Source: Streptomonospora litoralis
GTDB taxonomy: Bacteria > Actinomycetota > Actinomycetes > Streptosporangiales > Streptosporangiaceae
DNA length: 64,000 bases
NCBI RefSeq assembly: GCF_004323735.1
Contig: NZ_CP036455.1
Span: 1,483,101 to 1,547,100 of the forward strand
Direction of reading: 5' to 3'
Of this stretch, positions 1-64,000 are shown piece after piece; positions within the stretch are counted from its first letter, which is position 1, and each line of letters begins with the position of its first letter. The notes under the pieces are model-generated. The model was not told the DNA's origin. It worked only from the letters and a program-made list of their open reading frames with translations, and ran no database searches. A program made the position numbers and the translations under genes.

Positions 1-156
1 GATGTGCCGGTACAGCGACATGGTCCCCGACCCGAGGTGTTCGGCCACGCGGCGCATCGAGACCGCTTCGAAGCCGTGTTCGTCCGCCGTGTCGATCGCG
101 GCGGCGGCGATGCGCTCCCTGGTCAGGGGAGCCGCTGTGCGCGGTCGTCTGTTCAC
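1..156 (-). CDS. TetR/AcrR family transcriptional regulator, N-terminal part
   Basis: This is the first 52 codons of a gene that runs off the left edge. It starts at a GTG (156-154) and encodes a TetR-type DNA-binding domain: TRERIAAAAIDTADE helix 1, then the helix-turn-helix with the recognition helix ending GTMSLYRHI, the form usual in TetR proteins with a TetR_C_1-type ligand domain. The gene is divergent from the glycosidase-like gene at 273. The 116-bp gap between them holds a near-perfect inverted repeat (200-232), so autoregulation and control of the neighbour are likely. The ligand domain lies outside the window, so the effector cannot be guessed. Confidence 0.88.
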   Translation of the reverse strand, partial: MNRRPRTAAPLTRERIAAAAIDTADEHGFEAVSMRRVAEHLGSGTMSLYRHI

Positions 157-199
157 CCGGTTCCGTCCTTTTCGGTCTTGCCTCAGCATAACCCGGTGA

Positions 200-232
200 G
201 TACGTTGTACGCATGCGCTGAGTACAGCGTAC
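200..232. promoter_or_regulatory. Candidate TetR operator between divergent genes
   Basis: Two 11-bp arms, GTACGTTGTAC (200-210) and GTACAGCGTAC (222-232), are reverse complements at 10 of 11 positions around an 11-bp centre that includes GCATGC. The site lies midway between a divergent tetR start (156) and a glycosidase-like start (273). This is the classic arrangement for a TetR autoregulatory operator. The pairing is seen directly; binding is inferred. Confidence 0.6.
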
Positions 233-272
233 CCATCCAAGCGGAACGCCGTAGCCGGGAAGGCGGAGCACC

Positions 273-1391
273 ATGGAGACGACCACACGGCCGCGAGCGA
301 TATTCAGCATGCTCGACGGCTACCGGCCCATCACGAACCTGCTCGGCGCCGGGGACCCGAACGTGCACAGGATCGACGGCCGGTGGTGGATGTACTTCGG
401 CGGATTCCAGCGCGACTTCACCAACAACCTTTTCAGCGCCTACCTGCCTGCGGGAGCCCGCCTCGGTGACGGGACGGCCTGGACGATCACCACCGGTTCC
501 GCCCGCCCCGGCAGGGCGGCTCCGCTGATCGAGCAGCCGGCCAGGGGCGAATGGGACCGCCGCGGACTGCACGAGCCCTGCTTCGTCAGCGGGTGGAAGC
601 AGACCCCCGACGGCGAGCGGGTCCCGTGCCGGCGCATCTACTACACGGGCCGCAGTTCGCGCAGGGCCCAGGGCAACGAGACCCCCTACGCCATCGGGTT
701 CCTGGAGCACACACCCGACGGCTGGCGGCGCCACGGCGCCCCCGTGGTCACGGGCGATTCCGCGAACCCCAGCACCCTCGGCCCCAAGGTTGTCTTCGCC
801 GACGGCAAGTGGCGGATGTGGTTCCGGGCCAGTCCGCATGAACCCGCCAAGGGCGAGCAGCCCGTCTGCGAGATCCGCTACACCGAGAGCACCGACGGCA
901 TCACCTGGAGCCCGCCGTGGCCGTTCCACTCCCGGGAGCACAGCTTCGCCCACGCCTACGTGCTGCAGCGGCCCGACCGCTGCGAAATGCTGCTCAGCAC
1001 GAGCCCCAATGTGTTCGGCCAGTCCCGCTACCCGGAGCAGGGGCTCTGGCTGAGTACGTCGGCCGGGCCGAGCGGCGACGTCCGGGACTGGTCGAAACCC
1101 CGACTCCTGGTCGGCGCCGCCGGCGGACCGGCCTGGCTGCGCAACGGCTTCTTCGGCGCCAGCCTGTGCGCCGACGACGCGGACGGAGGCGGTAGGCGCC
1201 ACGTCTTCTTCACCGGGGTCCACGCGTCGATCGACTGGCCCCGTTACGCGCTGCGCAGCCTCGCCGCACTCCGGCGCCCGCCGGTGCCCGCTCCGTTCTA
1301 CTTCACGATCGGGCATCTCACGCTCGACATCGACGCACCCGGCGCCGCGGGTGCGGAGCGCGGTCCTGAAGAAGGCTTGGCTTCGTCTTGA
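273..1391 (+). CDS. Glycoside hydrolase-like five-bladed beta-propeller protein
   Basis: The 372-residue protein has the hallmarks of the five-bladed propeller glycosidase superfamily (GH32/43/68/130-like). Near residues 27-44 there is a DPN...DGRWWMYFGG blade motif, then GLHEPCF near 98, a later blade GKWRMWFR, and repeated aromatic strands. No signal peptide is visible, so it probably acts in the cytosol on an imported oligosaccharide or glycoside. The start is well supported by AGGCGGAG just upstream of ATG 273. It is divergent from a tetR gene with an operator between, suggesting substrate induction. The exact family and substrate cannot be assigned, and it may be a catalytically altered homologue because I could not place all acidic catalytic residues. 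Confidence 0.7.
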   Translation: METTTRPRAIFSMLDGYRPITNLLGAGDPNVHRIDGRWWMYFGGFQRDFTNNLFSAYLPAGARLGDGTAWTITTGSARPGRAAPLIEQPARGEWDRRGLHEPCFVSGWKQTPDGERVPCRRIYYTGRSSRRAQGNETPYAIGFLEHTPDGWRRHGAPVVTGDSANPSTLGPKVVFADGKWRMWFRASPHEPAKGEQPVCEIRYTESTDGITWSPPWPFHSREHSFAHAYVLQRPDRCEMLLSTSPNVFGQSRYPEQGLWLSTSAGPSGDVRDWSKPRLLVGAAGGPAWLRNGFFGASLCADDADGGGRRHVFFTGVHASIDWPRYALRSLAALRRPPVPAPFYFTIGHLTLDIDAPGAAGAERGPEEGLASS

Positions 1392-1640
1392 GGGGAAATG
1401 TCGGTGGCCGTTGCTAGCGTCGCAGCCTGCCGGTCTGCCGGGTGTCGGGCGGACTCGACGGGACGGCGGCGGCAGCGGGCACGGCGGATGGCCGGGCCTG
1501 CGGTCGTCGTGTCGGGTGCTCGCCGGTGGCGCGGGCGGCGAGGGCGCCGCAGGCCGGTCGGCGCATCCAACGCGCGGTTTCCACCGGATTGCGGCCGCTG
1601 TCCGGTCGAAACCCTGCAATAGGTAGCACCGGTCCCATCG

Positions 1641-1692
1641 AGTCTGAATGCAGGGCTGGATTCGGCGCCGAATCCAGCCCTGAAGACAGACT
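1641..1692. repeat. Large palindromic hairpin with 32-bp perfect core
   Basis: Positions 1651-1682 form a perfect palindrome whose left half is CAGGGCTGGATTCGGC and whose right half is its exact reverse complement. Outside an unpaired 4-nt step on each side, AGTCTG (1641-1646) pairs with CAGACT (1687-1692). It sits inside island 1 between sequences that are continuous in island 3, so it looks like an insertion into the repeat. Confidence 0.75.
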
Positions 1693-1712
1693 CGGCGCGG
1701 CTTGGCCCGTCT

Positions 1713-1765
1713 ATCGCGACCTTATGGTCGCAGGAAAGCGCATCCCGCGGCCATAAGTTCGCGAT
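1713..1765. repeat. 53-bp palindromic repeat, copy A
   Basis: The 24-nt arms ATCGCGACCTTATGGTCGCA.. and ..GCGGCCATAAGTTCGCGAT pair at 20 of 24 positions around a short centre. Copies B (20851-20903) and C (41272-41324) have exactly the same length. Flanking sequence in copy A (CGCCGGATGGACCGGCATAG) reappears on the opposite side of copy B, so A and B are inverted relative to each other. Confidence 0.8.
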
Positions 1766-1991
1766 CATCGCCGGATGGACCGGCATAGGGGACCTACCGG
1801 CGCCGGTGGACCGGCTTGGTGCCGCCGTAAGGGACCGGGCCCGCGCCGGCGCGGGGTGTGGCGCGGTCGCGGGTGCCCGCACGGCCCGGTGGCCGCGCCG
1901 GATCGGGGGCCGGGGGCAGCCGCCGGGCGGCCGCGCTGGCGCGGCCGCCTCCGCAGCTGCCGAGCCCGCCGGAAAAAATCCCGCGCACCCC

Positions 1992-2018
1992 CAATCCACC
2001 GCGCGCCGGGCGTCGAAT
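1992..2018 (+). promoter_or_regulatory. SigK-like promoter of the molybdopterin oxidoreductase gene
   Basis: CAATCC (1992-1997) and TCGAAT (2013-2018) are separated by 15 nt. As I recall, the mycobacterial SigK consensus is CCATCC, 16-17 nt, CCGAAT. The same CCAATCCAC start and CGAAT end occur at 6481-6509 in front of the lipid operon. If used, transcription starts near 2025, which excludes the ATG at 2017 as the start codon. Confidence 0.5.
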
Positions 2019-2046
2019 GCCGGGTGTGAGTACCACAGGACACGAC

Positions 2047-3843
2047 GTGAGCCCGCGTTCCGCGCGGCGCCGCAGGCACGCCGCGGGAGCCCTCGCCGGC
2101 CTGCTGGCGGGCGGGACCGCCCTGGGCGTCGGCGAGTTGGTCGCCGGCGTCATGGGCACTGCGTCCCCGGTGATCGGCGTCGGCGGTGCCGTGGTCGACA
2201 ACAGCCCGTCCTGGGCCAAGGACTTGGCGATCGCCCTGTTCGGCGTCTACGACAAGGCCGCCCTGCTGGTGGGCATGTACGCCGTGATCGCGCTGCTGGC
2301 CCTGGCGTTGGGTGCGGCGGCCGTGCGGCGCGGCTACGTCGGCTACATCGGTTTCGCGCTGTTCGCGGCGGCCGGGGTACTCGCTGTGACCGCCCGCCGC
2401 GCCGACGAGCCGTTCGCGGTCGTCCCGGTGGTGGCGGGTGCGCTCGCCGGAGAGGCGGCGCTGCTGCTTTTGCTGCGTCGGGCAGCCGAGGCCGCCCCCG
2501 TCGAGCAAGCCGCCCCCGTTCGTGACCTCCGCGGGGGCGGTGGGGCCGTTCCGGGTTCCGAAGGAAGGGGCGGAATCCGGAACGGCCTCGCAGAAGGTGC
2601 GCCGCAGACCGGTACTGCGGACGGTGGCGGCGCACGCCAAGACGGGTCCGCCGGGGCTGCGGCTTCTGCGGCGGCGGGAGGTCCTTCTGGGGAGGGAGAC
2701 CCCCGCGACCAGGCCGCGTCGACCGCCCCCGGCGGACTCCAAGGGCTCCAGCAGCCCGAGCGGCCCGACGGGGACCGGGCTTCGCGGCGGCGCTTCCTCA
2801 TCACCAGCGCCGGGGTCCTGGCGGTCGCGGCCGGTTCCGGGGGGATCGGCCGCTACCTCGCCACCGGCGCCGGCGTCGTCGAGAAGCGTTCCGCCCTGAG
2901 CCTGCCCTCGGCCGCCGAGCCGCTGCCGCCGCTGCCCGAGGGCGTCGACCTGGACATCGCCGGGCTGTCGCCCTTCAGCACCCCGAACAGCGACTTCTAC
3001 CGGATCGACACCGCGCTGACCGTGCCGCGCGTCGACCCCGACCAGTGGCGGCTGCGCATCCACGGCATGGTCGACAACCCCGTGGAGCTGGACTACGACG
3101 CGCTGCTGCGGCGCCGACTGGTCGAGACCGACACCACGCTGACCTGCGTGTCCAACCAGATCGGCGGCGAGTTGGTCAGCAACTCGCGCTGGCTGGGCGT
3201 GCGGCTGGACGATCTGCTGCGCGAGGCGGGGGTGCACAGCGGCGCCGACCAGATCCTGAGCACCTCCCAGGACGGCTGGACCTGTGGCACCCCCACCGAG
3301 ACCGTCCTCGACGGGCGCGACGCCATCCTGGCGATCGCGATGCACGGCGAACCGCTTCCCCTGGAGCACGGGTTCCCGGTGCGCATGGTGGTCCCCGGCC
3401 TGTACGGGTTCGTCAGCGCCACCAAGTGGGTCACCGACATCCGCCTGACCCGGTTCGCGGACGCCTCCGCCTACTGGGCCGAGCGCGGCTGGGCGGTGCG
3501 GGCGCCGATCAAGACCATGTCGCGCATCGACGTCCCCGGCCCGCTGGAGCAGGTGCAGGCCGGGGCGGCCACGGTCGCCGGCGTCGCCTGGGCCCAGCAG
3601 CGCGGCATCGAGGCGGTGGAGGTCCGCGTCGACGAGGGCGCCTGGCGCGAGGCCGAGCTGGCCGAGGTCCCCGGCATCGACACCTGGGTGCAGTGGAGCG
3701 CGGAGTTCGACCTGTCGCCGGGGCGCCACACCTTCGAGGTCCGTGCCACGGACAACACCGGCTACACCCAGACCAGCAGACGCGCCGAACCGATCCCCGA
3801 CGGAGCGACGGGCTGGCATTCCGTGCAGATCACCGCGGAGTGA
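2047..3843 (+). CDS. Membrane-anchored molybdopterin-dependent oxidoreductase (sulfite oxidase family)
   Basis: The 598-residue protein has about five hydrophobic segments in the first 150 residues, a low-complexity linker, then an internal Tat-like RRRFLI (residues 247-252) followed by a hydrophobic stretch. After that comes an extracytoplasmic sulfite-oxidase-type molybdopterin domain. Cys367 in TLTCVSN is the expected molybdenum ligand, and the C-terminal part matches the Mo-co dimerisation domain (GAATVAGVAWAQ). The physiological substrate of such actinobacterial enzymes is unknown to me; methionine-sulfoxide or sulfite chemistry is possible. GTG 2047 is chosen because AGGA lies 6 nt upstream; ATG 2017 overlaps the SigK-like -10 element and has no Shine-Dalgarno. 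It precedes the fasciclin-sigK-rskA genes and is probably in the same regulon. Confidence 0.85.
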   Translation: MSPRSARRRRHAAGALAGLLAGGTALGVGELVAGVMGTASPVIGVGGAVVDNSPSWAKDLAIALFGVYDKAALLVGMYAVIALLALALGAAAVRRGYVGYIGFALFAAAGVLAVTARRADEPFAVVPVVAGALAGEAALLLLLRRAAEAAPVEQAAPVRDLRGGGGAVPGSEGRGGIRNGLAEGAPQTGTADGGGARQDGSAGAAASAAAGGPSGEGDPRDQAASTAPGGLQGLQQPERPDGDRASRRRFLITSAGVLAVAAGSGGIGRYLATGAGVVEKRSALSLPSAAEPLPPLPEGVDLDIAGLSPFSTPNSDFYRIDTALTVPRVDPDQWRLRIHGMVDNPVELDYDALLRRRLVETDTTLTCVSNQIGGELVSNSRWLGVRLDDLLREAGVHSGADQILSTSQDGWTCGTPTETVLDGRDAILAIAMHGEPLPLEHGFPVRMVVPGLYGFVSATKWVTDIRLTRFADASAYWAERGWAVRAPIKTMSRIDVPGPLEQVQAGAATVAGVAWAQQRGIEAVEVRVDEGAWREAELAEVPGIDTWVQWSAEFDLSPGRHTFEVRATDNTGYTQTSRRAEPIPDGATGWHSVQITAE

Positions 3844-3883
3844 ACGCCCTCGCCGGGGCTGTAGTTAACGCCCTCGCCGGGGC
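3843..3883. repeat. Short direct repeat after the oxidoreductase stop
   Basis: AACGCCCTCGCCGGGGC occurs identically at 3843-3859 and 3867-3883, a 24-bp period. The first copy begins on the last base of the TGA stop. It lies in the 209-bp gap before the fasciclin gene and could be part of a regulatory site or a simple local duplication. Confidence 0.6.
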
Positions 3884-4052
3884 GAAAGCCGTCCCTATAC
3901 GCCTCTTGCCGGTGACCCGGCGGAGTCGGACCAGAACAGAACGTCGATAAGGAGGCCCCCCGCCTCATCGTTCAAGGCCCCGAACCACTGCTCGTCTAAC
4001 CCGATCCCGACGAGCGAAACCGCGCAACCTGAAAACCCAAGAGGAGAGCACC

Positions 4053-4718
4053 ATGAACGCCAAGCACATGCACAAGTTCGGCATCGCCTCGGCCGTGGCC
4101 GCCCTGGCCCTCGGCCTGTCCGCCTGCGGCGGGGGCGGCGACATGGCCGCCGGCGGCGAGGAGACCGGCGGCGGCGAGGGCGCGACCTCGGGCGCCACCG
4201 AGTCGCCCGCCGCCACCGGCGGCACCGACATGGCGATGTCCGAGCCCTTCGGCCCGGCCTGCGCAGACGTGCCCGCCGAGGGCGCCGGCAGCTTCTCCGG
4301 CATGGCCGAGGACCCCGTCGCCACCGCCGCCTCCAACAACCCGGCGCTGTCCACCCTCGTCGACGCCGTCACGCAGGCGGATCTGGTCGATACGCTGAAC
4401 AACGCCGAGGACATCACCGTCTTCGCGCCCGCGAACTCCGCATTCGAGGAGATTCCCGAGGAGGACTTGAACGCGCTGCTGGAGGACCAGGAGCAGCTCA
4501 CCGAGGTGCTGACCTACCACGTCGTCGAGGGCAGGCACGCCCCCGACGAGCTGCAGGACGGCTCCTTCACGTCGCTGCAGGGCGACACGGTCGAGACCTC
4601 CGGTTCCGGCGAGGACTACACGGTCAACGGCGATGCGGCCAGCGTGGTCTGCGGCAACGTGCAGACCGCCAACGCCACGGTCTACATCATCGACGGTGTC
4701 CTGATGCCGCAGGGCTGA
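4053..4718 (+). CDS. Fasciclin (FAS1) domain lipoprotein, MPT70/MPT83-like
   Basis: The 221-residue protein opens with a lipoprotein signal (basic start, hydrophobic core, LSAC lipobox with Cys25). A Gly/Glu/Ala-rich linker follows, then one FAS1 domain from about residue 90 to the end: NPALSTLVDAVTQADLVDTLN, DITVFAPANSAFEEIP (H1 region), LTYHVVEGR, and the C-terminal TVYIIDGVLMP. It is expected on the outer face of the membrane. In M. tuberculosis the FAS1 proteins MPT70 and MPT83 are the classic SigK targets, and here the gene lies 83 bp upstream of sigK. A GAGGAG Shine-Dalgarno supports ATG 4053. I found no convincing SigK-type promoter directly upstream, so expression may come from another promoter or from read-through. 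Confidence 0.9.
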   Translation: MNAKHMHKFGIASAVAALALGLSACGGGGDMAAGGEETGGGEGATSGATESPAATGGTDMAMSEPFGPACADVPAEGAGSFSGMAEDPVATAASNNPALSTLVDAVTQADLVDTLNNAEDITVFAPANSAFEEIPEEDLNALLEDQEQLTEVLTYHVVEGRHAPDELQDGSFTSLQGDTVETSGSGEDYTVNGDAASVVCGNVQTANATVYIIDGVLMPQG

Positions 4719-4775
4719 GAGCCCGGTACCTTCGGGCTCCCGGACGGGTCGGCGGTGGACAGCGACCCGTCCGGG
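4719..4775 (+). terminator. Two hairpins between the fasciclin gene and sigK
   Basis: GAGCCCG (4719-4725) pairs with CGGGCTC (4733-4739). Immediately after, CCCGGACGGGTC (4739-4750) pairs perfectly with GACCCGTCCGGG (4764-4775). There is no T-run, so this may be a partial terminator or an mRNA-stabilising structure that sets unequal lipoprotein and sigma factor levels. Confidence 0.5.
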
Positions 4776-4801
4776 TTCGGCTTCGGACAGGAACGAGGAC
4801 G

Positions 4802-5404
4802 ATGAACGAGGATTCCGCACGCCGGCTGTCGGGCGTACCCGGCCCCGACGCGCCGCCCGAGGAAGGGCTCGGCGAGCTGCTGCACCGCGTGGCCCGGGGA
4901 GACGAGCGCGCTTTCGAGCGCGTCTACGACACCATGAGTGCCCCGGTCTACGGACTCATCCGCCGCATCCTGCGCGATCCCGCTCAAGCAGAGGAGGTCG
5001 CCCAGGAGGTGATGGTCGAGATATGGCGCTCGGCGAGCCGCTACGACGACCACCGCGGCAGCCCCCAGGCGTGGATGATGACGCTCGCGCACCGCCGAGC
5101 CGTGGACCGGGTGCGCGCCGAGCAGGCCGGAAGCGACCGCGAGGTGCGCGCGGCCGCGGCCGGCGGCGGTACGCCTTACGACGAAGTGGAAGAGGAGGCC
5201 ACATCGCATCTGGAAGGAGAGCGCGTCAGGCGCTGTCTGGAGACGCTGACCGAGTTGCAGCGTCAGTCGGTGCGCCTGGCCTACTACGGCGGATATACCT
5301 ATCGTGAAGTGGCGAAGCTGCTTTCCTCGCCGCTCGGCACGGTCAAGACGCGGATGCGCGACGGCCTGATCCGCTTGCGCGACTGCCTGGGGGTGGAGTG
5401 GTGA
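4802..5404 (+). CDS. sigK: ECF RNA polymerase sigma factor SigK
   Basis: The 200-residue protein has the ECF two-domain layout. Region 2 spans about residues 30-95 (FERVYDTMSAPVYGLIRRIL, DPAQAEEVAQEVMVEIWRSA, region 2.4 near GSPQAWMMTLAHRRAVDRVR). Region 4 spans about 140-195 (LETLTELQRQSVRLAYYGGY, TYREVAKLLSSPLGTVKTRM). The ECF19/SigK assignment rests on context: a fasciclin lipoprotein upstream, an RskA-type anti-sigma factor overlapping downstream, and the Rv0446c-Rv0449c-like gene set beyond. ATG 4802 follows an AGGA/GAGGA-rich leader. Its likely targets are the promoters at 1992-2018 and 6482-6509. Confidence 0.9.
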   Translation: MNEDSARRLSGVPGPDAPPEEGLGELLHRVARGDERAFERVYDTMSAPVYGLIRRILRDPAQAEEVAQEVMVEIWRSASRYDDHRGSPQAWMMTLAHRRAVDRVRAEQAGSDREVRAAAAGGGTPYDEVEEEATSHLEGERVRRCLETLTELQRQSVRLAYYGGYTYREVAKLLSSPLGTVKTRMRDGLIRLRDCLGVEW

Positions 5405-6141
5405 CTTCGAGACTGCGCCAAGACCTGCACACCCTCGCCGGCGCCTATGCCCTCAACGCGCTTCCGGAGGATGAGCGGCGCCGCTTCGAGGAGCACCTGG
5501 CGCGCTGCGACGCCTGCGTCCAAGAGGTGCGCGGGATGACCGAGACGACGACCCTGCTGGGCTCGGCGGCCGCCCGCACGCCCCCCGAGGGGCTGCGTCA
5601 GCGCGTGCTGGACGAGGTCGCCCGCACTCGCCAACTGCCGCCGCAGGGGGAGACCCCGCCGGCGCCGCAGACCTCGCGCTGGCTGCGCTGGGGCGGCGGG
5701 CTGGCGCTGGCCGCGTGCCTGGCGGCGGTGCTGGCACTGGGCGGCGTGGCCTTCATGCAGCAGCGCCAGATCGGCGAGCTGCAGCAGAACCAGCGCCAGA
5801 TCGCGGCCGTGCTGTCGGCACCCGACGCCGAGGTCTCCAGCGCGGAGCCAGCCGAAGGCGTGAGCGTGACCGCGGTTTCCTCGCAGAGCAGGGGAGACCT
5901 CGTCTTCAGCGCACAGGGCCTGGAGCGGCTCGAACAGCAGGACTACCAGCTCTGGCTCGCCGACTCCGAGGGCTCCGTCCGATCGGCCGGCCTGTTGCAG
6001 GTCGCTCCCGACGGCGCGGTCCGACCGGTGCTGGCGGGCGACATCGGCGACACCCAGGCCATCGCGGTCACGGTCGAGCCGGAGGGCGGTTCCGAGCAGC
6101 CCACAAGCGAGCCGATGATGCAGATGCCGCTGCAGAGCTGA
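5398..6141 (+). CDS. rskA: Anti-sigma-K factor RskA
   Basis: The 247-residue single-pass membrane protein carries a zinc-binding anti-sigma motif, H33-x3-C37-x2-C40 (EEHLARCDAC), in its cytoplasmic N-terminus. A transmembrane helix follows around residues 98-120 (WGGGLALAACLAAVLALGG), then an extracytoplasmic RskA-type domain of about 120 residues. In mycobacteria RskA holds SigK inactive until regulated proteolysis. The start GTG 5398 (or the adjacent GTG 5401) overlaps the sigK stop by a few bases, so the pair is translationally coupled, which helps keep their stoichiometry. A strong terminator follows. Confidence 0.9.
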   Translation: MVTSRLRQDLHTLAGAYALNALPEDERRRFEEHLARCDACVQEVRGMTETTTLLGSAAARTPPEGLRQRVLDEVARTRQLPPQGETPPAPQTSRWLRWGGGLALAACLAAVLALGGVAFMQQRQIGELQQNQRQIAAVLSAPDAEVSSAEPAEGVSVTAVSSQSRGDLVFSAQGLERLEQQDYQLWLADSEGSVRSAGLLQVAPDGAVRPVLAGDIGDTQAIAVTVEPEGGSEQPTSEPMMQMPLQS

Positions 6142-6210
6142 GGGTTCGGCGGGTTTCGACCGCTCGGCGGCCCGACCGCCGTACGGCCTTCCTGCGCCGA
6201 GAAAGAGTCG

Positions 6211-6254
6211 AGCGCGCTGCCCGGTCCCCGATCGAGGGGATCGGGCAGCGCGCT
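6211..6254 (+). terminator. Strong rho-independent-type terminator after rskA
   Basis: A near-perfect 19-bp stem pairs AGCGCGCTGCCCG-G-TCCCC (6211-6229) with GGGGA-T-CGGGCAGCGCGCT (6236-6254) around a 6-nt loop, followed by TTTGT-like bases. It separates the sigK-rskA transcript from the lipid-modification operon, which has its own promoter. Confidence 0.8.
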
Positions 6255-6481
6255 TTGTGCTATCCGGGTTGCCCGTGTTGGCCGTGTCGGTCGTGCCGGC
6301 CATGCCCGCCCGAGTCCGGTCCGATGCGATCGCTTCGCCGGCAGCGGGCGTGAACGGTCTACCGCCCACGCGGCTGAAGCTGCGACAGGTTCGACGATCG
6401 CCGCACCCGTTCGGGGGTGCGGCCTGAGGGCAGCCGAACCGCCCGCCCCCGCCTCGGCGCCGCGTGGCGCGGCGCTCGCAC

Positions 6482-6509
6482 CAATCCACTCCGGCTACCG
6501 GCCCCGAAT
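6482..6509 (+). promoter_or_regulatory. SigK-like promoter of the lipid-modification operon
   Basis: CAATCC (6482-6487), a 16-nt spacer, and CCGAAT (6504-6509) match the mycobacterial SigK consensus as I recall it (CCATCC-N16/17-CCGAAT) with one change. It lies after the rskA terminator and about 55 nt before the operon's ribosome binding site. The possible ATG at 6508 falls inside the -10 element and cannot be the real start. Confidence 0.65.
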
Positions 6510-6564
6510 GAACGGTGGCGCCGACGGTGTCGGCGGCCGGAACCGGAAAGGAGGGCGCGGTTCG

Positions 6565-7881
6565 ATGAGCCATACGTCTACGCCGGGTGCGGCGGGTGCG
6601 CCGCGCAGGGTGGCGGTGGTCGGCAGCGGGGTCAGCGGACTGACCGCTGCACACATCCTGCAGCGCGGCGGGGCCGAGGTGACGCTGTTCGAGGCCGACG
6701 ACCGGCTGGGCGGGCATGCGCACACCCACGACGTGCCCGGGCCCCGGGGCTCCACGGCGGCTGTCGACAGCGGCTTCATCGTGCACAACCGGCGCACCTA
6801 CCCCGAGCTGACACGCCTCTTCGGCGAGCTGGAGATCAGCACCCGGCCCACCGAGATGAGCCTGTCCGTGCGGTGCGAGGGCTGCGGGCTGGAGTACGCC
6901 GGAGCGAGGGGCATCCGCGGCTTGGCGCCCGACCTCGGCGTCCTGGCGCGCACCGCCTACCTGCGCATGCTCACCGAGATCCCGATGTTCCATCGCGCCG
7001 CGCGCCGACTGCTGGACGGCGGCGCGCCCTCCTCCGAGGAGCCCGAGACCGCCGAACCCGCCCTCGGCGAGTTCGCGCGCGGAGCCGGGCACTCGGACTA
7101 CTTCATCGCCCACTACCTCGTGCCGCTCGTCTCGGCGGTGTGGTCGTGCCCGCCCGGGACCGCGCTGGACTATCCCGCGCGCTACCTGTTCACGTTCCTG
7201 GACCACCACGGCATGCTCGGCATGACGGGCTCTCCCGCCTGGCGCACCGTGGTCGGCGGTTCGCGGGCCTATGTCGAGCGGGCCGCGAAACCGCTGTCGT
7301 CGGTGCGCACGTCCACCCCGGTGCGGACGGTGCGCCGCACCGGCGACGGTGTCGAAGTCCGCACCGACGACGGCGACGCCGCGCGCTTCGACGGCTGCGT
7401 GGTCGCCGTACACGCCGACCGCGCCCTCGCCCTGCTGGAACGCCCCACCCCGGAGCAGCGCGACGTGCTGGGCGCCTTCGGCTACTCCCGCAACCCCACG
7501 CTGCTGCACACCGACGCCTCGCTGATGCCGCGCAGCACGAACGCCTGGGCCAGCTGGAACCACCGGATGGCCTCCTGCGCCGCGGCGACCACGCCGGTGC
7601 AGGTCACCTACCACATGAACCGGCTGCAGGGCCTCGACCCGGGCCGCGACTACCTTGTCAGCCTCAACGCCGCCGACGCCGTCGACCCCGCCCGGATCGT
7701 CGCCGAAACGGTCTACGAGCACCCCGTCTACACCCCCGAGACCCTCCGGGCTCAGCGCCGGCTGCCCGGTCTCAGCGACGGCACCCTCGCCTTCGCCGGC
7801 GCCCACCACGGGTGGGGGTTCCACGAGGACGGGTGCCGCTCGGGGGTGCGCGCCGCCGAGCTGCTGGGGGTCCGCTGGTGA
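6565..7881 (+). CDS. FAD-dependent oxidoreductase (amine-oxidase fold), Rv0449c-like
   Basis: The 438-residue flavoprotein begins with a Rossmann motif, VAVVGSGVSGLTAAHIL (GxGxxG near residues 20-25), and ADDRLGGHAHT. The C-terminal FAD-binding end is FAGAHHGWGFHEDGC. It resembles the flavin amine oxidase/phytoene desaturase group rather than true amine oxidases. It is first in an operon with DUF1365 and CFA-type methyltransferases, the order found in M. tuberculosis Rv0449c-Rv0446c. Related flavoproteins beside methyltransferases desaturate or reduce methylated phospholipid chains in furan fatty acid pathways, so a redox step on a lipid acyl chain is inferred. ATG 6565 has AAAGGAGG upstream (6547-6554). 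Confidence 0.85.
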   Translation: MSHTSTPGAAGAPRRVAVVGSGVSGLTAAHILQRGGAEVTLFEADDRLGGHAHTHDVPGPRGSTAAVDSGFIVHNRRTYPELTRLFGELEISTRPTEMSLSVRCEGCGLEYAGARGIRGLAPDLGVLARTAYLRMLTEIPMFHRAARRLLDGGAPSSEEPETAEPALGEFARGAGHSDYFIAHYLVPLVSAVWSCPPGTALDYPARYLFTFLDHHGMLGMTGSPAWRTVVGGSRAYVERAAKPLSSVRTSTPVRTVRRTGDGVEVRTDDGDAARFDGCVVAVHADRALALLERPTPEQRDVLGAFGYSRNPTLLHTDASLMPRSTNAWASWNHRMASCAAATTPVQVTYHMNRLQGLDPGRDYLVSLNAADAVDPARIVAETVYEHPVYTPETLRAQRRLPGLSDGTLAFAGAHHGWGFHEDGCRSGVRAAELLGVRW

Positions 7882-8681
7882 GCAGCGGCCCCGCCGCGCC
7901 CGCGCTCTACGAGGCCACCGTGCGCCACGCCCGCGCCGAGCCGGTGCGCAACGTGTTCGCCTACCGCGGCTACTACTGGCTCGTCGACCTCGACGACCTG
8001 CCGGTCCTTCCGCGGGTGCTGCGCCCGCTGGCCCGGTTCCGGGTCGCCGACCACTGCGGCGACCCGCGGGGCACGCTGCGCGGCAACGTCGACGCCTTCG
8101 CCGCCGACCACGGCATCGACCTCACCGGCGGCCGGGTGGTGATGTTGGCCCACGCGCGGGTACTCGGCCACGTGTTCAACCCCATCACCGTCTACTGGTG
8201 CCGCGCCGCCGACGGCACCGCGGCCTGCGTGATCGCCGAGGTGCACAACACCTACCGGCAGCGGCACCGCTACCTGCTGCGCACCGACGAGGGCGGCCGC
8301 GCAGAGGTGCCCAAGGAGTTCTACGTCTCGCCGTTCAACGCCGTGGACGGCACCTACCGGCTCAGCCTGCCCGAACCGGGCCGCCGCCTGGACCTCGCGG
8401 TCAGCCTGCACCGGGAGGGCCGCCCGCCCTTCACGGCCTCGCTGCACGGCCGGCGCCGGCCCGCCACCGCGGGCTCGCTGCTGCGCCTGGCCCTGCGCCA
8501 CCCCATGACCCCGCTGCTCGGTGCGCTGCGCATCCGGTGGCAGGGCGTCCGCCTGCTCGCCCGCGGGCTGCGCATGCAACCGCGCCCGCCCGGCCGCGCG
8601 GGACCCGCCGCAGACCGGATCGACCGGCACACGACAGCACCCGAACCACGGACACCGCAGAATGCGGAGGACCGACGATGA
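7878..8681 (+). CDS. DUF1365 protein, Rv0448c-like
   Basis: The 267-residue protein has family motifs ALYEATVRHARAEP, HVFNPITVYWC (near residue 100), EVHNTYRQRHRYLL and KEFYVSPFN. No transmembrane segment or known cofactor site is visible. DUF1365 is almost always encoded between a flavin oxidoreductase and a CFA-type methyltransferase, so it probably takes part in the same acyl-chain reaction, perhaps as a substrate- or lipid-handling subunit. The biochemical role is not known to me. The GTG start overlaps the preceding TGA as GTGA, and its own TGA overlaps the next ATG, so the three genes are coupled. Confidence 0.85.
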   Translation: MSSGPAAPALYEATVRHARAEPVRNVFAYRGYYWLVDLDDLPVLPRVLRPLARFRVADHCGDPRGTLRGNVDAFAADHGIDLTGGRVVMLAHARVLGHVFNPITVYWCRAADGTAACVIAEVHNTYRQRHRYLLRTDEGGRAEVPKEFYVSPFNAVDGTYRLSLPEPGRRLDLAVSLHREGRPPFTASLHGRRRPATAGSLLRLALRHPMTPLLGALRIRWQGVRLLARGLRMQPRPPGRAGPAADRIDRHTTAPEPRTPQNAEDRR

Positions 8682-10018
8682 CCACGACGCATCCGCCCCG
8701 TACCGGGGGCGGAGAACCCCGGCCGCTCCGGACACCCTCCGAGTCCGTCCGGCTGCCTGCTTCGGACCGCTTCGCCGCGGAGTCGCGCGCACCCGCCGTC
8801 GACCCGGACCGCTGGCCCGACGTCGCACACGTGCCGGGCGACCGCCTGCGCGGCCGCGTCGCGCGGCAGCTGGCCCGGCACGCCTTCGCGCGCGCGCCCA
8901 TCCGGGTCACCACCCCCGAGGGCCCGCTGCCCAGCGCAGGAGGCCCCGAGGCGCCGCTGCTGGAGCTGCACCGCCCCGCCGACTTCTACCGGCGGCTGGC
9001 CGCCGGCGGCCTGATCGGGTTCGGAGAGTCCCGCATGGCGGGGGACTGGTCGGCGCCCGAGCCGGTGCGCCTGCTGACCGCCCTCGCCGAGTGCTACGAC
9101 GACCTGATCCCGCGCCCGCTGCAACCGCTGCGCCACGTCACCCTGCCGCGGCGCCCGCGCCGCCTCCGCAACACCCGTAGCGGCGCGCGCCGCAACATCG
9201 CCCACCACTACGACCTGTCCAACGACCTGTTCGCGCTGTTCCTGGACGAGACCATGACGTACTCGGCGGGTCTGTTCGAGGGGCGTACGGGCGGCGGTCA
9301 GGCCGAGCTGGCCGACGCCCAGCGGCGCAAGACCGACCGGCTGCTGGACCTCGTCGGCGTGGGCGAGAACACCCGCGTTCTGGAGATCGGCACCGGCTGG
9401 GGTGAGACGGCGGTGCGCGCCGCGCGCCGCGGCGCGCGGGTCACCTCGGTGACCCTCTCCCGCGAGCAGCGCGACCTGGCCCGGCTGCGTGCGCAGGAGG
9501 CCGGGGTCGCCGAGCGTACCGACATCCGGCTCGCCGACTATCGCGAGGTCACCGGACGCTACGACGCCGTGATCAGCGTCGAGATGGTCGAGGCGGTCGG
9601 CGAGCGCTACTGGCCGGTGTACTTCACCGCGCTGGATCGCCTCACCGCACCGGGCGGGCGCATCGGCCTGCAGTCCATCACGATGGACCACGCCACGATG
9701 CGGGCCTCGCGGGGCAGCCACACCTGGATGCACAAGTACATCTTCCCGGGCGGCCTGATCCCCTCCGTGGAGGCGATCGAGGAGCAGTTGCGGCTGCGCA
9801 CGGCCCTGCGGATCACCGACCGCCGCGCTTTGGGGGGCGACTACGCCGAGACGCTGCGGATCTGGCGCGAGACCTTCGACGCGGCGCACGAGCAAGTCGC
9901 GGCGCTCGGTTTCGACGCCGTCTTCCGCGCCATGTGGTCGTTCTACCTGGCTTACTGCGAAGCGGGCTTCCGCTCGGGAACGATCGATGTCGAGCAGATC
10001 GTGATGGAGCGTGACTAG
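8678..10018 (+). CDS. CFA-synthase-family SAM-dependent methyltransferase, UfaA1-like
   Basis: The 446-residue protein is of the cyclopropane fatty acid synthase family. It has an N-terminal lipid-binding-like domain, then NIAHHYDLSNDLFALFLD and the SAM motif VLEIGTGWGETAV. Next come VTLSREQRDLARL, the acidic VISVEMVEAVG, and the CFA-type HKYIFPGGLIPS. The usual Cys in IGCGWG is Thr here. Position and order match M. tuberculosis Rv0447c (UfaA1), reported to convert oleate to tuberculostearate. The substrate is therefore likely an unsaturated phospholipid acyl chain; methylation and cyclopropanation cannot be distinguished from sequence. ATG 8678 overlaps the DUF1365 stop. Confidence 0.88.
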   Translation: MTTTHPPRTGGGEPRPLRTPSESVRLPASDRFAAESRAPAVDPDRWPDVAHVPGDRLRGRVARQLARHAFARAPIRVTTPEGPLPSAGGPEAPLLELHRPADFYRRLAAGGLIGFGESRMAGDWSAPEPVRLLTALAECYDDLIPRPLQPLRHVTLPRRPRRLRNTRSGARRNIAHHYDLSNDLFALFLDETMTYSAGLFEGRTGGGQAELADAQRRKTDRLLDLVGVGENTRVLEIGTGWGETAVRAARRGARVTSVTLSREQRDLARLRAQEAGVAERTDIRLADYREVTGRYDAVISVEMVEAVGERYWPVYFTALDRLTAPGGRIGLQSITMDHATMRASRGSHTWMHKYIFPGGLIPSVEAIEEQLRLRTALRITDRRALGGDYAETLRIWRETFDAAHEQVAALGFDAVFRAMWSFYLAYCEAGFRSGTIDVEQIVMERD

Positions 10019-10022
10019 AGCC

Positions 10023-11390
10023 ATGACCACTGTGCCCACCGACCCCGCGACCGCCGAGGCCCCGGAGTCCCCGCAGTCGGCGGCCCGTCCCGGCACCGGC
10101 GCGCAACACGCCGCGACCGGCCCGCGCGGCGCCGCGCATATGCTCGTGCCCGCGCTCGACGGGCTGTTCGCCGGCGGGCTCCCGGTGCGGGTGCGTGCCT
10201 GGGACGGCAGCGAGGCCGGCCCCCGCGACGCGGTCACCGTCGTGCTGAACCGCCCGGAGGGGCTGCGCCGGATTCTCGCCCGCCCCGGCGAGCTGGGACT
10301 GGCCCGCGCCTACGTCAGCGGCGACGTCGACGTGGCGGGCGACCTCGCCGACGGCCTGCGCCGCGTCTACGGCGGCCGGCGCGACCGCGGCGCCTTCCGC
10401 CCGACGCCCGCCGCCCTCGCCCGCGCCGCCCGGGTCGCCCTCGCGCTGCAAGCGGTCGGGCCGCCGCCCCCGCCGCCGGCGTCCGAGGCGCGGTTGCGCG
10501 GGCGGCGCCACACGCTGCGCCGCGACGCCGCCGCGGTCTCCCACCACTACGACGCCGGCAACGACCTCTACCGGCTGCTGCTGGATCCCTCGATGGCCTA
10601 CTCGTGCGCCTACTGGGAGGGTCCCGACGCCACCCTCGCCGAGGCCCAGGACGCCAAACTGGAGCTGATCTGCACCAAGCTCGCGCTGCGGCCGGGATCG
10701 CGGCTGCTGGACGTGGGCTGCGGATGGGGTTCGCTGGCGCTGTACGCCGCCGAGCGCCACGGCGCCCGCGTCACCGCCGTCACGCTCTCCGCGCAGCAGG
10801 CCGAGTTCGTGCGCCGCCGGGTCGCCGAGCGCGGCCTGGGCGATCTGGTGACCGTTCACCTGGGGGACTACCGGGAGATCGGCGAGGGCGCATTCGACGC
10901 GGTGGCCGCCGTCGAGATGGGCGAGCACGTGGGCCGGCGCGAGTACCGGGCCTTCGCCGCCCGGCTGCGCTCGCTGCTGGCGCCGCAGGCGCGCCTGCTC
11001 GTGCAGCAGATGTCGAGGCGCGGGCGGTACCGCGGCGGCGGCCCGTTCATCGAGTCCTACATCGCGCCCGACATGCACATGCGCCCGGTGGGGGAGACGG
11101 TCGCGTGCCTGGAGGGCGCCGGTCTGGAGGTGCGCGACGTGCACGCCCTGCGCGAGCACTACGTGCACACCGCGCGCGCCTGGTCGGCGGAGCTGGAGCG
11201 GCGCTGGGCGGAGGCGGTCGAGCTGGCCGGCGAGGGGACCGCGCGGGTATGGCGGCTCTACCTCGCCGGAGGGGCGCTCTCCTTCGAGGAGGGGCGCATG
11301 GGTGTCGACCAGATCCTCGCTGTGCGCCCCGACGCCTCCGGCGGCAGCGGGATGCCGGCGTCCCGCCGCGAGCGCGTGCTGGGGGGCTGA
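10023..11390 (+). CDS. Second CFA-family SAM-dependent methyltransferase
   Basis: The 455-residue protein is paralogous to the preceding one but divergent. It has VSHHYDAGNDLYRLLLD, the canonical SAM motif LLDVGCGWGSLALYAAE with Cys retained, VTLSAQQAEF, and AVEMGEHVG. The late motif is FIESYIAPDMHMRP, and LREHYVHTARAW is typical of CFA enzymes. The mycobacterial SigK operon has only one methyltransferase, so this copy is an addition. A second methyltransferase acting on an already modified acyl chain has a precedent in dimethylated furan fatty acid synthesis. ATG 10023 begins 4 nt after the previous stop; an in-frame GTG at 10011 is an alternative. Confidence 0.87.
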   Translation: MTTVPTDPATAEAPESPQSAARPGTGAQHAATGPRGAAHMLVPALDGLFAGGLPVRVRAWDGSEAGPRDAVTVVLNRPEGLRRILARPGELGLARAYVSGDVDVAGDLADGLRRVYGGRRDRGAFRPTPAALARAARVALALQAVGPPPPPPASEARLRGRRHTLRRDAAAVSHHYDAGNDLYRLLLDPSMAYSCAYWEGPDATLAEAQDAKLELICTKLALRPGSRLLDVGCGWGSLALYAAERHGARVTAVTLSAQQAEFVRRRVAERGLGDLVTVHLGDYREIGEGAFDAVAAVEMGEHVGRREYRAFAARLRSLLAPQARLLVQQMSRRGRYRGGGPFIESYIAPDMHMRPVGETVACLEGAGLEVRDVHALREHYVHTARAWSAELERRWAEAVELAGEGTARVWRLYLAGGALSFEEGRMGVDQILAVRPDASGGSGMPASRRERVLGG

Positions 11391-12254
11391 ATGGCGGTGC
11401 TGCTACTCGCCGGGCAGGCGGGGCCGTCGGCCGTCGTTGCGGACGGCGGCGGCCGCGCCGCCGACGCCCTGGCCGCGTTCGGCGTGAACCTCGCCGTCGC
11501 CGCGGCGGCGCTGGCCGTGCTGATGGGCGCCTTCTTCCTCGTCGGGCGGCGGCTGGGCCGCCACAGCGTGGTCGACGTCGCCTGGGGCACCGGGTTCGCG
11601 CTGGTCGCGGTGGTCACGGTGGTGCTGTCCGCGGGCTACGGCGACCCCGTGCGCACGGTGGTGGCGTCCGGGCTGGCCACTGTGTGGGGCGTCCGGCTGG
11701 CCGTGCACATCGGCTCCCGCCAGCGCGGGGCGGAGGAGGACCCGCGCTACGCCGAACTGCTGGCGCGGGCGCCGGGCTCGCGCGACGCCTACGCGCTGCG
11801 CACCGTCTACCTGCTGCAGGGCGCGCTGATCTGGGCGATCTCGCTGCCCGTGCAGGCCGCCGGCTACCTCCCCGGTCCCGCCGCCTGGCCGCTGGCCGCG
11901 GGTGTGGCGGTGTGGCTGCTGGGCTTTCTCTTCGAAGCGGTCGGCGACGCCCAGCTCGCCCGGTTCAAGGCCGACCCCGCCAACCGCGGCCGGATCATGG
12001 ACCGCGGCCTGTGGGCGTGGACGCGCCACCCCAACTACTTCGGCGACGCCTGCGTGTGGTGGGGCCTGTTCCTGATGGTCGCCGACTCCTGGTGGGGCCT
12101 GCTCACCCTCCCGGCGCCGGTGGCGATGACACTGCTGCTGACCGTGGGATCGGGCATGCGACTGCTGGAGCGGCGCATGCGGGAGCGCCCCGGTTGGGCC
12201 GACTACGCGCGCCGCACCAGCGGGTTCTTCCCGCTTCCGCCGCGGCGCCGCTGA
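11391..12254 (+). CDS. DUF1295 membrane protein, steroid 5-alpha-reductase/ICMT fold, Rv0446c-like
   Basis: The 287-residue integral membrane protein has about six hydrophobic segments and the DUF1295 signature WTRHPNYFGD (near residue 205), preceded by FKADPANRGRIMDRGLW. The family is related to steroid 5-alpha reductases and isoprenylcysteine methyltransferases, which use NADPH or SAM at the membrane face. The ATG directly follows the previous TGA, so it is the last gene of the operon. In the mycobacterial SigK operon the homologue Rv0446c has the same partners. A reductase acting on the modified lipid chain is a reasonable inference, not shown. Confidence 0.85.
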   Translation: MAVLLLAGQAGPSAVVADGGGRAADALAAFGVNLAVAAAALAVLMGAFFLVGRRLGRHSVVDVAWGTGFALVAVVTVVLSAGYGDPVRTVVASGLATVWGVRLAVHIGSRQRGAEEDPRYAELLARAPGSRDAYALRTVYLLQGALIWAISLPVQAAGYLPGPAAWPLAAGVAVWLLGFLFEAVGDAQLARFKADPANRGRIMDRGLWAWTRHPNYFGDACVWWGLFLMVADSWWGLLTLPAPVAMTLLLTVGSGMRLLERRMRERPGWADYARRTSGFFPLPPRRR

Positions 12255-12853
12255 CCGGAGCGCCCCTCGGCGCGTGTGCGTAGCGGGACGTCCGCACCGC
12301 CGGGGGCTCACCGGCGGCAGCACCCGACATGACGGATGTCACATACCGGACGAGCCGACTTCCGCCTCGTGTGCGCGCACGCGCCGCCGGCGCCGTCCCG
12401 GCCGCGCCCCGCGCCGCCGCAGCGGCTCGGGGTGCCCGTCGGTGCCGGAAGCGGCGTTCGATGATCTTGCTGCTCAGAGCGCACGGCCCGCACCGACGGC
12501 CCCGAGCGGCCGACGGGATTCCGGGCGCGCTTTCGGACGGCCCGGCATTGTGGTTCGCGCCGATTGTGCCCGCCAATGAGGTGGAAGGTCCCACCTCCGG
12601 TGATCCGAAATTGACCGATGGAATGTCGCTTAGGTGAAGATTGTCGGATTTGAATCGCAGGAATCAGTGACGAATGCCGATTTGGCGATCGATTGCCCCT
12701 GCGTGTCTGCAGTGGGCTACGGTAAGTTCCGGATCACCCCCACTGGCCGTCGCACAGGCTGCCCCGGGCCTGATCGTCCTGCCGTGCAACGGATCAGGGG
12801 TTCGATGCGGGCCGGGTTCCGCCCGCCTCCAACCGCCGACGAGGACCTGATCG
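12255..12853. other. Intergenic region before the conservon
   Basis: No gene is supported here. The first 350 nt are GC-rich with no structure I can name; 12600-12720 is clearly less GC-rich. TTGCCC (12693-12698) and TACGGT (12718-12723) could be a housekeeping-type promoter, but the 19-nt spacer is long. GAGG at 12841-12844 is the Shine-Dalgarno for the next gene. Confidence 0.4.
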
Positions 12854-14308
12854 ATGTCAGCACGTGTATCCGAAAGAAACCAGTCGCAGCGTTCGCCCAA
12901 CTCCCCGGCGCTGCAAGCCGTACTCGCATTCTTCGCCGCGGCCATCGTCGTCGCCGCGGCCTGGTACTGGATCATCTCCGCCGCGCCCCCCGACGCCCGG
13001 ACGCTGATGATCGTGGCAGGCTCGGTGATGGGCGTGCTGCTGGCCGGAGCCATCGCCGTATCCACCTACCACGCCGCCGCGGCCGCCGGCAGCCGCGAGC
13101 GCGCGGCTCGCGCCGAGGAGCGCGTCGCCCAAGCCGAGCACCGCACCGCCGGCCTGGAGCAGGAGCTGCGCCAGTTCGCCCACGACGGCATCCCCGACCT
13201 CCGCCGCCGCATCCGCCGGGGCGCCACCACCGACGCCGCCATCAGCGAGACCGCCCAGCCCACCCAGGAGGCGCTGCGCTCGCTGCTGGTCCAGCTCGGC
13301 CAGACCCTGGGCCAGGCGGAGCGGCGCGGTGCCGCGGCCATGGCCGCCTGCGCGGGCGCCGCCGCCCGCGTCCAGGCGCAGGTGACCAGCCTGCTGGCGC
13401 ACCTGCGCGAGCTGGAGGACCGCTACGGCGACCAGGACGGCATCTTCGGCGACCTGCTCGAACTGGACCACCAGGTCTCCCAGATGGGCCGGATGGCCGA
13501 CAGCTTCGCGCTGCTCGGCGGCGGCCGGTCGGGTCGCCGCTGGACCAAGCCCATCGTCATGGAGTCCATCCTGCGCGGTGCCATGGGCCGCATCTACGCC
13601 TTCCGCCGCGTCCGCACCCACTCCACCAGCACCGCGGCGGTCGTCGGCTACGCCGCCGAAGGCGTCATGCAGGCACTGGCCGAGCTGATGGACAACGCCG
13701 CCAACTTCTCCGCGCACAACACCGAGGTGCACGTCTACGTCGAGGAGGAGGACACCGGCGTCATGATCACCGTGGAGGATAGCGGCCTGGGCATGCGCCC
13801 GCGCGAGCGGCGCCGCGCCGATCAGTTGGTGTCCGAGCCACACGATCTGACCAACCTGCCCGGCAGCCGCATGGGCCTCGCGGTCGTCGGCCGCGTCGCC
13901 GCCAAGTACGGGCTCACCGTCAGCTTCCGGCCCTCCTCGCGCGGGGGCATCGGGGCGGTCGTGCTCGTACCCCAGCACCTGATCACCCGCCCGCGCCAGG
14001 AGCTCGACATGCCCGCTCCGCCGCCCCCGCCGCCGATGGAGTCCGCGCCCGCGGCCGTCGGCGCCTCCGCGCCGCCCTCTGCCGCCATCGGGGGCGGTGG
14101 CGCCGCGGCCGACACCGGCGGCGACTTCAACCTCCCCAAGCGCCGCCGCGGACAGACCCTGGCCAACGCGCAGCACCAGCAGCAGGCCCCGCCGCCCGAG
14201 CCGAAGCGCGACCGCGGCAGCGCGGGCGCCGGCTCCCGCTTCGCCGCCTTCCGCCAGTCCGGCACCTCCCGCGAGCGCGACACCGCTCCGGAGGACTTCT
14301 CCAGGTGA
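12854..14308 (+). CDS. Conservon CvnA-like sensor with histidine-kinase-type ATPase domain
   Basis: The 484-residue protein has two hydrophobic helices (about residues 20-42 and 52-73), a coiled-coil-like Ala/Glu/Arg stretch and a central four-helix region. A HATPase domain follows with N-box ALAELMDNAANFSAH, G1 box VEDSGLGM and G2 region GSRMGLAVVGRVA. The C-terminal 140 residues are Pro/Ala-rich and disordered. No phospho-acceptor His motif of a normal kinase is obvious. In S. coelicolor conservons such proteins form a membrane complex with the roadblock, DUF742 and GTPase partners encoded next, likened to G-protein-coupled signalling. It is the first gene of the cluster. Confidence 0.9.
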   Translation: MSARVSERNQSQRSPNSPALQAVLAFFAAAIVVAAAWYWIISAAPPDARTLMIVAGSVMGVLLAGAIAVSTYHAAAAAGSRERAARAEERVAQAEHRTAGLEQELRQFAHDGIPDLRRRIRRGATTDAAISETAQPTQEALRSLLVQLGQTLGQAERRGAAAMAACAGAAARVQAQVTSLLAHLRELEDRYGDQDGIFGDLLELDHQVSQMGRMADSFALLGGGRSGRRWTKPIVMESILRGAMGRIYAFRRVRTHSTSTAAVVGYAAEGVMQALAELMDNAANFSAHNTEVHVYVEEEDTGVMITVEDSGLGMRPRERRRADQLVSEPHDLTNLPGSRMGLAVVGRVAAKYGLTVSFRPSSRGGIGAVVLVPQHLITRPRQELDMPAPPPPPPMESAPAAVGASAPPSAAIGGGGAAADTGGDFNLPKRRRGQTLANAQHQQQAPPPEPKRDRGSAGAGSRFAAFRQSGTSRERDTAPEDFSR

Positions 14309-14469
14309 CGCACCGACCCCCCGCCCGGCTCCGGTCGGTGCCGCATGATGCGCCACCGATCGACACGGAGCGTGGCGGCCGGGTACCGGAGCGCCTACCC
14401 GACCAGTACGGGGCGTTTCCGTCCGTATGCCCCGACCAGGACCACTGAACGAGGAGTGGCACAGATCCC

Positions 14470-14889
14470 ATGAGCACAGCAGACCGCGGCCTGGATTGGC
14501 TGCTCGAGAACCTGCTCGCGAAGACCCCCGGAGCGCGCCACGCGCTCGTGCTGTCCAGAGACGGCTTGAAGATGGTCTTCACCTCCCAGCTGGACGGTGA
14601 CCGCGCCGACCAGCTCGCCGCCATCGCCGCCGGGATCCAGAGCCTGTCGCTGAGCGCCTCCGCCGAGTTCGGCAACACCATCACCTCGGGCCAGGCGATG
14701 GTGGAGTTCGCCGGCGGCGTCCTGCTCATCGTCCCCGCAGGTGCCGGCGCCCACCTCGCCGTCGTCGCCGAGGAGGACACCGACGTCGGCATCGTCGGCC
14801 ACAACATGAACGAACTCGTCGAGCAGATCGGCTCCTACCTCGTCGCCGACCCGCGAACGCCCCAGTACAGCGGTGATCCCGCCTCATGA
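14470..14889 (+). CDS. Roadblock/LC7 domain protein (CvnB)
   Basis: The 139-residue protein is a single roadblock/LC7 domain: LDWLLENLLAKTPGARHALV, LSRDGLKMVFTS, DQLAAIAAGIQSLS, and GVLLIVPAGAGAHLAVVA. Roadblock proteins act as GTPase-activating or scaffold partners of small Ras-like GTPases. Here the cognate GTPase is the gene at 15229. It follows the sensor gene by 161 bp and its TGA overlaps the ATG of the DUF742 gene. Confidence 0.92.
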   Translation: MSTADRGLDWLLENLLAKTPGARHALVLSRDGLKMVFTSQLDGDRADQLAAIAAGIQSLSLSASAEFGNTITSGQAMVEFAGGVLLIVPAGAGAHLAVVAEEDTDVGIVGHNMNELVEQIGSYLVADPRTPQYSGDPAS

Positions 14890-15248
14890 ATCCCAAGCCC
14901 ATCGACCGCGAGGACCCGGACCGCCTGTTCACCGTCACCGGCGGGCGCAGCCGAGCCCACGAGAGCGCCTTCGACACCGTGACGCTCATCGTCAGCGAGT
15001 GCGAGCCCAAGGAGGGCATGCAGTCCGAGCATGTGCGGATCCTGCGGATCTGCCGGCGGCCCACTGCGGTCGTGGAGATCTCCGCAAGTCTCGGCATGCC
15101 CGTGAGCGTGGTCAAGATCCTGCTGTGCGACCTGCTGGACACCGGGCGGATCACGGTCCGCCACCCGTCCTCGGCGTCCGACGCCCGGGCGCATTCCCCA
15201 GCCCCCGAGACACTGAAGCAGGTGCTCGATGCACTCCAACGCCTCTGA
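14886..15248 (+). CDS. DUF742 protein (CvnC)
   Basis: The 120-residue DUF742 protein has the usual start RLFTVTGGRSRAHE, then LIVSECEP, EHVRILRICRRPTAVVEISA and LGMPVSVVKILLCDLLDTG. The last part reads like a winged helix. It is a standard conservon component between the roadblock protein and the GTPase. The ATG overlaps the preceding TGA, and its 3' end overlaps the GTPase gene by 20 bp. Confidence 0.92.
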   Translation: MNPKPIDREDPDRLFTVTGGRSRAHESAFDTVTLIVSECEPKEGMQSEHVRILRICRRPTAVVEISASLGMPVSVVKILLCDLLDTGRITVRHPSSASDARAHSPAPETLKQVLDALQRL

Positions 15249-15852
15249 AGCCCCCGCCGCCCGGGAGAACGCGCCGCTGCCAGCCGACGTGCAGGACGCC
15301 CTCAAGATCGTCGTCGTCGGCGGGTTCGGCGTGGGCAAGACGACCATGGTGGCAGCGGTCAGCGAGATCCGGCCGCTGAGCACCGAGGAGGTCATGACCG
15401 AGGCGAGCGTGGGCGTCGACGACCCCTCGGACGTGCGCAGCAAGACCACGACCACCGCGGCCTTCGACTTCGGCCGCATCACCATCACCGACGACAAGGT
15501 CCTCTACCTGTTCGGCGCACCCGGCCAGGAGCGCTTCTGGTTCCTGTGGGATCAGCTCTTCGCCGGCAGCCTCGGCGCCGTCGTGCTCGTGGACTCCCGC
15601 CGGCTGGAAGAATCGTGGTACGCCGTCGACCGGTTGGAGGCGCACGGCACGCCGTTCGTCGTGGCGGTCAACCGATTCGAGCCGGGACCGGGCCTGGACG
15701 CGCTGCGCGACGCGCTCGCGCTGTCCCCCGACGTCCCGCTCGTCGACTGCGACGCGCGGAACAGGGACGACTGCAAGTCGGTGCTGATCACCCTGGTCCG
15801 CCACCTCAACGACCTGTACGCCCCGTCGCCCGCCAGGGAGGTCACGCAGTGA
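15229..15852 (+). CDS. Conservon Ras-like GTPase (CvnD)
   Basis: The 207-residue small GTPase has a P-loop GGFGVGKTTM (near residue 31), a switch region with repeated Thr (KTTTTAAFDFG), and the G3 motif LFGAPGQERFWFLWD. In place of the usual NKxD it has VAVNRF, as is common in this bacterial family. It is the nucleotide switch of the conservon and is expected to bind the roadblock protein CvnB. It overlaps cvnC by 20 bp, and its TGA overlaps the GTG of the P450 gene. Confidence 0.92.
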   Translation: MHSNASEAPAARENAPLPADVQDALKIVVVGGFGVGKTTMVAAVSEIRPLSTEEVMTEASVGVDDPSDVRSKTTTTAAFDFGRITITDDKVLYLFGAPGQERFWFLWDQLFAGSLGAVVLVDSRRLEESWYAVDRLEAHGTPFVVAVNRFEPGPGLDALRDALALSPDVPLVDCDARNRDDCKSVLITLVRHLNDLYAPSPAREVTQ

Positions 15853-17150
15853 CCGACGTCTCCAGCTCCCCTGATTCCGCGCCGCAAGCGGCGCCGACGC
15901 CAGGCGCAACCGCCATGGCCGGCTATCCCGAGCACGATCAGGCGATCCGGTTCTACGGCCCGCAGATCGCCCAGGATCCCGCCACGCTGTACCACGACAT
16001 GCGCTGGCGGTACGGTCCCGTCGCCCCGATCCTGCTCGACGGCGACATCCCGGCCTGGTTCGTGATGGGCTACCGCGAGGTCCACTACGTCACCAGCAAC
16101 CCGCAGTGGTTCGCGCGCGACTGCCGCCGGTGGAACATGTGGGACCACGTCCCCGACGACTGGGTGCTGATGCCCTACGTCGGCTGGACCCCCTCGGTCA
16201 TGTTCGCCGAGTCCAACGAGCACCAGCGGCGCGCCGGCGCCCTGGGGGACGCCCTGGACGCGGTGGACCGCACCGAGCTCGCACTGATCTGCCAGCGCGT
16301 CGCCGACGACCTGATCAACGAGTTCAGCGGCGACGGACACGCCGATGTCGTGTCCCAGTACGCCCACCAGATCCCGGCGCGCGTCATCGCCGAACTGTAC
16401 GGTCTGCCGCGGCCCGACGTACCCGCGATCGTCACCGACATCCTCGACTCGCTGGACGTCAAGGGCAACGCCGCCGAGGCGCACCAGCGCGTGCAGGAGC
16501 GCATGCAGCGGCTGATCGCCGACGCCCACGTGCGTCCCGGCCAGGACGTGCCCAGCCGGCTGCTGGAGCACCCGGCCAAGCTCACCGACGACGAGATCGT
16601 CATCGACCTGCTGGTCATGATGGCCGCGGCGCAGGCGCCCACCGGCAACTGGATCGCCAACACGCTGCGGCACATGTTCGTCGACGACCGGTTCTCCGTG
16701 AGCCTGCAGGGCGGCCGCAGCAGCGCCGTCCAGGCACTCAACGAGGTGCTGTGGCGCGACACCCCGACCCAGAACTTCATCGGCCGCTGGGCGGTGCAGG
16801 CGTGCGAGCTGGGCGGTCGGCGGATCCAGCGCGGTGACCTGCTGGTGCTGGGGCTGGCGGCGGCCAACTCCGACCCGCGGGTGCAGCCCGGCGAGCAGCT
16901 CGACTCCGGCGCCAACCGCGCGCACATGTCCTTCGGCCACGGCGAGCACGGCTGCCCGTTCCCGGCGCCGGAGCTGGCCGAGGTGATCGCGCGCAACGCC
17001 GTGGAGGTGCTGCTGGACCGGCTGCCCGACGTCGAGCTGAGCGTGCGCCCCGAGGAGCTGGAGTGGCGGCCGTCGGTGTGGATGCGGGGGCTGTACTCCC
17101 TGCCGGTGGAGTTCACCCCGGCCGTTCCCACCGACGACCGCCCGATGTAG
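15849..17150 (+). CDS. Conservon cytochrome P450, CYP157-like, lacking the ExxR arginine
   Basis: The 433-residue P450 has a recognisable heme loop, FGHGEHGCPFPAPE, with the Cys ligand. Where the K-helix ExxR should be, the sequence is NEVLWRD: the glutamate is followed by Trp, not Arg, at the +3 position. The I-helix reads AAAQAPTGNW instead of AGxDTT. S. coelicolor conservon P450s of the CYP157 family also lack ExxR, so this is a family trait, not damage. It may bind heme but have altered catalysis or a sensing role. GTG 15849 overlaps the GTPase stop (GTGA), so it is the last gene of the conservon operon. Confidence 0.9.
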   Translation: MTDVSSSPDSAPQAAPTPGATAMAGYPEHDQAIRFYGPQIAQDPATLYHDMRWRYGPVAPILLDGDIPAWFVMGYREVHYVTSNPQWFARDCRRWNMWDHVPDDWVLMPYVGWTPSVMFAESNEHQRRAGALGDALDAVDRTELALICQRVADDLINEFSGDGHADVVSQYAHQIPARVIAELYGLPRPDVPAIVTDILDSLDVKGNAAEAHQRVQERMQRLIADAHVRPGQDVPSRLLEHPAKLTDDEIVIDLLVMMAAAQAPTGNWIANTLRHMFVDDRFSVSLQGGRSSAVQALNEVLWRDTPTQNFIGRWAVQACELGGRRIQRGDLLVLGLAAANSDPRVQPGEQLDSGANRAHMSFGHGEHGCPFPAPELAEVIARNAVEVLLDRLPDVELSVRPEELEWRPSVWMRGLYSLPVEFTPAVPTDDRPM

Positions 17151-17185
17151 CGCCACCGGCACCTACACCCACACCTACACGGCCC

Positions 17186-17224
17186 GGCGGACTCGGCGGG
17201 CGCGCCGCGCCCGCCGAGTCCGCC
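17186..17224. terminator. Bidirectional terminator between convergent P450 genes
   Basis: A perfect 18-bp stem pairs 17186-17203 (GGCGGACTCGGCGGGCGC) with 17207-17224 around a GCC loop. It is the only structure in the 124-bp gap between the two convergent P450 genes, so it can serve both strands. Confidence 0.75.
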
Positions 17225-17274
17225 GCCGCACGCGGGCGGCGGGGCCGACCGGACGGACCGGTCATCGCCCGCCG

Positions 17275-18519
17275 TTAGACCGGCTCGGTGACCGGGGTGC
17301 GCGGCGTGAACTCCATCGGCACCCGGGAGGGTCCGCGGGTGAACACGCCCTGGTCCTCAGCGACGTAGTCCTCGGCGAGGCGGGCGTCGGGCATCGCGTC
17401 GAGCAGCATGTTGGCGGCCACCTCCACCTCGGTCTCGGCGAGCAGGGCGCCGACGCAGAAGTGCCGGCCCAGCGCGAAGGCGAGGTGCCCGGCCGCGGCG
17501 GTGAAAGCCGTCGAGGCGTCCAGCTCCTCCCGGAAGACGTCGAAGGTGTCGGGGTTGGCGTACTTCTCGGGGTCGCGGTTGGCCGCGCCGATCAGGCAGG
17601 TGACCGTGCTCCCGGCCGGTACCTGCCCGCCGCTGAGGGTGACGTCTTCGGAGGGCTGGCGCATGATCATGTGCACCGGCGGGCTGTAGCGCAGCGTCTC
17701 GGCGAACGCCTTGGGGATGAGCGAGCGGTCCGCGCGCACCGCTTCCAGCTGGTCGGGGTGGGTCAGCAGGTTGGCGAACATCGCGGCGATGGCCTTGTCG
17801 GTGGTCTCGCCGCCGGCGGCCAGCAGCAGGCTGCAGAACGCCTTGATGTCCTCGTCGCTCATCGACGTGCCGTCGATCTCGGCCTGGCACAGCACGGAGA
17901 GCAGGTCGTCGCCGAGGTTCTGCCGGCGCTCGCGGATGACGGGGACCATGTAGTCCGCGAACTCCTGGCGCGTGCGCAGGCCGTCGGCGGCGACGTCGGG
18001 GTCCTGGGAGAGGTTGCCCAGGAACGCGATGATGCTGGTGTACCACTTGTGGAACCGGTCGTGGTCGGACTTGTCCAAGCCCAGCATGTCGACGATGACG
18101 TTGATCGGGAAGTGCGTGGCGAACTCGGAGACCAGGTCCACCGATCCGGTGTCGCGGAAGCCGTCGATCAGCTCGCGGGCGTTGCGCTCGATCACCGGGC
18201 GGAACTTCTCGCGCAGCTCGCTGCCGCGGAAGGCCGGTGCCACGAGGGCCCGCCGCACCGCGTGTTCGCGGCCGCCGAGCTGGAGGATGGTGCGGCCGTG
18301 GACGGGTTCCAGCTGCCAGTCGTAGTTGGCGGTGGTGAACACTTCGTCCTTGAACGCCCGCTGGACGTCCTCGTAGCGGGAGACGATGTAGCTCTGCATC
18401 GGCTCGTGCCAGATGAGCGGTGCCTCGCTGCGCATGATCCGATACGCGGAATAGGGGTCGGCCTGGAACTCCGCGGAGACGATGTCGGGGATGCCGGGGG
18501 TGTCCGGAACTATGGTCAT
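17275..18519 (-). CDS. Cytochrome P450 monooxygenase
   Basis: The 414-residue P450 has all canonical motifs. The I-helix is LLAAGGETTDKA, the K-helix ETLR (ExxR) with PPVHMIMR after it, and the heme loop FALGRHFCVGALLA with the Cys ligand. It is a soluble bacterial class needing a ferredoxin and reductase, neither of which is adjacent. The substrate is unknown. It is convergent with the conservon. On its own strand a 57-codon ORF ends within its start (ATGA overlap), hinting at a two-gene transcript. The leader GAGGCGCAGCC supports ATG 18519. Confidence 0.92.
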   Translation of the reverse strand: MTIVPDTPGIPDIVSAEFQADPYSAYRIMRSEAPLIWHEPMQSYIVSRYEDVQRAFKDEVFTTANYDWQLEPVHGRTILQLGGREHAVRRALVAPAFRGSELREKFRPVIERNARELIDGFRDTGSVDLVSEFATHFPINVIVDMLGLDKSDHDRFHKWYTSIIAFLGNLSQDPDVAADGLRTRQEFADYMVPVIRERRQNLGDDLLSVLCQAEIDGTSMSDEDIKAFCSLLLAAGGETTDKAIAAMFANLLTHPDQLEAVRADRSLIPKAFAETLRYSPPVHMIMRQPSEDVTLSGGQVPAGSTVTCLIGAANRDPEKYANPDTFDVFREELDASTAFTAAAGHLAFALGRHFCVGALLAETEVEVAANMLLDAMPDARLAEDYVAEDQGVFTRGPSRVPMEFTPRTPVTEPV

Positions 18520-18689
18520 GGCTGCGCCTCACTAATGAGGGGGACGAAGATCGACTCGTCCCAGAGTAGGGAAGTCATTCGCAACGATCCAGGTGCATCG
18601 GCATCGAATATGTGGCAATCCCCATCAAGAGGGATATCGACGACGTCCGACATTCCCGAGACCAAACCGGGCAGCCGGTTTTCGGTCAT
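18516..18689 (-). CDS. Possible small protein (57 aa) coupled to the P450
   Basis: This short ORF starts at ATG 18689 (GTG 18698 is also possible), and its TGA overlaps the P450 ATG by 4 nt. The product is acidic, begins MTENRLPGLVSG and ends SLLWDESIFVPLISEAQP. It contains no repeats and has ordinary amino-acid composition, but its third codon positions are less GC-rich than those of neighbouring genes. The ribosome binding site is weak. It could be a genuine small protein, a peptide substrate of the P450, or a leader. I do not recognise it. Confidence 0.35.
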   Translation of the reverse strand: MTENRLPGLVSGMSDVVDIPLDGDCHIFDADAPGSLRMTSLLWDESIFVPLISEAQP

Positions 18690-19089
18690 CCGCTTCACGG
18701 TGCGCCGTCGACGTTCCGGGCGTCCGCGGGCGATCGGGCGGGACAGGCGCTCCCTGCCGCGGTCGACCGCGGCGCGGTCGCCTTTCGCTGCCGGTCGAAA
18801 TGCGGAGACCCGCACCGGCGGCCCGGAAAGCGGGGCGGCTGCGGCCAATCCCGGGGCCTGTGGTAGACGGGATAATCCGGGTGTAGTCCTGACCGAATTT
18901 CGGTCCGCTAGCTCCGGGGAATCGTCATCGCCGCCGCAGTTCGCCATTCGCTGCGCCGCCGACGGCATTTCCCCGGGCGCGCGCCGAGTCCGCAGCTCGG
19001 CGCTCTACAGTCGGTATCCGGACCAGGCGCTTGGGCGCCCGCCGTCCGGCGCCGCTCGTCCCGCCCGCCACAACCGAAGGAGCCCGGCC
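18690..19089. other. Divergent promoter region between P450 and MpaB genes
   Basis: No gene is supported. GACCGAA-T-TTCGGTC (18891-18905) is a perfect 7-1-7 palindrome and a candidate operator for the MpaB gene or the P450 transcript. AAGGAG just before 19090 is the Shine-Dalgarno of the MpaB gene. Confidence 0.45.
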
Positions 19090-20022
19090 ATGCCTCGACC
19101 GCCCCTCGCGCCGCCCGCGTCCCGGCGCGACCGATTCCACTGGCTGCGGCGCATCGCCGAACTCGATCCGGAGACCGACTACCACGAGATCTACCGGATC
19201 TCCGCCGGCTACGAGTTCCCGTGGGACTACACCCGGGCCCTGGAGTTGGCGCTCTACCGCACCTACTGCGTGCCCTCCATCTCCGCACTGCTCGACGCCA
19301 CCGGCGAGTTCGGCCGGCGCGGCCAGCGGCGCTACGACGACACCGCCCTGCTGATGGGCGAGATCTCCGAGCACGGTCCCGACTCCGACCGGGGCAGGCG
19401 CAGCCTGCGCTCGGTCAACCGGATGCACAACCGGTACGACATCTCCAACGGCGACATGCTCTACGTGCTCTCCACCTTCGTCTTCGAACCGATCGACTGG
19501 ATCGCCGCGTACGGCTGGCGCCCGCTGACCGGAGCCGAGCTCCAGGCGGGCCTGCTCCACTACACCGAGGTGGGCCGCCGGATGAACATCCGCGACATCC
19601 CCGCCGACCTGGACTCCTTCCGCGCGTTCAAGGAGGACTACGAGCGCGAGCACTTCCGCTACGCCGAGACCAACGCCCGCGTCGGCCAGGCGACGCTGGA
19701 CGTCTTCCGCGCGTGGTTCCCCGCTCCGCTGCGGCCGCTGGCCGACGCGGGCGTGCGGACGCTGCTCGACGACCGCACCCGCGAGGCGTTCGGCTTCGCA
19801 CCGGCCCCGCGCTGGATGGAACCGGTGGTGCGCACGGCGCTGCGCGTGCGGGCGGGCGTGGAGACCCAGCTGCCGCCGCGCCGGCGCTCCCGGCTGACCG
19901 CGGATCCGCGCAACCGCACCTATCCGGGCTACCCCGACGGCTACGCGGTGGAGAGCCTGGGCGCGCCCGAGCCTGCGGACATCGACCCGAAGTGGCTGCG
20001 GTCGCGGGCGCCCTCCGTCTGA
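19090..20022 (+). CDS. Oxygenase MpaB family protein (DUF2236), first copy
   Basis: The 310-residue protein is of the MpaB/latex-clearing-like DUF2236 family: all-helical, with the heme-region motif MHNRYDISNGDMLYVLSTF near residues 115-133, preceded by DDTALLMGEI. A later conserved helix is WIAAYGWRPLT. Family members are heme-dependent oxygenases (MpaB cleaves a prenyl side chain; Lcp cleaves rubber), often membrane-associated. No substrate can be assigned. ATG 19090 has AAGGAG upstream; longer in-frame starts run through non-coding sequence. Its 3' end faces island 2 and, beyond it, a second, convergent MpaB-family gene. Confidence 0.85.
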   Translation: MPRPPLAPPASRRDRFHWLRRIAELDPETDYHEIYRISAGYEFPWDYTRALELALYRTYCVPSISALLDATGEFGRRGQRRYDDTALLMGEISEHGPDSDRGRRSLRSVNRMHNRYDISNGDMLYVLSTFVFEPIDWIAAYGWRPLTGAELQAGLLHYTEVGRRMNIRDIPADLDSFRAFKEDYEREHFRYAETNARVGQATLDVFRAWFPAPLRPLADAGVRTLLDDRTREAFGFAPAPRWMEPVVRTALRVRAGVETQLPPRRRSRLTADPRNRTYPGYPDGYAVESLGAPEPADIDPKWLRSRAPSV

Positions 20023-20058
20023 ACGCGGGGGGCGAGGGCCCGGCCCGGCGCGCGTCCG

Positions 20059-21026
20059 CTAAGCCGTGTTTAAGAAGCGCTGGATCGGGCCGTCTCCCAT
20101 GGGCGGCCGGGCCGTGCATCTCGGATCCGCTGCGCGGTCTTGCTGGTCTGCCGGGTGGCGGTTGACTTGGAGGAAAAGCGTCGGCGGTGGCAGCGGAGGG
20201 TCCGTGGGCACCGGGTCGGGTGTGCGCGGGTTGCGCGTCTGGCGGGGGCGGCTCGGGTCTGCTGTGCGGCCTTGTTGGTCTGCCGGATGACGGGCGATCT
20301 TACGGAAAAGCAGCGCCGAGGGCGGCGGGGGCCGGGCCCGTGCCCAACGGGCCGGTTGCCCGCCGGTTGGGCACGCGGCGGGACGGGTCGCGTCCGCTGT
20401 GCGGCCTTGTTGGTCTGCCGGAAGTCGGGCGACCTCACGGAAAGGCGGCAGTGAGGGCGGCGGACGGTCGGGCCTGCGGTTACCGGTTCGGGTGCTCGCC
20501 GGTGGCGGTGGCGGTGGCCGGCGAGGCGGCGACGACGGCGGCGGGGCCGGGCCTGGTGTGGTCCCTGTGGTCACCGCCCCGGCCGCGGGTGGTCGAGCCC
20601 GAGGGCTGCCGCCCGGTCGGTGCGGGTCTGATGCGGGGCTCCCGGCGGCGGTCATGCGGCCGGATCGGGGCCACGAGCGACGTGTCGTCGCCCCCGACCC
20701 CCGATCCGGCGGACCCCCGGGGCGTGCGACCACCCGCGGCCGCGCCCCGCCGCGCGGCCTCCGGCGTGTGCGGGCCCGGTAGGGGACACGGCGATACCCA
20801 GCCGGCCCACCGGCGCCGGTAGGTCCCCTATGCCGGTCCATCCGGCGATGATCGTGAACTTATGGCCGCGGAATACGCTTACCTGCGACCATAAGTTCAC
20901 GATAGACGCGATAGGCGCAGGCCCGACCATCCGCCATCGTCGCCGCCGCTTTTCAGTCAAGTCCGCCCGCCACCCGGCAGACCAACAAGGCCGCACAGCA
21001 GACCGGCGTTCTTGAACACGGCTTAG
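20059..21026. repeat. Non-coding island 2 with terminal inverted repeats
   Basis: The left end CTAAGCCGTGTTTAAGAA (20059-20076) and the right end TTCTTGAACACGGCTTAG (21009-21026) are inverted repeats with 17 of 18 matches. Homology continues inward through GGTCTGCCGG...CTGAAAAGCGGCGG-like sequence. GGTCTGCCGG occurs forward at 20145, 20277 and 20412 and in reverse at 20974. A module at about 20515-20690 recurs in island 4 near 55045-55240. The 53-bp palindrome is at 20851. Open frames here are Arg/Pro/Gly-rich and unsupported. The right end overlaps the stop codon of the minus-strand MpaB gene. Confidence 0.75.
20851..20903. repeat. 53-bp palindromic repeat, copy B
   Basis: The outer arms ATCGTGAACTTATGG (20851-20865) and CCATAAGTTCACGAT (20889-20903) pair perfectly, with further partial pairing inward. 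It has the same length as copies A and C and lies in island 2, inverted relative to copy A when the flanks are compared. Confidence 0.8.
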
Positions 21027-21865
21027 CCTCGCCCGCCGATCGGCCGCCTGTGCCCGCGGGCGGCCCGGTTGCGCCCGCTTCCCGAGGCCCGCTTGCGCAT
21101 GTCGCGCAGGTAGAAGTCGCGCGGCAGCGTGCGCACCGCCGGCGGCAGGCGCGGGTAGACGGCGCGGACGACCGCGAGGAGCCGGTCGAAGCGGCGCTGC
21201 TGGACGGGACCCCACGCCAGCCCGAACCCGTCGCGCACGTGCGGGGGCAGCAGGCCGGCGGCGAGGAAGCGCTGTACCCGCACCAGCGCCCGCACGACCG
21301 GGTGGGCGGGGTGGAACAGGTCGCGGGCGATGGCGCGGGCCGTGTCGTCGACCTCGATGGAGGCGACCATGTCCGCCCAGTACCGGTCGAAGTCGGCGCG
21401 GGTGGCGGGCCAGTACTCGCGCGGGCAGCCCAGCGACGTGGCGAAGACCGCCGCCCCGGCGTACACCTCGTCCTTGTCCTTTGGGGCCATCGGGCCGCAG
21501 ACGAGTTCGTAGACGTGCATGTCGCAGGCGTAGAGCGTGGCGGCCACCCACACCTGCAGGTCGGGGTCCCGCGCGTCGTAGCCCGGGCCCACGACCCGCT
21601 TGTGGATCGCGCGCACGATCGCGGAGACCCGCTCGGCCTCCTCGGCGGTGCCGAACATCAGCCCGTAGACGAACACCAGCGTCCCGCGCAGCCGGTCGAC
21701 CGGCCGCTGCGCGAAGTCGCTGTGCTCACGGACGCCGCGGCCCACCCCGGGGTGGGCGATCTGCAACAGGATCGCGTACGCCGCCGCACCCAGGACCACG
21801 GCCTCGCGGTAGACCCGGTGCTCCGGAGACACGTGTCGAGTTTGCCGATCCGCCACGGTGATCAT
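21023..21865 (-). CDS. Oxygenase MpaB family protein (DUF2236), second copy
   Basis: The 280-residue DUF2236 protein has YREAVVLGAAAYAILLQIAHPGV, HSDFAQRPVDRLRGTL and FVYGLMFGT. A conserved ATLYACDMHVYELV and a C-terminal basic tail (KRASGSGRNRAARGHRR) follow. It belongs to the same broad family as the gene at 19090 but to a different subfamily. ATG 21865 overlaps the MarR stop (ATGA), making it the third gene of a PfpI-MarR-MpaB operon. Its TAA stop (21025-21023) lies inside the terminal inverted repeat of island 2, so the repeat insertion may have set the C-terminus. The substrate is unknown; a heme-dependent oxygenase role is inferred from family. Confidence 0.85.
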   Translation of the reverse strand: MITVADRQTRHVSPEHRVYREAVVLGAAAYAILLQIAHPGVGRGVREHSDFAQRPVDRLRGTLVFVYGLMFGTAEEAERVSAIVRAIHKRVVGPGYDARDPDLQVWVAATLYACDMHVYELVCGPMAPKDKDEVYAGAAVFATSLGCPREYWPATRADFDRYWADMVASIEVDDTARAIARDLFHPAHPVVRALVRVQRFLAAGLLPPHVRDGFGLAWGPVQQRRFDRLLAVVRAVYPRLPPAVRTLPRDFYLRDMRKRASGSGRNRAARGHRRPIGGRG

Positions 21866-22389
21866 GGTAGTCGGCCCGGCGACGCGACGCCGGGAGCTGT
21901 GGTCTCCTCGGCCGCGATGTCGTCCAGCGCCCTGTTCAGCCCGTGCAGCGCCTCCACCGCTGACGCCAGCCGGTCGGGGCCCATCTCGGCGCTCAGGCGG
22001 AGGGCCAGGGCGCGGTGGGCGGGGTGGATGCGGCGGACGGCGGCGTAGCCCTCGGTGGTGGGGCGCAGCAGTTTGGCGCGCCGGTGGGCGGGGTTGGGTA
22101 GGTACTCGGCCAGGCCGTGCTCGACCAGCAGGTGGGCGACGCGCTGCACGCCTTGGCGGGTCATCCCCATCGCCCGGGCGATATCGGCCACCGGCAGCGG
22201 CTCGTGCAGAACCGCACCCAGCACCTGCCACCAGGCCGCTGTCAGTCCCGCCGGGCGCGCCAACTCCTCGGCCGCGGCCAGGAACCGCCCGTTGAGCCGG
22301 AAGGACGCCAGCGCTGCAGCCGAGAGCAGCGCCTGTGCGTCGTCCTCGCTTGCTGCTGTGGCTCCGTCGTCGGGATGCGGGACGCTCAC
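21862..22389 (-). CDS. MarR family transcriptional regulator
   Basis: The 175-residue MarR-type regulator has a winged helix: LTAAWWQVLGAVLHEPLPVADIA, then the recognition helix MTRQGVQRVAHLLVEHGLAE and the wing NPAHRRAKLLRPT. GTG 22389 overlaps the TGA of the upstream PfpI gene (GTGA), and its own TGA overlaps the MpaB ATG. It probably represses its own operon by binding the 35-bp inverted repeat at 23003-23037 that overlaps the promoter. The inducing ligand is unknown. Confidence 0.9.
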   Translation of the reverse strand: MSVPHPDDGATAASEDDAQALLSAAALASFRLNGRFLAAAEELARPAGLTAAWWQVLGAVLHEPLPVADIARAMGMTRQGVQRVAHLLVEHGLAEYLPNPAHRRAKLLRPTTEGYAAVRRIHPAHRALALRLSAEMGPDRLASAVEALHGLNRALDDIAAEETTAPGVASPGRLP

Positions 22390-23003
22390 GACGACATCAG
22401 CACCTCGTAGGCGTCGGGGTCGCTGAAGGCGTGCAGGCGGTACCAGGCGTCCAGCGCCTCGGGGCCGTACAGCTCCAGTTCGGCGAAGATCTCGCGGGCG
22501 AAGGCGAGGGGATCGGTGGGCCCGGCGGTGATGAGGCCGCCGGCGTTCACCGCGGGTTCGTCGCGGTAGTGGGCGGAGCCCGCGTAGCCGGTGGCGGCGA
22601 GGTACTCGGCGACGGCCGATGTGTGCGGGCGGTCGTCGAGCAGTCCCTCGCGCGCCAGGCCGGCTGTGGCCCCGCAGATGGCCGCCACCGGCACCCCGGC
22701 GGCGAGGAACGCGCCGGCGGCGCGGGCGTAGGGCGCGAGCGCCGCCGGGTCGGTGTCCCACAGCGCGGCGCCCGGAAGGATCAGCATGGCGCTGGTACCG
22801 GGGTCGAGGTCGGCGAGTGCGAAGTCGGGCAGTATCCGCACTCCGCCCATGGTCGTGACGGGCTCGCCGGTCGGGCCGACCGTGGCGACGCTGAAGTCGC
22901 GGCTCTCCCGGGAGCCGCCGCTGCGGATTCGGGCGACCGCGTGGCCGTACTCCCAGTCGGCGAGGGTGTCGTAAACCGCCAGATGGACTGTTGCCGTACT
23001 AAT
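22386..23003 (-). CDS. DJ-1/PfpI (glutamine amidotransferase-like) protein, start uncertain
   Basis: The conserved protein begins TVHLAVYDTLADWEYGHA and contains MLILPGAALWD, with the nucleophile elbow VAAICGATAGLAREGLLDDR (Cys in AICGAT) and HTSAVAEYL. It is a DJ-1/PfpI-superfamily protein of the PfpI-like amidotransferase subgroup, possibly a hydrolase, chaperone or ligand-modifying enzyme. No in-frame ATG, GTG or TTG exists near the conserved start; the only one is ATG 23141, whose extension would read through the promoter. The boundary here is an ATT at 23003, where transcription is predicted to start, so a leaderless, unusual start is possible. Confidence 0.75.
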   Translation of the reverse strand: MSTATVHLAVYDTLADWEYGHAVARIRSGGSRESRDFSVATVGPTGEPVTTMGGVRILPDFALADLDPGTSAMLILPGAALWDTDPAALAPYARAAGAFLAAGVPVAAICGATAGLAREGLLDDRPHTSAVAEYLAATGYAGSAHYRDEPAVNAGGLITAGPTDPLAFAREIFAELELYGPEALDAWYRLHAFSDPDAYEVLMSS

Positions 23004-23038
23004 GACAACATATTGTCGAAAAGACAGTATGTTGTCAA
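23003..23038 (-). promoter_or_regulatory. Promoter with overlapping MarR-type operator
   Basis: On the minus strand, TTGACA (23038-23033), 17 nt, and CAATAT (23015-23010) form a near-consensus housekeeping promoter. The same bases are an inverted repeat, TGACAACATATTGTC (23003-23017) and GACAGTATGTTGTCA (23023-23037), matching at 14 of 15 positions. A repressor bound here would cover the promoter completely. It is the least GC-rich short stretch in this part of the window. Confidence 0.75.
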
Positions 23039-23597
23039 AGTCTGACAGTTCTCCTTCAGGGGCGATCGCCGCGCTGTGGCCGGTCCCAGGCGGTCCTCGG
23101 TGGCGGACCCGATCGAAGGTCGCTGTGCTGCCCGTGCGCACGTCGATGCGTAAAGTGAGTAGCCGTGTGCTATATGTGTTCGTGTGCAGGCAGTGCGGGC
23201 GGCGAGCCCATCATGGGTTGAATCGCGGCCCGATACGGGCGGGCGGTTGCTCGATCGGCTGTCTGGCGGCGGTTATCGTGTCAGTGGCCGTGTCATCGAG
23301 TCACGGCCCGGCGGCATACGGCGAACGCGTCGAAGCGGGCGCCGGCCCGCTTCCTGCTGCTCCGGTTCGCGGTGCCCCCCGGCTTCGGCCGCCGATGCGG
23401 ACTCGGGCTACGGGAGATGTCTGCGTACGTGCCCCCTCGCGTGCGAGGCATATTCCGCGCGACCGCCCCGACGGGGGCGCGCCTTATCCGGGCACGATTC
23501 CGGAACGAGGTGGCGCCGCAGTGGACGGCGGTCGGCTGCGGCGTTAACGAAGACAGTCCGTTCCCTTTGCTCCCAGTCGAAAAGAGCCATACGTTCC
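23039..23597. other. Intergenic region before the sulfotransferase operon
   Basis: Open frames cross this stretch, but their codon use is unlike neighbouring genes (poor third-position GC) and I recognise no product. I see no promoter strong enough to name. A frame containing VFVCRQCGRRAHHG was considered as a zinc ribbon and rejected. Confidence 0.4.
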
Positions 23598-24542
23598 ATG
23601 AGCATGGATCTTCTCCGCAAGATGAACTCGGCGCTCGGCGCGACCACTGGCCTTGAACTGCGCAGAGTCCGCAAGCGGCCGGCGTCTGCGGCCACGTCGA
23701 CGGTCCAGAAGAAGCCGAAGAAGCGGGACGTCGCCTTCCGCCCGCCGGAGAATCCCGCGGTCGACCGCCTGCTGGACCGCCCGATCTTCGTCATCTCCCC
23801 GGTCCGGTCGGGCTCGACGCTGCTGCGGCTGCTGCTCAACGGCCACTCGCAGCTGCACGCTCCGCACGAGCTGCACATCCGCCGCCTGGAGGTGCACTTC
23901 CGCACCAAGCTCTCCCAGCGCGCGATGGATGCCTGCGGACTGCAGCGCGGCGACATCGAGCACCTGCTCTGGGACCGGGTGCTGCACCGCGAACTCGTGC
24001 GCGCCGACAAGGACTTCATCGTCGAGAAGACCCCCAGCAACGCCTTCGTCTGGAAGCGCATCGCCGCCTGCTGGCCCGACGCCCGCTTCATCTGCCTGCT
24101 GCGCCACCCGGCCTCCATCGCCAAGTCCTGGCACGAGGCCGACCCCGAGAAGCGCACCGCCGAGCAGGCCGCCGAGGACGCGCTGCGCTACATGAACGCC
24201 GTACAGCGCGCCCGCGAAGGGCTGCCCTCCTCCCACACCGTGCGCTACGAGGACCTCACCGCCGACCCGGCGGGCGAACTGCAGCGCATCTGCGACCACC
24301 TGGACCTGGAGTTCGAGCCGCGGATGCTGGAATACGGCGGTGCCGAGGGCGGGCTGACCAAGGGGCTGGGCGACTGGAAGGACAAGATCCGCTCCGGGAG
24401 TGTCCAGCCCGGCCGCACGCTGCCCGGCGCGGACGAGATCCCCGAGCTTCTGCACGACATCAGCCGCACGTGGGGCTACCTCGACGAGAAGGCCGGCGAC
24501 CGGACCGCGACCGGCGACCGGGAAGGGGCGGCCGCCACGTGA
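23598..24542 (+). CDS. PAPS-dependent sulfotransferase
   Basis: The 314-residue protein has the sulfotransferase 5'-phosphosulfate loop FVISPVRSGSTLLRLLLNGH (near residues 65-84) and the 3'-phosphate binding segment ICLLRHPASIAKSWHE. RYEDLTADPAGELQRICDHL follows. It transfers sulfate from PAPS to a hydroxyl of a glycan or other acceptor. There is no signal peptide, so it acts in the cytosol on a precursor. It is the first of three genes joined by 4-nt overlaps with an unknown protein and a GT4 glycosyltransferase, which argues for a sulfated cell-surface glycan or glycolipid. ATG 23598 is chosen, with ATG 23604 as an alternative. Confidence 0.88.
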   Translation: MSMDLLRKMNSALGATTGLELRRVRKRPASAATSTVQKKPKKRDVAFRPPENPAVDRLLDRPIFVISPVRSGSTLLRLLLNGHSQLHAPHELHIRRLEVHFRTKLSQRAMDACGLQRGDIEHLLWDRVLHRELVRADKDFIVEKTPSNAFVWKRIAACWPDARFICLLRHPASIAKSWHEADPEKRTAEQAAEDALRYMNAVQRAREGLPSSHTVRYEDLTADPAGELQRICDHLDLEFEPRMLEYGGAEGGLTKGLGDWKDKIRSGSVQPGRTLPGADEIPELLHDISRTWGYLDEKAGDRTATGDREGAAAT

Positions 24543-25033
24543 ACGCCCGCCCCCGAAACCCGCACGCGGAGGTCGCCGAAATCTGGCCGCGCGACGGCGC
24601 CGTGCGGGTCGTCGGCGACCTCCACGGTCTCGCCGAAACCGCCTCCGGCCGCTGGTACCTGGTGGTCGCGCTGCGCGACTCCGCTGTCCGCATGCAGTAC
24701 GGAATGACAGTGAACGGCGACCGCTTCGACGCTTCGGTGCCGGCGGAGGACTTCGTGCCCGCCGACTTCTCGCTGCAGGCCGAAGGCGCCGCCTGGGACC
24801 TCTTCGCCTCTCCCGAGGAGCGGTTGGAATCGACCGACACCGACGACTGGCTGCGCCTCGGCCGGCACCTCGACGACGTCCGGGACAAGAAGAAGATCAT
24901 GGTCTTCCCGGTCCAAGAGGTCGAGTCCGACGGCGCGTACATGTCGGTGCGGCCCTTCTACACCGTCAACGACAACCTCTCCGTCGGCGCGAGGCCCGGC
25001 TCGTCCGCCCCATTCGGCAAGGAATCGCCATGA
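24539..25033 (+). CDS. Hypothetical protein in a glycan operon
   Basis: This 164-residue protein is not recognised. It looks like an all-beta domain: HAEVAEIWPRDGAVRVVGDLH, WYLVVALRD, DRFDASVPAEDF and DLFASPEERL. The C-terminal RPFYTVNDNLSVGARP resembles the beta-sandwich modules that accompany actinobacterial glycosyltransferases and teichoic-acid-type polymerases. No signal peptide or membrane segment is present. The GTG start overlaps the sulfotransferase TGA, and its TGA overlaps the GT4 ATG, so it very likely works with them. Confidence 0.8.
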   Translation: MNARPRNPHAEVAEIWPRDGAVRVVGDLHGLAETASGRWYLVVALRDSAVRMQYGMTVNGDRFDASVPAEDFVPADFSLQAEGAAWDLFASPEERLESTDTDDWLRLGRHLDDVRDKKKIMVFPVQEVESDGAYMSVRPFYTVNDNLSVGARPGSSAPFGKESP

Positions 25034-26235
25034 GGATCCGTTACCTGCTGCTCAACGCCTTCGGCACCGGCGGCACCATCCGCACCGTGTTCAACCAGGC
25101 CAACACGATGGTGGGGCTGGGAAACCAGGTCGAGATCATCAGTGTCACGCAGCACAAGGACGAGCCGAACTTCGCACTCGACGAGCGGATCGGGCTGAGC
25201 ACCATCGTCGACCAGCGCTCGGAGAAGGGCGCCGACCGCTCCCGCTCCGGGCTGGCCCAGCGCTACCGCCTGTGGGAGCGCGCCCGGCTGCGCAAGCTCG
25301 CCGGTTCGGTCGTGCCCGCCGGTGAGTTCGCCGCCGATGCGTTCACCCGCCACGTCGAACGCGAGGTGATCCGCTACCTCAAAGGCGTGCACGACGGCAT
25401 CCTGGTCACGACGCGGCCGGGGCTGAACATCCTGGCCGCGCGCTACGCCGACCCGCGGCTGATCCGGGTGGCCCAGGAGCACATGAACCTGGGCACCCAC
25501 CGCCCGGACGTGCAGGAGGCGGTCAAGAAGTACTACCCGCGCTTCGACGCGGTCGCGGTACTCACCAACCGCGACCGCGAGGACTACGAGAAGCTGCTGC
25601 CGGGCACGCGCCTGGTGCGCATTCCCAACGCCGTGCACTCGCTGGAGCAGAAGCCCTCCGACCACAGCAGCAAGATCGCCCTCGCGGCGGGCCGGCTGGG
25701 CCCTCAGAAGGGCTTCGACATGCTCATCCCGGCCTTCAAGAAGGTCGTCGAGCGCCACCCGGACTGGCAGCTGCGCATCTTCGGCACCGGCAAGAAGAGG
25801 GACGAGCTGCGCGCGCTCATCGAGAAGCACCACCTCTACAACCACGTCCTGCTGATGGGTCACACCGACCACATGGACGACGAGCTGGCCAAGTCGTCCT
25901 TCTACATCCTCAGTTCGCGGTTCGAGGGACTGCCGATGGTGGTCATCGAGGCCATGGCCCACGCGCTGCCGGTGGTCAGTTTCGACTGCCCCACCGGCCC
26001 GGCCGACGTCATCACCGATGGCAAGGACGGGCTGCTGGTACCGCCCAAGAACATCGACGCCCTGGCCGAGGCGATCTCCAAGATGATGGCCGACCGCGAG
26101 CTGCGGTCGGCCATGGGCGCCGAGGCGCTGAAGACGGCCGAGAGCTACGGCCCGCAGACGGTCCACCCGATGTGGGAGGAGCTGTTCAGCGACCTGGTGC
26201 GCACGACCGGCAAGAACCCCGACGCCGCGGCTTGA
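25030..26235 (+). CDS. Family 4 glycosyltransferase
   Basis: The 401-residue GT-B enzyme has an N-terminal FGTGGTIRTVFNQANTM (donor/acceptor loop) and a C-terminal Rossmann half. That half has AAGRLGPQKGFDMLIPAF, LRIFGTGKKRDEL and the GT4 signature SRFEGLPMVVIEAMAHALPV with SFDCPTGPADVI. The EGLPMVVIEAM Glu residues bind the nucleotide sugar. CPTGP is typical of poly-glycosylglycerol or amylovoran-type GT4 enzymes. It ends the sulfotransferase operon. The role is inferred to be assembly of a surface glycan; donor sugar and acceptor are unknown. Confidence 0.88.
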   Translation: MRIRYLLLNAFGTGGTIRTVFNQANTMVGLGNQVEIISVTQHKDEPNFALDERIGLSTIVDQRSEKGADRSRSGLAQRYRLWERARLRKLAGSVVPAGEFAADAFTRHVEREVIRYLKGVHDGILVTTRPGLNILAARYADPRLIRVAQEHMNLGTHRPDVQEAVKKYYPRFDAVAVLTNRDREDYEKLLPGTRLVRIPNAVHSLEQKPSDHSSKIALAAGRLGPQKGFDMLIPAFKKVVERHPDWQLRIFGTGKKRDELRALIEKHHLYNHVLLMGHTDHMDDELAKSSFYILSSRFEGLPMVVIEAMAHALPVVSFDCPTGPADVITDGKDGLLVPPKNIDALAEAISKMMADRELRSAMGAEALKTAESYGPQTVHPMWEELFSDLVRTTGKNPDAAA

Positions 26236-26538
26236 GCCGACTCCGGGCACGGGGGTCTCCCTGGACGGCCGCGGGCTGTCCAGGGATTCCTCGCGCCCCT
26301 GGGCGGGTCGAGCGGCGGTCTCGCACGCGGTTCGGCGAGACGGCCTCGGGCGGCGCCGGCGGCGGCCGCCACTGCACAGCGGGGGCGGCCGCGGCGGCGT
26401 GCGGGCGGGCGCCCTAGAGTCGGTCGAGGAGGCGGGCGGCGTCCCCGGGGACGCCGCCTCGACCTTGACCCTTGCCCGAGGCGCCCGCGGGCCGAGTCGG
26501 TGCGGCCGCGAGCGCACCTGCCCAGAAAGGACGGCCCA
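26236..26538. other. Intergenic region with two hairpins
   Basis: CCCTGGAC (26259-26266) pairs with GTCCAGGG (26278-26285) and may end the glycan operon. A perfect 24-bp palindrome, GGCGGCGTCCCC (26435-26446) and its complement (26447-26458), lies in the leader of the next gene. Positions 26383-26408 are identical to 29622-29647. AAAGGA near 26526 is the Shine-Dalgarno of the next gene. Confidence 0.5.
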
Positions 26539-27723
26539 GTGAGTCTGGCGAGTGCGTTCGACGCGGTGACGATCGGCAGCCTCCGCTCGCGCGGCGGAAT
26601 CAAGTGGACGCTGCACGGCGGCGACACCCTGGGTGCGTTCATCGCGGAGATGGACTTCGGCACCGCCCCGCCGATCACCGAGGCTCTGCACGCCGCCGTC
26701 GACGGCATGGACTTCGGCTATCTGCCGCCCCGCGCCGTCGCGACCATGGCGCAGGCGTGCGCCGACTGGCAGCGCGAGCGCTACGGCTGGGACGTCGATC
26801 CCGCCGACGTCCACCCGATCGCCGACGTGGTCAAGGGCTTCGAGACCGCCATCGAGCACCTCTCCCGCCCCGGCAGCCCCGTCATCCTGCCGACCCCGGC
26901 CTACATGCCGTTTCTGACCGTGCCCCGCGCCCTCGGCCGCGAGATCATCGAGGTGCCGATGGCCTTCGACGGCCGCCGCCACGTCTTCGACCTCGATGCG
27001 ATCGACCGGGCCTTTGCCGCCGGCGGGAACCTGCTCACCCTGTGCAACCCCTACAACCCGCTGGGACGGGTCTTCACGGCCGAGGAGCTGATCGGCCTCA
27101 GCGAGGTCGTCGAGCGGCACGGCGGCCGCGTCTTCGCCGACGAGATCCACGCGCCGCTGACCTACCCGGGCCACCGGCACGTGCCCTACGCGTCGGTTTC
27201 ACCGGCCGCCGCACGCCAGGCGGTGACCGCCACCTCGGCGTCGAAAGCCTGGAACGTGCCCGGGCTGAAATGCGCCCAGCTGGTCGTGAGCAACCGCGCC
27301 GACGCCGCGGCCCTGGCCGAGATCGGCCCCGTCCTCGCCCACGGCGCGGGCAATCTCGGCGTGGCCGCGGCCACCGCCGCCTACACCCGGGGCGGCCCGT
27401 GGCTCGCGGAGGTGCTGGACTACCTCGACGGCAACCGCCGGGAGCTGGGCGAACTGGTGGCCGAGCACCTGCCGGGCGTGGGCTACACCCAGCCCGAAGG
27501 CACCTATCTGGCTTGGCTGGACTTCCGCCGCCGGGGACTGGGCGACCACCCCGGCCGGGTGCTGCACGAACGGGCGGGGATCGTACTGGTCGACGGCCCC
27601 GACTGCGGTGAGCCCGGGCGCGGGTTCGCCCGGCTGAACTTCGCCACCCCGCGGCCGATCCTGCGGCAGCTGGTCACCGGCATCGCCGCGGCGGTGGGCA
27701 CCGGGGCCGAGCGCTCCGCCTGA
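26539..27723 (+). CDS. PLP-dependent C-S lyase / aminotransferase, MalY-PatB type
   Basis: The 394-residue fold-type I PLP enzyme has FIAEMDFGTAPPI, the Asn-rich LCNPYNPLGRVF, DEIHAPLTYPGHRHVPY, and the Schiff-base lysine in TSASKAWNVPGLKCAQLV. PEGTYLAWLDFR follows near the C-terminus. These are MalY/PatB signatures, indicating cystathionine beta-lyase or aminotransferase activity in methionine and cysteine metabolism. GTG 26539 follows AAAGGACGGCCCA, a good ribosome binding site. It stands alone, convergent with mscR. Confidence 0.88.
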   Translation: MSLASAFDAVTIGSLRSRGGIKWTLHGGDTLGAFIAEMDFGTAPPITEALHAAVDGMDFGYLPPRAVATMAQACADWQRERYGWDVDPADVHPIADVVKGFETAIEHLSRPGSPVILPTPAYMPFLTVPRALGREIIEVPMAFDGRRHVFDLDAIDRAFAAGGNLLTLCNPYNPLGRVFTAEELIGLSEVVERHGGRVFADEIHAPLTYPGHRHVPYASVSPAAARQAVTATSASKAWNVPGLKCAQLVVSNRADAAALAEIGPVLAHGAGNLGVAAATAAYTRGGPWLAEVLDYLDGNRRELGELVAEHLPGVGYTQPEGTYLAWLDFRRRGLGDHPGRVLHERAGIVLVDGPDCGEPGRGFARLNFATPRPILRQLVTGIAAAVGTGAERSA

Positions 27724-27782
27724 GCGCCCGGCCCCGCGTCACGCCGTCGCGGCGATGCCGCGCGGAAGGCGCGGCCGTCGCC

Positions 27783-28868
27783 TCACAGCAGCACGACCGA
27801 GCGCAGCACGTCGCCGTGGTGCATCTTGGAGAACGCGCCCTCGACGCCCTCCAGCGGGATCGTCTCGGAGACGAACGCCCCCAGATCGAGCCGGCCCTGC
27901 AGGTAGAGGTCGATCAGCATCGGGAAGTCGCGGCTGGGCAGGCAGTCGCCGTACCAGGACGACTTCAGCGCGCCCCCGCGGCCGAAGACGTCCAGCATCG
28001 GCAGCTCCAGAGTCATCTCCGGGGTGGGTACGCCCACCAGCACCAGCGTGCCGGCGAGGTCGCGCGCGTAGAACGCCTGCCGGTAGGTCTCGGGACGGCC
28101 CACCGCCTCGACGACCACGTCGGCGCCGAAACCGCCGGTCAACTCGCGCACCGCCTCCACCGGGTCGCGCTCCGCGGCGTCGACGGTGTGGGTGGCGCCC
28201 AGGCCGAGGGCGGTGTCGAGCTTGCGCCGGTCGATGTCCACCGCGACGATGCGGGCGGCCCCGGCCAGGCGCGCGCCGGCGACCGCGGCCGCGCCGACGC
28301 CGCCGCAGCCGATCACGGCGACGCTGTCGCCGCGGCCCACGCCGCCGGTGTTGATCGCCGCACCGATACCGGCCATCACCCCGCATCCCAGGAGTCCGGC
28401 GACGCTCGGCGCCGCCTGCGGGTCCACCTTGGTGCACTGGCCCGCGGCGACCAGGGTCGCCTCGGCGAAGGCGCCGATCCCGAGGGCGGGGGAGAGGGGC
28501 GTGCCGTCGGCCAGCGTCATCGGCTGGGCGGCGTTGTGGGTGTCGAAGCAGTACCAGGGCCGACCGCGCTTGCACGCGCGGCACTGCCCGCACACCGCCC
28601 GCCAGTTCAGCACCACGAAGTCGCCGGGCTTCACGTCGGTGACCCCGGCGCCCACCGACTCCACCGTGCCCGCGGCCTCGTGGCCGAGCAGGAAGGGGAA
28701 GTCGTCGCTGATGCCGCCCAGTTTGTAGTGCAGGTCGGTGTGGCAGACACCGCACGCCTGCACGCGCACTACGGCCTCCCCCGGGCCGGGGTCGGGGATG
28801 ATGACCGTCTCGATCTCGACGGGTGCGTCCTTGGTCCGCGAGACCACCCCGCGCACTTCCTGCGTCAT
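27783..28868 (-). CDS. mscR: S-(hydroxymethyl)mycothiol dehydrogenase
   Basis: The 361-residue zinc alcohol dehydrogenase has the catalytic Cys in [27 protein letters not shown] and a structural zinc loop [15 protein letters not shown]. The NAD-binding motif [18 protein letters not shown] and [14 protein letters not shown] complete the mycothiol-dependent formaldehyde dehydrogenase profile. It oxidises the formaldehyde-mycothiol adduct to S-formylmycothiol using NAD. Many actinomycetes encode a metallo-beta-lactamase-fold hydrolase right after it, but no such gene is present in the 59 bp that follow here. ATG 28868 is the start. Confidence 0.9.
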
Positions 28869-29054
28869 GGAGCCCTGCCCTCTTTCCTTGCCGCCCGATA
28901 ACCGGGAGCGGACGGCGCGCACCCGGCGCGCACCGCTCCTGTAGGCCATGGTGGCCAGTCGCCCCCACCGCGTCCACCACCGTTTCCGGAGCGGATGCAG
29001 GCGGGATGCGCGGTGCCCGAGCGACCCGCGGGGCCTATCGGGTAGAAACGCAGC

Positions 29055-29591
29055 ATGACCGAAACGACGGACACCTCTCCCGGTTGGCTCTCCCGCACCG
29101 AGATCGAGGACGCGCGCGGACGGCTGCCCATCGTCTACGTCAACGCCGTTCCGGTTCGGGTCGACGATTCCGGCGCGGTGACCAGCGTGGGACTGCTGCT
29201 GGGCGTCGCGCCCGACGAGACCATCAGCCGGTCGCTGGTCTCGGGACGCGTGCTCTACCACGAGCGCATCCGCGACGCCCTGCTGCGCCACCTGGAGAAG
29301 GACCTGGGACCGGTTGCCCTGCCGCACGTTCCCGCGTCGCCGCAGCCCTTCACCGTGGCCGAGTACTTCCCGACCCCCGGTATCACCCCCTTCCACGATC
29401 CCCGCCAGCACGCGGTTTCGCTGGCCTACGTGGTGCCGGTCACCGGCGACTGCCGCCCCCGCCAGGACGCACTCGACCTGGTGTGGTTCTCGCCGGAGGA
29501 GGCCGCCGGCGACAGCGTGCAGCAGGAGATGAGCGGCGGCCAGGGGGTGCTGCTGCGCCAGGCCCTCGCCCACGCCGGCCTGGTGCCCTGA
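29055..29591 (+). CDS. Nudix-like DUF4916 protein
   Basis: The 178-residue protein has [41 protein letters not shown] and a degenerate Nudix box, [20 protein letters not shown]. That box keeps G-x5-E and the Arg but replaces the metal-binding E-E pair. The C-terminal part is [15 protein letters not shown] with [10 protein letters not shown]. It is common in actinomycetes; substrate and activity are unknown, and hydrolase activity is doubtful because of the altered box. It is divergent from mscR. Confidence 0.8.
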
Positions 29592-29768
29592 GGCGGGCTC
29601 CGCGGCGGCGAGGCGGCCGCGGGGCGGCCGCGGCGGCGTGCGGGCGGTGGAGTAGCGTTTCGCCCTGTGGCCGCAGAGTGAACGGCTCGGGTACGGGCCG
29701 CATACGGGTGTGTCCGGTCGGGCCGCGTGTCGGATTCCGAAGATCGCGTGAACACGTCCGATCGCCCC

Positions 29769-31208
29769 ATGTCCGGACCGTGTACCGCCGCCGTGCCGCC
29801 CCCGATTCCGCCCCGGTTCCAGCCGCGCCCCCGAAAGCAGGTGTCCCCGCTGACTTCGCAACCCCGGACCGGACCCCCGGCCGATCCCGCTCCCGGCTCC
29901 GGCCGCCGTCCCGCCCCGCGCGGCGGGGAGAAGACCGGCTCGGCCGCGGCGGTCGCGCTGTGCGGGACCGTGCTCGCGCTGAGCGGGCCCGGCCAGACCG
30001 CCGGGATGTCCGTGCTGATCGACCACTTCATCGCCGACCTGGGGGTGAGCCGATCGGCCGTCTCCACCGCCTATCTCATCGGCACGCTGGGCGGCGCCTT
30101 CGCGCTGCCCTGGATCGGGCGCGCCGTGGACCGGTTCGGGGTGCGGCCCGTCCTCGCGGGCGTCGCGCTCACCTTCGGCGCGTTCCTCACCCTGCTCTCG
30201 CTGGTCCAGGGCATCGTCGGGCTGACCGTGGCCTTCGTCGGGGCCCGCGCCATGGGTCAGGGCGGCATGACGCTGGTGGCCACCACCGCTGTCGCCATCG
30301 CCGTGACCCGCAAGCGCGGCACGGCCATCGGCATCACCACCGCGGCGGGCACCGCCGGCATCTCGCTGGTACCCGTGCTGGCCGAGCGCGTCATCGCCGA
30401 GTTCGGTTGGCGCACGGCCGTCTTCGGCGAGGCTCTGGTCGTGTGGGCGGTCGTGCTGCCGATCGCGGTGTGGGGCCTGCGCGGGGTGCGCGGCGGCCGG
30501 GAGGCGGCCAAGGAACAGCCGGAGGGCGCCGGTTCCGACGAGGGGGGCGACGGCTCCGCGCAGGACGGCGGTGCATCCGAGCCCGCCTGGCCCCTTCGCG
30601 CCATCGTGCGGACGTCGATGTTCTGGCTGATCACCAGCGCCGTCGCCTGCAGCGGCCTGGTGACCACGGCGGTGTTCTTCCACCAGATCGCGATCCTCGG
30701 CGAGCAGGGCCTGACCCCGACCCAGGCGGCGGCGAACTTCCTGCCGCAGACCGTGGCCGGACTGCTGGCCTCCTTCGCCTTCAGTTCGGCCACCGACCGG
30801 TTCCCGCCCAAACTGCTGATCCTGCTGTGCATGCTGATGCAGGTGGCCGGGCTGTGCATGCTGCCGTTCGTGGGCCCCGGCGCCACCGCCGTGGCCTACG
30901 GCATGACGCTCGGCGCGGCGGCAGCGGGAGCGCGGTCGGTGGAGGCGGCCGCCTTCCCCTACTACTACGGCACCGCGAGCCTGGGCACGCTGCGCGGATT
31001 CACCCAGTCGGTGGCGGTCTCGTCCACAGCAGTGGCGCCGCTGCTGCTGTCGCTGGGCCACGACGTGGCCGACTCCTACCTGCCGGCTGTGTACGCGCTG
31101 GCCGTGCTGCCCGCGCTGATCGCCCTGGCGGCCCCCTTCGCCCGCCGGCCGCATCGGGCCGGGGAAACCGCCGAGGCGGGCGAGCCCGAAAAGCCGGCCG
31201 CCGAGTAA
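29769..31208 (+). CDS. MFS transporter
   Basis: The major facilitator (479 residues from ATG 29769) has twelve predicted helices. After a Pro-rich cytosolic N-terminus comes helix 1 [19 protein letters not shown], the loop 2-3 signature [13 protein letters not shown], and a central acidic loop of about 45 residues ([19 protein letters not shown]). The second half begins at [15 protein letters not shown]. It resembles oxalate/formate-antiporter-like and drug-type MFS proteins; the substrate is unknown. Starts at GTG 29727, GTG 29748 and GTG 29841 are also open, and none has a strong ribosome binding site. Confidence 0.82.
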
Positions 31209-31329
31209 CGGGTGGTGCCTGGGCGGGTGGTCTTCGAGCTTCTCCGCGGACGGTCGGGCGCCCGACCCCCATACGGCTCCGCGCCGGGCCGTGCCGCTCG
31301 GCGGGGCGCAGACCGCGGCCGAGCCTCGC

Positions 31330-31938
31330 TTATCCCTGCTCCGCCTCGGCCAGTGCCCGGAAGATCAGCGCCGTCGACGCGGCGCCCGGGTCCAGGTGGC
31401 CGATGCTGCGTTCGCCCAGGTAGGACGCGCGACCCTTGCGGGCCTGCATCGGCTCGGTGGCGCGCAGACCCTCCTCGGCCGCATCGGCCGCCCCCTCCCC
31501 CGAGGCGGCAGTGTCCGTGCTCTCGAACGCCTCGACCGCGGGCGCGAACGCGTCGACCATCGTCTTGTCCCCGGCCTGCGCGCCGCCGAGACGGCGCACC
31601 TCCTCCAGCGCCGCGGACAGGGCGGCGCCCACGTCCTCGGGCTCGGCGCTCTCGGCGGCCAGCGCCTTGCCCGCGGCGCGGAAGGCGGAGCCGTACAGCG
31701 GGCCGGAGGCGCCGCCGACCCGCGAGACCAGGGTGGTGCCGGTCTTGGTCAGCACCTGGCCGACGGTCTCCGCGGTGAGCTTGTCCACGGCCTCGACGGC
31801 CGCGGCGAACCCGCGGTGCATGTTCTCGCCGTGGTCGCCGTCGCCGATGGCCGCGTCCAGTTCACCCAGCCGCTCCCGGTCGCGTTCGACGGCCTCGGCG
31901 ATGCCCCGCACCCAGGCGCGGGCGAGTTCGATGTCCAC
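31330..31938 (-). CDS. dhaL: Dihydroxyacetone kinase ADP-binding subunit DhaL
   Basis: The 202-residue all-helical DhaL has the Mg-nucleotide binding motif [30 protein letters not shown], and [11 protein letters not shown]. The C-terminal segment is [16 protein letters not shown]. It supplies the bound ADP that is phosphorylated by DhaM and used by DhaK. GTG 31938 follows GGGAGCC. It lies 101 bp after dhaK on the same strand. Confidence 0.93.
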
Positions 31939-32039
31939 TGCGCGGCTCCCGATCGTCGTCTCTTCGGCACTACCCACCACAGCATGCCCGAGTGCGCTCG
32001 GGCCGCCGACCCGGCGACCGGAGCGACCGCGGGTCGGGC

Positions 32040-33038
32040 TCAGAGGCCCCACCGCAGCCCCGGCGTGTCCACCGGCGCGTCCCACAGCGCCAGGAACTCC
32101 TCCTCCGCCTCGCACAGGGTGATCGAACACCCGGCCATATCGAGGCTCGTCACGTAGTCGCCGACCAGGTTGCGGGCGATGGCGATTCCGCGCTCCTCCA
32201 GCAGCGCGGCGACCTCGCCGTAAACCAGGTAGAGCTCGCTGAGCGGGGTGCCGCCGAGGCCGTTCACGCACACGACGACCTGGGAGCCGCGCTCCAGCGG
32301 GCGGTCGTCGAGGATGGCGTCGACCATGTCCGAAACGATCTCGCTCGCCGAACGCAGCTTCTCGCGGCGCCGACCGGGCTCGCCGTGGATGCCCACGCCG
32401 ACCTCGATCTCGTCCTCGGGCAGGTCGAAGCCGGGCCGTCCGGCCGAAGGCGTGGTGCAGGCGGTCAACGCGACCGCGAACGAGCGCGAGGCCGCGTTGA
32501 CCCGCCGTCCCACATCGGCCACGGCGCCCAGGGAGTCGCCGCGCGCCGCCGCCGCGCCCGCGATCTTCTCCACCAGCACGGTGGCGCCGGTGCCGCGCCG
32601 GCCCGCGGTGAACGTGGAGTCCTCGACGGCGACGTCGTCGTTGACCAGCACCGACTCCACACGCAGGTCCTCCTCGCCGGCGAGTTCGGCGGCCAGTTCG
32701 AAGTTCATCACGTCGCCGGTGTAGTTCTTCACGATCAGCACGGTGCCCTCGCCGCTGTCGACCGCACGCAGGGCCTCGGTCACCTGGTCGGGCACGGGTG
32801 AGGTGAAGATCTCGCCGGGGCAGGCGGCGTCGAGCATGCCCTCGCCCACGAATCCGGTGTGCAGCGGCTCGTGCCCGGACCCGCCGCCCGAAACCAGGCC
32901 GACCTTGCCGGACACGGGCCCGCGGGCGCGGGTGACCACTCCCGACTCCAGGTTCACGGACAGCTGCGGATGGGCGGCCGCGAAACCGGTCAGCGCGTCG
33001 GTGAGGTAGGTGTCGGCTGTGTTGATGAACTTCTTCAT
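32040..33038 (-). CDS. dhaK: Dihydroxyacetone kinase substrate-binding subunit DhaK
   Basis: The 332-residue DhaK has VGLVSGGGSGHEPLHTGF, which binds dihydroxyacetone, and GTVLIVKNYTGDVMNFE. The covalent substrate-binding His lies in the C-terminal half, near VGVGIHGEPG. ATG 33038 is preceded by GGGAGCGA. It forms the PTS-dependent kinase with DhaL and the divergently encoded DhaM. Likely role: use of dihydroxyacetone from glycerol breakdown or formaldehyde assimilation, giving DHA phosphate for glycolysis. Confidence 0.93.
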   Translation of the reverse strand: MKKFINTADTYLTDALTGFAAAHPQLSVNLESGVVTRARGPVSGKVGLVSGGGSGHEPLHTGFVGEGMLDAACPGEIFTSPVPDQVTEALRAVDSGEGTVLIVKNYTGDVMNFELAAELAGEEDLRVESVLVNDDVAVEDSTFTAGRRGTGATVLVEKIAGAAAARGDSLGAVADVGRRVNAASRSFAVALTACTTPSAGRPGFDLPEDEIEVGVGIHGEPGRRREKLRSASEIVSDMVDAILDDRPLERGSQVVVCVNGLGGTPLSELYLVYGEVAALLEERGIAIARNLVGDYVTSLDMAGCSITLCEAEEEFLALWDAPVDTPGLRWGL

Positions 33039-33130
33039 GTTCGTCGCTCCCGCGATGGCCTCGGCGGTGACTCGGCGGTAACAGGTGACATGCGCCACAC
33101 GGCGCGTTCCGGTAAGTAGCCTAGGTGCCC

Positions 33131-33538
33131 ATGGACACCGGTGACTCCACTGTCGGAATCGTGCTCGTGTCGCACAGCCGGAAACTCGCCGAAGGGCTCC
33201 GCGATCTCGTCGCCCAGCTCGGCTCGGCGGGCGGGCGCGTGTTCTGCGCGGGCGGGACCGACGACGACGGCATCGGCACCTCCTACGACCGCGTGAGCGA
33301 GGCCGTCGCGGCCGCCGACGCCGGAGCGGGCGTGGTGGTGCTGCCCGACATCGGCAGCGCGGTTCTCACGGCGCGGATGGTGCTCGAAGACCTCGACCGC
33401 GCCGACGCGCTGGTGGTGGACGCCCCGTTCGTGGAGGGCGCGGTGGCCGCCGCCGTCACCGCGGCCACCGGCGGCGCCCTCTCAGCGGTCGCCGAGGCCG
33501 CCCGCGAGGCGCGCGGTCAGCCGAAGTTCCCCTCTTGA
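33131..33538 (+). CDS. dhaM: PTS-type phosphocarrier DhaM (EIIA domain)
   Basis: The 135-residue single-domain protein is of the mannose-type EIIA fold: GIVLVSHSRKLAEGLRDL with the phosphorylated His15. Then FCAGGTDDDGIGTSYDRV, VVVLPDIGSAVLTARMVLE and ALVVDAPFVEGAVAAAV follow. It passes phosphate from HPr to ADP on DhaL. Only the EIIA domain is present, with no fused HPr or EI. It is divergent from dhaKL with a 92-bp shared promoter region, so the three genes can be co-regulated. Confidence 0.9.
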   Translation: MDTGDSTVGIVLVSHSRKLAEGLRDLVAQLGSAGGRVFCAGGTDDDGIGTSYDRVSEAVAAADAGAGVVVLPDIGSAVLTARMVLEDLDRADALVVDAPFVEGAVAAAVTAATGGALSAVAEAAREARGQPKFPS

Positions 33539-33620
33539 CCCCTTGAGCCGCCGCGGCGAACCCGGCGCCGCCGACCGCGGCGAAAACCCGCTTGTGCCGC
33601 CGCATATCCTGGACGGCGGT

Positions 33621-36600
33621 ATGAAGACCTCGTCCGCGGCCCCTCCCGGCTCCAGTTCCGGCTCCCAGCACCGCGAGATCCGCGACCTGCGCCGGCGCCT
33701 CTCACCGCTGATGCTCGCCGACAAGCATCGGCTGCGTCGCCGTATCGACGGACTGCAGAAGGTCCGCGACGACGACAAGCGCGCCCGCATCGCCGCCGAG
33801 ATCGCGGCCGACATCGACACCGCGCAGACCCGGGTCGAATCCCGCGCCGCCGCCGTGCCCCGGATCGAGTACCCCGAGGCGCTGCCGGTCAGCCAGAAGA
33901 AGGACGACATCGCCGCTGCCGTGCGCGACAACCAGGTCGTCATCGTCGCCGGCGAGACCGGCTCCGGTAAGACCACCCAGCTGCCCAAGATCTGCATGGA
34001 GCTGGGCCGCGGCGTACAGGGCACCATCGGCCACACCCAGCCGCGCCGGCTGGCCGCACGCACCGTCGCCGAGCGCATCGCCGAGGAGCTGGACACCTCT
34101 CTGGGCGACGCCGTGGGCTACAAGGTCCGCTTCACCGACCGCTCGGGCGAGGACACCCACGTCAAGCTGATGACCGACGGCATCCTGCTGGCCGAGATCC
34201 AGCAGGACCGCATGCTGCGCCGCTACGACACGCTCATCATCGACGAGGCGCACGAGCGCAGCCTGAACATCGACTTCCTGCTCGGCTACATCAAGCAGCT
34301 GCTGCCGCGCCGGCCCGAGCTGAAGGTCATCATCACCTCGGCAACCATCGACCCCGAGCGCTTCTCCCGCCACTTCGGCGACGCCCCGATCGTGGAGGTC
34401 TCCGGGCGCACCTACCCGGTCGAGGTCCGCTACCGCCCCGTCGAGGAGGAGTCCGAGCAGGACGACCAGACCCAGGCCGTCTGCGCCGCGGTGGACGAGC
34501 TGCGCAGCGAAGGACCCGGCGACATCCTGGTGTTCCTCAGCGGCGAGCGCGAGATCCGCGACACCGCCGACGCCCTGAACAAGCAGCGCATGCGCGACAC
34601 CGAGGTGCTGCCGCTGTTCGCCCGCCTCTCGGCCGCCGAGCAGCACCGGGTGTTCGCACCGCACAGCGGGCGGCGCATCGTGCTGGCCACCAACGTGGCC
34701 GAGACCTCCCTGACCGTGCCCGGCATCCGCTACGTCGTCGATCCCGGTACCGCCCGCATCTCCCGCTACAGCCACCGCACCAAGGTGCAGCGGCTGCCGA
34801 TCGAACCGGTCTCCCAGGCGTCGGCCAACCAGCGCAAGGGCCGCTGCGGCCGGGTGGCCGAGGGCATCTGCATCCGGCTCTACTCCGAGGAGGACTTCCT
34901 CTCCCGGCCGGAGTTCACCGATCCCGAGATCCTGCGCACCAACCTCGCCTCGGTCATCCTGCAGATGGCCGCGCTGGGCCTGGGCGACGTCGCCGCGTTC
35001 CCCTTCGTCGAGGGCCCCGACCGCAGGCAGATCAAGGACGGGGTGCACCTGCTGCAGGAGCTGGGGGCGCTCGATCCCGGCGAGGACGATCCAGGAAAGA
35101 GCCTCACCTCTGTCGGCCGGCGCCTCTCGCAGCTGCCCGTGGACCCGCGGCTGGGCCGCATGGTGCTGGAGGCGGAGGAGAACGGCTGCCTGCGCGAGGT
35201 CATGATCATCGCCGCGGCGCTGTCCATCCAGGATCCGCGCGAGCGCCCCGCCGACAAGCAGCAGGCCGCCGACGAGCAGCACGCCCGCTTCGCCGACAAG
35301 GACTCCGACTTCCTGGCCTACCTGAACCTGTGGAACCACCTGCAGGAGAAGCAGCGGGAGCTGTCGGGCAACGCGTTCCGCCGCATGTGCCGCGAGGAGT
35401 TCCTGAACTACCTGCGGGTGCGCGAGTGGCAGGACATCTACGGCCAGCTCAAGCAGGTCGCCAAGCAGACGGGCGCCACGCTCAACACCAGCGATCCCCA
35501 GCCGCAGCAGATCCACGTCTCGCTGCTGTCGGGGCTGCTGTCGCACGTGGGGCTCAAGGACCCGGAGAAGCACGAGTACCTCGGCGGCCGCGGCGCCCGC
35601 TTCGCCATCTTCCCCGGCTCCTCGCTGTTCAAGAAGCAGCCCCGCTACGTCATGGCCGCCGAACTGGTCGAGACCTCGCGGCTGTGGGCGCGCATGGTCG
35701 CCCGGATCGAGCCGGAGTGGGCCGAGCGGTTGGGCTCCCACCTCGTCAAGCGCACCTACAGCGAACCGCACTGGGAGAAGAACCGCGGCGCCGTGATGGC
35801 CTACGAGCGCGTCACCCTCTACGGCGTTCCGCTGATCGCCCAGCGCAAGGTCGCCTACGGCTCCGTCGACCCCGAGCTCTCCCGCGAGCTGTTCATCCGC
35901 CACGCGCTGGTCGAAGGCGACTGGAACACCCGCCACCGCTTCTTCCACCAGAACCGGCGCCTGCTGGAGGAGGTCGAGGACCTGGAGCACCGCGCCCGCC
36001 GGCGCGACATCCTGGTCGACGACGAGACCCTGTTCCGGTTCTACGACGAGCGGGTGGGCGCCGAGGCCGTCTCCGCAGCCCACTTCGACACCTGGTGGAA
36101 GCGGGTGCGGCGCAAGCAGCCCGACCTGCTCGACTTCGAGCGGTCGATGCTGATCAACGAGAACACGGCCCGCGTAAGCGAGCAGGACTACCCCGACGGG
36201 TGGGGCCAAGGCGAACTCGCCTTCCCGCTGAGCTACCAGTTCGACCCCGGCGCCGACGCCGACGGCGTTACCGCCACCGTCCCGCTGACCGTGCTCAACC
36301 AGGTGGCCGACGACGGCTTCGACTGGCAGATCCCCGGGCTGCGCGAGGAGCTGGTCACCGCCCTGATCCGCTCCCTGCCCAAACCGCTGCGGCGCAACTT
36401 CGTCCCGGTGCCCGACACCGCCCGCACCGTCCTGGGACGCCTCACCCCCTACACCGAGCCGCTGACCCAGGCGCTCAGCCGCGAGCTGGGCGCCATGAGC
36501 GGCGAACGCATCTCAGCGCAGGACTTCGACTGGGAGCGGGTCCCCGACCACCTGCGCATCACCTTCCGCGCCGTCGACGCCGAGCAGCACACCCTCGCCG

Positions 36601-37574
36601 AGGAGAAGGACCTCGACGCGCTGCGGTCCCGGCTCAAACCGCGGCTGCAGCAGGCCATCTCCGCCGAGGCCCGCGGAATCGAGCGCACCGGTCTGACCGA
36701 CTGGGACACCGACCCGCTGCCGCGCGTCTTCGAGCGCAAGTCCGCCGGTGCCGCCGTCAAGGGCTACCCCGCCCTGGTCGACGAGGGCGAGAGCGTCGCG
36801 GTACGCCTCTTCGACACCGAGACCGAGCAGCGCCACGCCATGTGGCGCGGCGCCCGGCGGCTCCTGCTGCTCCAGGTGCCCTCGCCGGCGGCGGTCGTCC
36901 AGCGCGGCCTGGACAACCGCACCAAGCTGGCACTGAGCCACAACCCGCACGGCAGCGTGCCGGCCCTGTTCCAGGACTGCCTGGAATGCGCGACCGACGC
37001 GCTGATGGGCGCCCGCGGCGGCTTGGACGCCCTCACCGCGCCCGGCGGCGACGCGTGGGACCCCGCGGCGTTCGCCCGCCTGCGCGAACACGTACGCGCC
37101 GAGCTCGCCGACACCCTCGACGAGGCGGTGGCGCAAGCGGCGCGCGTGCTGCAGAGCGCACACGAGTTGGGCCGCAGACTCAAGGGCAGCACAAGCCTGG
37201 CCGTGCTGCCGTCGCTGAACGACATCCAGGGCCAGATCTCCGGGCTCGTCCACCCCGGATTCGTCACCGAGGCCGGACTGGCCCGGCTCGCCCACGTGCA
37301 CCGCTACCTGCGGGCGGTGGAGTACCGGCTGGCCAAACTGCCCGAGAACCCGCGCCGCGACCAGGTGAACATGTCCAAGGTCGAGCAGATGCGCCAGGCC
37401 CGCGACAAGCTGCTCGGCGAGCTTGGGCCCGGCCGCGGCCTCGACGCCGACGTGCGCGAGATCGGCTGGATGCTGGAGGAGTTCCGGGTGAGCCTGTTCG
37501 CGCAGGAGATCGGGGCCGCATACCCGGTCTCGGAGAAGCGCATCCTCAAGGCGATCGAGGCGGCCCGGGGCTGA
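33621..37574 (+). CDS. hrpA: ATP-dependent RNA helicase HrpA
   Basis: The 1317-residue DEAH helicase is full length for the HrpA family. It has Walker A GETGSGKTTQLP (residues 111-122), DEAH (208-211) in IIDEAHERSLNIDF, motif III SATI, and motif VI QRKGRCGRVAEG. Helicase-associated and OB-fold domains follow, then the long C-terminal DUF3418 region unique to HrpA (RGARRLLLLQVPSPAAVVQ). HrpA acts on structured RNA and has been linked to rescue of stalled ribosomes. ATG 33621 is taken because it gives the usual N-terminus; frames upstream are open. Confidence 0.93.
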   Translation: MKTSSAAPPGSSSGSQHREIRDLRRRLSPLMLADKHRLRRRIDGLQKVRDDDKRARIAAEIAADIDTAQTRVESRAAAVPRIEYPEALPVSQKKDDIAAAVRDNQVVIVAGETGSGKTTQLPKICMELGRGVQGTIGHTQPRRLAARTVAERIAEELDTSLGDAVGYKVRFTDRSGEDTHVKLMTDGILLAEIQQDRMLRRYDTLIIDEAHERSLNIDFLLGYIKQLLPRRPELKVIITSATIDPERFSRHFGDAPIVEVSGRTYPVEVRYRPVEEESEQDDQTQAVCAAVDELRSEGPGDILVFLSGEREIRDTADALNKQRMRDTEVLPLFARLSAAEQHRVFAPHSGRRIVLATNVAETSLTVPGIRYVVDPGTARISRYSHRTKVQRLPIEPVSQASANQRKGRCGRVAEGICIRLYSEEDFLSRPEFTDPEILRTNLASVILQMAALGLGDVAAFPFVEGPDRRQIKDGVHLLQELGALDPGEDDPGKSLTSVGRRLSQLPVDPRLGRMVLEAEENGCLREVMIIAAALSIQDPRERPADKQQAADEQHARFADKDSDFLAYLNLWNHLQEKQRELSGNAFRRMCREEFLNYLRVREWQDIYGQLKQVAKQTGATLNTSDPQPQQIHVSLLSGLLSHVGLKDPEKHEYLGGRGARFAIFPGSSLFKKQPRYVMAAELVETSRLWARMVARIEPEWAERLGSHLVKRTYSEPHWEKNRGAVMAYERVTLYGVPLIAQRKVAYGSVDPELSRELFIRHALVEGDWNTRHRFFHQNRRLLEEVEDLEHRARRRDILVDDETLFRFYDERVGAEAVSAAHFDTWWKRVRRKQPDLLDFERSMLINENTARVSEQDYPDGWGQGELAFPLSYQFDPGADADGVTATVPLTVLNQVADDGFDWQIPGLREELVTALIRSLPKPLRRNFVPVPDTARTVLGRLTPYTEPLTQALSRELGAMSGERISAQDFDWERVPDHLRITFRAVDAEQHTLAEEKDLDALRSRLKPRLQQAISAEARGIERTGLTDWDTDPLPRVFERKSAGAAVKGYPALVDEGESVAVRLFDTETEQRHAMWRGARRLLLLQVPSPAAVVQRGLDNRTKLALSHNPHGSVPALFQDCLECATDALMGARGGLDALTAPGGDAWDPAAFARLREHVRAELADTLDEAVAQAARVLQSAHELGRRLKGSTSLAVLPSLNDIQGQISGLVHPGFVTEAGLARLAHVHRYLRAVEYRLAKLPENPRRDQVNMSKVEQMRQARDKLLGELGPGRGLDADVREIGWMLEEFRVSLFAQEIGAAYPVSEKRILKAIEAARG

Positions 37575-37710
37575 GGCGCGAGCCGTGCCGGGCGGACGAG
37601 GCGGCCCGGAGGCGCACCGGAGCGGTTGGGCATAATGGTCGCTCGGGGCGAACACCCGCGACGGCGGTCCTGGCGCGCCCCGGCATCCGCGATCCGAAGG
37701 AAGGGCACGA

Positions 37711-38769
37711 ATGACCGCACCGCGCCTGCTGTGGATCGGGACCTACACTCCCGATTCCGATCCCGAAGCCGCCGGATCGGGCATCCACCGCGCCTGGCTG
37801 GACCCCGAAACCGGTGCGCTGAGCGGAGGCGAGGCGGCCTCGGGCGCGAGCGGCCCCTCGTTCCTGGCCGCGCACCCGCGCGGCGGTCTGCTGTACGCGG
37901 TCGGCGAGTGCGAGCAGGGAACCGTCTCCGGGTTCGCCGTCGCCGAGCGCGACGGGGTGCCGGAGCTGTCCGGTATCGGCGGCGTGCCGACCGGCGGGGC
38001 CTCGCCGTGCCACGTGCTGGTCCACCCCGAGGGACGCCACGTGATCACCGCCAACTACGCCGACGGCCGCGTCAGCGTGCACCCGCTGGCCGACTCCGGC
38101 GCGCCGCGGGAGGCGGCGGCGGTGCTGCAGCACACCGGGCACGGCCCCAACCCGGCGCGCCAGGAAGGCCCGCACGCCCACTCCGTTGCGATCGCCCCCG
38201 GCGGGCGCCACATCCTGGTGGCCGACCTGGGCGCCGACGAGTTGCGCTGCCACACCTTCGATGCGTCCGCACCCGAGCCGGTGGGCCCGCTCTCCGTCGC
38301 CGCCCGGCTGGCACCGGGAACCGGGCCGCGCCACTTGGCCGTGCACCCCAGCGGATACATCTACGTCGCCGGTGAGCTCGACTCCCGCGTGCACGTGCTC
38401 GCCTGGGACGCCGCCTCGGCTCAGGCGGTACCCGTCGCCGAGGCCGCGGCCAGCGGCCACGACGGCCCCAACCATCCCGGTGAGATCGCGCTCTCGCCCG
38501 ACGGCACGCGGGTCTACGTCTCCAACCGCGGGGCCGACACCATCGCCGCTTTCGAGGTCACCGCCGGCGGCGCGGGGCTGCGCCGCATCGCCGAGACCCC
38601 CTGCGGCGGCGCGTGGCCGCGGCACTTCGCGCTGGCCGAGGGCCACATCGTGGTCGCCGCCCAGAAGTCGGCACAGCTGTCGTCGCTGCGCCTGGACGCC
38701 GACGGAATCCCCGCCGACACCGGCCACCGGCTCACCGTGAGCGACCCGGCCTGCGTGCTCCCGGCTTAG
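37711..38769 (+). CDS. Lactonase-family seven-bladed propeller protein
   Basis: The 352-residue protein of the YbhE/6-phosphogluconolactonase propeller family starts LLWIGTYTPDSDPEAAGSGI. It then has GPSFLAAHPRGGLLYAVGE, the conserved CHVLVHPEGRHVITANYADGR, HAHSVAIAPGGRHILVADLG, and GPRHLAVHPSGYIYVAGEL. No signal peptide is seen, so it is probably cytosolic and could hydrolyse 6-phosphogluconolactone or another sugar lactone. ATG 37711 follows GAAGGGCACGA. It stands alone after hrpA. Confidence 0.88.
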   Translation: MTAPRLLWIGTYTPDSDPEAAGSGIHRAWLDPETGALSGGEAASGASGPSFLAAHPRGGLLYAVGECEQGTVSGFAVAERDGVPELSGIGGVPTGGASPCHVLVHPEGRHVITANYADGRVSVHPLADSGAPREAAAVLQHTGHGPNPARQEGPHAHSVAIAPGGRHILVADLGADELRCHTFDASAPEPVGPLSVAARLAPGTGPRHLAVHPSGYIYVAGELDSRVHVLAWDAASAQAVPVAEAAASGHDGPNHPGEIALSPDGTRVYVSNRGADTIAAFEVTAGGAGLRRIAETPCGGAWPRHFALAEGHIVVAAQKSAQLSSLRLDADGIPADTGHRLTVSDPACVLPA

Positions 38770-39014
38770 CGCGGTCGCCGCCTCCGGGCGCGGCGCGGGC
38801 GCACGGACGCGATCCGGTTCGGCGGGGCCGCTGTCGATTCCGGTGCTGTGGCCATACCGAGCGCCGAACACGACCTCGGAAGGAAGCCGGGGGTGACCGC
38901 GGGGACACGGTTTGATGCAGGTCACAGGGCCTGGAGCGGTCGGCATGTTTACCGGTGGCGCTGTGTGACAGAGGAATCCCTACGACAGTTTTCCGACGTC
39001 ACAGGAGGCCGCTC

Positions 39015-39431
39015 GTGGTCCAGCACCAGACAGGCGACGCCGCCGACGCGTTCCTCGGCCGCGTGCAGCAGCACGGCGGACTCGCATCCCGCGGCGAGGC
39101 GCAGCGCCTGACCGAGTCGACCCTGGCCGCACTGCAGCGCAGCCTCAGCGGCGGGCAGTTCAACGACCTCGCGCGCAACCTGCCGCCCGCGCTGCAGCCC
39201 GAGCGCGAGGCGTCCGGGCAGGCGGTCGCCTTCGACAAAGGCGCGTTCCTGGACAAGGTGAGCGGGGGAGTCGCGACCACCGACGCGGCCGAGACCGAAC
39301 AGTTGGTGAGCGCTGTGCTCAACACAGTCCGAGAATGGCTTCCCCACGAGGAGACCGATAATACGCTCGCCCAGCTCCCCAAGGACCTGTCGACACTGTT
39401 CGTCGGAGCTCCCGGAACGCCGCAGGGTTGA
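39015..39431 (+). CDS. DUF2267 protein
   Basis: The 138-residue helical protein has the DUF2267 pattern: ADAFLGRVQQHGGLASRGEA, LTESTLAALQRSLSGGQFND, LARNLPPALQ, and TEQLVSAVLNTVREWLP with LAQLPKDLSTLF. The function of the family is unknown; in actinobacteria it is often in stress or dormancy regulons. GTG 39015 is chosen because GGAGG (39004-39008) lies 6 nt upstream; longer in-frame starts lack such a site. It is followed by an eRF1-like gene, probably co-transcribed. Confidence 0.82.
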   Translation: MVQHQTGDAADAFLGRVQQHGGLASRGEAQRLTESTLAALQRSLSGGQFNDLARNLPPALQPEREASGQAVAFDKGAFLDKVSGGVATTDAAETEQLVSAVLNTVREWLPHEETDNTLAQLPKDLSTLFVGAPGTPQG

Positions 39432-39510
39432 CGCCGGCACCGGTTTCCCCAGTCTCCCCGCCGCCGTCCGGGCGGACGGGCCGCGAACGACGCCTGGAGC
39501 GGAGCAAACC

Positions 39511-40632
39511 ATGGACCTCAGCTTTCTGACATCCGTAGAGGGCACCTCGGGGCCGATCGCCTCGCTGAACATCAACAACTCGCGCGACGCCGAGGACGCC
39601 GACCACGAAGTCCACGTCCGGTGGCAGAAGGCGCGCGAGGACCTCCGGTCTCAGGGCGCCGACGAGTCGACCCTCGGCGCCATGGACGGGATCGTCGGGC
39701 AGACCGGCAGCGTGGCCGGAGCGCATGGCCAGGTGATCTTCGCCGCCGACGGCAGGGTGCTGCTGGACACGGTGGTCTCCGAACCGCCGCAGGACTACCT
39801 GGCCCGCGTCGGACCGCTGCCCGACCCGCTGCTCTACATCTACAGCCAGCGCACGCGCATCCCCTACGTGCTCGCCGTCGTCGACAGCCAGGGCGGGGAC
39901 GTCCGCACCGTCTACGGTGACGGCCGCACGGTCCACCACCGCGTGGAGGGCGAGAACTGGCCCGTCAACAAGGTTCGCGAGGGCGGTTACCACCACAACC
40001 AGATGCAGCGCAACGTCGACAACCAGGTAGCCGAGAACGCCGGGCGGGTCGCCGGGGCCGCAGCGCAGGAGGCCAAACGCAACAACGCCGAGGTCGTGGC
40101 GATCGCCGGCGAGGTCCAGGTGCGCGGCGAGCTGCGCGACCGGCTGCCGGACTGGCTGGAACCGCGCGCGCTGGACCTGGAGTCGGGCTCGCGTGCTTCG
40201 GGCTCCGAGAAGTCGCCTCTGGAGGAGGAGCTGCGCCGACACCTGGAGGAGCGCGCGCAGTCGCAGGTGGCCGAGGTGCAGGAGTCCTTCCAGCAGGGCA
40301 AGGCCAACCGCGACCGGGCGGTGGAGGGCTTCGCCGCCGTTGTGCGCGCCCTCCAGCGCGGCCAGGTCGACACGCTGCTATGGTCCACCGGCCTCGCCGA
40401 GACGGACATACAGGTGTGGATCGGGCCTTCAGGCGAGGAGATCGCCCTCGACGAGCAGGAGTTGCGCGAGATGGGCGTGGACGAGCCCGCCACCGAACTG
40501 GCCGGGCCCGCGATACTGCGCGCGGCCGCAGCGACGTCGGCGCAGCTGATCATGGTGCCTCAGAACGATTCGACGGCCGAGGACGGAATCGGCGCGATCC
40601 TGCGCTTCTCCGACCCTGCGCTGGACCACTGA
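39511..40632 (+). CDS. baeRF2-type eRF1-like protein (Vms1/Ankzf1-like, Rv2629 family)
   Basis: The 373-residue protein resembles Rv2629 and other bacterial eRF1-like (baeRF) proteins. It has an N-terminal FAADGRVLLDTVVSEPP, ARVGPLPDPLLYIYSQRTRIPYV, and WPVNKVREGGYHHNQMQRNV, which corresponds to the region carrying a conserved Gln in Vms1-type peptidyl-tRNA hydrolases. NNAEVVAIAGEVQVRGELRD and a C-terminal L7Ae-like segment follow. The likely role is rescue of stalled ribosomes or stress-related translation control. It follows the DUF2267 gene by 79 bp, with GGAGC before the ATG. Confidence 0.82.
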   Translation: MDLSFLTSVEGTSGPIASLNINNSRDAEDADHEVHVRWQKAREDLRSQGADESTLGAMDGIVGQTGSVAGAHGQVIFAADGRVLLDTVVSEPPQDYLARVGPLPDPLLYIYSQRTRIPYVLAVVDSQGGDVRTVYGDGRTVHHRVEGENWPVNKVREGGYHHNQMQRNVDNQVAENAGRVAGAAAQEAKRNNAEVVAIAGEVQVRGELRDRLPDWLEPRALDLESGSRASGSEKSPLEEELRRHLEERAQSQVAEVQESFQQGKANRDRAVEGFAAVVRALQRGQVDTLLWSTGLAETDIQVWIGPSGEEIALDEQELREMGVDEPATELAGPAILRAAAATSAQLIMVPQNDSTAEDGIGAILRFSDPALDH

Positions 40633-40639
40633 GCCGCTG

Positions 40640-41850
40640 TTCCGGCCAGCAGGTATCGGGCTTGGACGCGGGTCGGGTATCCGGGAGCCTGGTAGAACTT
40701 GGGTGGGTTGCTGGGTTCTTGAGGTCCTGGGTTCCTGAGTTCCGCGTGCCGCTCGGCTCCGCTCGGCTTGCTGCCGCCTGCGGTGGGCTGTGCGGCCTTG
40801 GCACCGGGCGGGTGCAAGGTGTCCTGGACGCAAAAGGCGGCGGCAACGGCGGCATGGGGCTGGGCCCGTGCCCACCGGACAGGGTGCCCGCCGGTTGAGC
40901 GCCCGGCGAGGCGGCGAGGGCGGTGAAGGGCTGGGCCTGCGGTTGTCGGGTCGGGTGCTCGCCGGTGGCCGTGTCGGCGGGGCGGCTCGGGTCCGCTGTG
41001 CGGCCTTGTTGGTCGGCCGGGAGGCGGGTGGCCTGACGGGGAACGACGGGCGGCGAGGACCGCGAAGGGTCCGGCCCGCGCCCACCGCGCCGGGCGCTCT
41101 CCAGAAGCGGTGCTCGTGTTCGGCGGGCAGTGGGGGCCGTCCCCCGGGGTGGGTATTCATCACAACACCTCCGTGCGGAGCCGGTGTTGCACTCACCCCT
41201 GAACCCGCGGCCGCTGTCTGGTCGAAATCCTGCGTTGGGCGGCACCGGTGCCATCGAGGCTTCTCCCGACTATCGCGAACTTATGGTCGCGGAATGCGCA
41301 TTCCGGCGGCCATAAGTTCACGATAGAGGCCGGGTGAACCGGCATACCGGACATACCGGCGCCGGTTGGCTGGCGTGGTATCCCCGTGTTCCGACCTGGC
41401 CAGCACCGGCAGGAGATCGCGCGGTGTGGCGCGGTCGCCGGGCCAGGCCCAACCATCCGCCGTCGCCGCCGCATTTCAGTCAAGTCCACCCGCCACCCGG
41501 CAGACCACAAGGCCGCTCAGCGGACCTTGGCCGCCCTCGTCGGGCGCGCCACCGGCGAGCACCCGGCCCGTTTCGTGCGGGCTCGGCCCTCCGGCGCCGT
41601 TGGTGCTGCTTTTCCGTTCAGGCGTCCCGCCGCCCGGCAGGCTACAAGGCCGCTCAGCGGACCCCGGCCGCTTTCGCCGGGTGGGTGACCGCCACCGGGC
41701 ATGCCGCATCGAGGCCCGCCAGGCCCGCCAGGCCCGGAGGGGCCAACGAGGCCCAACAAGCCGCACATCGGACTCGACGCGACCGCGCCGGTAGTCGAGG
41801 GCACTCGCTCTCCGGTGGGAGCCGTGCGGTGGGCGCTTTCCGGCATAGCC
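40640..41850. repeat. Non-coding mosaic repeat island 3
   Basis: This 1.2-kb stretch between the eRF1-like gene and bioY has no supported gene. It shares modules with the other islands: GCGGCCTTG-type units near 40790 and 41000, GGGTGCTCGCCGGTGGC near 40955, and a segment near 41205-41260 matching island 1. The 53-bp palindrome is at 41272. Reverse GGTCTGCCGG units (41497-41506 and a variant near 41634) each precede a RAGGCCGCTCAGCGGACC-like string. The 18-bp terminal repeat seen in islands 2 and 4 is not recognisable here, so this may be a decayed copy. Confidence 0.65.
41272..41324. repeat. 53-bp palindromic repeat, copy C
   Basis: The arms ATCGCGAACTTATGG (41272-41286) and CCATAAGTTCACGAT (41310-41324) pair with one mismatch; the centre carries GGAATGCGCATTCC, itself palindromic. 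It is collinear with copy A: both follow a GTCGAAA-CCTGC...CACCGGT-CCATCGAG module and both precede a CCGGCAT...ACCGGCGCCGGT module. Confidence 0.8.
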
Positions 41851-41902
41851 GACAATGGGGGGTGGCCGCCGTCAGCATGCGCACGGAGAGGACGACCCAC
41901 CC

Positions 41903-42592
41903 ATGCCCCGATCCCCCGCGAACCGCGTCCGCTACCGCGGGCTGACCGCCCGCGACATCGCCCTCATCGGCGTCTTCGCGGCGCTTCTGGCCGTGCTGAG
42001 CATGGGCTTCCAAGTCCCGGTCGGGCCCGTGCCGATCACGCTGCAGACGCTCGGTGTGATGCTGGCCCCCAGTCTGCTCGGCGCCAAGCGCGGGACGCTG
42101 GCCGTGCTGACCTTCCTCGCCCTGGTGGTGGCCGGGCTGCCGCTGCTGCCGGGCGGGCGCGGCGGACCGGCTCCCTTCGTCGGGCCCACCGGCGGATACA
42201 TGCTGGGCTGGGTCGCCGGCGCGCTCGTCATCGGTCTGCTGGTGCATCTGATGCTGCCGCGCTACCGCTTCCTCCCGGGCTTCGCGGCCAACATCGTCGG
42301 CGGCATCGGGGTCGTATACCTGGTCGGGGTGCCGTGGAGTGCGATCGCCCTCGGAGACCAACTGCTGGCCGCGATCCTCGGCGTCGGCGTGTTCCTGCCC
42401 GGCGACCTGGCCAAGGCGGCGCTGGCCGCCGCCATCGCCACCGCCGTGCACCGGGCCTACCCGGTGCCGCCCGCGGGGCGACCGGTCTCGGACAAGGCCC
42501 CCGAGCCGGCCGGGGAGGCCGACTCCGGCGACCCGTCGGCCGCCGACGACGCCGGGGTGGCAGAGCCGGGGCCGGGGGACGCTTCGCCATGA
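41903..42592 (+). CDS. bioY: Biotin transporter BioY (ECF S-component)
   Basis: The 229-residue membrane protein has about six helices and BioY signatures: DIALIGVFAALLAVLS, VPITLQTLGVMLAPSLLGAKRG, LPLLPGGRGGPAPFVGPTGGYMLGW, and FLPGDLAKAALAAAIA. It is the substrate-binding component that captures biotin. The C-terminal 35 residues are acidic and disordered. Its stop overlaps the ATG of the ATPase gene, and the three genes form a complete ECF transporter. GGAGAGG precedes ATG 41903. Confidence 0.93.
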   Translation: MPRSPANRVRYRGLTARDIALIGVFAALLAVLSMGFQVPVGPVPITLQTLGVMLAPSLLGAKRGTLAVLTFLALVVAGLPLLPGGRGGPAPFVGPTGGYMLGWVAGALVIGLLVHLMLPRYRFLPGFAANIVGGIGVVYLVGVPWSAIALGDQLLAAILGVGVFLPGDLAKAALAAAIATAVHRAYPVPPAGRPVSDKAPEPAGEADSGDPSAADDAGVAEPGPGDASP

Positions 42593-43305
42593 CGCTGCGG
42601 CTGGAGCGGGTGTCCCACGCCTACGACGGGCGCCCGGTGCTGCGCGACGTTTCGGCGGAGCTGGCCGAGCATCGGATCGGCGTCATCGGCGCCAACGGAT
42701 CGGGCAAGTCCACCCTGGCCCGCACGCTCAACGGCCTCGTCCTGCCCGACTCCGGGCGCGTGCTGCTGGACGGGTTGGACACCCGCCGCCACGCCCGCCG
42801 GATCCGGCGTCGCGTGGGCTTCGTCTTCTCCGACGCCTCGGCCCAGATCGTCATGCCCACCGTGGCAGAGGACGTGGCCGTCGGACTGCGCCGCAGCGGC
42901 CTGCGCCGCGCCGAGATCGACGCCCGGGTGGACGCCGTCCTGCACCGCCACGGGCTCTCGGAGCACCGGGACCATCCCGCCCACCTGCTATCCGGCGGCC
43001 AGCGGCAGATGCTCGCGCTGGCATCGGTGCTGGTCACCGAGCCGGAGGTGCTGGTGTGCGACGAGCCCACCACCCTGCTCGACCTGCGCAATACCGCGGT
43101 GATCGAGCGGACGCTGCGCGAGCTGCCCCAGCAGGTCGTGCTGCTCACCCACCACCTCGACACCCTCTCCGGGTTCGACCGGGTCCTGGTCATGGACGAG
43201 GGGCGGGTGGTCTTCGACGGCGCACCCGAGGCAGCCGTCACGCACTACACCGCGCTCATGAGCACCGGCTCCGAATCCCCGGCGCCTCGCGGCGGGCGGC
43301 CGTGA
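42589..43305 (+). CDS. bioM: ECF transporter ATPase (BioM-like)
   Basis: The 238-residue ABC ATPase has Walker A GANGSGKSTLAR, Q-loop region VFSDASAQIVMP, ABC signature LSGGQRQMLALAS, Walker B VLVCDEPTT and the H-loop LLTHHLDT. A single ATPase gene serves the module, as in bioMNY systems. The ATG overlaps the bioY stop by 4 nt, and its stop overlaps the bioN GTG by 4 nt. Confidence 0.92.
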   Translation: MTLRLERVSHAYDGRPVLRDVSAELAEHRIGVIGANGSGKSTLARTLNGLVLPDSGRVLLDGLDTRRHARRIRRRVGFVFSDASAQIVMPTVAEDVAVGLRRSGLRRAEIDARVDAVLHRHGLSEHRDHPAHLLSGGQRQMLALASVLVTEPEVLVCDEPTTLLDLRNTAVIERTLRELPQQVVLLTHHLDTLSGFDRVLVMDEGRVVFDGAPEAAVTHYTALMSTGSESPAPRGGRP

Positions 43306-43910
43306 CAGCGGTCGGCCTCTACGTCCCGCCGCGGTCGCGGCGCGCGGTGCTGCACCGGGCCCCGGCCGGCGCCAAGCTGCTCGCGCTCGTCCTCGCCGTC
43401 GGCGCCGTGGTGGCCGCCGCCAGCGCGCCCCTGGCGCTGACCGCCGCGGCCGCCGCCGCACTGCTGCATCCGCTGTGCGGGCTGGGCGTGGCCCCGGTTT
43501 GGCGCACCCTGCGGGCCTTATCGGTGTTCCTGGCCGCGGTAACGGCCTTCCAATGGCTTGCGGGGGACCTGGAGGCGGCCGCCCGGGTGTGCGGGCAGCT
43601 GGTGACCGCGGCGCTGCTGGCGGGCCTGGTGACCGCGTCGACCCGGGTCAGCGAGATGCTGGCGCTGTTCGAGCGCTTGGCCCGCCCGCTGGCGTATGCG
43701 GGTGCCGACCCGCGGCGGGTGGCGCTGGTGCTCGCGCTGACGATCCGCTGCATCCCGCTCGTCGCCTCGTGCTGGCGGGCCTCCCGCGAGGCCTACATCG
43801 CGCGCGGGCTGCGCGGACGTCCCGACGCCATGGTGGTGCCGGTGATGGTGGGCCTGCTGCGCTCCGCGGAATCGCTGGGCGAGGCCCTCACCGCCCGCGG
43901 AATCGACTGA
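43302..43910 (+). CDS. bioN: ECF transporter transmembrane T-component (BioN-like)
   Basis: The 202-residue membrane protein starts with PPRSRRAVLHRAPAGAKLLALV, the typical T-component start, and has about five helices. The two coupling-helix Ala-Arg-Gly-type motifs are present as SREAYIARGLRG and SLGEALTARGID. It links the ATPase to BioY. GTG 43302 overlaps the bioM stop (GTGA). It ends the operon. Confidence 0.9.
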   Translation: MTAVGLYVPPRSRRAVLHRAPAGAKLLALVLAVGAVVAAASAPLALTAAAAAALLHPLCGLGVAPVWRTLRALSVFLAAVTAFQWLAGDLEAAARVCGQLVTAALLAGLVTASTRVSEMLALFERLARPLAYAGADPRRVALVLALTIRCIPLVASCWRASREAYIARGLRGRPDAMVVPVMVGLLRSAESLGEALTARGID

Positions 43911-44055
43911 TTCTCACTGGCGCCGCCCCAGCCCGTAATGGCATATTCGGTACATCCCAGGCGGCCGGGGCGGCCCTCTCCGCGGCGCGCGCAGCCACAG
44001 GCGCCACCGCCGACGCCCTACCGCACGGCGCCCGAGCGACGGTGGAGGACCAGCG

Positions 44056-45096
44056 GTGCCACGGCGGCTCATCGCCGGGCGGCCAGGCGACGCGGCCGCT
44101 CATCCGGGAGTGCTCGCGGCGCGGTTGCTGGGGCACCTGCGGACTCGCACACACCCCGCGGCGCGGCCGGGGACCCGCGACGGCGTCCGCCGGCGGCGGG
44201 GTCGCCTCGGGGCGGTCGCGGCACTGATCGGCGCCATTCTCGCCAGTACGGCCCTCGCCTCGCTCTGGCCCACCGGCGGCCACCCGCGCGCCGTCGGCGT
44301 CGTCGGCGAACCCGCGCCGCCCACAGGCTCCGCCGCGATCGAGACGGCGGCTGCGCTGTCCCCGCGGGAACGCGCGCGCCTCACCCGGCGGCTCGACGAG
44401 CACCTCGCGGACCGGCCGGGACGCCTCGCGCTCTCCGTGCAGGAGTTGCGTACCGGCGCGGCCTTCGGTTATGCCGCCGACACCGGGTTCAGCACCGCCA
44501 GCGTCGTCAAGCTCGACCTCCTCGTGCACATGCTGCTGCGCGCCGAGGAGGAAAACCGCTTCCTCACCGACCACGAGACCGCAATCGCCGAGGAGATGAT
44601 CCGCTACAGCGACAACGACGCGGCCGACACCGCCTACCGGCACAACGGTTTCACCGCGGGTTTCACCGCGGCCGGCCGGCGTCTGGGGATGCTCGCCACC
44701 CGCCCGAACCCGCGCGGCGTCTGGGGAGCCACCAAGACCACCACCGAGGACCGGCTCCGGTTGCTGCGCACCGTCTTCACCCCGGCGAGCCCGCTCAGCG
44801 AGCGCAGCCGTCAGTACGTGCGCTCCCTCATGGCCACCGTGGCGCCGGAGCAGTCGTGGGGGATCAGCGCCGCCGCCGAGCCCGCCGGTTCCGCGCAGCT
44901 CAAGAACGGCTGGTCGCCGGCGAAGAGCGACGGCGGGCTGTGGATCGTCAACAGCACCGGCCGCATCGTGCGCGGCGAACGGGAGTACCTGGTCGCGGTC
45001 CTCTCCGACCGCAACGCCGACTACGGCACCGGCGTCGACGGCGTCGAAAGCGCCGCCAAGCTGGCCGTCACCGCGATGGAGCGGGCCCTGGACTGA
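44056..45096 (+). CDS. Membrane-anchored class A beta-lactamase-like serine hydrolase
   Basis: The 346-residue protein has a basic N-terminus and a single signal/anchor helix near residues 50-70 (GAVAALIGAILASTALASL). The penicillin-binding fold follows, with SxxK as TASVVKLDLL, SDN-loop YSDNDAADTAY and KNGWSP at the KTG position. It is therefore extracytoplasmic. KNG instead of KTG and the overall pattern fit the beta-lactamase-related serine hydrolases of actinomycetes, whose role may be peptidoglycan-linked and not drug resistance. GTG 44056 has GGAGG 7 nt upstream. Confidence 0.85.
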   Translation: MPRRLIAGRPGDAAAHPGVLAARLLGHLRTRTHPAARPGTRDGVRRRRGRLGAVAALIGAILASTALASLWPTGGHPRAVGVVGEPAPPTGSAAIETAAALSPRERARLTRRLDEHLADRPGRLALSVQELRTGAAFGYAADTGFSTASVVKLDLLVHMLLRAEEENRFLTDHETAIAEEMIRYSDNDAADTAYRHNGFTAGFTAAGRRLGMLATRPNPRGVWGATKTTTEDRLRLLRTVFTPASPLSERSRQYVRSLMATVAPEQSWGISAAAEPAGSAQLKNGWSPAKSDGGLWIVNSTGRIVRGEREYLVAVLSDRNADYGTGVDGVESAAKLAVTAMERALD

Positions 45097-45264
45097 GCCT
45101 GCCGCTGCCCGCAGGTGTGCGGGGACGGCCGCTGCGCGGCTCTGTGTGCCATGCCGCCCGTGCCCGCCGTCCGCTGCGGGCGGCCGGGGTCGCTAGGCTG
45201 GCGTTTCCGGGCCCCGCACCAGGAGAAAAGGGGTACTCGGCACTCGCGGAACGGAGCGCACCGC

Positions 45265-46275
<1,011 letters not shown>

Positions 46276-46367
46276 GATCGTCGACGCGGGCTTGCGGCTG
46301 CGGGCTGTGCAGGAACCCTGTCGCCCCCCCCGGGGGCGGATTACTGCGGGGGTCGCGGCGGTGAGGC

Positions 46368-46403
46368 GGGGCGCCGACCGGCTCGATGGCCGGTCGGCGC
46401 CCC
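46368..46403. terminator. Bidirectional terminator hairpin
   Basis: A perfect 14-bp stem, GGGGCGCCGACCGG (46368-46381) with CCGGTCGGCGCCCC (46390-46403), has an 8-nt loop. It lies between the convergent threonine aldolase and acyl-CoA dehydrogenase genes. Confidence 0.75.
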
Positions 46404-46425
46404 GGCTGGTGTCCTCCCGCCGGGT

Positions 46426-47571
46426 TCAGGCGGTCGGCGCCGGGAGGTCGACCAGCCCCGACAGGGCGAGGCGGTGCCGGTCGGCGGTGCCCAGCGCGAG
46501 CGCGTCACTCTTGGCCCGCTTGAGGTACAGGTGCACCGGGTGCTCCCAGGTGAAGCCGATGCCGCCGTGCAGCTGCACCGCCTCCTCGGCCGCCGTGACC
46601 GCCACGCCCGAGACGAACGCCTGCGCCAGGGAGGCGTTGACCTCGGCCTCGGTTCGCTCCGCGTCCCCGGCCCCCGGCTCCTGCGCGGCCGCCACCGCGC
46701 TGGCGGCGCTGCGCACCACGGCGCGGGACTGGGAGACCGCCACCCACAGGTCGGCCAGCCGGTGCTTGATCGCCTGGAACGACCCGATCGGGCGGCCGAA
46801 CTGGGTGCGGGTCTTGACGTAGTCCACCGTGGCGTCCAGCGCCCACTGGGCCACGCCCAGCTGCTCGGCCGACAACACCGCCGCCCCGGCCACCAGCGCG
46901 CGGCGGAGCGCCTTCTCGGCGTCGGCCCCCGCGGCCACACGCCGGCCCGCGGCGCCCTCCAGCGAGACCTCGGCCAGCGGGCGGGTCAGGTCCAGCGTGA
47001 CGACGGGGGTGATGCGCGCCTCGTCCGCCGCGACCACGTAGAGGCCCGGCCCATCCGGCCCCGACGCCGCGACGACCAGGGTGTCGGCCGTGAGCGCGTC
47101 GGCGACGTTGCGCACCGTGCCCTCCAGCCTGCCGTCCCGCGCGCGCACGTCCTCGGGGAACGCGGCACCGGGCATCGCCGCCAGCGGGACGGTCAGCGCC
47201 GCGGTGGACTCGCCCGCGGCGAGCGCCTCCAGCTCCGCGGCCGCCTCGGTCCCGCACGCCTGCAGCGCGGCCGTGGCCAGCACAGCGCTGCCCAGAAACG
47301 GCACCGGAGCCACCGCCCGGCCCAGTTCCTCGGCGACCACCGCGCTCTCGCGCAGGCTCGCGCCCGCGCCGCCCAGCTCCTCGGGAACCGGCAGGCCGGC
47401 GGCGCCGACGTCGGCCAGCTCCTTCCACAGGGCGGTGTCGGTGACCTGGTCGGTCTCCACCCGTGCCAGTACCGACGACGCCGGGCTCTTGTCCTCCAAC
47501 AGCGCCCGGACACTCGCCCGGAGCTCCTCTTCGACCTCGCTGTAGAGCAGGTCGAGCTGCTTCTCGCTCAT
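46426..47571 (-). CDS. Acyl-CoA dehydrogenase, smaller subunit type
   Basis: The 381-residue acyl-CoA dehydrogenase-fold protein has N-terminal helices (ADVGAAGLPVPEELGGAGAS), a short middle beta domain, and a C-terminal domain. That domain has YVKTRTQFGRPIGSFQAIKHRLADLW and AVQLHGGIGFTWEHPVHLYLKRA. I do not see the usual catalytic Glu clearly, as is common for one partner of heteromeric FadE pairs. It is last in a three-gene operon with another dehydrogenase and a FabG-like reductase, so the two FadE proteins may form a heterotetramer acting on a bulky or branched acyl-CoA. Confidence 0.88.
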   Translation of the reverse strand: MSEKQLDLLYSEVEEELRASVRALLEDKSPASSVLARVETDQVTDTALWKELADVGAAGLPVPEELGGAGASLRESAVVAEELGRAVAPVPFLGSAVLATAALQACGTEAAAELEALAAGESTAALTVPLAAMPGAAFPEDVRARDGRLEGTVRNVADALTADTLVVAASGPDGPGLYVVAADEARITPVVTLDLTRPLAEVSLEGAAGRRVAAGADAEKALRRALVAGAAVLSAEQLGVAQWALDATVDYVKTRTQFGRPIGSFQAIKHRLADLWVAVSQSRAVVRSAASAVAAAQEPGAGDAERTEAEVNASLAQAFVSGVAVTAAEEAVQLHGGIGFTWEHPVHLYLKRAKSDALALGTADRHRLALSGLVDLPAPTA

Positions 47572-47665
47572 CGCGCTCCCTAGTCCGCGCGCTCCGAGCG
47601 CGCCGCCGTCTTCCGATTGCCGCCCGCCCGCGTCGCGGCCGGGCTCCGGCCGAGTCGTGCGCCGC

Positions 47666-48871
47666 TCACTTGGGCAGGTCCTTCCATGCCACGTCCTTGT
47701 CCACGCGGGGCTCGGCCGGCAGGCCCAGGACGCGCTCGGCGATGATGTTGCGCAGGATCTCCGAGGTGCCGCCCTCGATCGAGTTCCCCTTGCTGCGCAG
47801 GTAGCGAAAGCCCGCCGAGCGCTTGGCCATCTCCACGCCCTCGGGGCGGCGGAACGTCCAGTCGTCGTAGGTCAGCCCCTCGCCGCCGAGCATCTCCAGC
47901 TCCAGCCCGGAGATCTCCTGGTTGAGCCGGGAGAAGGAGAACTTGGCCGCCGACCCCTCCGGGCCGGGCTGGCCGATCGCCAACTGCTGGCGCAGCCGCT
48001 CCTTGGTCAACCGGGCGGCCTCGGCGTCCACCCACAGCCGCATCAGGGCGTCGTGCAGGCCCGGAGTGCGCAACTCGGGGCGCGTCCGCCAGATGTGGGA
48101 CACGACCGCGATGAGCCCGCCCTCGCGCGGCTCGGGATAGCCGCCGATGGAGACGCGCTCGTTCATCAGCGTGGTCTGGGCGACGCGCCAGCCCTCGCCC
48201 TCGTCGCCGAGGCGCTGGGTGTCGGGGATGCGCACGTCGTTCAGGTAGACCTCGTTGAACTCGGCCTCGCCGGTGATCTGGCGCAGCGCCCGGACGTCCA
48301 CGCCGTCGGTGCTCATGTCGCAGATGAAGTAGGTGATGCCCTTGTGCTTGGGCACGTCGGGGTCGGTGCGGGCGACCAGGATGGCGAAATCGGCGCGGTG
48401 GGCCAGCGAGGTCCACACCTTCTGGCCGGTGACCGTCCAGCCGTCGCCGTCGCGCACCGCGCGGGTGCCCAGCGCCGCCAGGTCGGAGCCGGCGCCGGGC
48501 TCGCTGAACAGCTGGCACCAGACCTCTTCGCCGGTGTAGAGGGGCTTGAGGTAGCGGGCGCGCTGCTCGGACGTGCCGAAGGCCAGGATGGTGGGGGCGG
48601 CCATGCCCAGGCCGATGACCAGCCCTTCACGGCCGACGGGGGTGTAGCCCAGGCGTTCGAACTCCTCGTCGACGACGGACTGCAGAGCCCGCGGTGCGCC
48701 CAGGCCGCCTTCGCCCTCGGGGAAGTGCACCCAGGCCAGTCCGGCGTCGAAACGCGCCGCGAGGAACTCGCGCTGATCGGTGGTCGCGGGATCGTGTTCG
48801 GCGACGAAGTCGGCGACCCGCTGGCGCAGCGCGGGTGCGTCGAGCGACGCCCCCGCCGGAGCCGTTGTCAT
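47666..48871 (-). CDS. Acyl-CoA dehydrogenase
   Basis: The 401-residue acyl-CoA dehydrogenase has GLAWVHFPEGEGGLGAPRAL, GTSEQRARYLKPLYTGEEVWCQLFSEPGAGSDLAAL (FAD/substrate region), and DGWTVTGQKVWTSLAHRAD. The C-terminal part is GGEGLTYDDWTFRR with EGGTSEILRNIIAERVLGLP, the typical FAD-dimer end. It carries the EGGTSEI motif missing from its partner. It lies between the partner dehydrogenase and a FabG-like reductase on the same strand and is probably part of a beta-oxidation-like path for a specialised acyl chain, for example a sterol or terpenoid side chain. Confidence 0.9.
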   Translation of the reverse strand: MTTAPAGASLDAPALRQRVADFVAEHDPATTDQREFLAARFDAGLAWVHFPEGEGGLGAPRALQSVVDEEFERLGYTPVGREGLVIGLGMAAPTILAFGTSEQRARYLKPLYTGEEVWCQLFSEPGAGSDLAALGTRAVRDGDGWTVTGQKVWTSLAHRADFAILVARTDPDVPKHKGITYFICDMSTDGVDVRALRQITGEAEFNEVYLNDVRIPDTQRLGDEGEGWRVAQTTLMNERVSIGGYPEPREGGLIAVVSHIWRTRPELRTPGLHDALMRLWVDAEAARLTKERLRQQLAIGQPGPEGSAAKFSFSRLNQEISGLELEMLGGEGLTYDDWTFRRPEGVEMAKRSAGFRYLRSKGNSIEGGTSEILRNIIAERVLGLPAEPRVDKDVAWKDLPK

Positions 48872-48916
48872 GGAACCTCCGAATGAAGCAGGTGGAGCCG
48901 GTGTGGGGGTGGGGTG

Positions 48917-49675
48917 TCAGTCGCGGGGACCGCCGGCGACGTAGACGACCTGGCCGGAGACGAAACCGGACTCCTCGCCGGCGAGGAAGGAGACCGTGGC
49001 CGCGATGTCCTCGGGCAGTCCGGGACGGCGCACCGGGATCTGGGCCGCGGCGGCAGCCTTGAACTCCTCGAAGTCCATACCCACGCGCTCGGCGGTCGCC
49101 TTGGTCATGTCGGTCTCGATGAAGCCGGGGGCCACGGCGTTGGCGGTGACCCCGTACTTGCCGAGCTCGATGGCCAGCGTTTTGGTCAGGCCCTGCAGCC
49201 CGGCCTTCGCGGTGGAGTAGTTCGCCTGGCCGCGGTTGCCCAGGGCCGAGGTGCTCGACAGCGAGACGATGCGGCCCCAGCCTTGCGACGTCATGTGCTC
49301 CTGGGCGGCGCGCGACATCAGAAAGCTGCCGCGCAGGTGGACGTTCATCACCGTGTCCCAGTCGTCCTCGGACATCTTGAACAGCATGTTGTCCCGGATC
49401 ACGCCGGCGTTGTTGACCAGGATCTGCGGCGGGCCGAGGCGCTCGGCCACCTGGGCGACGGCCGACGCGACCCGGTCGGCGTCGCTGACGTCGGCCCCTA
49501 CGGCGATCGCGGTGCCGCCGTCGGTGGCGATCCGGTCGGCGGTCGCCTGCGCGTCATCCTCCTTGAGGTCGATGACGGCGACGGCGCGCCCGTCGGCGGC
49601 CAGCCTGCGCGCCGTCGCCGCGCCGATGCCGCGGGCGGCGCCGGTGACGATTGCGACACGTGGGGTCTCTGACAT
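48917..49675 (-). CDS. SDR family 3-oxoacyl-ACP reductase (FabG-like)
   Basis: The 252-residue short-chain dehydrogenase has the cofactor motif TGAARGIGAATAR, NNAG (LVNNAGVIRDNMLF) and catalytic SSTSALGNRGQANYSTAKAG (Ser-Tyr-x3-Lys). PGFIETDMT and a C-terminal VVYVAGGPRD follow. The 3-oxoacyl reductase assignment is by family; with the downstream acyl-CoA dehydrogenases it may act in oxidation as a 3-hydroxyacyl-CoA dehydrogenase. It is the first gene of the operon, behind a palindromic operator (49729-49748). Confidence 0.9.
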   Translation of the reverse strand: MSETPRVAIVTGAARGIGAATARRLAADGRAVAVIDLKEDDAQATADRIATDGGTAIAVGADVSDADRVASAVAQVAERLGPPQILVNNAGVIRDNMLFKMSEDDWDTVMNVHLRGSFLMSRAAQEHMTSQGWGRIVSLSSTSALGNRGQANYSTAKAGLQGLTKTLAIELGKYGVTANAVAPGFIETDMTKATAERVGMDFEEFKAAAAAQIPVRRPGLPEDIAATVSFLAGEESGFVSGQVVYVAGGPRD

Positions 49676-49728
49676 GTGGCTCCTTCGATTCGGTGGTCCG
49701 GGACACATCGGGCCGATCCTATCCGCTT

Positions 49729-49748
49729 CATACCGACCGGGTGGTATG
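49729..49748. promoter_or_regulatory. Candidate TetR-type operator upstream of the fabG-fadE operon
   Basis: CATACCGACCGGGTGGTATG is an imperfect 20-bp palindrome with perfect 6-bp ends. It resembles the ACCGACCGGT-like sites of TetR regulators that control lipid-degradation genes in actinobacteria. It lies 54-73 bp upstream of the FabG-like ATG and in the region shared with the divergent amidohydrolase gene. No regulator gene is adjacent. Confidence 0.5.
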
Positions 49749-49955
49749 TGGGTCACAGCAGTTGAGAAGGCGCGGAGGGACGGCGGCTCGTGTCGAAAAT
49801 CTTCCATGGCCACAGTGGGACCGTAAGACCCTGACGACGCGGCGAGCGGAAGGCACTACCGTGGTCGCCCGGGCCGAGCGGACCGCACAGGATGCTCGAG
49901 CCCGACTCCACCTGTGCGGTGCGTCCATGCTCCCGGCCGAATCGAGGCACTGGCG

Positions 49956-50711
49956 TTGTTCGACGCCCACCTCCACATCATCGATCCCCGCTTCCCCCAG
50001 CCCGGCAATGCCGGGTATCGCGCCGACCCCTTCACCGTCGCGGACTACCGCGACCGGGTCCGGGCGCTGGACGTCACCGGCGGCGCCGTCGTGGCGGGGT
50101 CCTTCAACGGCACCGACCAGGACTACCTGGTGGCGGCGCTGCGCGAGCTGGGACCCGCGTTCGTGGGCGTGGCGCAACTGGCCCCCGACACCTCCGACTC
50201 CCACCTGCGCGACCTGCACGCGGCGGGCGTGCGCGCCCTGCGGCTGAACCTCCACCGCAGCGGGGTCGACGACCTGGACTCCATGGTGCAGCTCGGCAGG
50301 CGCGCGGCCGAACTGCTCGGCTGGCCCACCGAGATCTACGTCGACTCCCGCGAGCTGAGCGCGCTCGCCCCCCGCATCGCGCCGCTGCCGCGGGTCAGCG
50401 TCGACCACCTCGGGCTCTCGCGGGAAGGTCTGCCCGCACTGCTGGCGATGGTTGGCTCGGGCGCGCGCGTCAAGGCGACCGGATTCGGCCGCGGCGACCT
50501 CGACGTGCCCGCCGCCCTGCGCGCCATCGCGGAGGTCAACCCCGGCGCGCTGATGGCCGGTACCGACCTGCCCAGTACGCGCGCTCCGCGTCCCTTCGCT
50601 CCGGATGATCTGGACCTCGTCGCCGAGGCGCTGGGCCCGCGCCATGCCGAGGCGGCGCTCAGCGCCAACGCCCGCGACTTCTACGGCCTGTCGGTGTCCG
50701 GACTGCGGTGA
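49956..50711 (+). CDS. Amidohydrolase-2 family metal-dependent hydrolase
   Basis: The 251-residue TIM-barrel hydrolase (COG3618-like) begins LFDAHLHIIDPRFP with the HxH metal ligands. It continues VVAGSFNGTDQDYL, GVRALRLNLHRSGVDD, RVSVDHLGLSREG (His ligand), and LMAGTDLPSTRAP (Asp ligand). Likely substrates are lactones or small amides of catabolic pathways. A TTG at 49956 with GAGG 8 nt upstream gives the family's usual short N-terminus; GTG 49914 is the alternative. It is divergent from the fabG-fadE operon. Confidence 0.82.
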   Translation: MFDAHLHIIDPRFPQPGNAGYRADPFTVADYRDRVRALDVTGGAVVAGSFNGTDQDYLVAALRELGPAFVGVAQLAPDTSDSHLRDLHAAGVRALRLNLHRSGVDDLDSMVQLGRRAAELLGWPTEIYVDSRELSALAPRIAPLPRVSVDHLGLSREGLPALLAMVGSGARVKATGFGRGDLDVPAALRAIAEVNPGALMAGTDLPSTRAPRPFAPDDLDLVAEALGPRHAEAALSANARDFYGLSVSGLR

Positions 50712-51138
50712 GGGCGGGCGCCACGCGCGGTCGCGCACGGTGACGGGCGCGCCCGGCCGCGCGCGCCGGGCAGAGGCGGTGGCCGCGGACGCGGTCGCGC
50801 AGCGCATCCGCGCGGACGCGCCGCGTGGGTGCGGGCGCGCCGCGCCGCGGCCGCCGAGGCGCCCGGTGGGGATGGCACCCGCTGTGCCGAGGTGGTGGCA
50901 CCACCGTTCTGGTAGGGTCTACCGGCCACTACTCGCCGTAGCGGAATTCCTCGTCGATTCGGCGGTATCGTGACGCTGTGAATCCGCCCGCGCTGCCCGT
51001 GACCGGCCCCACTTCCGCAACCGGGCAACCGCCCGGCGCGCTCCACCGGGCGATCACTCCTCGTCAACCCGATGTTGGCCAGGAGCGGTGAGCCTGGAAG
51101 ACGGGCCCATCAGGACCGAGTGGAAAGAGGCAGTGGCC
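50712..51138. other. Intergenic region upstream of the GDPD transcript
   Basis: The first 200 nt are extremely GC-rich with no recognisable gene. Near 50890-50935 there is a short hairpin, GGTGGT-GGC-ACCACC, followed by GGTAGGGTCTACC, itself palindromic. TAGGGT may serve as a -10 element. Nothing further is supported. Confidence 0.35.
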
Positions 51139-51255
51139 ATGTCGCTCGCCGGCACCCCGACGCGCAACACGCCCGACTCGGCCGTACGCCACAGGGCGGC
51201 CGCCGGGACCGCGGCAGTCGGCTTCGGGCGCACCCCGCGGGGGTGGCGGCGGTGA
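51139..51255 (+). CDS. Small protein (38 aa) coupled to the GDPD gene
   Basis: This ORF begins at ATG 51139 with GGAAAGAGG upstream, and its TGA overlaps the GTG of the phosphodiesterase gene (GTGA). Third codon positions are almost all G or C, like real genes here. The product starts MSLAGTPTRNTPDSAVRHR and ends RTPRGWRR; it is basic and has no membrane segment. I do not recognise it. It may be a small protein or a translated leader that controls the downstream start. Confidence 0.5.
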   Translation: MSLAGTPTRNTPDSAVRHRAAAGTAAVGFGRTPRGWRR

Positions 51256-52010
51256 TCGTCGTGGCCCACCGGGGGGCCTCCGGCCACGCCCCCGAGAACA
51301 CCCTGGCCGCCTTGCGCATGGCGCGCGAGCGCGGCGCCGACATGGCCGAGATCGACGTGCGCCAGACCGCCGACGGCGCCCTCGTCGTGCTCCACGACGC
51401 CTCGCTGCGGCGCACCACGGACGTCGCCGAGGTGTTTGCGCAGCGCCGCAGCTGGAACGTCCGCGACTTCACGCTCGCCGAGCTCCGCCGACTCGACGCC
51501 GGAGCCTGGTTCGGCGCGGAGTTCGCCGGCGAGCGCGTCCCCACCCTGCAGGAGTGCCTGCAGGTATTGCGCGACGAAGGTCTGGGCGCGCTGGTGGAAC
51601 TGAAGGTGCAGCGCCGCGATCGCGCGATGGCGCGGCGCCTCGCCGAGGAGATCCGCGCCGACCGCCACTGGCGCGAGGCGGGCTCGGAGGGGCGGCTCAT
51701 CCTGCAGAGCTTCGACTGGGTCACCCTGCGGGGCATGGCCGGCGACGTCCCGGGGCTGCACACCGCGGCCCTGGGCAAGACCTACGGCCGCTACGGCCTG
51801 CGCCGGATCGCCCAGTACGCCCGCCTGATCAACCCGCACCACCTGCGGGTATCGGCGCCCTACGTGCGCCACGCCCACGCCCAGGGTCTGTCGATGTTCG
51901 GCTGGACCGCCAACAACCACCAGGCCATCCGCCGGCTGATCCGCGACGGCGTCGACGGGATCATCACCGACTATCCCGACCGCGTCCACAGCACGCTGCT
52001 CGCCGCCTGA
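51252..52010 (+). CDS. Glycerophosphodiester phosphodiesterase
   Basis: The 252-residue GDPD enzyme has the catalytic VVAHRGASGHAPENTLAA (first His-Arg), AEIDVRQTADGALVVLHDASLRRTT (metal-binding Glu/Asp and second His), and VELKVQ. The C-terminal part is GLSMFGWTANNHQAIRRLI with DGIITDYPDR. It hydrolyses glycerophosphodiesters to glycerol 3-phosphate and an alcohol; lacking a signal peptide, it is probably cytosolic. GTG 51252 overlaps the stop of a 38-codon ORF, which suggests translational coupling; GTG 51243 is less likely. Confidence 0.9.
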   Translation: MIVVAHRGASGHAPENTLAALRMARERGADMAEIDVRQTADGALVVLHDASLRRTTDVAEVFAQRRSWNVRDFTLAELRRLDAGAWFGAEFAGERVPTLQECLQVLRDEGLGALVELKVQRRDRAMARRLAEEIRADRHWREAGSEGRLILQSFDWVTLRGMAGDVPGLHTAALGKTYGRYGLRRIAQYARLINPHHLRVSAPYVRHAHAQGLSMFGWTANNHQAIRRLIRDGVDGIITDYPDRVHSTLLAA

Positions 52011-52372
52011 GGGCACCGCCACCCGGATCACGCGCCCGCGCGCAGCGGATCCGGGCTTCCGGCGGCCGTCGGCACCAGATCGCAGACAGCCGCGCGGCGC
52101 CTTCGGATCCGGCGGTTCCGCGGCAGAACGGTATTTCCGGCCGTCCGCCGCTACCCGCGTTTCAGCCGATGAGCGCGTCGCCGCGAATCCCCGCCGAAAA
52201 GTCTGCGGCGAACTACTCGCTTTCTCTGAAGTCCGGCCCATCGGTGCCCTAGGATGCGTGCAAGCGGAGAATGCACGTGCATATGGCTCTTGCGCGTGGG
52301 CACGCAAGGAGGTTCCGTGCGCCGGAATTCCGGTTTTCGGAACCCGACCGAGACGACTGCGAGGGGATCGCG
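52011..52372. other. Intergenic and promoter region of the ATPase gene
   Basis: No gene is supported. TAGGAT (52250-52255) is a plausible -10 element; a -35 is not clear. The perfect palindrome ATGCACGTGCAT starts about 15 nt downstream of it, near the likely transcript start. GAGGGG is the Shine-Dalgarno for the GTG at 52373. Confidence 0.4.
52271..52282. promoter_or_regulatory. Palindromic operator upstream of the ATPase gene
   Basis: ATGCACGTGCAT is a perfect 12-bp palindrome. The identical site occurs at 54464-54475 upstream of the DUF397 gene, with an 11-of-12 variant at 54500-54511. The most economical reader is the XRE protein encoded between them. Confidence 0.6.
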
Positions 52373-52939
52373 GTGACCGGACAACCAGCCCGCGAATCAA
52401 CAGGAAGAGTCGGCAACGGGGAGCGTCCGAGGCCGGTCGGGGCTCCCTCACCCAGAGCGTGGTGGTCGTCGGCGCTGCTGAGCGGGCCGCTGGACGCGGC
52501 CGCCGCCACGTGCCACGCCCGCCTCGAGGCGCTCTGTTGGAACCTGGAGGCCGATACCGGAGCGGCGGCCGTTGCTCGGGAGGTCTGCGCCGGAGTGCTC
52601 GGGCAGTGGGAGATGGCGGCTCGCGCCCCCGACGTCGAACTGGTCGTCTCCGAGCTCGTCACCAACGCCCTGCGGCACGGACGCCGCGTCCGCACGACGG
52701 CGGGTGCGGGTCTGCACGGTGCGGAGGCCGACGACCCCATTCAGATGAGTCTGCTCCGGCGCGGCTCCGAACTCGTCTGCGCCGTCCGCGACCGCAGCGA
52801 CCGGATGCCCGAACGGCGCGAGCCCGGCCTCCGGTTCGAGAGCGGCCGGGGTCTGCACCTTGTGTCCTGTTTCTGCAGCGGGTGGGGGGTTCTGCCTACC
52901 CTGCCCTCCGGAAAGCACGTCTGGGCACGTTTCGGGTGA
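52373..52939 (+). CDS. HATPase_c_2 (RsbW/SpoIIAB-like) ATP-binding protein
   Basis: The 188-residue single-domain ATPase of the anti-sigma type has N-box DVELVVSELVTNALRHGRR, then AVRDRSDRMPERREPG at the G1 position and ESGRGLHLVSCF as the lid/G2. The lack of a DxGxG-type G1 is common in these actinobacterial proteins. They accompany XRE-DUF5753 regulators and DUF397 proteins, as here, and may act as protein kinases or anti-sigma-like partners. GTG 52373 follows GAGGGGATCGC. The shared palindrome upstream suggests co-regulation with the DUF397 gene. Confidence 0.85.
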   Translation: MTGQPARESTGRVGNGERPRPVGAPSPRAWWSSALLSGPLDAAAATCHARLEALCWNLEADTGAAAVAREVCAGVLGQWEMAARAPDVELVVSELVTNALRHGRRVRTTAGAGLHGAEADDPIQMSLLRRGSELVCAVRDRSDRMPERREPGLRFESGRGLHLVSCFCSGWGVLPTLPSGKHVWARFG

Positions 52940-53147
52940 CCTGCTCCGTTCGCCGACCCCGCGAACACGGGCCGGCGGCGACCGCGCACCGGCGGAATTC
53001 CGCAATCGGCGGGGTTTCCGTGCTGCGGCCATCGAGCTATCGGCAGGATCGGCGATATCGTGGGGTGCGCGTGGGTGTTCCGCGCGGCGCGGCGGCCCCT
53101 GCACACAGGTCGGGCCGCGGGGAGCGACGAGTAGGGAGGCAGCGGCT

Positions 53148-54026
53148 GTGGACATAGCTCGTCTGAAGCGGGGGAGCGGTCCCACAGTCCGCCGTATGCT
53201 GCTCGGATCCGAACTGCGCAAGTACCGCGAGGCCCGTGGGATGTCCCGCGGCGAGGCGGGCCACTACATCCGCGGTTCGGAGTCCAAGATCAGCCGGATG
53301 GAACTGGGACGGGTCGGCTTCAAGGTCCGCGACGTCGAGGACCTGCTGAAGTTGTACGGCGTTACCGACAAGGACCAGGTGCAGACCATGGTCCGCCTGG
53401 CGCGCGACTCCAAGAAGCCGGGCTGGTGGCAGGAGTACGGCGACGCGCTGCCCAACTGGTTCCAGGTCTACGTCGGCCTTGAGGAGGCCGCCACGCGAAT
53501 CCGCGTCTACGAGGCGCAGTTCGTGCCCGGCATGCTGCAGACCGAGGAGTACGCCCGCGCGGTCATCGCGGCGGGGCGCCCCATCGCCGACCCCAAGGCC
53601 GAAGACCGGGTGGCGGTGCGAATGCGGCGCCAGCGCCACATCGAGGGCGACGGCGGCTGCAAGCTGTGGGCGATCATCGACGAAGCCGCGGTGCGCCGCC
53701 CCGTCGGCGGGCCCGACGTCATGCGCGGGCAGCTGGAGCGGCTGATCAAGCTGAACGAGCGCGCCAACATCACACTGCAGATCATCCCCTTCAGCGCGGG
53801 TGCGCACGCCGCCGAGGCCGGGTCGTTCACCATCCTGCGCTACCCCGACTTCGGCCTGTCCGACATCATCTACCTGGAGCAGCTCACCGGCTCCATGTGC
53901 CTGGACCGCCGCCCGGAGATCGACGCCTACACCATGGCGATGGAGCGGCTGAGCGTCATCGCTCAACCGCCCGACCGCACCAAGGACATCCTGCGGAGCA
54001 TGATCGACGACCTGCAGTCGTCGTAG
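53148..54026 (+). CDS. XRE family regulator with DUF5753 (WhiJ/Scr1-like)
   Basis: The 292-residue protein has an N-terminal helix-turn-helix (LGSELRKYREARGMSRGEAGHYI with RGSESKISRMELG) and the DUF5753 sensor domain from about residue 90. That domain has NWFQVYVGLEEAATRIRVYEAQFVPGMLQTEEYARAVI, LWAIIDEAAVRRPVGG, and ITLQIIPFSAGAHAAEAGSF. In Streptomyces this family (WhiJ-type) represses genes with DUF397 partners and affects differentiation. GTG 53148 has GGGAGG upstream. It lies between the ATPase gene and a convergent DUF397 gene. Confidence 0.9.
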   Translation: MDIARLKRGSGPTVRRMLLGSELRKYREARGMSRGEAGHYIRGSESKISRMELGRVGFKVRDVEDLLKLYGVTDKDQVQTMVRLARDSKKPGWWQEYGDALPNWFQVYVGLEEAATRIRVYEAQFVPGMLQTEEYARAVIAAGRPIADPKAEDRVAVRMRRQRHIEGDGGCKLWAIIDEAAVRRPVGGPDVMRGQLERLIKLNERANITLQIIPFSAGAHAAEAGSFTILRYPDFGLSDIIYLEQLTGSMCLDRRPEIDAYTMAMERLSVIAQPPDRTKDILRSMIDDLQSS

Positions 54027-54049
54027 CAACGGGCCCGGCGAACGAGCAG

Positions 54050-54152
54050 AGCCCCGCGGCGCTGCGGCCTGAGCGGCCGGCGCTCCGCGGGGCTGCGTTG
54101 GCTCTGCGGGTGTGTGCCGTCGGCGGCGCCGCGGGGGTGTCGCGGCGCCGCC
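54050..54152. terminator. Two strong hairpins between convergent genes
   Basis: AGCCCCGCGG (54050-54059) pairs with CCGCGGGGCT (54085-54094). A second, perfect 12-bp stem, GGCGGCGCCGCG (54122-54133) with CGCGGCGCCGCC (54141-54152), follows with a 7-nt loop. They lie between the XRE gene and the convergent DUF397 gene, so each strand has a terminator-like structure. Confidence 0.7.
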
Positions 54153-54172
54153 GGGTGCGCTGAAGGGCTGCT

Positions 54173-54406
54173 TCAGCCGAGCAGGTTGTCGAAGTCTCCG
54201 TCCTTGGCGCCGTGGATGAGGGCGTCGATCTCGGCCTGGGTGTAGACGAGGGCGGGGCCGTCGGGGAAACGGGAGTTGCGCATCGCGATGGAGCCGTCGC
54301 CCAGGCGGGCCATCTCGACGCACGCGCCCTGCGAGTTGCTGCGCCGGCTCTTCTGCCAGCTGACGTCCTGGAGTTCGGTAGCCGAGATGCCGTTGTAGGC
54401 GCTCAT
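54173..54406 (-). CDS. DUF397 protein
   Basis: The 77-residue DUF397 protein has LQDVSWQKSRRSNSQGACVEMA, IAMRNSRFPDGPALVYT and EIDALIHGAKDG. In Streptomyces DUF397 proteins pair with XRE-DUF5753 regulators and are thought to modulate them. Usually the pair is encoded in the same direction; here the two genes converge. AGGAG lies 8 nt before ATG 54406. Its upstream region has one perfect and one near-perfect copy of the palindrome found before the ATPase gene. Confidence 0.9.
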   Translation of the reverse strand: MSAYNGISATELQDVSWQKSRRSNSQGACVEMARLGDGSIAMRNSRFPDGPALVYTQAEIDALIHGAKDGDFDNLLG

Positions 54407-54439
54407 GGAAAACTCCTGTTCTCTTTGGGGAGCTATATG

Positions 54440-54511
54440 GTGCACAGCACGATGCACTATCGTATGCACGTGCATTAGCACCGTACTTTGAGCAGGATAG
54501 CGCACGTGCAT
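54440..54511. promoter_or_regulatory. Cluster of palindromic operators upstream of the DUF397 gene
   Basis: ATGCACGTGCAT (54464-54475) is identical to the site at 52271-52282; GCACGTGCAT at 54502-54511 is a second copy one base short of the full 12-mer. GTGCAC (54440-54445) and GATGCACT nearby look like half-sites. The region is unusually AT-rich for this window and must hold the DUF397 promoter on the minus strand (TATAG at 54437-54433 is a possible -10). Confidence 0.55.
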
Positions 54512-54639
54512 CGCGCTGTCCTCCCCTTTCGCAGCTTTATCGGCAGGAACGCAGACCGCCGGAACGACGGGGGCCCGGGAACTCCCATTCGCGGGTCCCC
54601 GGGCCTCGGCGGGATGTGCCGCCTGCGGCGTCCGTAGGT

Positions 54640-56255
54640 CTACGCCGTGTTCAAGAACGCCGGTCTGCTGGGCGGCCTTGTCGGGGCTTGTCGGTCTGCC
54701 GGGTGTCGGGCGGACTTCACCGGAAAGCCGCGGCGACGGCGGCGGACGGCTGGGCCTGCGGCCACCGGTTCGGGTGCTCGCCGGTGGCGGCGGCCGATGG
54801 AGGGCGGCTGCGGTCTGCTGGGCGGCCTTGTCGGTCTGCCGGGTGTCGGGCGGACTTGGCTGAAAAGCGGCGGCGACGGCGGCGGATGGCTGGGCCTGCG
54901 GCCACCGGTTCGGGTGCTCGCCGGTGGCGGCGGCCGATGGAGGGCGGCTGCGGTCTGCCGGGTTGCAGGTGGTCTTCACTGGAAAAGCGGCGGCGAGGAC
55001 GGCGGCGGACGGCTGGGCCCGCGCCCGCCGGTACCGGTGCCCGCCGGTGGGGCGGCCGACGAGGCGGCGACGACGCCGGCGGGGCCGGGCCCGCGGGAGT
55101 CGGGGCGGCGGTCACCGGTCCCGGCCGCGGGTGGGCGAGCCCCGAGGGCGCCGCCCGCTCGGTGCGGGTCTGATGCGGGGCTCCCGGCGGCGATCATGCA
55201 GCCGGATCAGGGCCACGGGTTGCACGTAGGTGCGGCCCCATCCGCCTCGGTGTGCGACCCCCGCAGCGTAATTCCGCGATACGGAACAACACGGGGTGGT
55301 TTGCCCGCCAATGCCCGAATCACCAGTGGACCCGCGCCCGCCCTGCGGCGGCGACGGCCCACGAAGCGCGCCGAATGGCGCGAAAACGCCCCCGGCGTCG
55401 ACTTTTCGTGCACCTCGTGGCCACCGCGTCCGCCGACGCCGCCCGCAAAACGGGCATAGACCCCCAAAAGCCGACCCCATCGGGCGGCGGGGCCCCGGCG
55501 GCCGCGCCCGGGCGCCACGAGCGACGTGTCGTCGCCCCCGGCCCCCGATCCGGCGCGGGCGCCGTGCGGGCACCCGCGACCGCGCCACACCGCGCGGGGC
55601 CTCCGATGCCGGCGCCCGGGCCCGGTCGGAACACGGCGGCGGCGCCTGCCGACCCGGCGCCCGCTATGTCCGGCGTGCCGGAGCCGGCCGCGGAAGTCGT
55701 AGCGATCGTGGCCGAATTCCCAAGAAACGCCGCTGGATTTCGTCATCCGGGCACGATCGCCGCGCCGCCCTGCGACATAACGGGCCCGCGAGCGCCTCCC
55801 GGCTCCCCGGCTTCCTCGCCGATCCCGTCGGGTGGGCCACCGGCGGGCACCGGAACCGACGCCCGCGGGCCCGGCCCCATTGCTGCCGTCGCCGCCCCTC
55901 GCCGACCACCGCCACCGGCGAGCCCCCGACCCGACAACCGCGGACCGGACCCACCGCCGTCCTCGGCGCCCGTCGTTCCCCGTCAGGCCACCCGCCGCCC
56001 GGCAGACCGACAAGGCCGCCCAGCAGACCCGAGCCGCCCCCCGCCGGCCGCCGCCATCGGCGGTGCCCGCTCCCTCGACTGCGGGCCCCGGCCCGCCGCC
56101 GTCCGCGGTGCCCGCTGCTCCCCGTCGATCAGCCGGCCGCCCGGCCGGGGGCAAGGCCGGGCAAGTTCGGGCAAGTCCGCGTAGCGGATGGGAGCCGTAC
56201 GGCCCGGCCGCCCATGCGAGCCGGACCGATCCAGCACTTCCTAAACACGGCTTAG
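54640..56255. repeat. Non-coding island 4 with terminal inverted repeats
   Basis: The left end CTACGCCGTGTTCAAGAA (54640-54657) and the right end TTCCTAAACACGGCTTAG (56238-56255) are inverted copies of the 18-bp terminus of island 2. The left end continues like island 2's right end (CGCCGGTCTGCTG), and the right end continues like island 2's left end (GCTGGATCGG...GGGCGGCCGGGCCGT), so the end types are swapped. Inside, 55045-55240 matches 20515-20690 in the same orientation, and ACGAGCGACGTGTCGTCGCC is identical at 55517 and 20673. No gene is supported. The right end supplies the znuA stop codon. Confidence 0.75.
54662..55000. repeat. Tandem repeat of about 140-150 bp
   Basis: Units begin at 54662, 54812 and (partial) 54952. 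The first two share GGTCTGCTGGGCGGCCTTGT, GGTCTGCCGGGTGTCGGGCG, a GAAAAGCGGCGGCGACGG-like string and GGTGCTCGCCGGTGGCGGC over most of their length; the first has an extra 11 nt or so. It is the left part of island 4 and the most regular form of the module shared by all islands. Confidence 0.7.
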
Positions 56256-57295
56256 GAGCAGCGCAGGGCCTCGGTGAGGGTGTCGAGGTTGGCGCGCATG
56301 ATGGAGGGATAGTCGTCGCCGGGGGAGCGGTCGGTGATTCCCTCGATGGGGTCGAGGATCGCGGTCTCGGCGTCCGCCTCGGCGGCGATGGTCCGGGCGG
56401 CGCCGGAGTCGCTCAACGGCTCGGTGAACACCGTGGTGATGTCGTGCTCGCGGACGGTCGCGGCGACCTCGGCCAGTCGGGCGGGCGACGGCTCGGAGTG
56501 CGGGTCCAGCCCGGCGGGGCTGATCTGGTGCAGGTCGAAGCGCGCGGCGAGGTAGCCGAAGGCGCTGTGGCTGACGACGATGTCGCGGCTCTCGCACTCG
56601 GCTAGGCCCTCGGTGTACTCGGTGCCGATCTCGCCGAGCAGACCGTCCACCGACTCGGCGTTGGCGGCGTAGTCCGCGGAGTGGTCGGGGTCGAGTTCGG
56701 CGAGCCGGTCGGCCAGACCGGAGGCCGCCTCGGCGAAGCGCTCGGTGTCGAGCCACATGTGCGGGTCGAGCGCCCCGTGGCCGTGTGCGCCCTCTTCGCC
56801 GTGGTCGTGGTCGTGGTCGCCGCCCTCTTGCGCGTCGTCGGTGGATGCCTCCCCGCCGTGCTCATGGTCGCCGCCCTCCTGCGCGCCGTGGTCGTGGCCG
56901 CCCTCGGCGGCCTCCGCGTTGGCCTCCAGCGTGCGCAGGTCGACCAGCTCGGCGACGTCGAGCGCGTTGCCGCCGCCCTGGGACTCGACGGCGTCGTCCA
57001 CCGCCGGCTGCAGGCCGGCGACGTAGAAGGCGACGTCGGCCTCGCCGACCTGGCCGATCTGGCGCGGGGTGAGCTCCAGGTCGTGGGGTCCGGCGCCCGG
57101 CTCGGTCAGGTTGGCGACGTCGACGTGGTCGCCGCCGACCTGCTCGGCCAGCCACTGCAGCGGGTACACGCCGGTGACGACGCTCAGCTTCCCGGAAGCC
57201 TCGCCCGCCGCCTGCCCGCCGTCGCCGCATCCCGCGGCCGTGAGCACCGCCGCCGCGCAGACCGCGGTCAGCTTGATATCGATCCGTCCTCGCAT
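56252..57295 (-). CDS. znuA: Zinc ABC transporter substrate-binding lipoprotein (ZnuA-like)
   Basis: The 347-residue protein has a lipoprotein signal with lipobox LTAAGC. The cluster A-I fold follows: VVTGVYPLQWLAEQVGGDHV, EPGAGPHDLELTPRQI (first His ligand), and a His/Asp/Glu-rich loop of about 45 residues with many HDH repeats. Then come LDPHMWLDTERF, SHSAFGYLAARFDL and FTEPLSDSGAARTIA. The His-rich loop marks zinc specificity. A Zur box lies just upstream. The membrane and ATPase genes normally found next (znuC, znuB) are absent; island 4 follows at once and provides its TAA stop. Confidence 0.92.
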   Translation of the reverse strand: MRGRIDIKLTAVCAAAVLTAAGCGDGGQAAGEASGKLSVVTGVYPLQWLAEQVGGDHVDVANLTEPGAGPHDLELTPRQIGQVGEADVAFYVAGLQPAVDDAVESQGGGNALDVAELVDLRTLEANAEAAEGGHDHGAQEGGDHEHGGEASTDDAQEGGDHDHDHGEEGAHGHGALDPHMWLDTERFAEAASGLADRLAELDPDHSADYAANAESVDGLLGEIGTEYTEGLAECESRDIVVSHSAFGYLAARFDLHQISPAGLDPHSEPSPARLAEVAATVREHDITTVFTEPLSDSGAARTIAAEADAETAILDPIEGITDRSPGDDYPSIMRANLDTLTEALRCS

Positions 57296-57314
57296 GCCCT
57301 CATGATGAGGAAAA

Positions 57315-57329
57315 TGAAAATGATTGTCA
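57315..57329. promoter_or_regulatory. Zur box upstream of znuA
   Basis: TGAAAATGATTGTCA is a 7-1-7 palindrome with one mismatch to the actinobacterial Zur consensus TGAAAATNATTTTCA as I recall it. It lies 20 bp upstream of the znuA ATG in a locally AT-rich stretch, where a repressor would block transcription under zinc-replete conditions. Confidence 0.75.
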
Positions 57330-57526
57330 ATTCATGGCAAGGCGGTCTTGGGGGTGACTTGGGGGACATTGGTCGGTTCGGGAGATACGTCCGGTTCCCC
57401 TGGGTAGAGGCTTGGACAGCAGCCAGCGGCGGCACGACGCCCGCCCGAGAGGCCGTCCCGCGGTGCCGCAGTGCCGCGGTGTCGGCAGCGCCGCCCTGCG
57501 CCGCACGGTCACTTGCGCCGCACCGG

Positions 57527-58195
57527 TCAGGCGATCTCGGCGAACTTCTCCACGTCGTCGGTCTTCCCGGCCACCACGATCACGTCGCCCTTCTGCGGGA
57601 TGGTCTCGGCGGTGGCGTAGGTGAACTGCTCGCCGTGCCGCTTGATGCAGACGACCGTGATGCCGTGCTTGGTCCGCACCTTGGTCTCGCCGAGCTTGCG
57701 GCCGATCATCTCCCTCGGGGCACGCGTCTTGCCCAGGGCGAAGTCCTCCTCGATCTCGACGTAGTCGAGCATGCGCCCCGACACCAGGTGCGCGACCCGC
57801 TCGCCCATGTCGTGCTCGGGCAGGACGACGTGATGGGCGCCGATCTGCTGCAGGATGCGCCCGTGCCGGCGACTGGTGGCCTTGGCCCAGATGTGCGGTA
57901 CGCCCATGTCCACCAGCAGGGAGGCCGCCAGGATGCTCTCCTCCAGGTGGGTGCCGATGGCCACCACCGCGCGGGTGAACTCGTGCGCCCCGATCTGGCG
58001 CAGTGCCTCGTCGTCGGTCCCGTCGGCGACGACGGTGTGGGTCAGCGACTCGGAGAACGCCTGCACAAGCCGGGGGTTGGAGTCCATGCCCAGGACCTCC
58101 CAGCCGTGGGCGACCAGCTCCAGAGCCAGTGAGCTGCCGAACCGTCCCAGGCCGATCACCAGCACTCGCTTGTCGTGGGGCCTGCTGCGCTGCAC
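57527..58195 (-). CDS. trkA: Potassium channel regulatory subunit TrkA/KtrA
   Basis: The 222-residue RCK protein has the nucleotide-binding motif VLVIGLGRFGSSLALELVAHG, then VVADGTDDEALRQIGAHEFTRAV, and a C-terminal TrkA_C domain beginning near RAPREMIGRKLGE and ending DVIVVAGKTDDVEKF. It gates the TrkH-type channel encoded 46 bp upstream on the same strand. GTG 58195 has GGAGAAGACA upstream. Confidence 0.92.
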   Translation of the reverse strand: MQRSRPHDKRVLVIGLGRFGSSLALELVAHGWEVLGMDSNPRLVQAFSESLTHTVVADGTDDEALRQIGAHEFTRAVVAIGTHLEESILAASLLVDMGVPHIWAKATSRRHGRILQQIGAHHVVLPEHDMGERVAHLVSGRMLDYVEIEEDFALGKTRAPREMIGRKLGETKVRTKHGITVVCIKRHGEQFTYATAETIPQKGDVIVVAGKTDDVEKFAEIA

Positions 58196-58241
58196 TGTCT
58201 TCTCCGTCTCCTCGGTTGCTCCCCCGCGGCGAGGGGCGGCC

Positions 58242-59669
58242 TCAGCCGATGATCGGCCGCGACTCTGCGAGGTCGTAGCGCCGTGTGTGTTCGCGCAGCG
58301 CCAGTGCGGAGGCGAACGTGATGGGCCCGATGCGCCCGGCCAGCATGAGCACGACGAGCAGCAGTTGGGCCGCATCCGGAAGATCGGCGGTGATCCCGGT
58401 CGAGAGCCCCACGACCCCGGAAGCCGAGACTACCTCGAAGAGCACCTGGTCGAGCTGGAAAGGCGTGGCCACGAGCAGGCCGACGGTGGAGGCCACCACC
58501 ACCGTCATGGACAGGAACAGCAGGCTCAGCGCCTCGCGGATCACCCCGGGTGTCAGTCGGCGCCCGAAGACGTGCACGTGCGGGTGCCCGCGGATCTCGG
58601 CCCAGACGATCAGGAAGATCACGGCCAGCGTCGCGACCTTGATCCCGCCGGCCGTGCCCGCGCTGCCGTTGCCCACGAACATCAGCATGATGGTGACCAG
58701 CAGCGTGGACTGGTCCATCGCGCCGACGTCGACGACGTTGAAGCCGCCGCTGCGCGGCATGATGCCGTGGAAGGCGCCGTCGACGAGCTTGGCCCCGGTG
58801 CCCAGTGGGCCCAGCGTGCCCGGGTTGGTCCACTCCAGGGCCGGTATCGCCACGATGCTCGCCAGGAACAGCAGCACCGTCGTGCTGACCGTGAGCTTGG
58901 TGTGCAGGCTCCAGGCGCGCGGGGAGCGCACGTGGCGGCGCAGCTCCAGCAGCACGGGGAACCCCAGGCCGCCCAGGATCGTGGCCACCGCGACCGGCAG
59001 CAGGATGACCGGGTCGCCGGAGAAGCGCGTGAGGCTGTCGTCGTAGAGGGAGAGCCCGGCGTTGTTGAAGGCCGACACCGCGTGGAAGGCGCCGCTGTAG
59101 AACGCCCGGCCCAGCGGGATGTCGTGGCCCAGCCACATCGCCGGCACGAGCACCGCGGCGAGCACGGCCTCGCACACCAGGCTGGCGCGCACGACGCGGC
59201 CGACGATGCCGCGCACGTCGCCCATACTCAGGCTGCGAGTCTCCGCCTGGACACCCAGCTGCATGCGCAGCCCGAAGCGGTGGATCACCACGACGCCCAG
59301 CACCGAGGCCAGGGTCATGATGCCGATGCCGCCGACCTGGATCAGCACGGCCACCACGATGTGCCCGAAGACGGTCAGCTCCGAGCCGATGCCGATCACA
59401 CTCAGCCCGCACACCGCCAGTGCCGTCGTCGAGGTGAACAGCGCCTCGACGGCAGAGAGCCCGGTGCCCTCGGCATGGGCGGCGGGCAGCAGCAGAACGG
59501 CCGCGCCGGCCAGGTCCACCACGACGAACAGGACCACGAACAGCCGCGCGGGGCTGCCCCACACCAGTCGCCGCAGATCCAGCCGCACCCGCGGGCGCGC
59601 CAGTCGCTGCAGCCTGCGGGAAACGAGGCTGCGTAGGCGCGAGCGGCGCGCAGGCATCTTCACTTGCAT
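58242..59669 (-). CDS. trkH: TrkH/KtrB family potassium uptake protein
   Basis: The 475-residue membrane protein has the four selectivity-loop repeats of the family: TALAVCGLSV, AFNNAGLSLYDDS, MPRSGGFNVVDVGA and SASGVVGLSTGI. It forms the pore for K+ uptake and is paired with TrkA. A basic N-terminus (MQVKMPARRSRLRSL) precedes the first helix. AGGA supports ATG 59669; ATG 59657 is possible. Confidence 0.92.
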   Translation of the reverse strand: MQVKMPARRSRLRSLVSRRLQRLARPRVRLDLRRLVWGSPARLFVVLFVVVDLAGAAVLLLPAAHAEGTGLSAVEALFTSTTALAVCGLSVIGIGSELTVFGHIVVAVLIQVGGIGIMTLASVLGVVVIHRFGLRMQLGVQAETRSLSMGDVRGIVGRVVRASLVCEAVLAAVLVPAMWLGHDIPLGRAFYSGAFHAVSAFNNAGLSLYDDSLTRFSGDPVILLPVAVATILGGLGFPVLLELRRHVRSPRAWSLHTKLTVSTTVLLFLASIVAIPALEWTNPGTLGPLGTGAKLVDGAFHGIMPRSGGFNVVDVGAMDQSTLLVTIMLMFVGNGSAGTAGGIKVATLAVIFLIVWAEIRGHPHVHVFGRRLTPGVIREALSLLFLSMTVVVASTVGLLVATPFQLDQVLFEVVSASGVVGLSTGITADLPDAAQLLLVVLMLAGRIGPITFASALALREHTRRYDLAESRPIIG

Positions 59670-59737
59670 CGTGGTCCTGATTATCGCCTTCGGTCACGCG
59701 GGGGGCCTTGGAACGGGGCCGGCCGGTGCCCCGCACG

Positions 59738-59765
59738 GGGACGCGGCGGGCCGGTGCCGCGTCCC
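59738..59765 (-). terminator. Terminator-like hairpin between nhaA and trkH
   Basis: GGGACGCGGC (59738-59747) pairs perfectly with GCCGCGTCCC (59756-59765). It lies 86 bp after the nhaA stop on the minus strand and before the trkH promoter. A second short stem, GGGGC...GCCCC, is just beside it. Confidence 0.55.
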
Positions 59766-59850
59766 ATGAAACCGTGTCGGCCGCGCGGCCGCCTACGCGG
59801 GAGGGCGGTGGCGTGTCGTGCGGGCACTCGGGCGCGCGCCCGGGCCGGCC

Positions 59851-61107
59851 TCAGCGCGCCCCGTGCCCCGATGAGTCGCGGGACCGGGGAGGGGGGCCCT
59901 GCTTGCGGTACTGGGCGCTGCGCACGCCGAGCACGCCGGCCGCCAGCACGGTGGCCAGCAGGGACGCGAAGAGCACACCGGCCTTGGCGTCCTCCAGCAT
60001 CTGCGGATGGTCGGCGAAGGAGAGTTCGGTGATCAGCAGCGAGACGGTGAATCCGATCCCCGCCAGCAGCGACATGCCGCAGATGTCGACCCAGCGCAGT
60101 GACGGGTTCAATTCGGCGCTGGTGACCTTGGTGGTGACCCACGCCCCGCCGAAGATGCCGAGCAGCTTGCCGCCGACCAGGCCGACGATGATGCCCAGCG
60201 CCGCGGTGTCGGTGAAGATCGTGCCGAGCCCGGTGAAGACCACGCCCGCCGACATCAGCGCGAAGAACGGCAGCACCAGGCCCGAGGACCAGGGCCGGAT
60301 GATGTGCTCCGCACGGTGGCTGGGGTCGCCCTCCTCACCGGGCAGGCTCCTGGTGCGCATCAGCATGCCCATGGCGACGCCGGCGATGGTGGCGTGCACG
60401 CCGCTGGCGTGCATCAGCGCCCAGATGGCCGCGGCCAGCGGCACGTAGACGATCCAGTTGGGCACACGGGAGCGGTCGAGCGCGGCGGCGAGGCCCCGGC
60501 CGCGCTGGAGGTAGCCGAAGACGGCGAGCAGCGCGATGGCCGCGATCAGCGGTGCGAAGGCCAGATGGTCGGTGTAGAAGACGGCGATGACGACGATGGC
60601 GCCGAGGTCGTCCACGATCGCCAGAGTCAGCAGGAACGTCCGCAGGGCCGGAGGCAGGAACCGCCCGACGACCGCCAGGATGGCCACCGCGAAGGCGATG
60701 TCGGTGGCCATGGGGATGCCCCAGCCGCGTAGCGCGTCGCCCTGGCCGAAGTTGATCCCGGCGTAGACGGCCGCAGGCACGACCATGCCGCACAGCGCCG
60801 CGACGATCGGCAGCATCGCCCGGCGGGGATTGCGCAGCTCGCCGTGCACGAACTCCTGCTTGAGCTCGTTGCCGACGACGAAGAAGAACACGGCCAGCAG
60901 CCCGTCGGCGGCCCATTCCTCGACCGACAGGTGCAGGTGGAGGCTCTCGGGGCCGAAGGTGAATGCGCGGATGGCCTCGTAGGAGTGGTTCCAGGGGGAG
61001 TTGGCCCACAGCAGGGCGACCACGGCGCCGGCGATGAGGAGGAATCCGCTGACCACGTCTTCGCGGAGGGCGTCGGCGATTCCGCTCAGGCTGCGTCTGT
61101 TGGTCAT
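59851..61107 (-). CDS. nhaA: Na+/H+ antiporter NhaA
   Basis: The 418-residue antiporter has NhaA signatures FFFVVGNELKQEFVHGEL, GWGIPMATDIAFAVAIL, and the ion-binding Asp pair in TLAIVDDLGAIVVIAVFYT. ASGVHATIAGVAMGM, GGKLLGIFGGAW and SLLAGIGFTVSLLI follow. About twelve helices are predicted. It exchanges Na+ for H+ in salt or alkaline stress and is fitting next to K+ uptake genes. ATG 61107 follows GGGGGAGACACGACAC. Confidence 0.93.
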   Translation of the reverse strand: MTNRRSLSGIADALREDVVSGFLLIAGAVVALLWANSPWNHSYEAIRAFTFGPESLHLHLSVEEWAADGLLAVFFFVVGNELKQEFVHGELRNPRRAMLPIVAALCGMVVPAAVYAGINFGQGDALRGWGIPMATDIAFAVAILAVVGRFLPPALRTFLLTLAIVDDLGAIVVIAVFYTDHLAFAPLIAAIALLAVFGYLQRGRGLAAALDRSRVPNWIVYVPLAAAIWALMHASGVHATIAGVAMGMLMRTRSLPGEEGDPSHRAEHIIRPWSSGLVLPFFALMSAGVVFTGLGTIFTDTAALGIIVGLVGGKLLGIFGGAWVTTKVTSAELNPSLRWVDICGMSLLAGIGFTVSLLITELSFADHPQMLEDAKAGVLFASLLATVLAAGVLGVRSAQYRKQGPPPRSRDSSGHGAR

Positions 61108-61371
61108 GTGTCGTGTCTCCCCCACAGGCAGGTTCGAACCTTTCGGTGCGCCGAGTGCGACCGCCAGCCGCCGATCGGAGGCCCCGGCACACTCACGATG
61201 CCCAAGATCGGTGCTGTCGAGTCATGAGGCGCACGATCAGGATCGTCCAAGCCCGAGCGATGACTCTGCCAGACATTATGGCGTTATGTCCAGGTCAGGG
61301 GCGGTAGATCCGGTTCGGGGGAGTCGGTGTGAACCCCGTTGCGCCCCTCGTGGCGGAGTGCGTGATTCACA

Positions 61372-62289
61372 TCACGCATGTCGGGCGCCCTCGTGGTCGA
61401 CATGGCCGTCGGGCTCCAGCTGCAGTGTGGAGTGCTCGACGTCGAAATGCCCGGACAGACACGCGTGGAGGTCGTCGAGCACGCGGCCGGCGTCGGCGAG
61501 GCGGTGCTCCTCGATCACGACGTGCGCCGACATCACCGGGATGCCGGAGGTGATCGTCCACGCGTGCAGATCGTGCACGTCGATGACGCCCGGCTGGCGC
61601 ATCATGTGCTCGCGCACCTCCTCCAGATCCACGTGGCGCGGCGTGGACTCCAGCAGGACGTGCACCGCCTCGCGCAGCAGGCTCCAGGCGCGGGGCACGA
61701 TGAAGGCCGCGATGCCCAGCGAGATCAGCGAGTCGGCCCGTTCCCAGCCGGTCAGCCAGATGACCGCGCCGCCGACGAGGACCCCGACCGAGGCGAGCGC
61801 GTCGCCCATCACCTCCAGGTAGGCGCCGCGCACGTTCAGGCTCTCGCGCTGGCCGCCGCGCAGCACCAGCAGCGCGACGACGTTGGCGACCAGGCCCACG
61901 CCCGCGACGGCCATCATCCACGGGCCGGCCACCGGTTGGGGGTCGAGCAGCCGCCGCACGGCCTCGTAGCCCACGAAACCGCACAGCGCGAACAGGGTCA
62001 GCGCGTTGACCGCGGCGGCCAGGACCTCCGCCCGCTGCATGCCGAACGTGCGGTCGGCGTTGGGCGGGCGGTTGGCGATCCACACCGCGGTCAGGGCGAG
62101 GAGGACGCCGAAGGAGTCGGTGACGGTATGGCCGGCGTCGGCCAGCAGCGCCAGGCTGCCCGACATCGCCGCACCGATCACCTGCACCACGGCCACCGAG
62201 AGCATCAGCACCAGCGCGATCACCAGGCGGCCGCGGTTGGCGCCCGCGGCGGTGGCGTGCCCGTGGCCGTGCTTGTGTCCGTGGCCCAT
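61372..62289 (-). CDS. Cation diffusion facilitator (zinc/cadmium exporter)
   Basis: The 305-residue CDF has a His-rich start (GHGHKHGHGH), six helices with the metal-site HxxxD in LLADAGHTVTDSFGV, and DALASVGVLVGG in helix 5. A cytoplasmic metal-binding C-terminal domain (VHDLHAWTITSGIPVMSAHV) follows. It exports Zn2+ or Cd2+ in exchange for protons. AGGAG precedes ATG 62289. It is divergent from a CmtR/ArsR-type repressor with tandem operators in between, so it is metal-inducible. Confidence 0.92.
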   Translation of the reverse strand: MGHGHKHGHGHATAAGANRGRLVIALVLMLSVAVVQVIGAAMSGSLALLADAGHTVTDSFGVLLALTAVWIANRPPNADRTFGMQRAEVLAAAVNALTLFALCGFVGYEAVRRLLDPQPVAGPWMMAVAGVGLVANVVALLVLRGGQRESLNVRGAYLEVMGDALASVGVLVGGAVIWLTGWERADSLISLGIAAFIVPRAWSLLREAVHVLLESTPRHVDLEEVREHMMRQPGVIDVHDLHAWTITSGIPVMSAHVVIEEHRLADAGRVLDDLHACLSGHFDVEHSTLQLEPDGHVDHEGARHA

Positions 62290-62361
62290 GCCGTCTCCTC
62301 CTGCGCGTACGGCTCCGGCGTCCGCGCCGCCGCGAGGGCGGGGACGATTGTTCAGCCACAA

Positions 62362-62391
62362 CTGTTTATACAGGCTCGGCTGTCGATACAG
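62362..62391. promoter_or_regulatory. Tandem ArsR/CmtR-type operators
   Basis: CTGTTTATACAG (62362-62373) and CTGTCGATACAG (62380-62391) are two near-identical 12-bp inverted repeats, 18 bp apart centre to centre. A weaker third, CAAATACTGTA, follows. They lie in the 115-bp divergent region between the CDF exporter and the repressor gene, which suits metal-responsive repression of both. Confidence 0.7.
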
Positions 62392-62404
62392 CAAATACTG
62401 TAAA

Positions 62405-62752
62405 ATGGTTTTCATGTTGACTTCCGAGCAGCGCCTAGCCGCGATCCAGCGTCTGGGCCGGGCACTCGCCGATCCCACCCGCTGCCGTCTCCTGCTCGCC
62501 CTCCTCGACGGCCCCGACTACCCCGCCCACCTCGCCGAGCACTTGGGTCTTACCCGGCAGAACGTGTCCAACCACCTGGCCTGCCTGCGCGAATGCGGCC
62601 TGGTGGCCACTACCGCGCGCGGCCGCCAGGTCAGCTACAAGCTCGTCGACGACTCCCTCACCCACGCCTTGGACGACCTGCTGCGCGTCGTCTGGGGCGT
62701 CGCCGACGAGCACGTGCCGCCGGGGGAGAACACGCCGGTGCCGACCGGCTGA
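62405..62752 (+). CDS. CmtR-like ArsR family metal-sensing repressor
   Basis: The 115-residue winged-helix repressor closely resembles M. tuberculosis CmtR: RLGRALADPTRCRLLLALLDG, LAEHLGLTRQNVSNHLACLRECGL, and RGRQVSYKLVDDSLTHAL. Cys60 and Cys64 in the recognition helix match two of CmtR's three Cd/Pb ligands. The third, in the C-terminal tail, is missing: the tail here has no cysteine. ATG 62405 (or ATG 62414) lies near the predicted transcript start with no clear Shine-Dalgarno, so a leaderless mRNA is possible. Confidence 0.88.
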   Translation: MVFMLTSEQRLAAIQRLGRALADPTRCRLLLALLDGPDYPAHLAEHLGLTRQNVSNHLACLRECGLVATTARGRQVSYKLVDDSLTHALDDLLRVVWGVADEHVPPGENTPVPTG

Positions 62753-63226
62753 GCCGGAACGCGCGGCCCACGGAAGTCTCCTTCGGCGGAGACGGGACAT
62801 GAACCGCAGAGCAAAGCGGCCCCTTGCCGCGGCCTCGTGGTGGCGGCGTGCGCATGGTTCGCGGAGGATGCCCCGCGTACCGTGTTCGGTGAGCCACGCT
62901 TCGGCGCGGCCCCGGCGGAGCGTGGCCGGTAACGGCCCGCCCCGGTACCGCACGCCGGGCCGCCGTCGCGGAGGGTCGACAGCGTCCCCGCCGCTCAAGG
63001 GCCTCAGGGCGACCCTGATACGGCCCTGACAGCTCCCTGACAGCCACCTGATGTCGGCTCACTCACGGTGAAATCCGGCGATGTCGCGAAGTATCGTGGT
63101 TGCTGCGTGCCCGGCAGTACCCGCGCGGCCCCGTTCTGATGCCCGCGCGGACCATCGATCGTCTACCGCTCGTCGCAGCGGTGCCGTTTGCAGCGCGAGA
63201 AGTCTTTTCGAGGAGTAACGACTCTC
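62753..63226. other. Intergenic region upstream of the RND efflux gene
   Basis: The first 240 nt are featureless GC-rich sequence. Four 11-bp direct repeats occupy 63013-63056 (annotated separately). GAAGTATCGTGG near 63090-63105 could contain a -10 (TATCGT). GAGGAG near 63210 is the Shine-Dalgarno of a short ORF. Confidence 0.4.
63013..63056. promoter_or_regulatory. Four 11-bp direct repeats, response-regulator-type site
   Basis: The repeats are CCCTGATACGG, CCCTGACAGCT, CCCTGACAGCC and ACCTGATGTCG, exactly head to tail with an 11-bp period. OmpR/PhoP-family regulators bind such same-face direct repeats. The array lies 254 bp upstream of the RND permease start, in its presumed promoter region. 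Confidence 0.6.
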
Positions 63227-63313
63227 ATGTCCCAATCTGCCAAGTTCCCTCTTGGCGTCCCATCCGGCCCCTTCCTACGAGCGGGCGCGCAGCGGTCCAG
63301 GGGGACGACGTGA
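63227..63313 (+). CDS. Possible leader peptide (28 aa) coupled to the RND gene
   Basis: The 28-codon ORF starts at ATG 63227 with GAGGAG upstream, and its TGA overlaps the GTG start of the RND permease (GTGA). The product begins MSQSAKFPLGVPSG. Its codon use is only moderately GC-rich at third positions, so it may serve as a translational coupler or leader and not as a functional protein. Confidence 0.4.
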   Translation: MSQSAKFPLGVPSGPFLRAGAQRSRGTT

Positions 63314-64000
63314 ACCGGCTGGCCAGAATCTCCCTGGGCAACAGGGCCCTTATCCTGCTCATCACTCTCGCGGCCGTGGTCTTCGGTGTGCTGGCGACGG
63401 TGAACACCCAGCGCGCGCTGATGCCCACCATCGAAGTACCGATGGTCAATGTCAGCGCCCAGTACCAGGGCGCGTCTCCCGAGGTCGTCGAGACCGAGGT
63501 CGCCGAGCCGCTGGAGCAGGCGGTGCAGGGCGTCCCCGGCGTCGTCAGCTACACCTCCACCTCCAGCACCGGCTCGGTCCAGGTGACCGCCGAGTTCGAC
63601 TACGGCGACAGCAGCGACGCGGTCGTGCGCGACGTCCAGCAGGCCGTCGACCAGGCCGAAGCCCTGCTGCCCGAGGACGTCGACCCCAACGTCATGGCCT
63701 TCGGCACCGACGACATCCCCGTCGTCATGCTGGCGGCGGGTGCCGGGGACGGGGACGAGCAGGCGCTCGCCGACCCGCTTCAAGAGCAGGTCGTTCCCGA
63801 GCTGGAGTCCATCGACGGCGTGCGCGCCGCGCAGGTCACCGGCATCCGGGAGTCCTCGGTCGTCATCACGCCCAAGGACGACAAGCTGGAGGACGAGGGC
63901 TTCAGCGTCGGGGACGTGACCAGCGCCCTGCAGGCCAGCGGCACCCTCACCCCCGGCGGCGACATCACCCAGGACGGCGAGACGCTGACCGTCACCACCG
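63310..64000 (+). CDS. RND superfamily efflux permease (AcrB-type), N-terminal part
   Basis: This gene starts at GTG 63310 and runs off the right edge with 230 codons visible. It starts MNRLARISLGNRALILLITLA, a first transmembrane helix, then the long periplasmic loop typical of HAE-type RND pumps: PTIEVPMVNVSAQYQGASP, VVETEVAEPLEQAVQGVPGV, TSTSSTGSVQVTAEFDYG, and DDIPVVMLAA. It differs from MmpL-type proteins and is closer to AcrB/HME. It probably exports drugs or lipids using the proton gradient. The short ORF and direct repeats upstream suggest regulated expression. Confidence 0.88.
   Translation, partial: MNRLARISLGNRALILLITLAAVVFGVLATVNTQRALMPTIEVPMVNVSAQYQGASPEVVETEVAEPLEQAVQGVPGVVSYTSTSSTGSVQVTAEFDYGDSSDAVVRDVQQAVDQAEALLPEDVDPNVMAFGTDDIPVVMLAAGAGDGDEQALADPLQEQVVPELESIDGVRAAQVTGIRESSVVITPKDDKLEDEGFSVGDVTSALQASGTLTPGGDITQDGETLTVTT

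What the first reader, a model, noticed from the sequence alone, without database searches (positions are those of the whole stretch)
20059..56255. Dispersed non-coding element with 18-bp inverted termini and swapped end types
Islands at 20059-21026 and 54640-56255 are both bounded by inverted copies of CTAAGCCGTGTTYAAGAA. Beyond the 18-mer there are two end types, one continuing with GCTGGATCGG-like sequence and one with CGCCGGTCTGCTG-like sequence. Island 2 has them left and right, island 4 has them right and left, while an interior block of about 180 bp keeps the same orientation. Islands near 1392-2016 and 40640-41850 share interior modules but no clear termini. There is no transposase gene. 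This fits a family of non-autonomous or domesticated elements shuffled by recombination at their ends.
Basis: partly seen in the sequence, partly recalled or inferred. Interest (0 to 1): 0.8.

Follow-up and report, generated by a model that had tools for sequence, protein, structure and literature searches.

The report
Foldback-like non-autonomous transposon in Streptomonospora
Between the genes of this actinobacterium sits a large family of gene-less mobile elements that carry the ends of a known type of transposon, whose enzyme was not found in this genome; they often end exactly at the stop codon of a gene and appear to swap their middle parts with each other.

Summary
The 18-mer occurs 4 times in the window (0 in shuffles) and 54 times in the genome with up to 2 mismatches (0 for the reversed control). 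It forms the terminal inverted repeats (TIRs) of a dispersed non-coding element of 0.2-1.85 kb. The host is a Streptomonospora.

Of 22 paired elements, 20 have one C-end and one G-end; inward sub-repeat arms flank a core. The ends are not really swapped: the core is inverted relative to them in 3 of 18 orientable elements, island 2 among them.

Congeners show empty sites. The TIRs resemble those of autonomous IS5-type elements in congeners, but this genome has no match to that transposase. In 23 of 68 ends the neighbouring gene's stop codon is 18-mer bases 2-4. Near-identical tracts between copies stop short of the ends, which suggests gene conversion. RNA covariation is nearly absent.

Best reading: a MITE-like, foldback-like IS5 derivative, probably immobile now. 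The nearest described relative I found is BrickBuilt of Porphyromonas. It is a new variant of a known kind. Why a core motif is shared with Streptomonospora sp. PA3 is open.

The parts
20059..20135 (+). Island 2 G-type end, beginning with TIR 20059-20076
20124..20443 (+). Island 2 left arm: three direct sub-repeats (20124-20177, 20255-20309, 20392-20443), spacing 132 and 135
20516..20912 (+). Island 2 core (blk4 20516-20678, mid4b 20667-20912), inverted relative to its ends
20830..20908 (+). 79-bp 'pal' module with a 19-bp inverted repeat; 34 copies aligned
20951..21026 (-). Island 2 C-type end, TIR 21009-21026
21023..21025 (-). TAA stop codon of the predicted right-hand gene, equal to 18-mer positions 2-4
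54640..54725 (+). Island 4 C-type end, TIR 54640-54657
54684..54962 (+). Island 4 left arm: two 139-bp direct repeats, 94% alike
55054..55789 (+). Island 4 core without pal (blk4, mid4, mid4b), canonical orientation
55293..55317 (+). Core motif GGGGTGGTTTGCCCGCCAATGCCCG, also present in arrays of Streptomonospora sp. PA3
55976..56029 (-). Island 4 right arm sub-repeat (inverted)
56179..56255 (-). Island 4 G-type end, TIR 56238-56255
56252..56254 (-). TAA stop codon of the predicted right-hand gene, equal to 18-mer positions 2-4
1426..1917 (-). Island 1: TIR-less copy (sub-repeat, partial mid4b, pal)
40990..41663 (-). Island 3: TIR-less copy (sub-repeat +, pal and partial mid4b -, two inverted sub-repeats)

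Best explanation
A non-autonomous, foldback-like DNA transposon family. Its 18-bp termini (Y-TA-R + GCCGTGTTYAAGAA) are close to those of IS5-type elements with a DUF4096/DDE transposase. Such a transposase moved the elements in trans to YTAR-like sites, very often at stop codons. It is not detectable in this genome now. Between the TIRs lie inverted arms of ~140-bp repeats and a non-coding core. Recombination and gene conversion between copies flip cores, exchange them and probably erode the ends, leaving many TIR-less copies. SHOWN: TIRs, end types, dispersal, absence from orthologous sites, stop-codon junctions, core inversions, high-identity tracts that stop short of the ends. INFERRED: trans-mobilisation, loss of the partner, gene conversion as the exchange mechanism.
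For: TIR counts and controls. C/G end pairs in 20 of 22. Empty sites: island 2 in 3 of 5 congeners, L013 in 2 of 5, L014 in 5 of 5. At L014 CTGA is present on both sides of the element, and all five congeners end the gene with the same TGA. Autonomous IS5-type elements: termini CTAGGCCGTGTTTAAGAA / CTAGGTCCTGTTTAAGAA in G023 (5 places found, both ends seen in the 4 fetched) and YTAGGCCCTGTTTAARAA in congener G005 (3 copies seen); transposase DUF4096 + DDE_Tnp_1. Own genome: 0 matches to the protein, to PF13340 and to PF13359. Convergent gene pairs 29 of 67 against 35 of 248, p=8e-7. Tracts of 98-99.5% identity inside elements.
Against: Target duplication is weak: 4-bp identity in 2 of 22 pairs (shuffle p=0.13), 2-bp identity in 15 of 22 (shuffle mean 11.7, p=0.013). 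TIR-less clusters prevail: 13 of 15 in an even 400-kb sample, 5 of these 13 being single sub-repeat hits of 53-58 bp. Empty sites come from other species, not strains. L043 and L079 gave no clean empty site. Arrays in PA3 share architecture and core motif but no 18-mer was seen at their ends, so the arrays may not have begun as an IS5 derivative. In two of three frames an incoming 18-mer can itself supply a stop codon, so part of the stop-codon junctions may be made by the insertion. No transposition was observed.
Confidence: 0.8

Rival explanations
1. The array and core (arms plus ~700-bp core) is a separate repeat family with its own, unknown way of spreading. It became associated with IS5-type termini in this species; the TIR copies are captures.
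For: PA3 has 1.5-2.5 kb repeat blocks (13 loci), dissected in one (L099) into inverted arms, with the core motif in 12 of 16 PA3 loci scanned (loci that had been picked by a search with the core or by the 18-mer). No 18-mer was seen at their ends, while PA3's 18-mers adjoin a different sequence, which by eye also lies nested in array L099. 13 of 15 sampled own-genome clusters are TIR-less. TIR-less loci L085, L088 and L090 are absent from some congeners.
Against: No precise ends or target duplication were found for TIR-less copies. Erosion of TIRs plus gene conversion explains them without a second mechanism.
Confidence: 0.3
2. The elements are host-functional: structured 3' UTRs, bidirectional terminators or protein-binding arrays between convergent genes.
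For: Convergent enrichment. Column conservation in mid4 is strongly uneven: 61 of 246 columns invariant against about 4 expected under a uniform rate. The motif is kept between two species.
Against: Compensatory changes are few: 0 of 45, 3 of 22 and 1 of 61 pairs, with C-A mispairs as well as G-U; one pal pair (columns 27/72) does have both sides changed in 10 of 34 copies, but 8 of 34 break it. No Rfam match in the window. The arms' 18-bp motif has 0-1 hits in each of four congeners, against 234 here and 43 in PA3, so no genus-wide host role. Convergent bias also follows from harmless insertion at 3' ends.
Confidence: 0.12
3. A large structured non-coding RNA family, with the TIRs incidental.
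For: Predicted hairpins in mid4, mid4b and pal.
Against: Little covariation; the core is inverted relative to the ends in 3 of 18 elements, and the shortest TIR elements (L028, 225 bp; L020, 288 bp) contain no core.
Confidence: 0.03

Closest known systems
BrickBuilt MITE of Porphyromonas gingivalis (PMC4596501; abstract and find-passages seen)
   Same: Non-coding, intergenic, multi-copy; short TIRs like those of IS5-family elements; an internal array of direct repeats; partial copies without full leader or tail; 84-991 nt.
   Different: Its array is one tandem 23-nt minisatellite. Here ~140-bp repeats form two arms in inverted orientation around a ~700-bp core, with length up to 1849 bp. The paper reports full-length IS5-family elements with matching TIRs in P. 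gingivalis genomes; here no match to that transposase group was found in the host.
IS5-type insertion sequences (DUF4096 + DDE_Tnp_1; an IS427-like subgroup with TA target is recalled, not tested)
   Same: Similar termini and YTAR-like target.
   Different: No transposase gene; interior unrelated as far as seen.
Foldback (FB/TU) transposons of animals (recalled)
   Same: Long inverted arms built of direct sub-repeats.
   Different: 18-bp TIRs outside the arms; the two ends differ (C and G); bacterial.
Prokaryotic MITEs in general, e.g. QMITE and Chunjie (PMC10969869, sections 2 and 3 read)
   Same: TIRs, intergenic location, partial copies lacking TIRs.
   Different: The review gives a typical length under 500 bp and AT-rich sequence; these reach 1.85 kb, and islands 2 and 4 have 73% and 77% G+C (window 72%).

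Membership tests
Type II MITE / non-autonomous IS5-type derivative | TIRs shared with an autonomous IS | tested here: met
   1-3 differences from the IS termini seen in G023 and congener G005
Type II MITE / non-autonomous IS5-type derivative | No transposase gene inside | tested here: met
   no predicted gene overlaps any of the paired elements covered (crude caller; the one overlap, L027, is not a paired element)
Type II MITE / non-autonomous IS5-type derivative | Target site duplication | tested here: inconclusive
   2-bp identity 15 of 22, p=0.013; 4-bp 2 of 22, p=0.13; L014 clear
Type II MITE / non-autonomous IS5-type derivative | Insertion polymorphism / empty sites | tested here: met
   between species only: TIR copies; TIR-less
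Type II MITE / non-autonomous IS5-type derivative | Small size (<500 bp typical in PMC10969869; 50-1000 in PMC4596501) | tested here: not met
   22 paired elements span 225-1849 bp, 14 of them over 1000 bp
Type II MITE / non-autonomous IS5-type derivative | Mobilised in trans by the IS transposase | not testable with these tools
   needs an experiment
Foldback transposon | Long inverted arms made of direct sub-repeats | tested here: met
Foldback transposon | Arms extend to the very termini, both ends alike (recalled) | tested here: not met
   C- and G-ends differ after the 18-mer
Structured non-coding RNA | Compensatory base changes | tested here: not met
   0 of 45, 3 of 22, 1 of 61 pairs
Structured non-coding RNA | Match to a described RNA family | tested here: not met
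REP/BIME with RAYT | Tyrosine (Y1) transposase partner | not tested
   not searched

The most novel reading that the evidence does not exclude
An inverted-array element with a selectively conserved core motif (TTCCGnGATnCGrAA...GGGGTGkTTTGyCC..AATGCCCG) is a distinct class of bacterial repeat. It amplified separately in two Streptomonospora species, spreads and is homogenised mainly by recombination between its arms, and only sometimes borrows IS5-type ends to jump. The motif would then be a binding site for a host or element factor.
Probability: 0.15. Interest if true: 0.65.

Novelty: new variant of a known kind. Interest (0 to 1): 0.45.

Why it matters
It shows a bacterial non-autonomous transposon with foldback-like anatomy, an estimated ~200 clusters and ~1.4% of the chromosome (extrapolated), in a genome with no match to the partner transposase group. 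Insertion that leaves a stop codon in place would explain how such elements pile up between convergent genes. The near-identical cores make it a natural system for measuring ectopic gene conversion in an actinobacterium, and the core motif shared with a sister species is a concrete target for a binding test.

Tried and rejected
Structured RNA: Rfam gave nothing in the window at gathering thresholds, and 4 sub-threshold matches of E 0.039-0.48 in five loci. RNAalifold gave 0 of 45, 3 of 22 and 1 of 61 pairs with compensatory changes. Rejected as best reading.

Autonomous copy inside the genome: the only DDE_Tnp_1 hits are 3 copies of another IS (I read it as ISAs1-like, recalled, not tested), with no 18-mer-like ends (up to 5 substitutions) around them; the two weak matches found were single and look like chance. 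The solo 18-mer at L016:4568 is at a predicted gene's stop codon and no transposase was seen next to it. Transposase families other than PF13340, PF01609 and PF13359 were not searched.

4-bp target duplication as a general rule: not supported. Boundaries of TIR-less copies could not be fixed. The Polyangia MAG hit (L145) has two weak mid4 matches (E 0.00018 and 0.59); unresolved. A plasmid look-up to name the host gave nothing useful. Paper searches for Streptomonospora repeats or MITEs, foldback in bacteria, stop-codon/CTAG IS5, gene conversion and MITE and MITE/Streptomyces/IS5 showed nothing on this element among the rows listed (2 to 20 each, of up to 2,403 papers); only the open library was searched.

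Gene positions come from a crude GC-by-codon-position caller that I wrote, not from an annotation.
Full report
Setting. The window is G000:C1:1483101-1547100, in a 5.81-Mb genome of two contigs. Congener G004 is Streptomonospora sp. PA3: contig lengths of G004 (575506, 370548, 299183, 592284, 559326 and others) equal those of NZ_VTZW01 records named. The host is therefore a Streptomonospora; one search warns that records of the window's own genome may be left out, and none appeared.

Observation. The 18-mer matches 4 times in the window with up to 3 mismatches (mean 0 in 100 shuffles) and 54 times in the genome with up to 2 mismatches, 27 on each strand, against 0 for the reversed control. Reading inward, it continues as one of two end types: C (CGCCGGTCTGCTGTGCGGCC...) or G (GTGCTGGATCGGTCCGGCTCCCATGGG...). 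Over 58 own-genome regions and the window, a regex allowing 4 substitutions gave 42 C-type and 24 G-type ends; 8 further matches fitted neither and were left out. The regions were chosen because they hold the 18-mer or the core.

Anatomy. With profile models of the ends and of four interior modules, 67 own-genome regions and the window were mapped. The canonical order is C-end, inward sub-repeats (spacing mostly 120-140 bp), blk4, mid4, mid4b with or without the 79-bp palindromic 'pal', inverted sub-repeats, G-end; many copies lack some of these. Paired ends define 22 elements of 225-1849 bp: 20 have one C- and one G-end, 2 have two C-ends. Of the 18 C/G elements with a core, 15 are canonical and 3 (island 2, L011, L018) carry the core inverted; 2 have no core. 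L017 counts as canonical on a narrow score (21 against 28). Thus islands 2 and 4 do not have swapped ends: island 2 has a flipped core. Crossing-over between the inverted arms would do this; that step is inferred.

Copy number. In 20 evenly spaced 20-kb stretches (400 kb) there are 15 clusters: 9 with core modules, 2 of these with a TIR, and 6 with sub-repeat hits only (5 of them 53-58 bp long); 5462 bp in all, with 0 hits in reversed sequence. Extrapolated to 5.72 Mb this is about 215 clusters and 1.4% of the chromosome. It is an estimate from a small sample.

Mobility. Flanks of four loci were searched in the five congeners. Island 2: both flanks adjacent in G001, G004 and G005, only the right flank found in G002 and G003. 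L013: both flanks in G001 and G004, left only in the other three. L014: empty in all five. L043: not informative. At L014 the congeners all read GGCTGA at the end of the gene; here the same CTGA precedes the element and is repeated after it. Over the 22 pairs a 4-bp identity is seen in 2 (shuffle mean 0.79, p=0.13) and the inner 2 bp agree in 15 (mean 11.7, p=0.013). A TA duplication is plausible, not proven. Of five TIR-less loci searched, the alignments of L085, L088 and L090 with three congeners each were read and show the element absent, but with no sharp ends. At L088 the flanks lie further apart in PA3 and G001; in PA3 the space holds sequence like its own 18-mer element, in G001 it was not examined. 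L079 was uninformative and L091 was not examined further.

Stop codons. Of 68 ends in the profile scan, 53 have the nearest predicted gene pointing at the end, and in 23 that gene's stop codon is exactly 18-mer bases 2-4: 17 TAA, 4 TAG, 2 TGA, as at 21023-21025 and 56252-56254. A TA target plus the element's own A gives TAA, so the element may complete or even supply the stop; only at L014 did congeners show that the same stop codon (TGA) was there without the element, and at L043 two congeners (G002, G003) have TGA where this genome has TAG. Gene pairs around elements are convergent in 29 of 67 against 35 of 248 control pairs (odds ratio 4.6, p=8e-7), with 34 tandem and 4 divergent. A YTAR target plus selection against gene damage would account for this; in GC-rich coding DNA such sites are expected to be rare (inference).

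Partner. Similar termini bound autonomous elements elsewhere. In G023 (same family, another genus; 5 places, 4 fetched) they are CTAGGCCGTGTTTAAGAA and CTAGGTCCTGTTTAAGAA around a 302-aa protein with DUF4096 and DDE_Tnp_1 in the copy examined (L047). In congener G005, three copies seen have YTAGGCCCTGTTTAARAA at both ends. That protein has 14 matches in G005, 36 in G002 (mostly in two pieces), 7, 7 and 2 partial ones in G001, G003 and PA3, and 0 in the host; PF13340 and PF13359 also give 0 in the host. Similar elements are annotated 'IS5 family transposase' on actinobacterial plasmids. The C-end 27-mer with up to 3 mismatches is found in 1 of 250 family genomes, the host, 45 times. The 18-mer with up to 1 mismatch is found in 3 of 41 relatives: the host, PA3 and G023.

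Exchange between copies. L075/L077 share 1085 bp at 99.5%, L082/L083 839 bp at 98.2%, L035/L086 836 bp at 98.0%. For L075/L077 both tract ends were read and lie within the arms; for the other two pairs the coordinates set against the module map put the tract inside the element, short of the ends. Such tracts look like gene conversion rather than whole-element jumps.

Constraint and function. In mid4, 61 of 246 scored columns are invariant in 38 copies, where about 4 are expected under a uniform rate. PA3 has its own 1.5-2.5 kb repeat blocks at 13 loci; one, L099, was dissected and has inverted arms. Of the 16 PA3 loci scanned 12 carry the core motif with up to 3 edits; they had been picked by similarity to the core, so this is not an independent count. 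A scan of 84,980 species genomes with the exact motif found 14 places in PA3 and 1 in a Polyangia MAG. The arms' 18-bp motif occurs 234 times here, 43 times in PA3 and 0-1 times in each of the other four congeners. Compensatory base changes are few. Something in the core is kept, but not visibly as RNA structure. This is the least explained part.

Comparison. BrickBuilt of P. gingivalis (abstract and passages seen) is the nearest described relative that I found: IS5-type TIRs and an internal repeat array. As far as seen it lacks the inverted arms and the core, and it is shorter. Size, inverted arms and the missing partner set the present family apart, so I call it a new variant of a known kind.

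Noticed in passing
L017:4441-4604 and 5518-5681: A 164-bp repeat (97.6% alike), tRNA-like by eye, flanks an element on both sides, as if the element sat between duplicated tRNA genes.
   Followed up: no
L209 (G004:C17:477800-479200): At the orthologue of locus L088, PA3 carries sequence 85% alike over 331 bp to its own 18-mer element (L110): apparently an independent insertion in the same intergenic region.
   Followed up: partly
L145 (Polyangia MAG contig JAUIKB010000163.1): Only non-Streptomonospora record listed with the core motif; two weak mid4 matches in order on one strand.
   Followed up: partly
L148, L149, L150: Three copies of another IS in the host, two of them identical over 1295 bp.
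   Followed up: partly
window 50724-50815: ARAGORN calls a tRNA-Ala (cgc) of 92 nt, unusually long for Ala; may be a false or odd call.
   Followed up: no
window 54420-54515: Repeated GTGCA/TGCAC motifs upstream of a leftward gene that looks DUF397-like by eye, possibly an operator.
   Followed up: no
L043 and L024: Short elements (385 and about 330 bp) that keep pal but little of the core.
   Followed up: no
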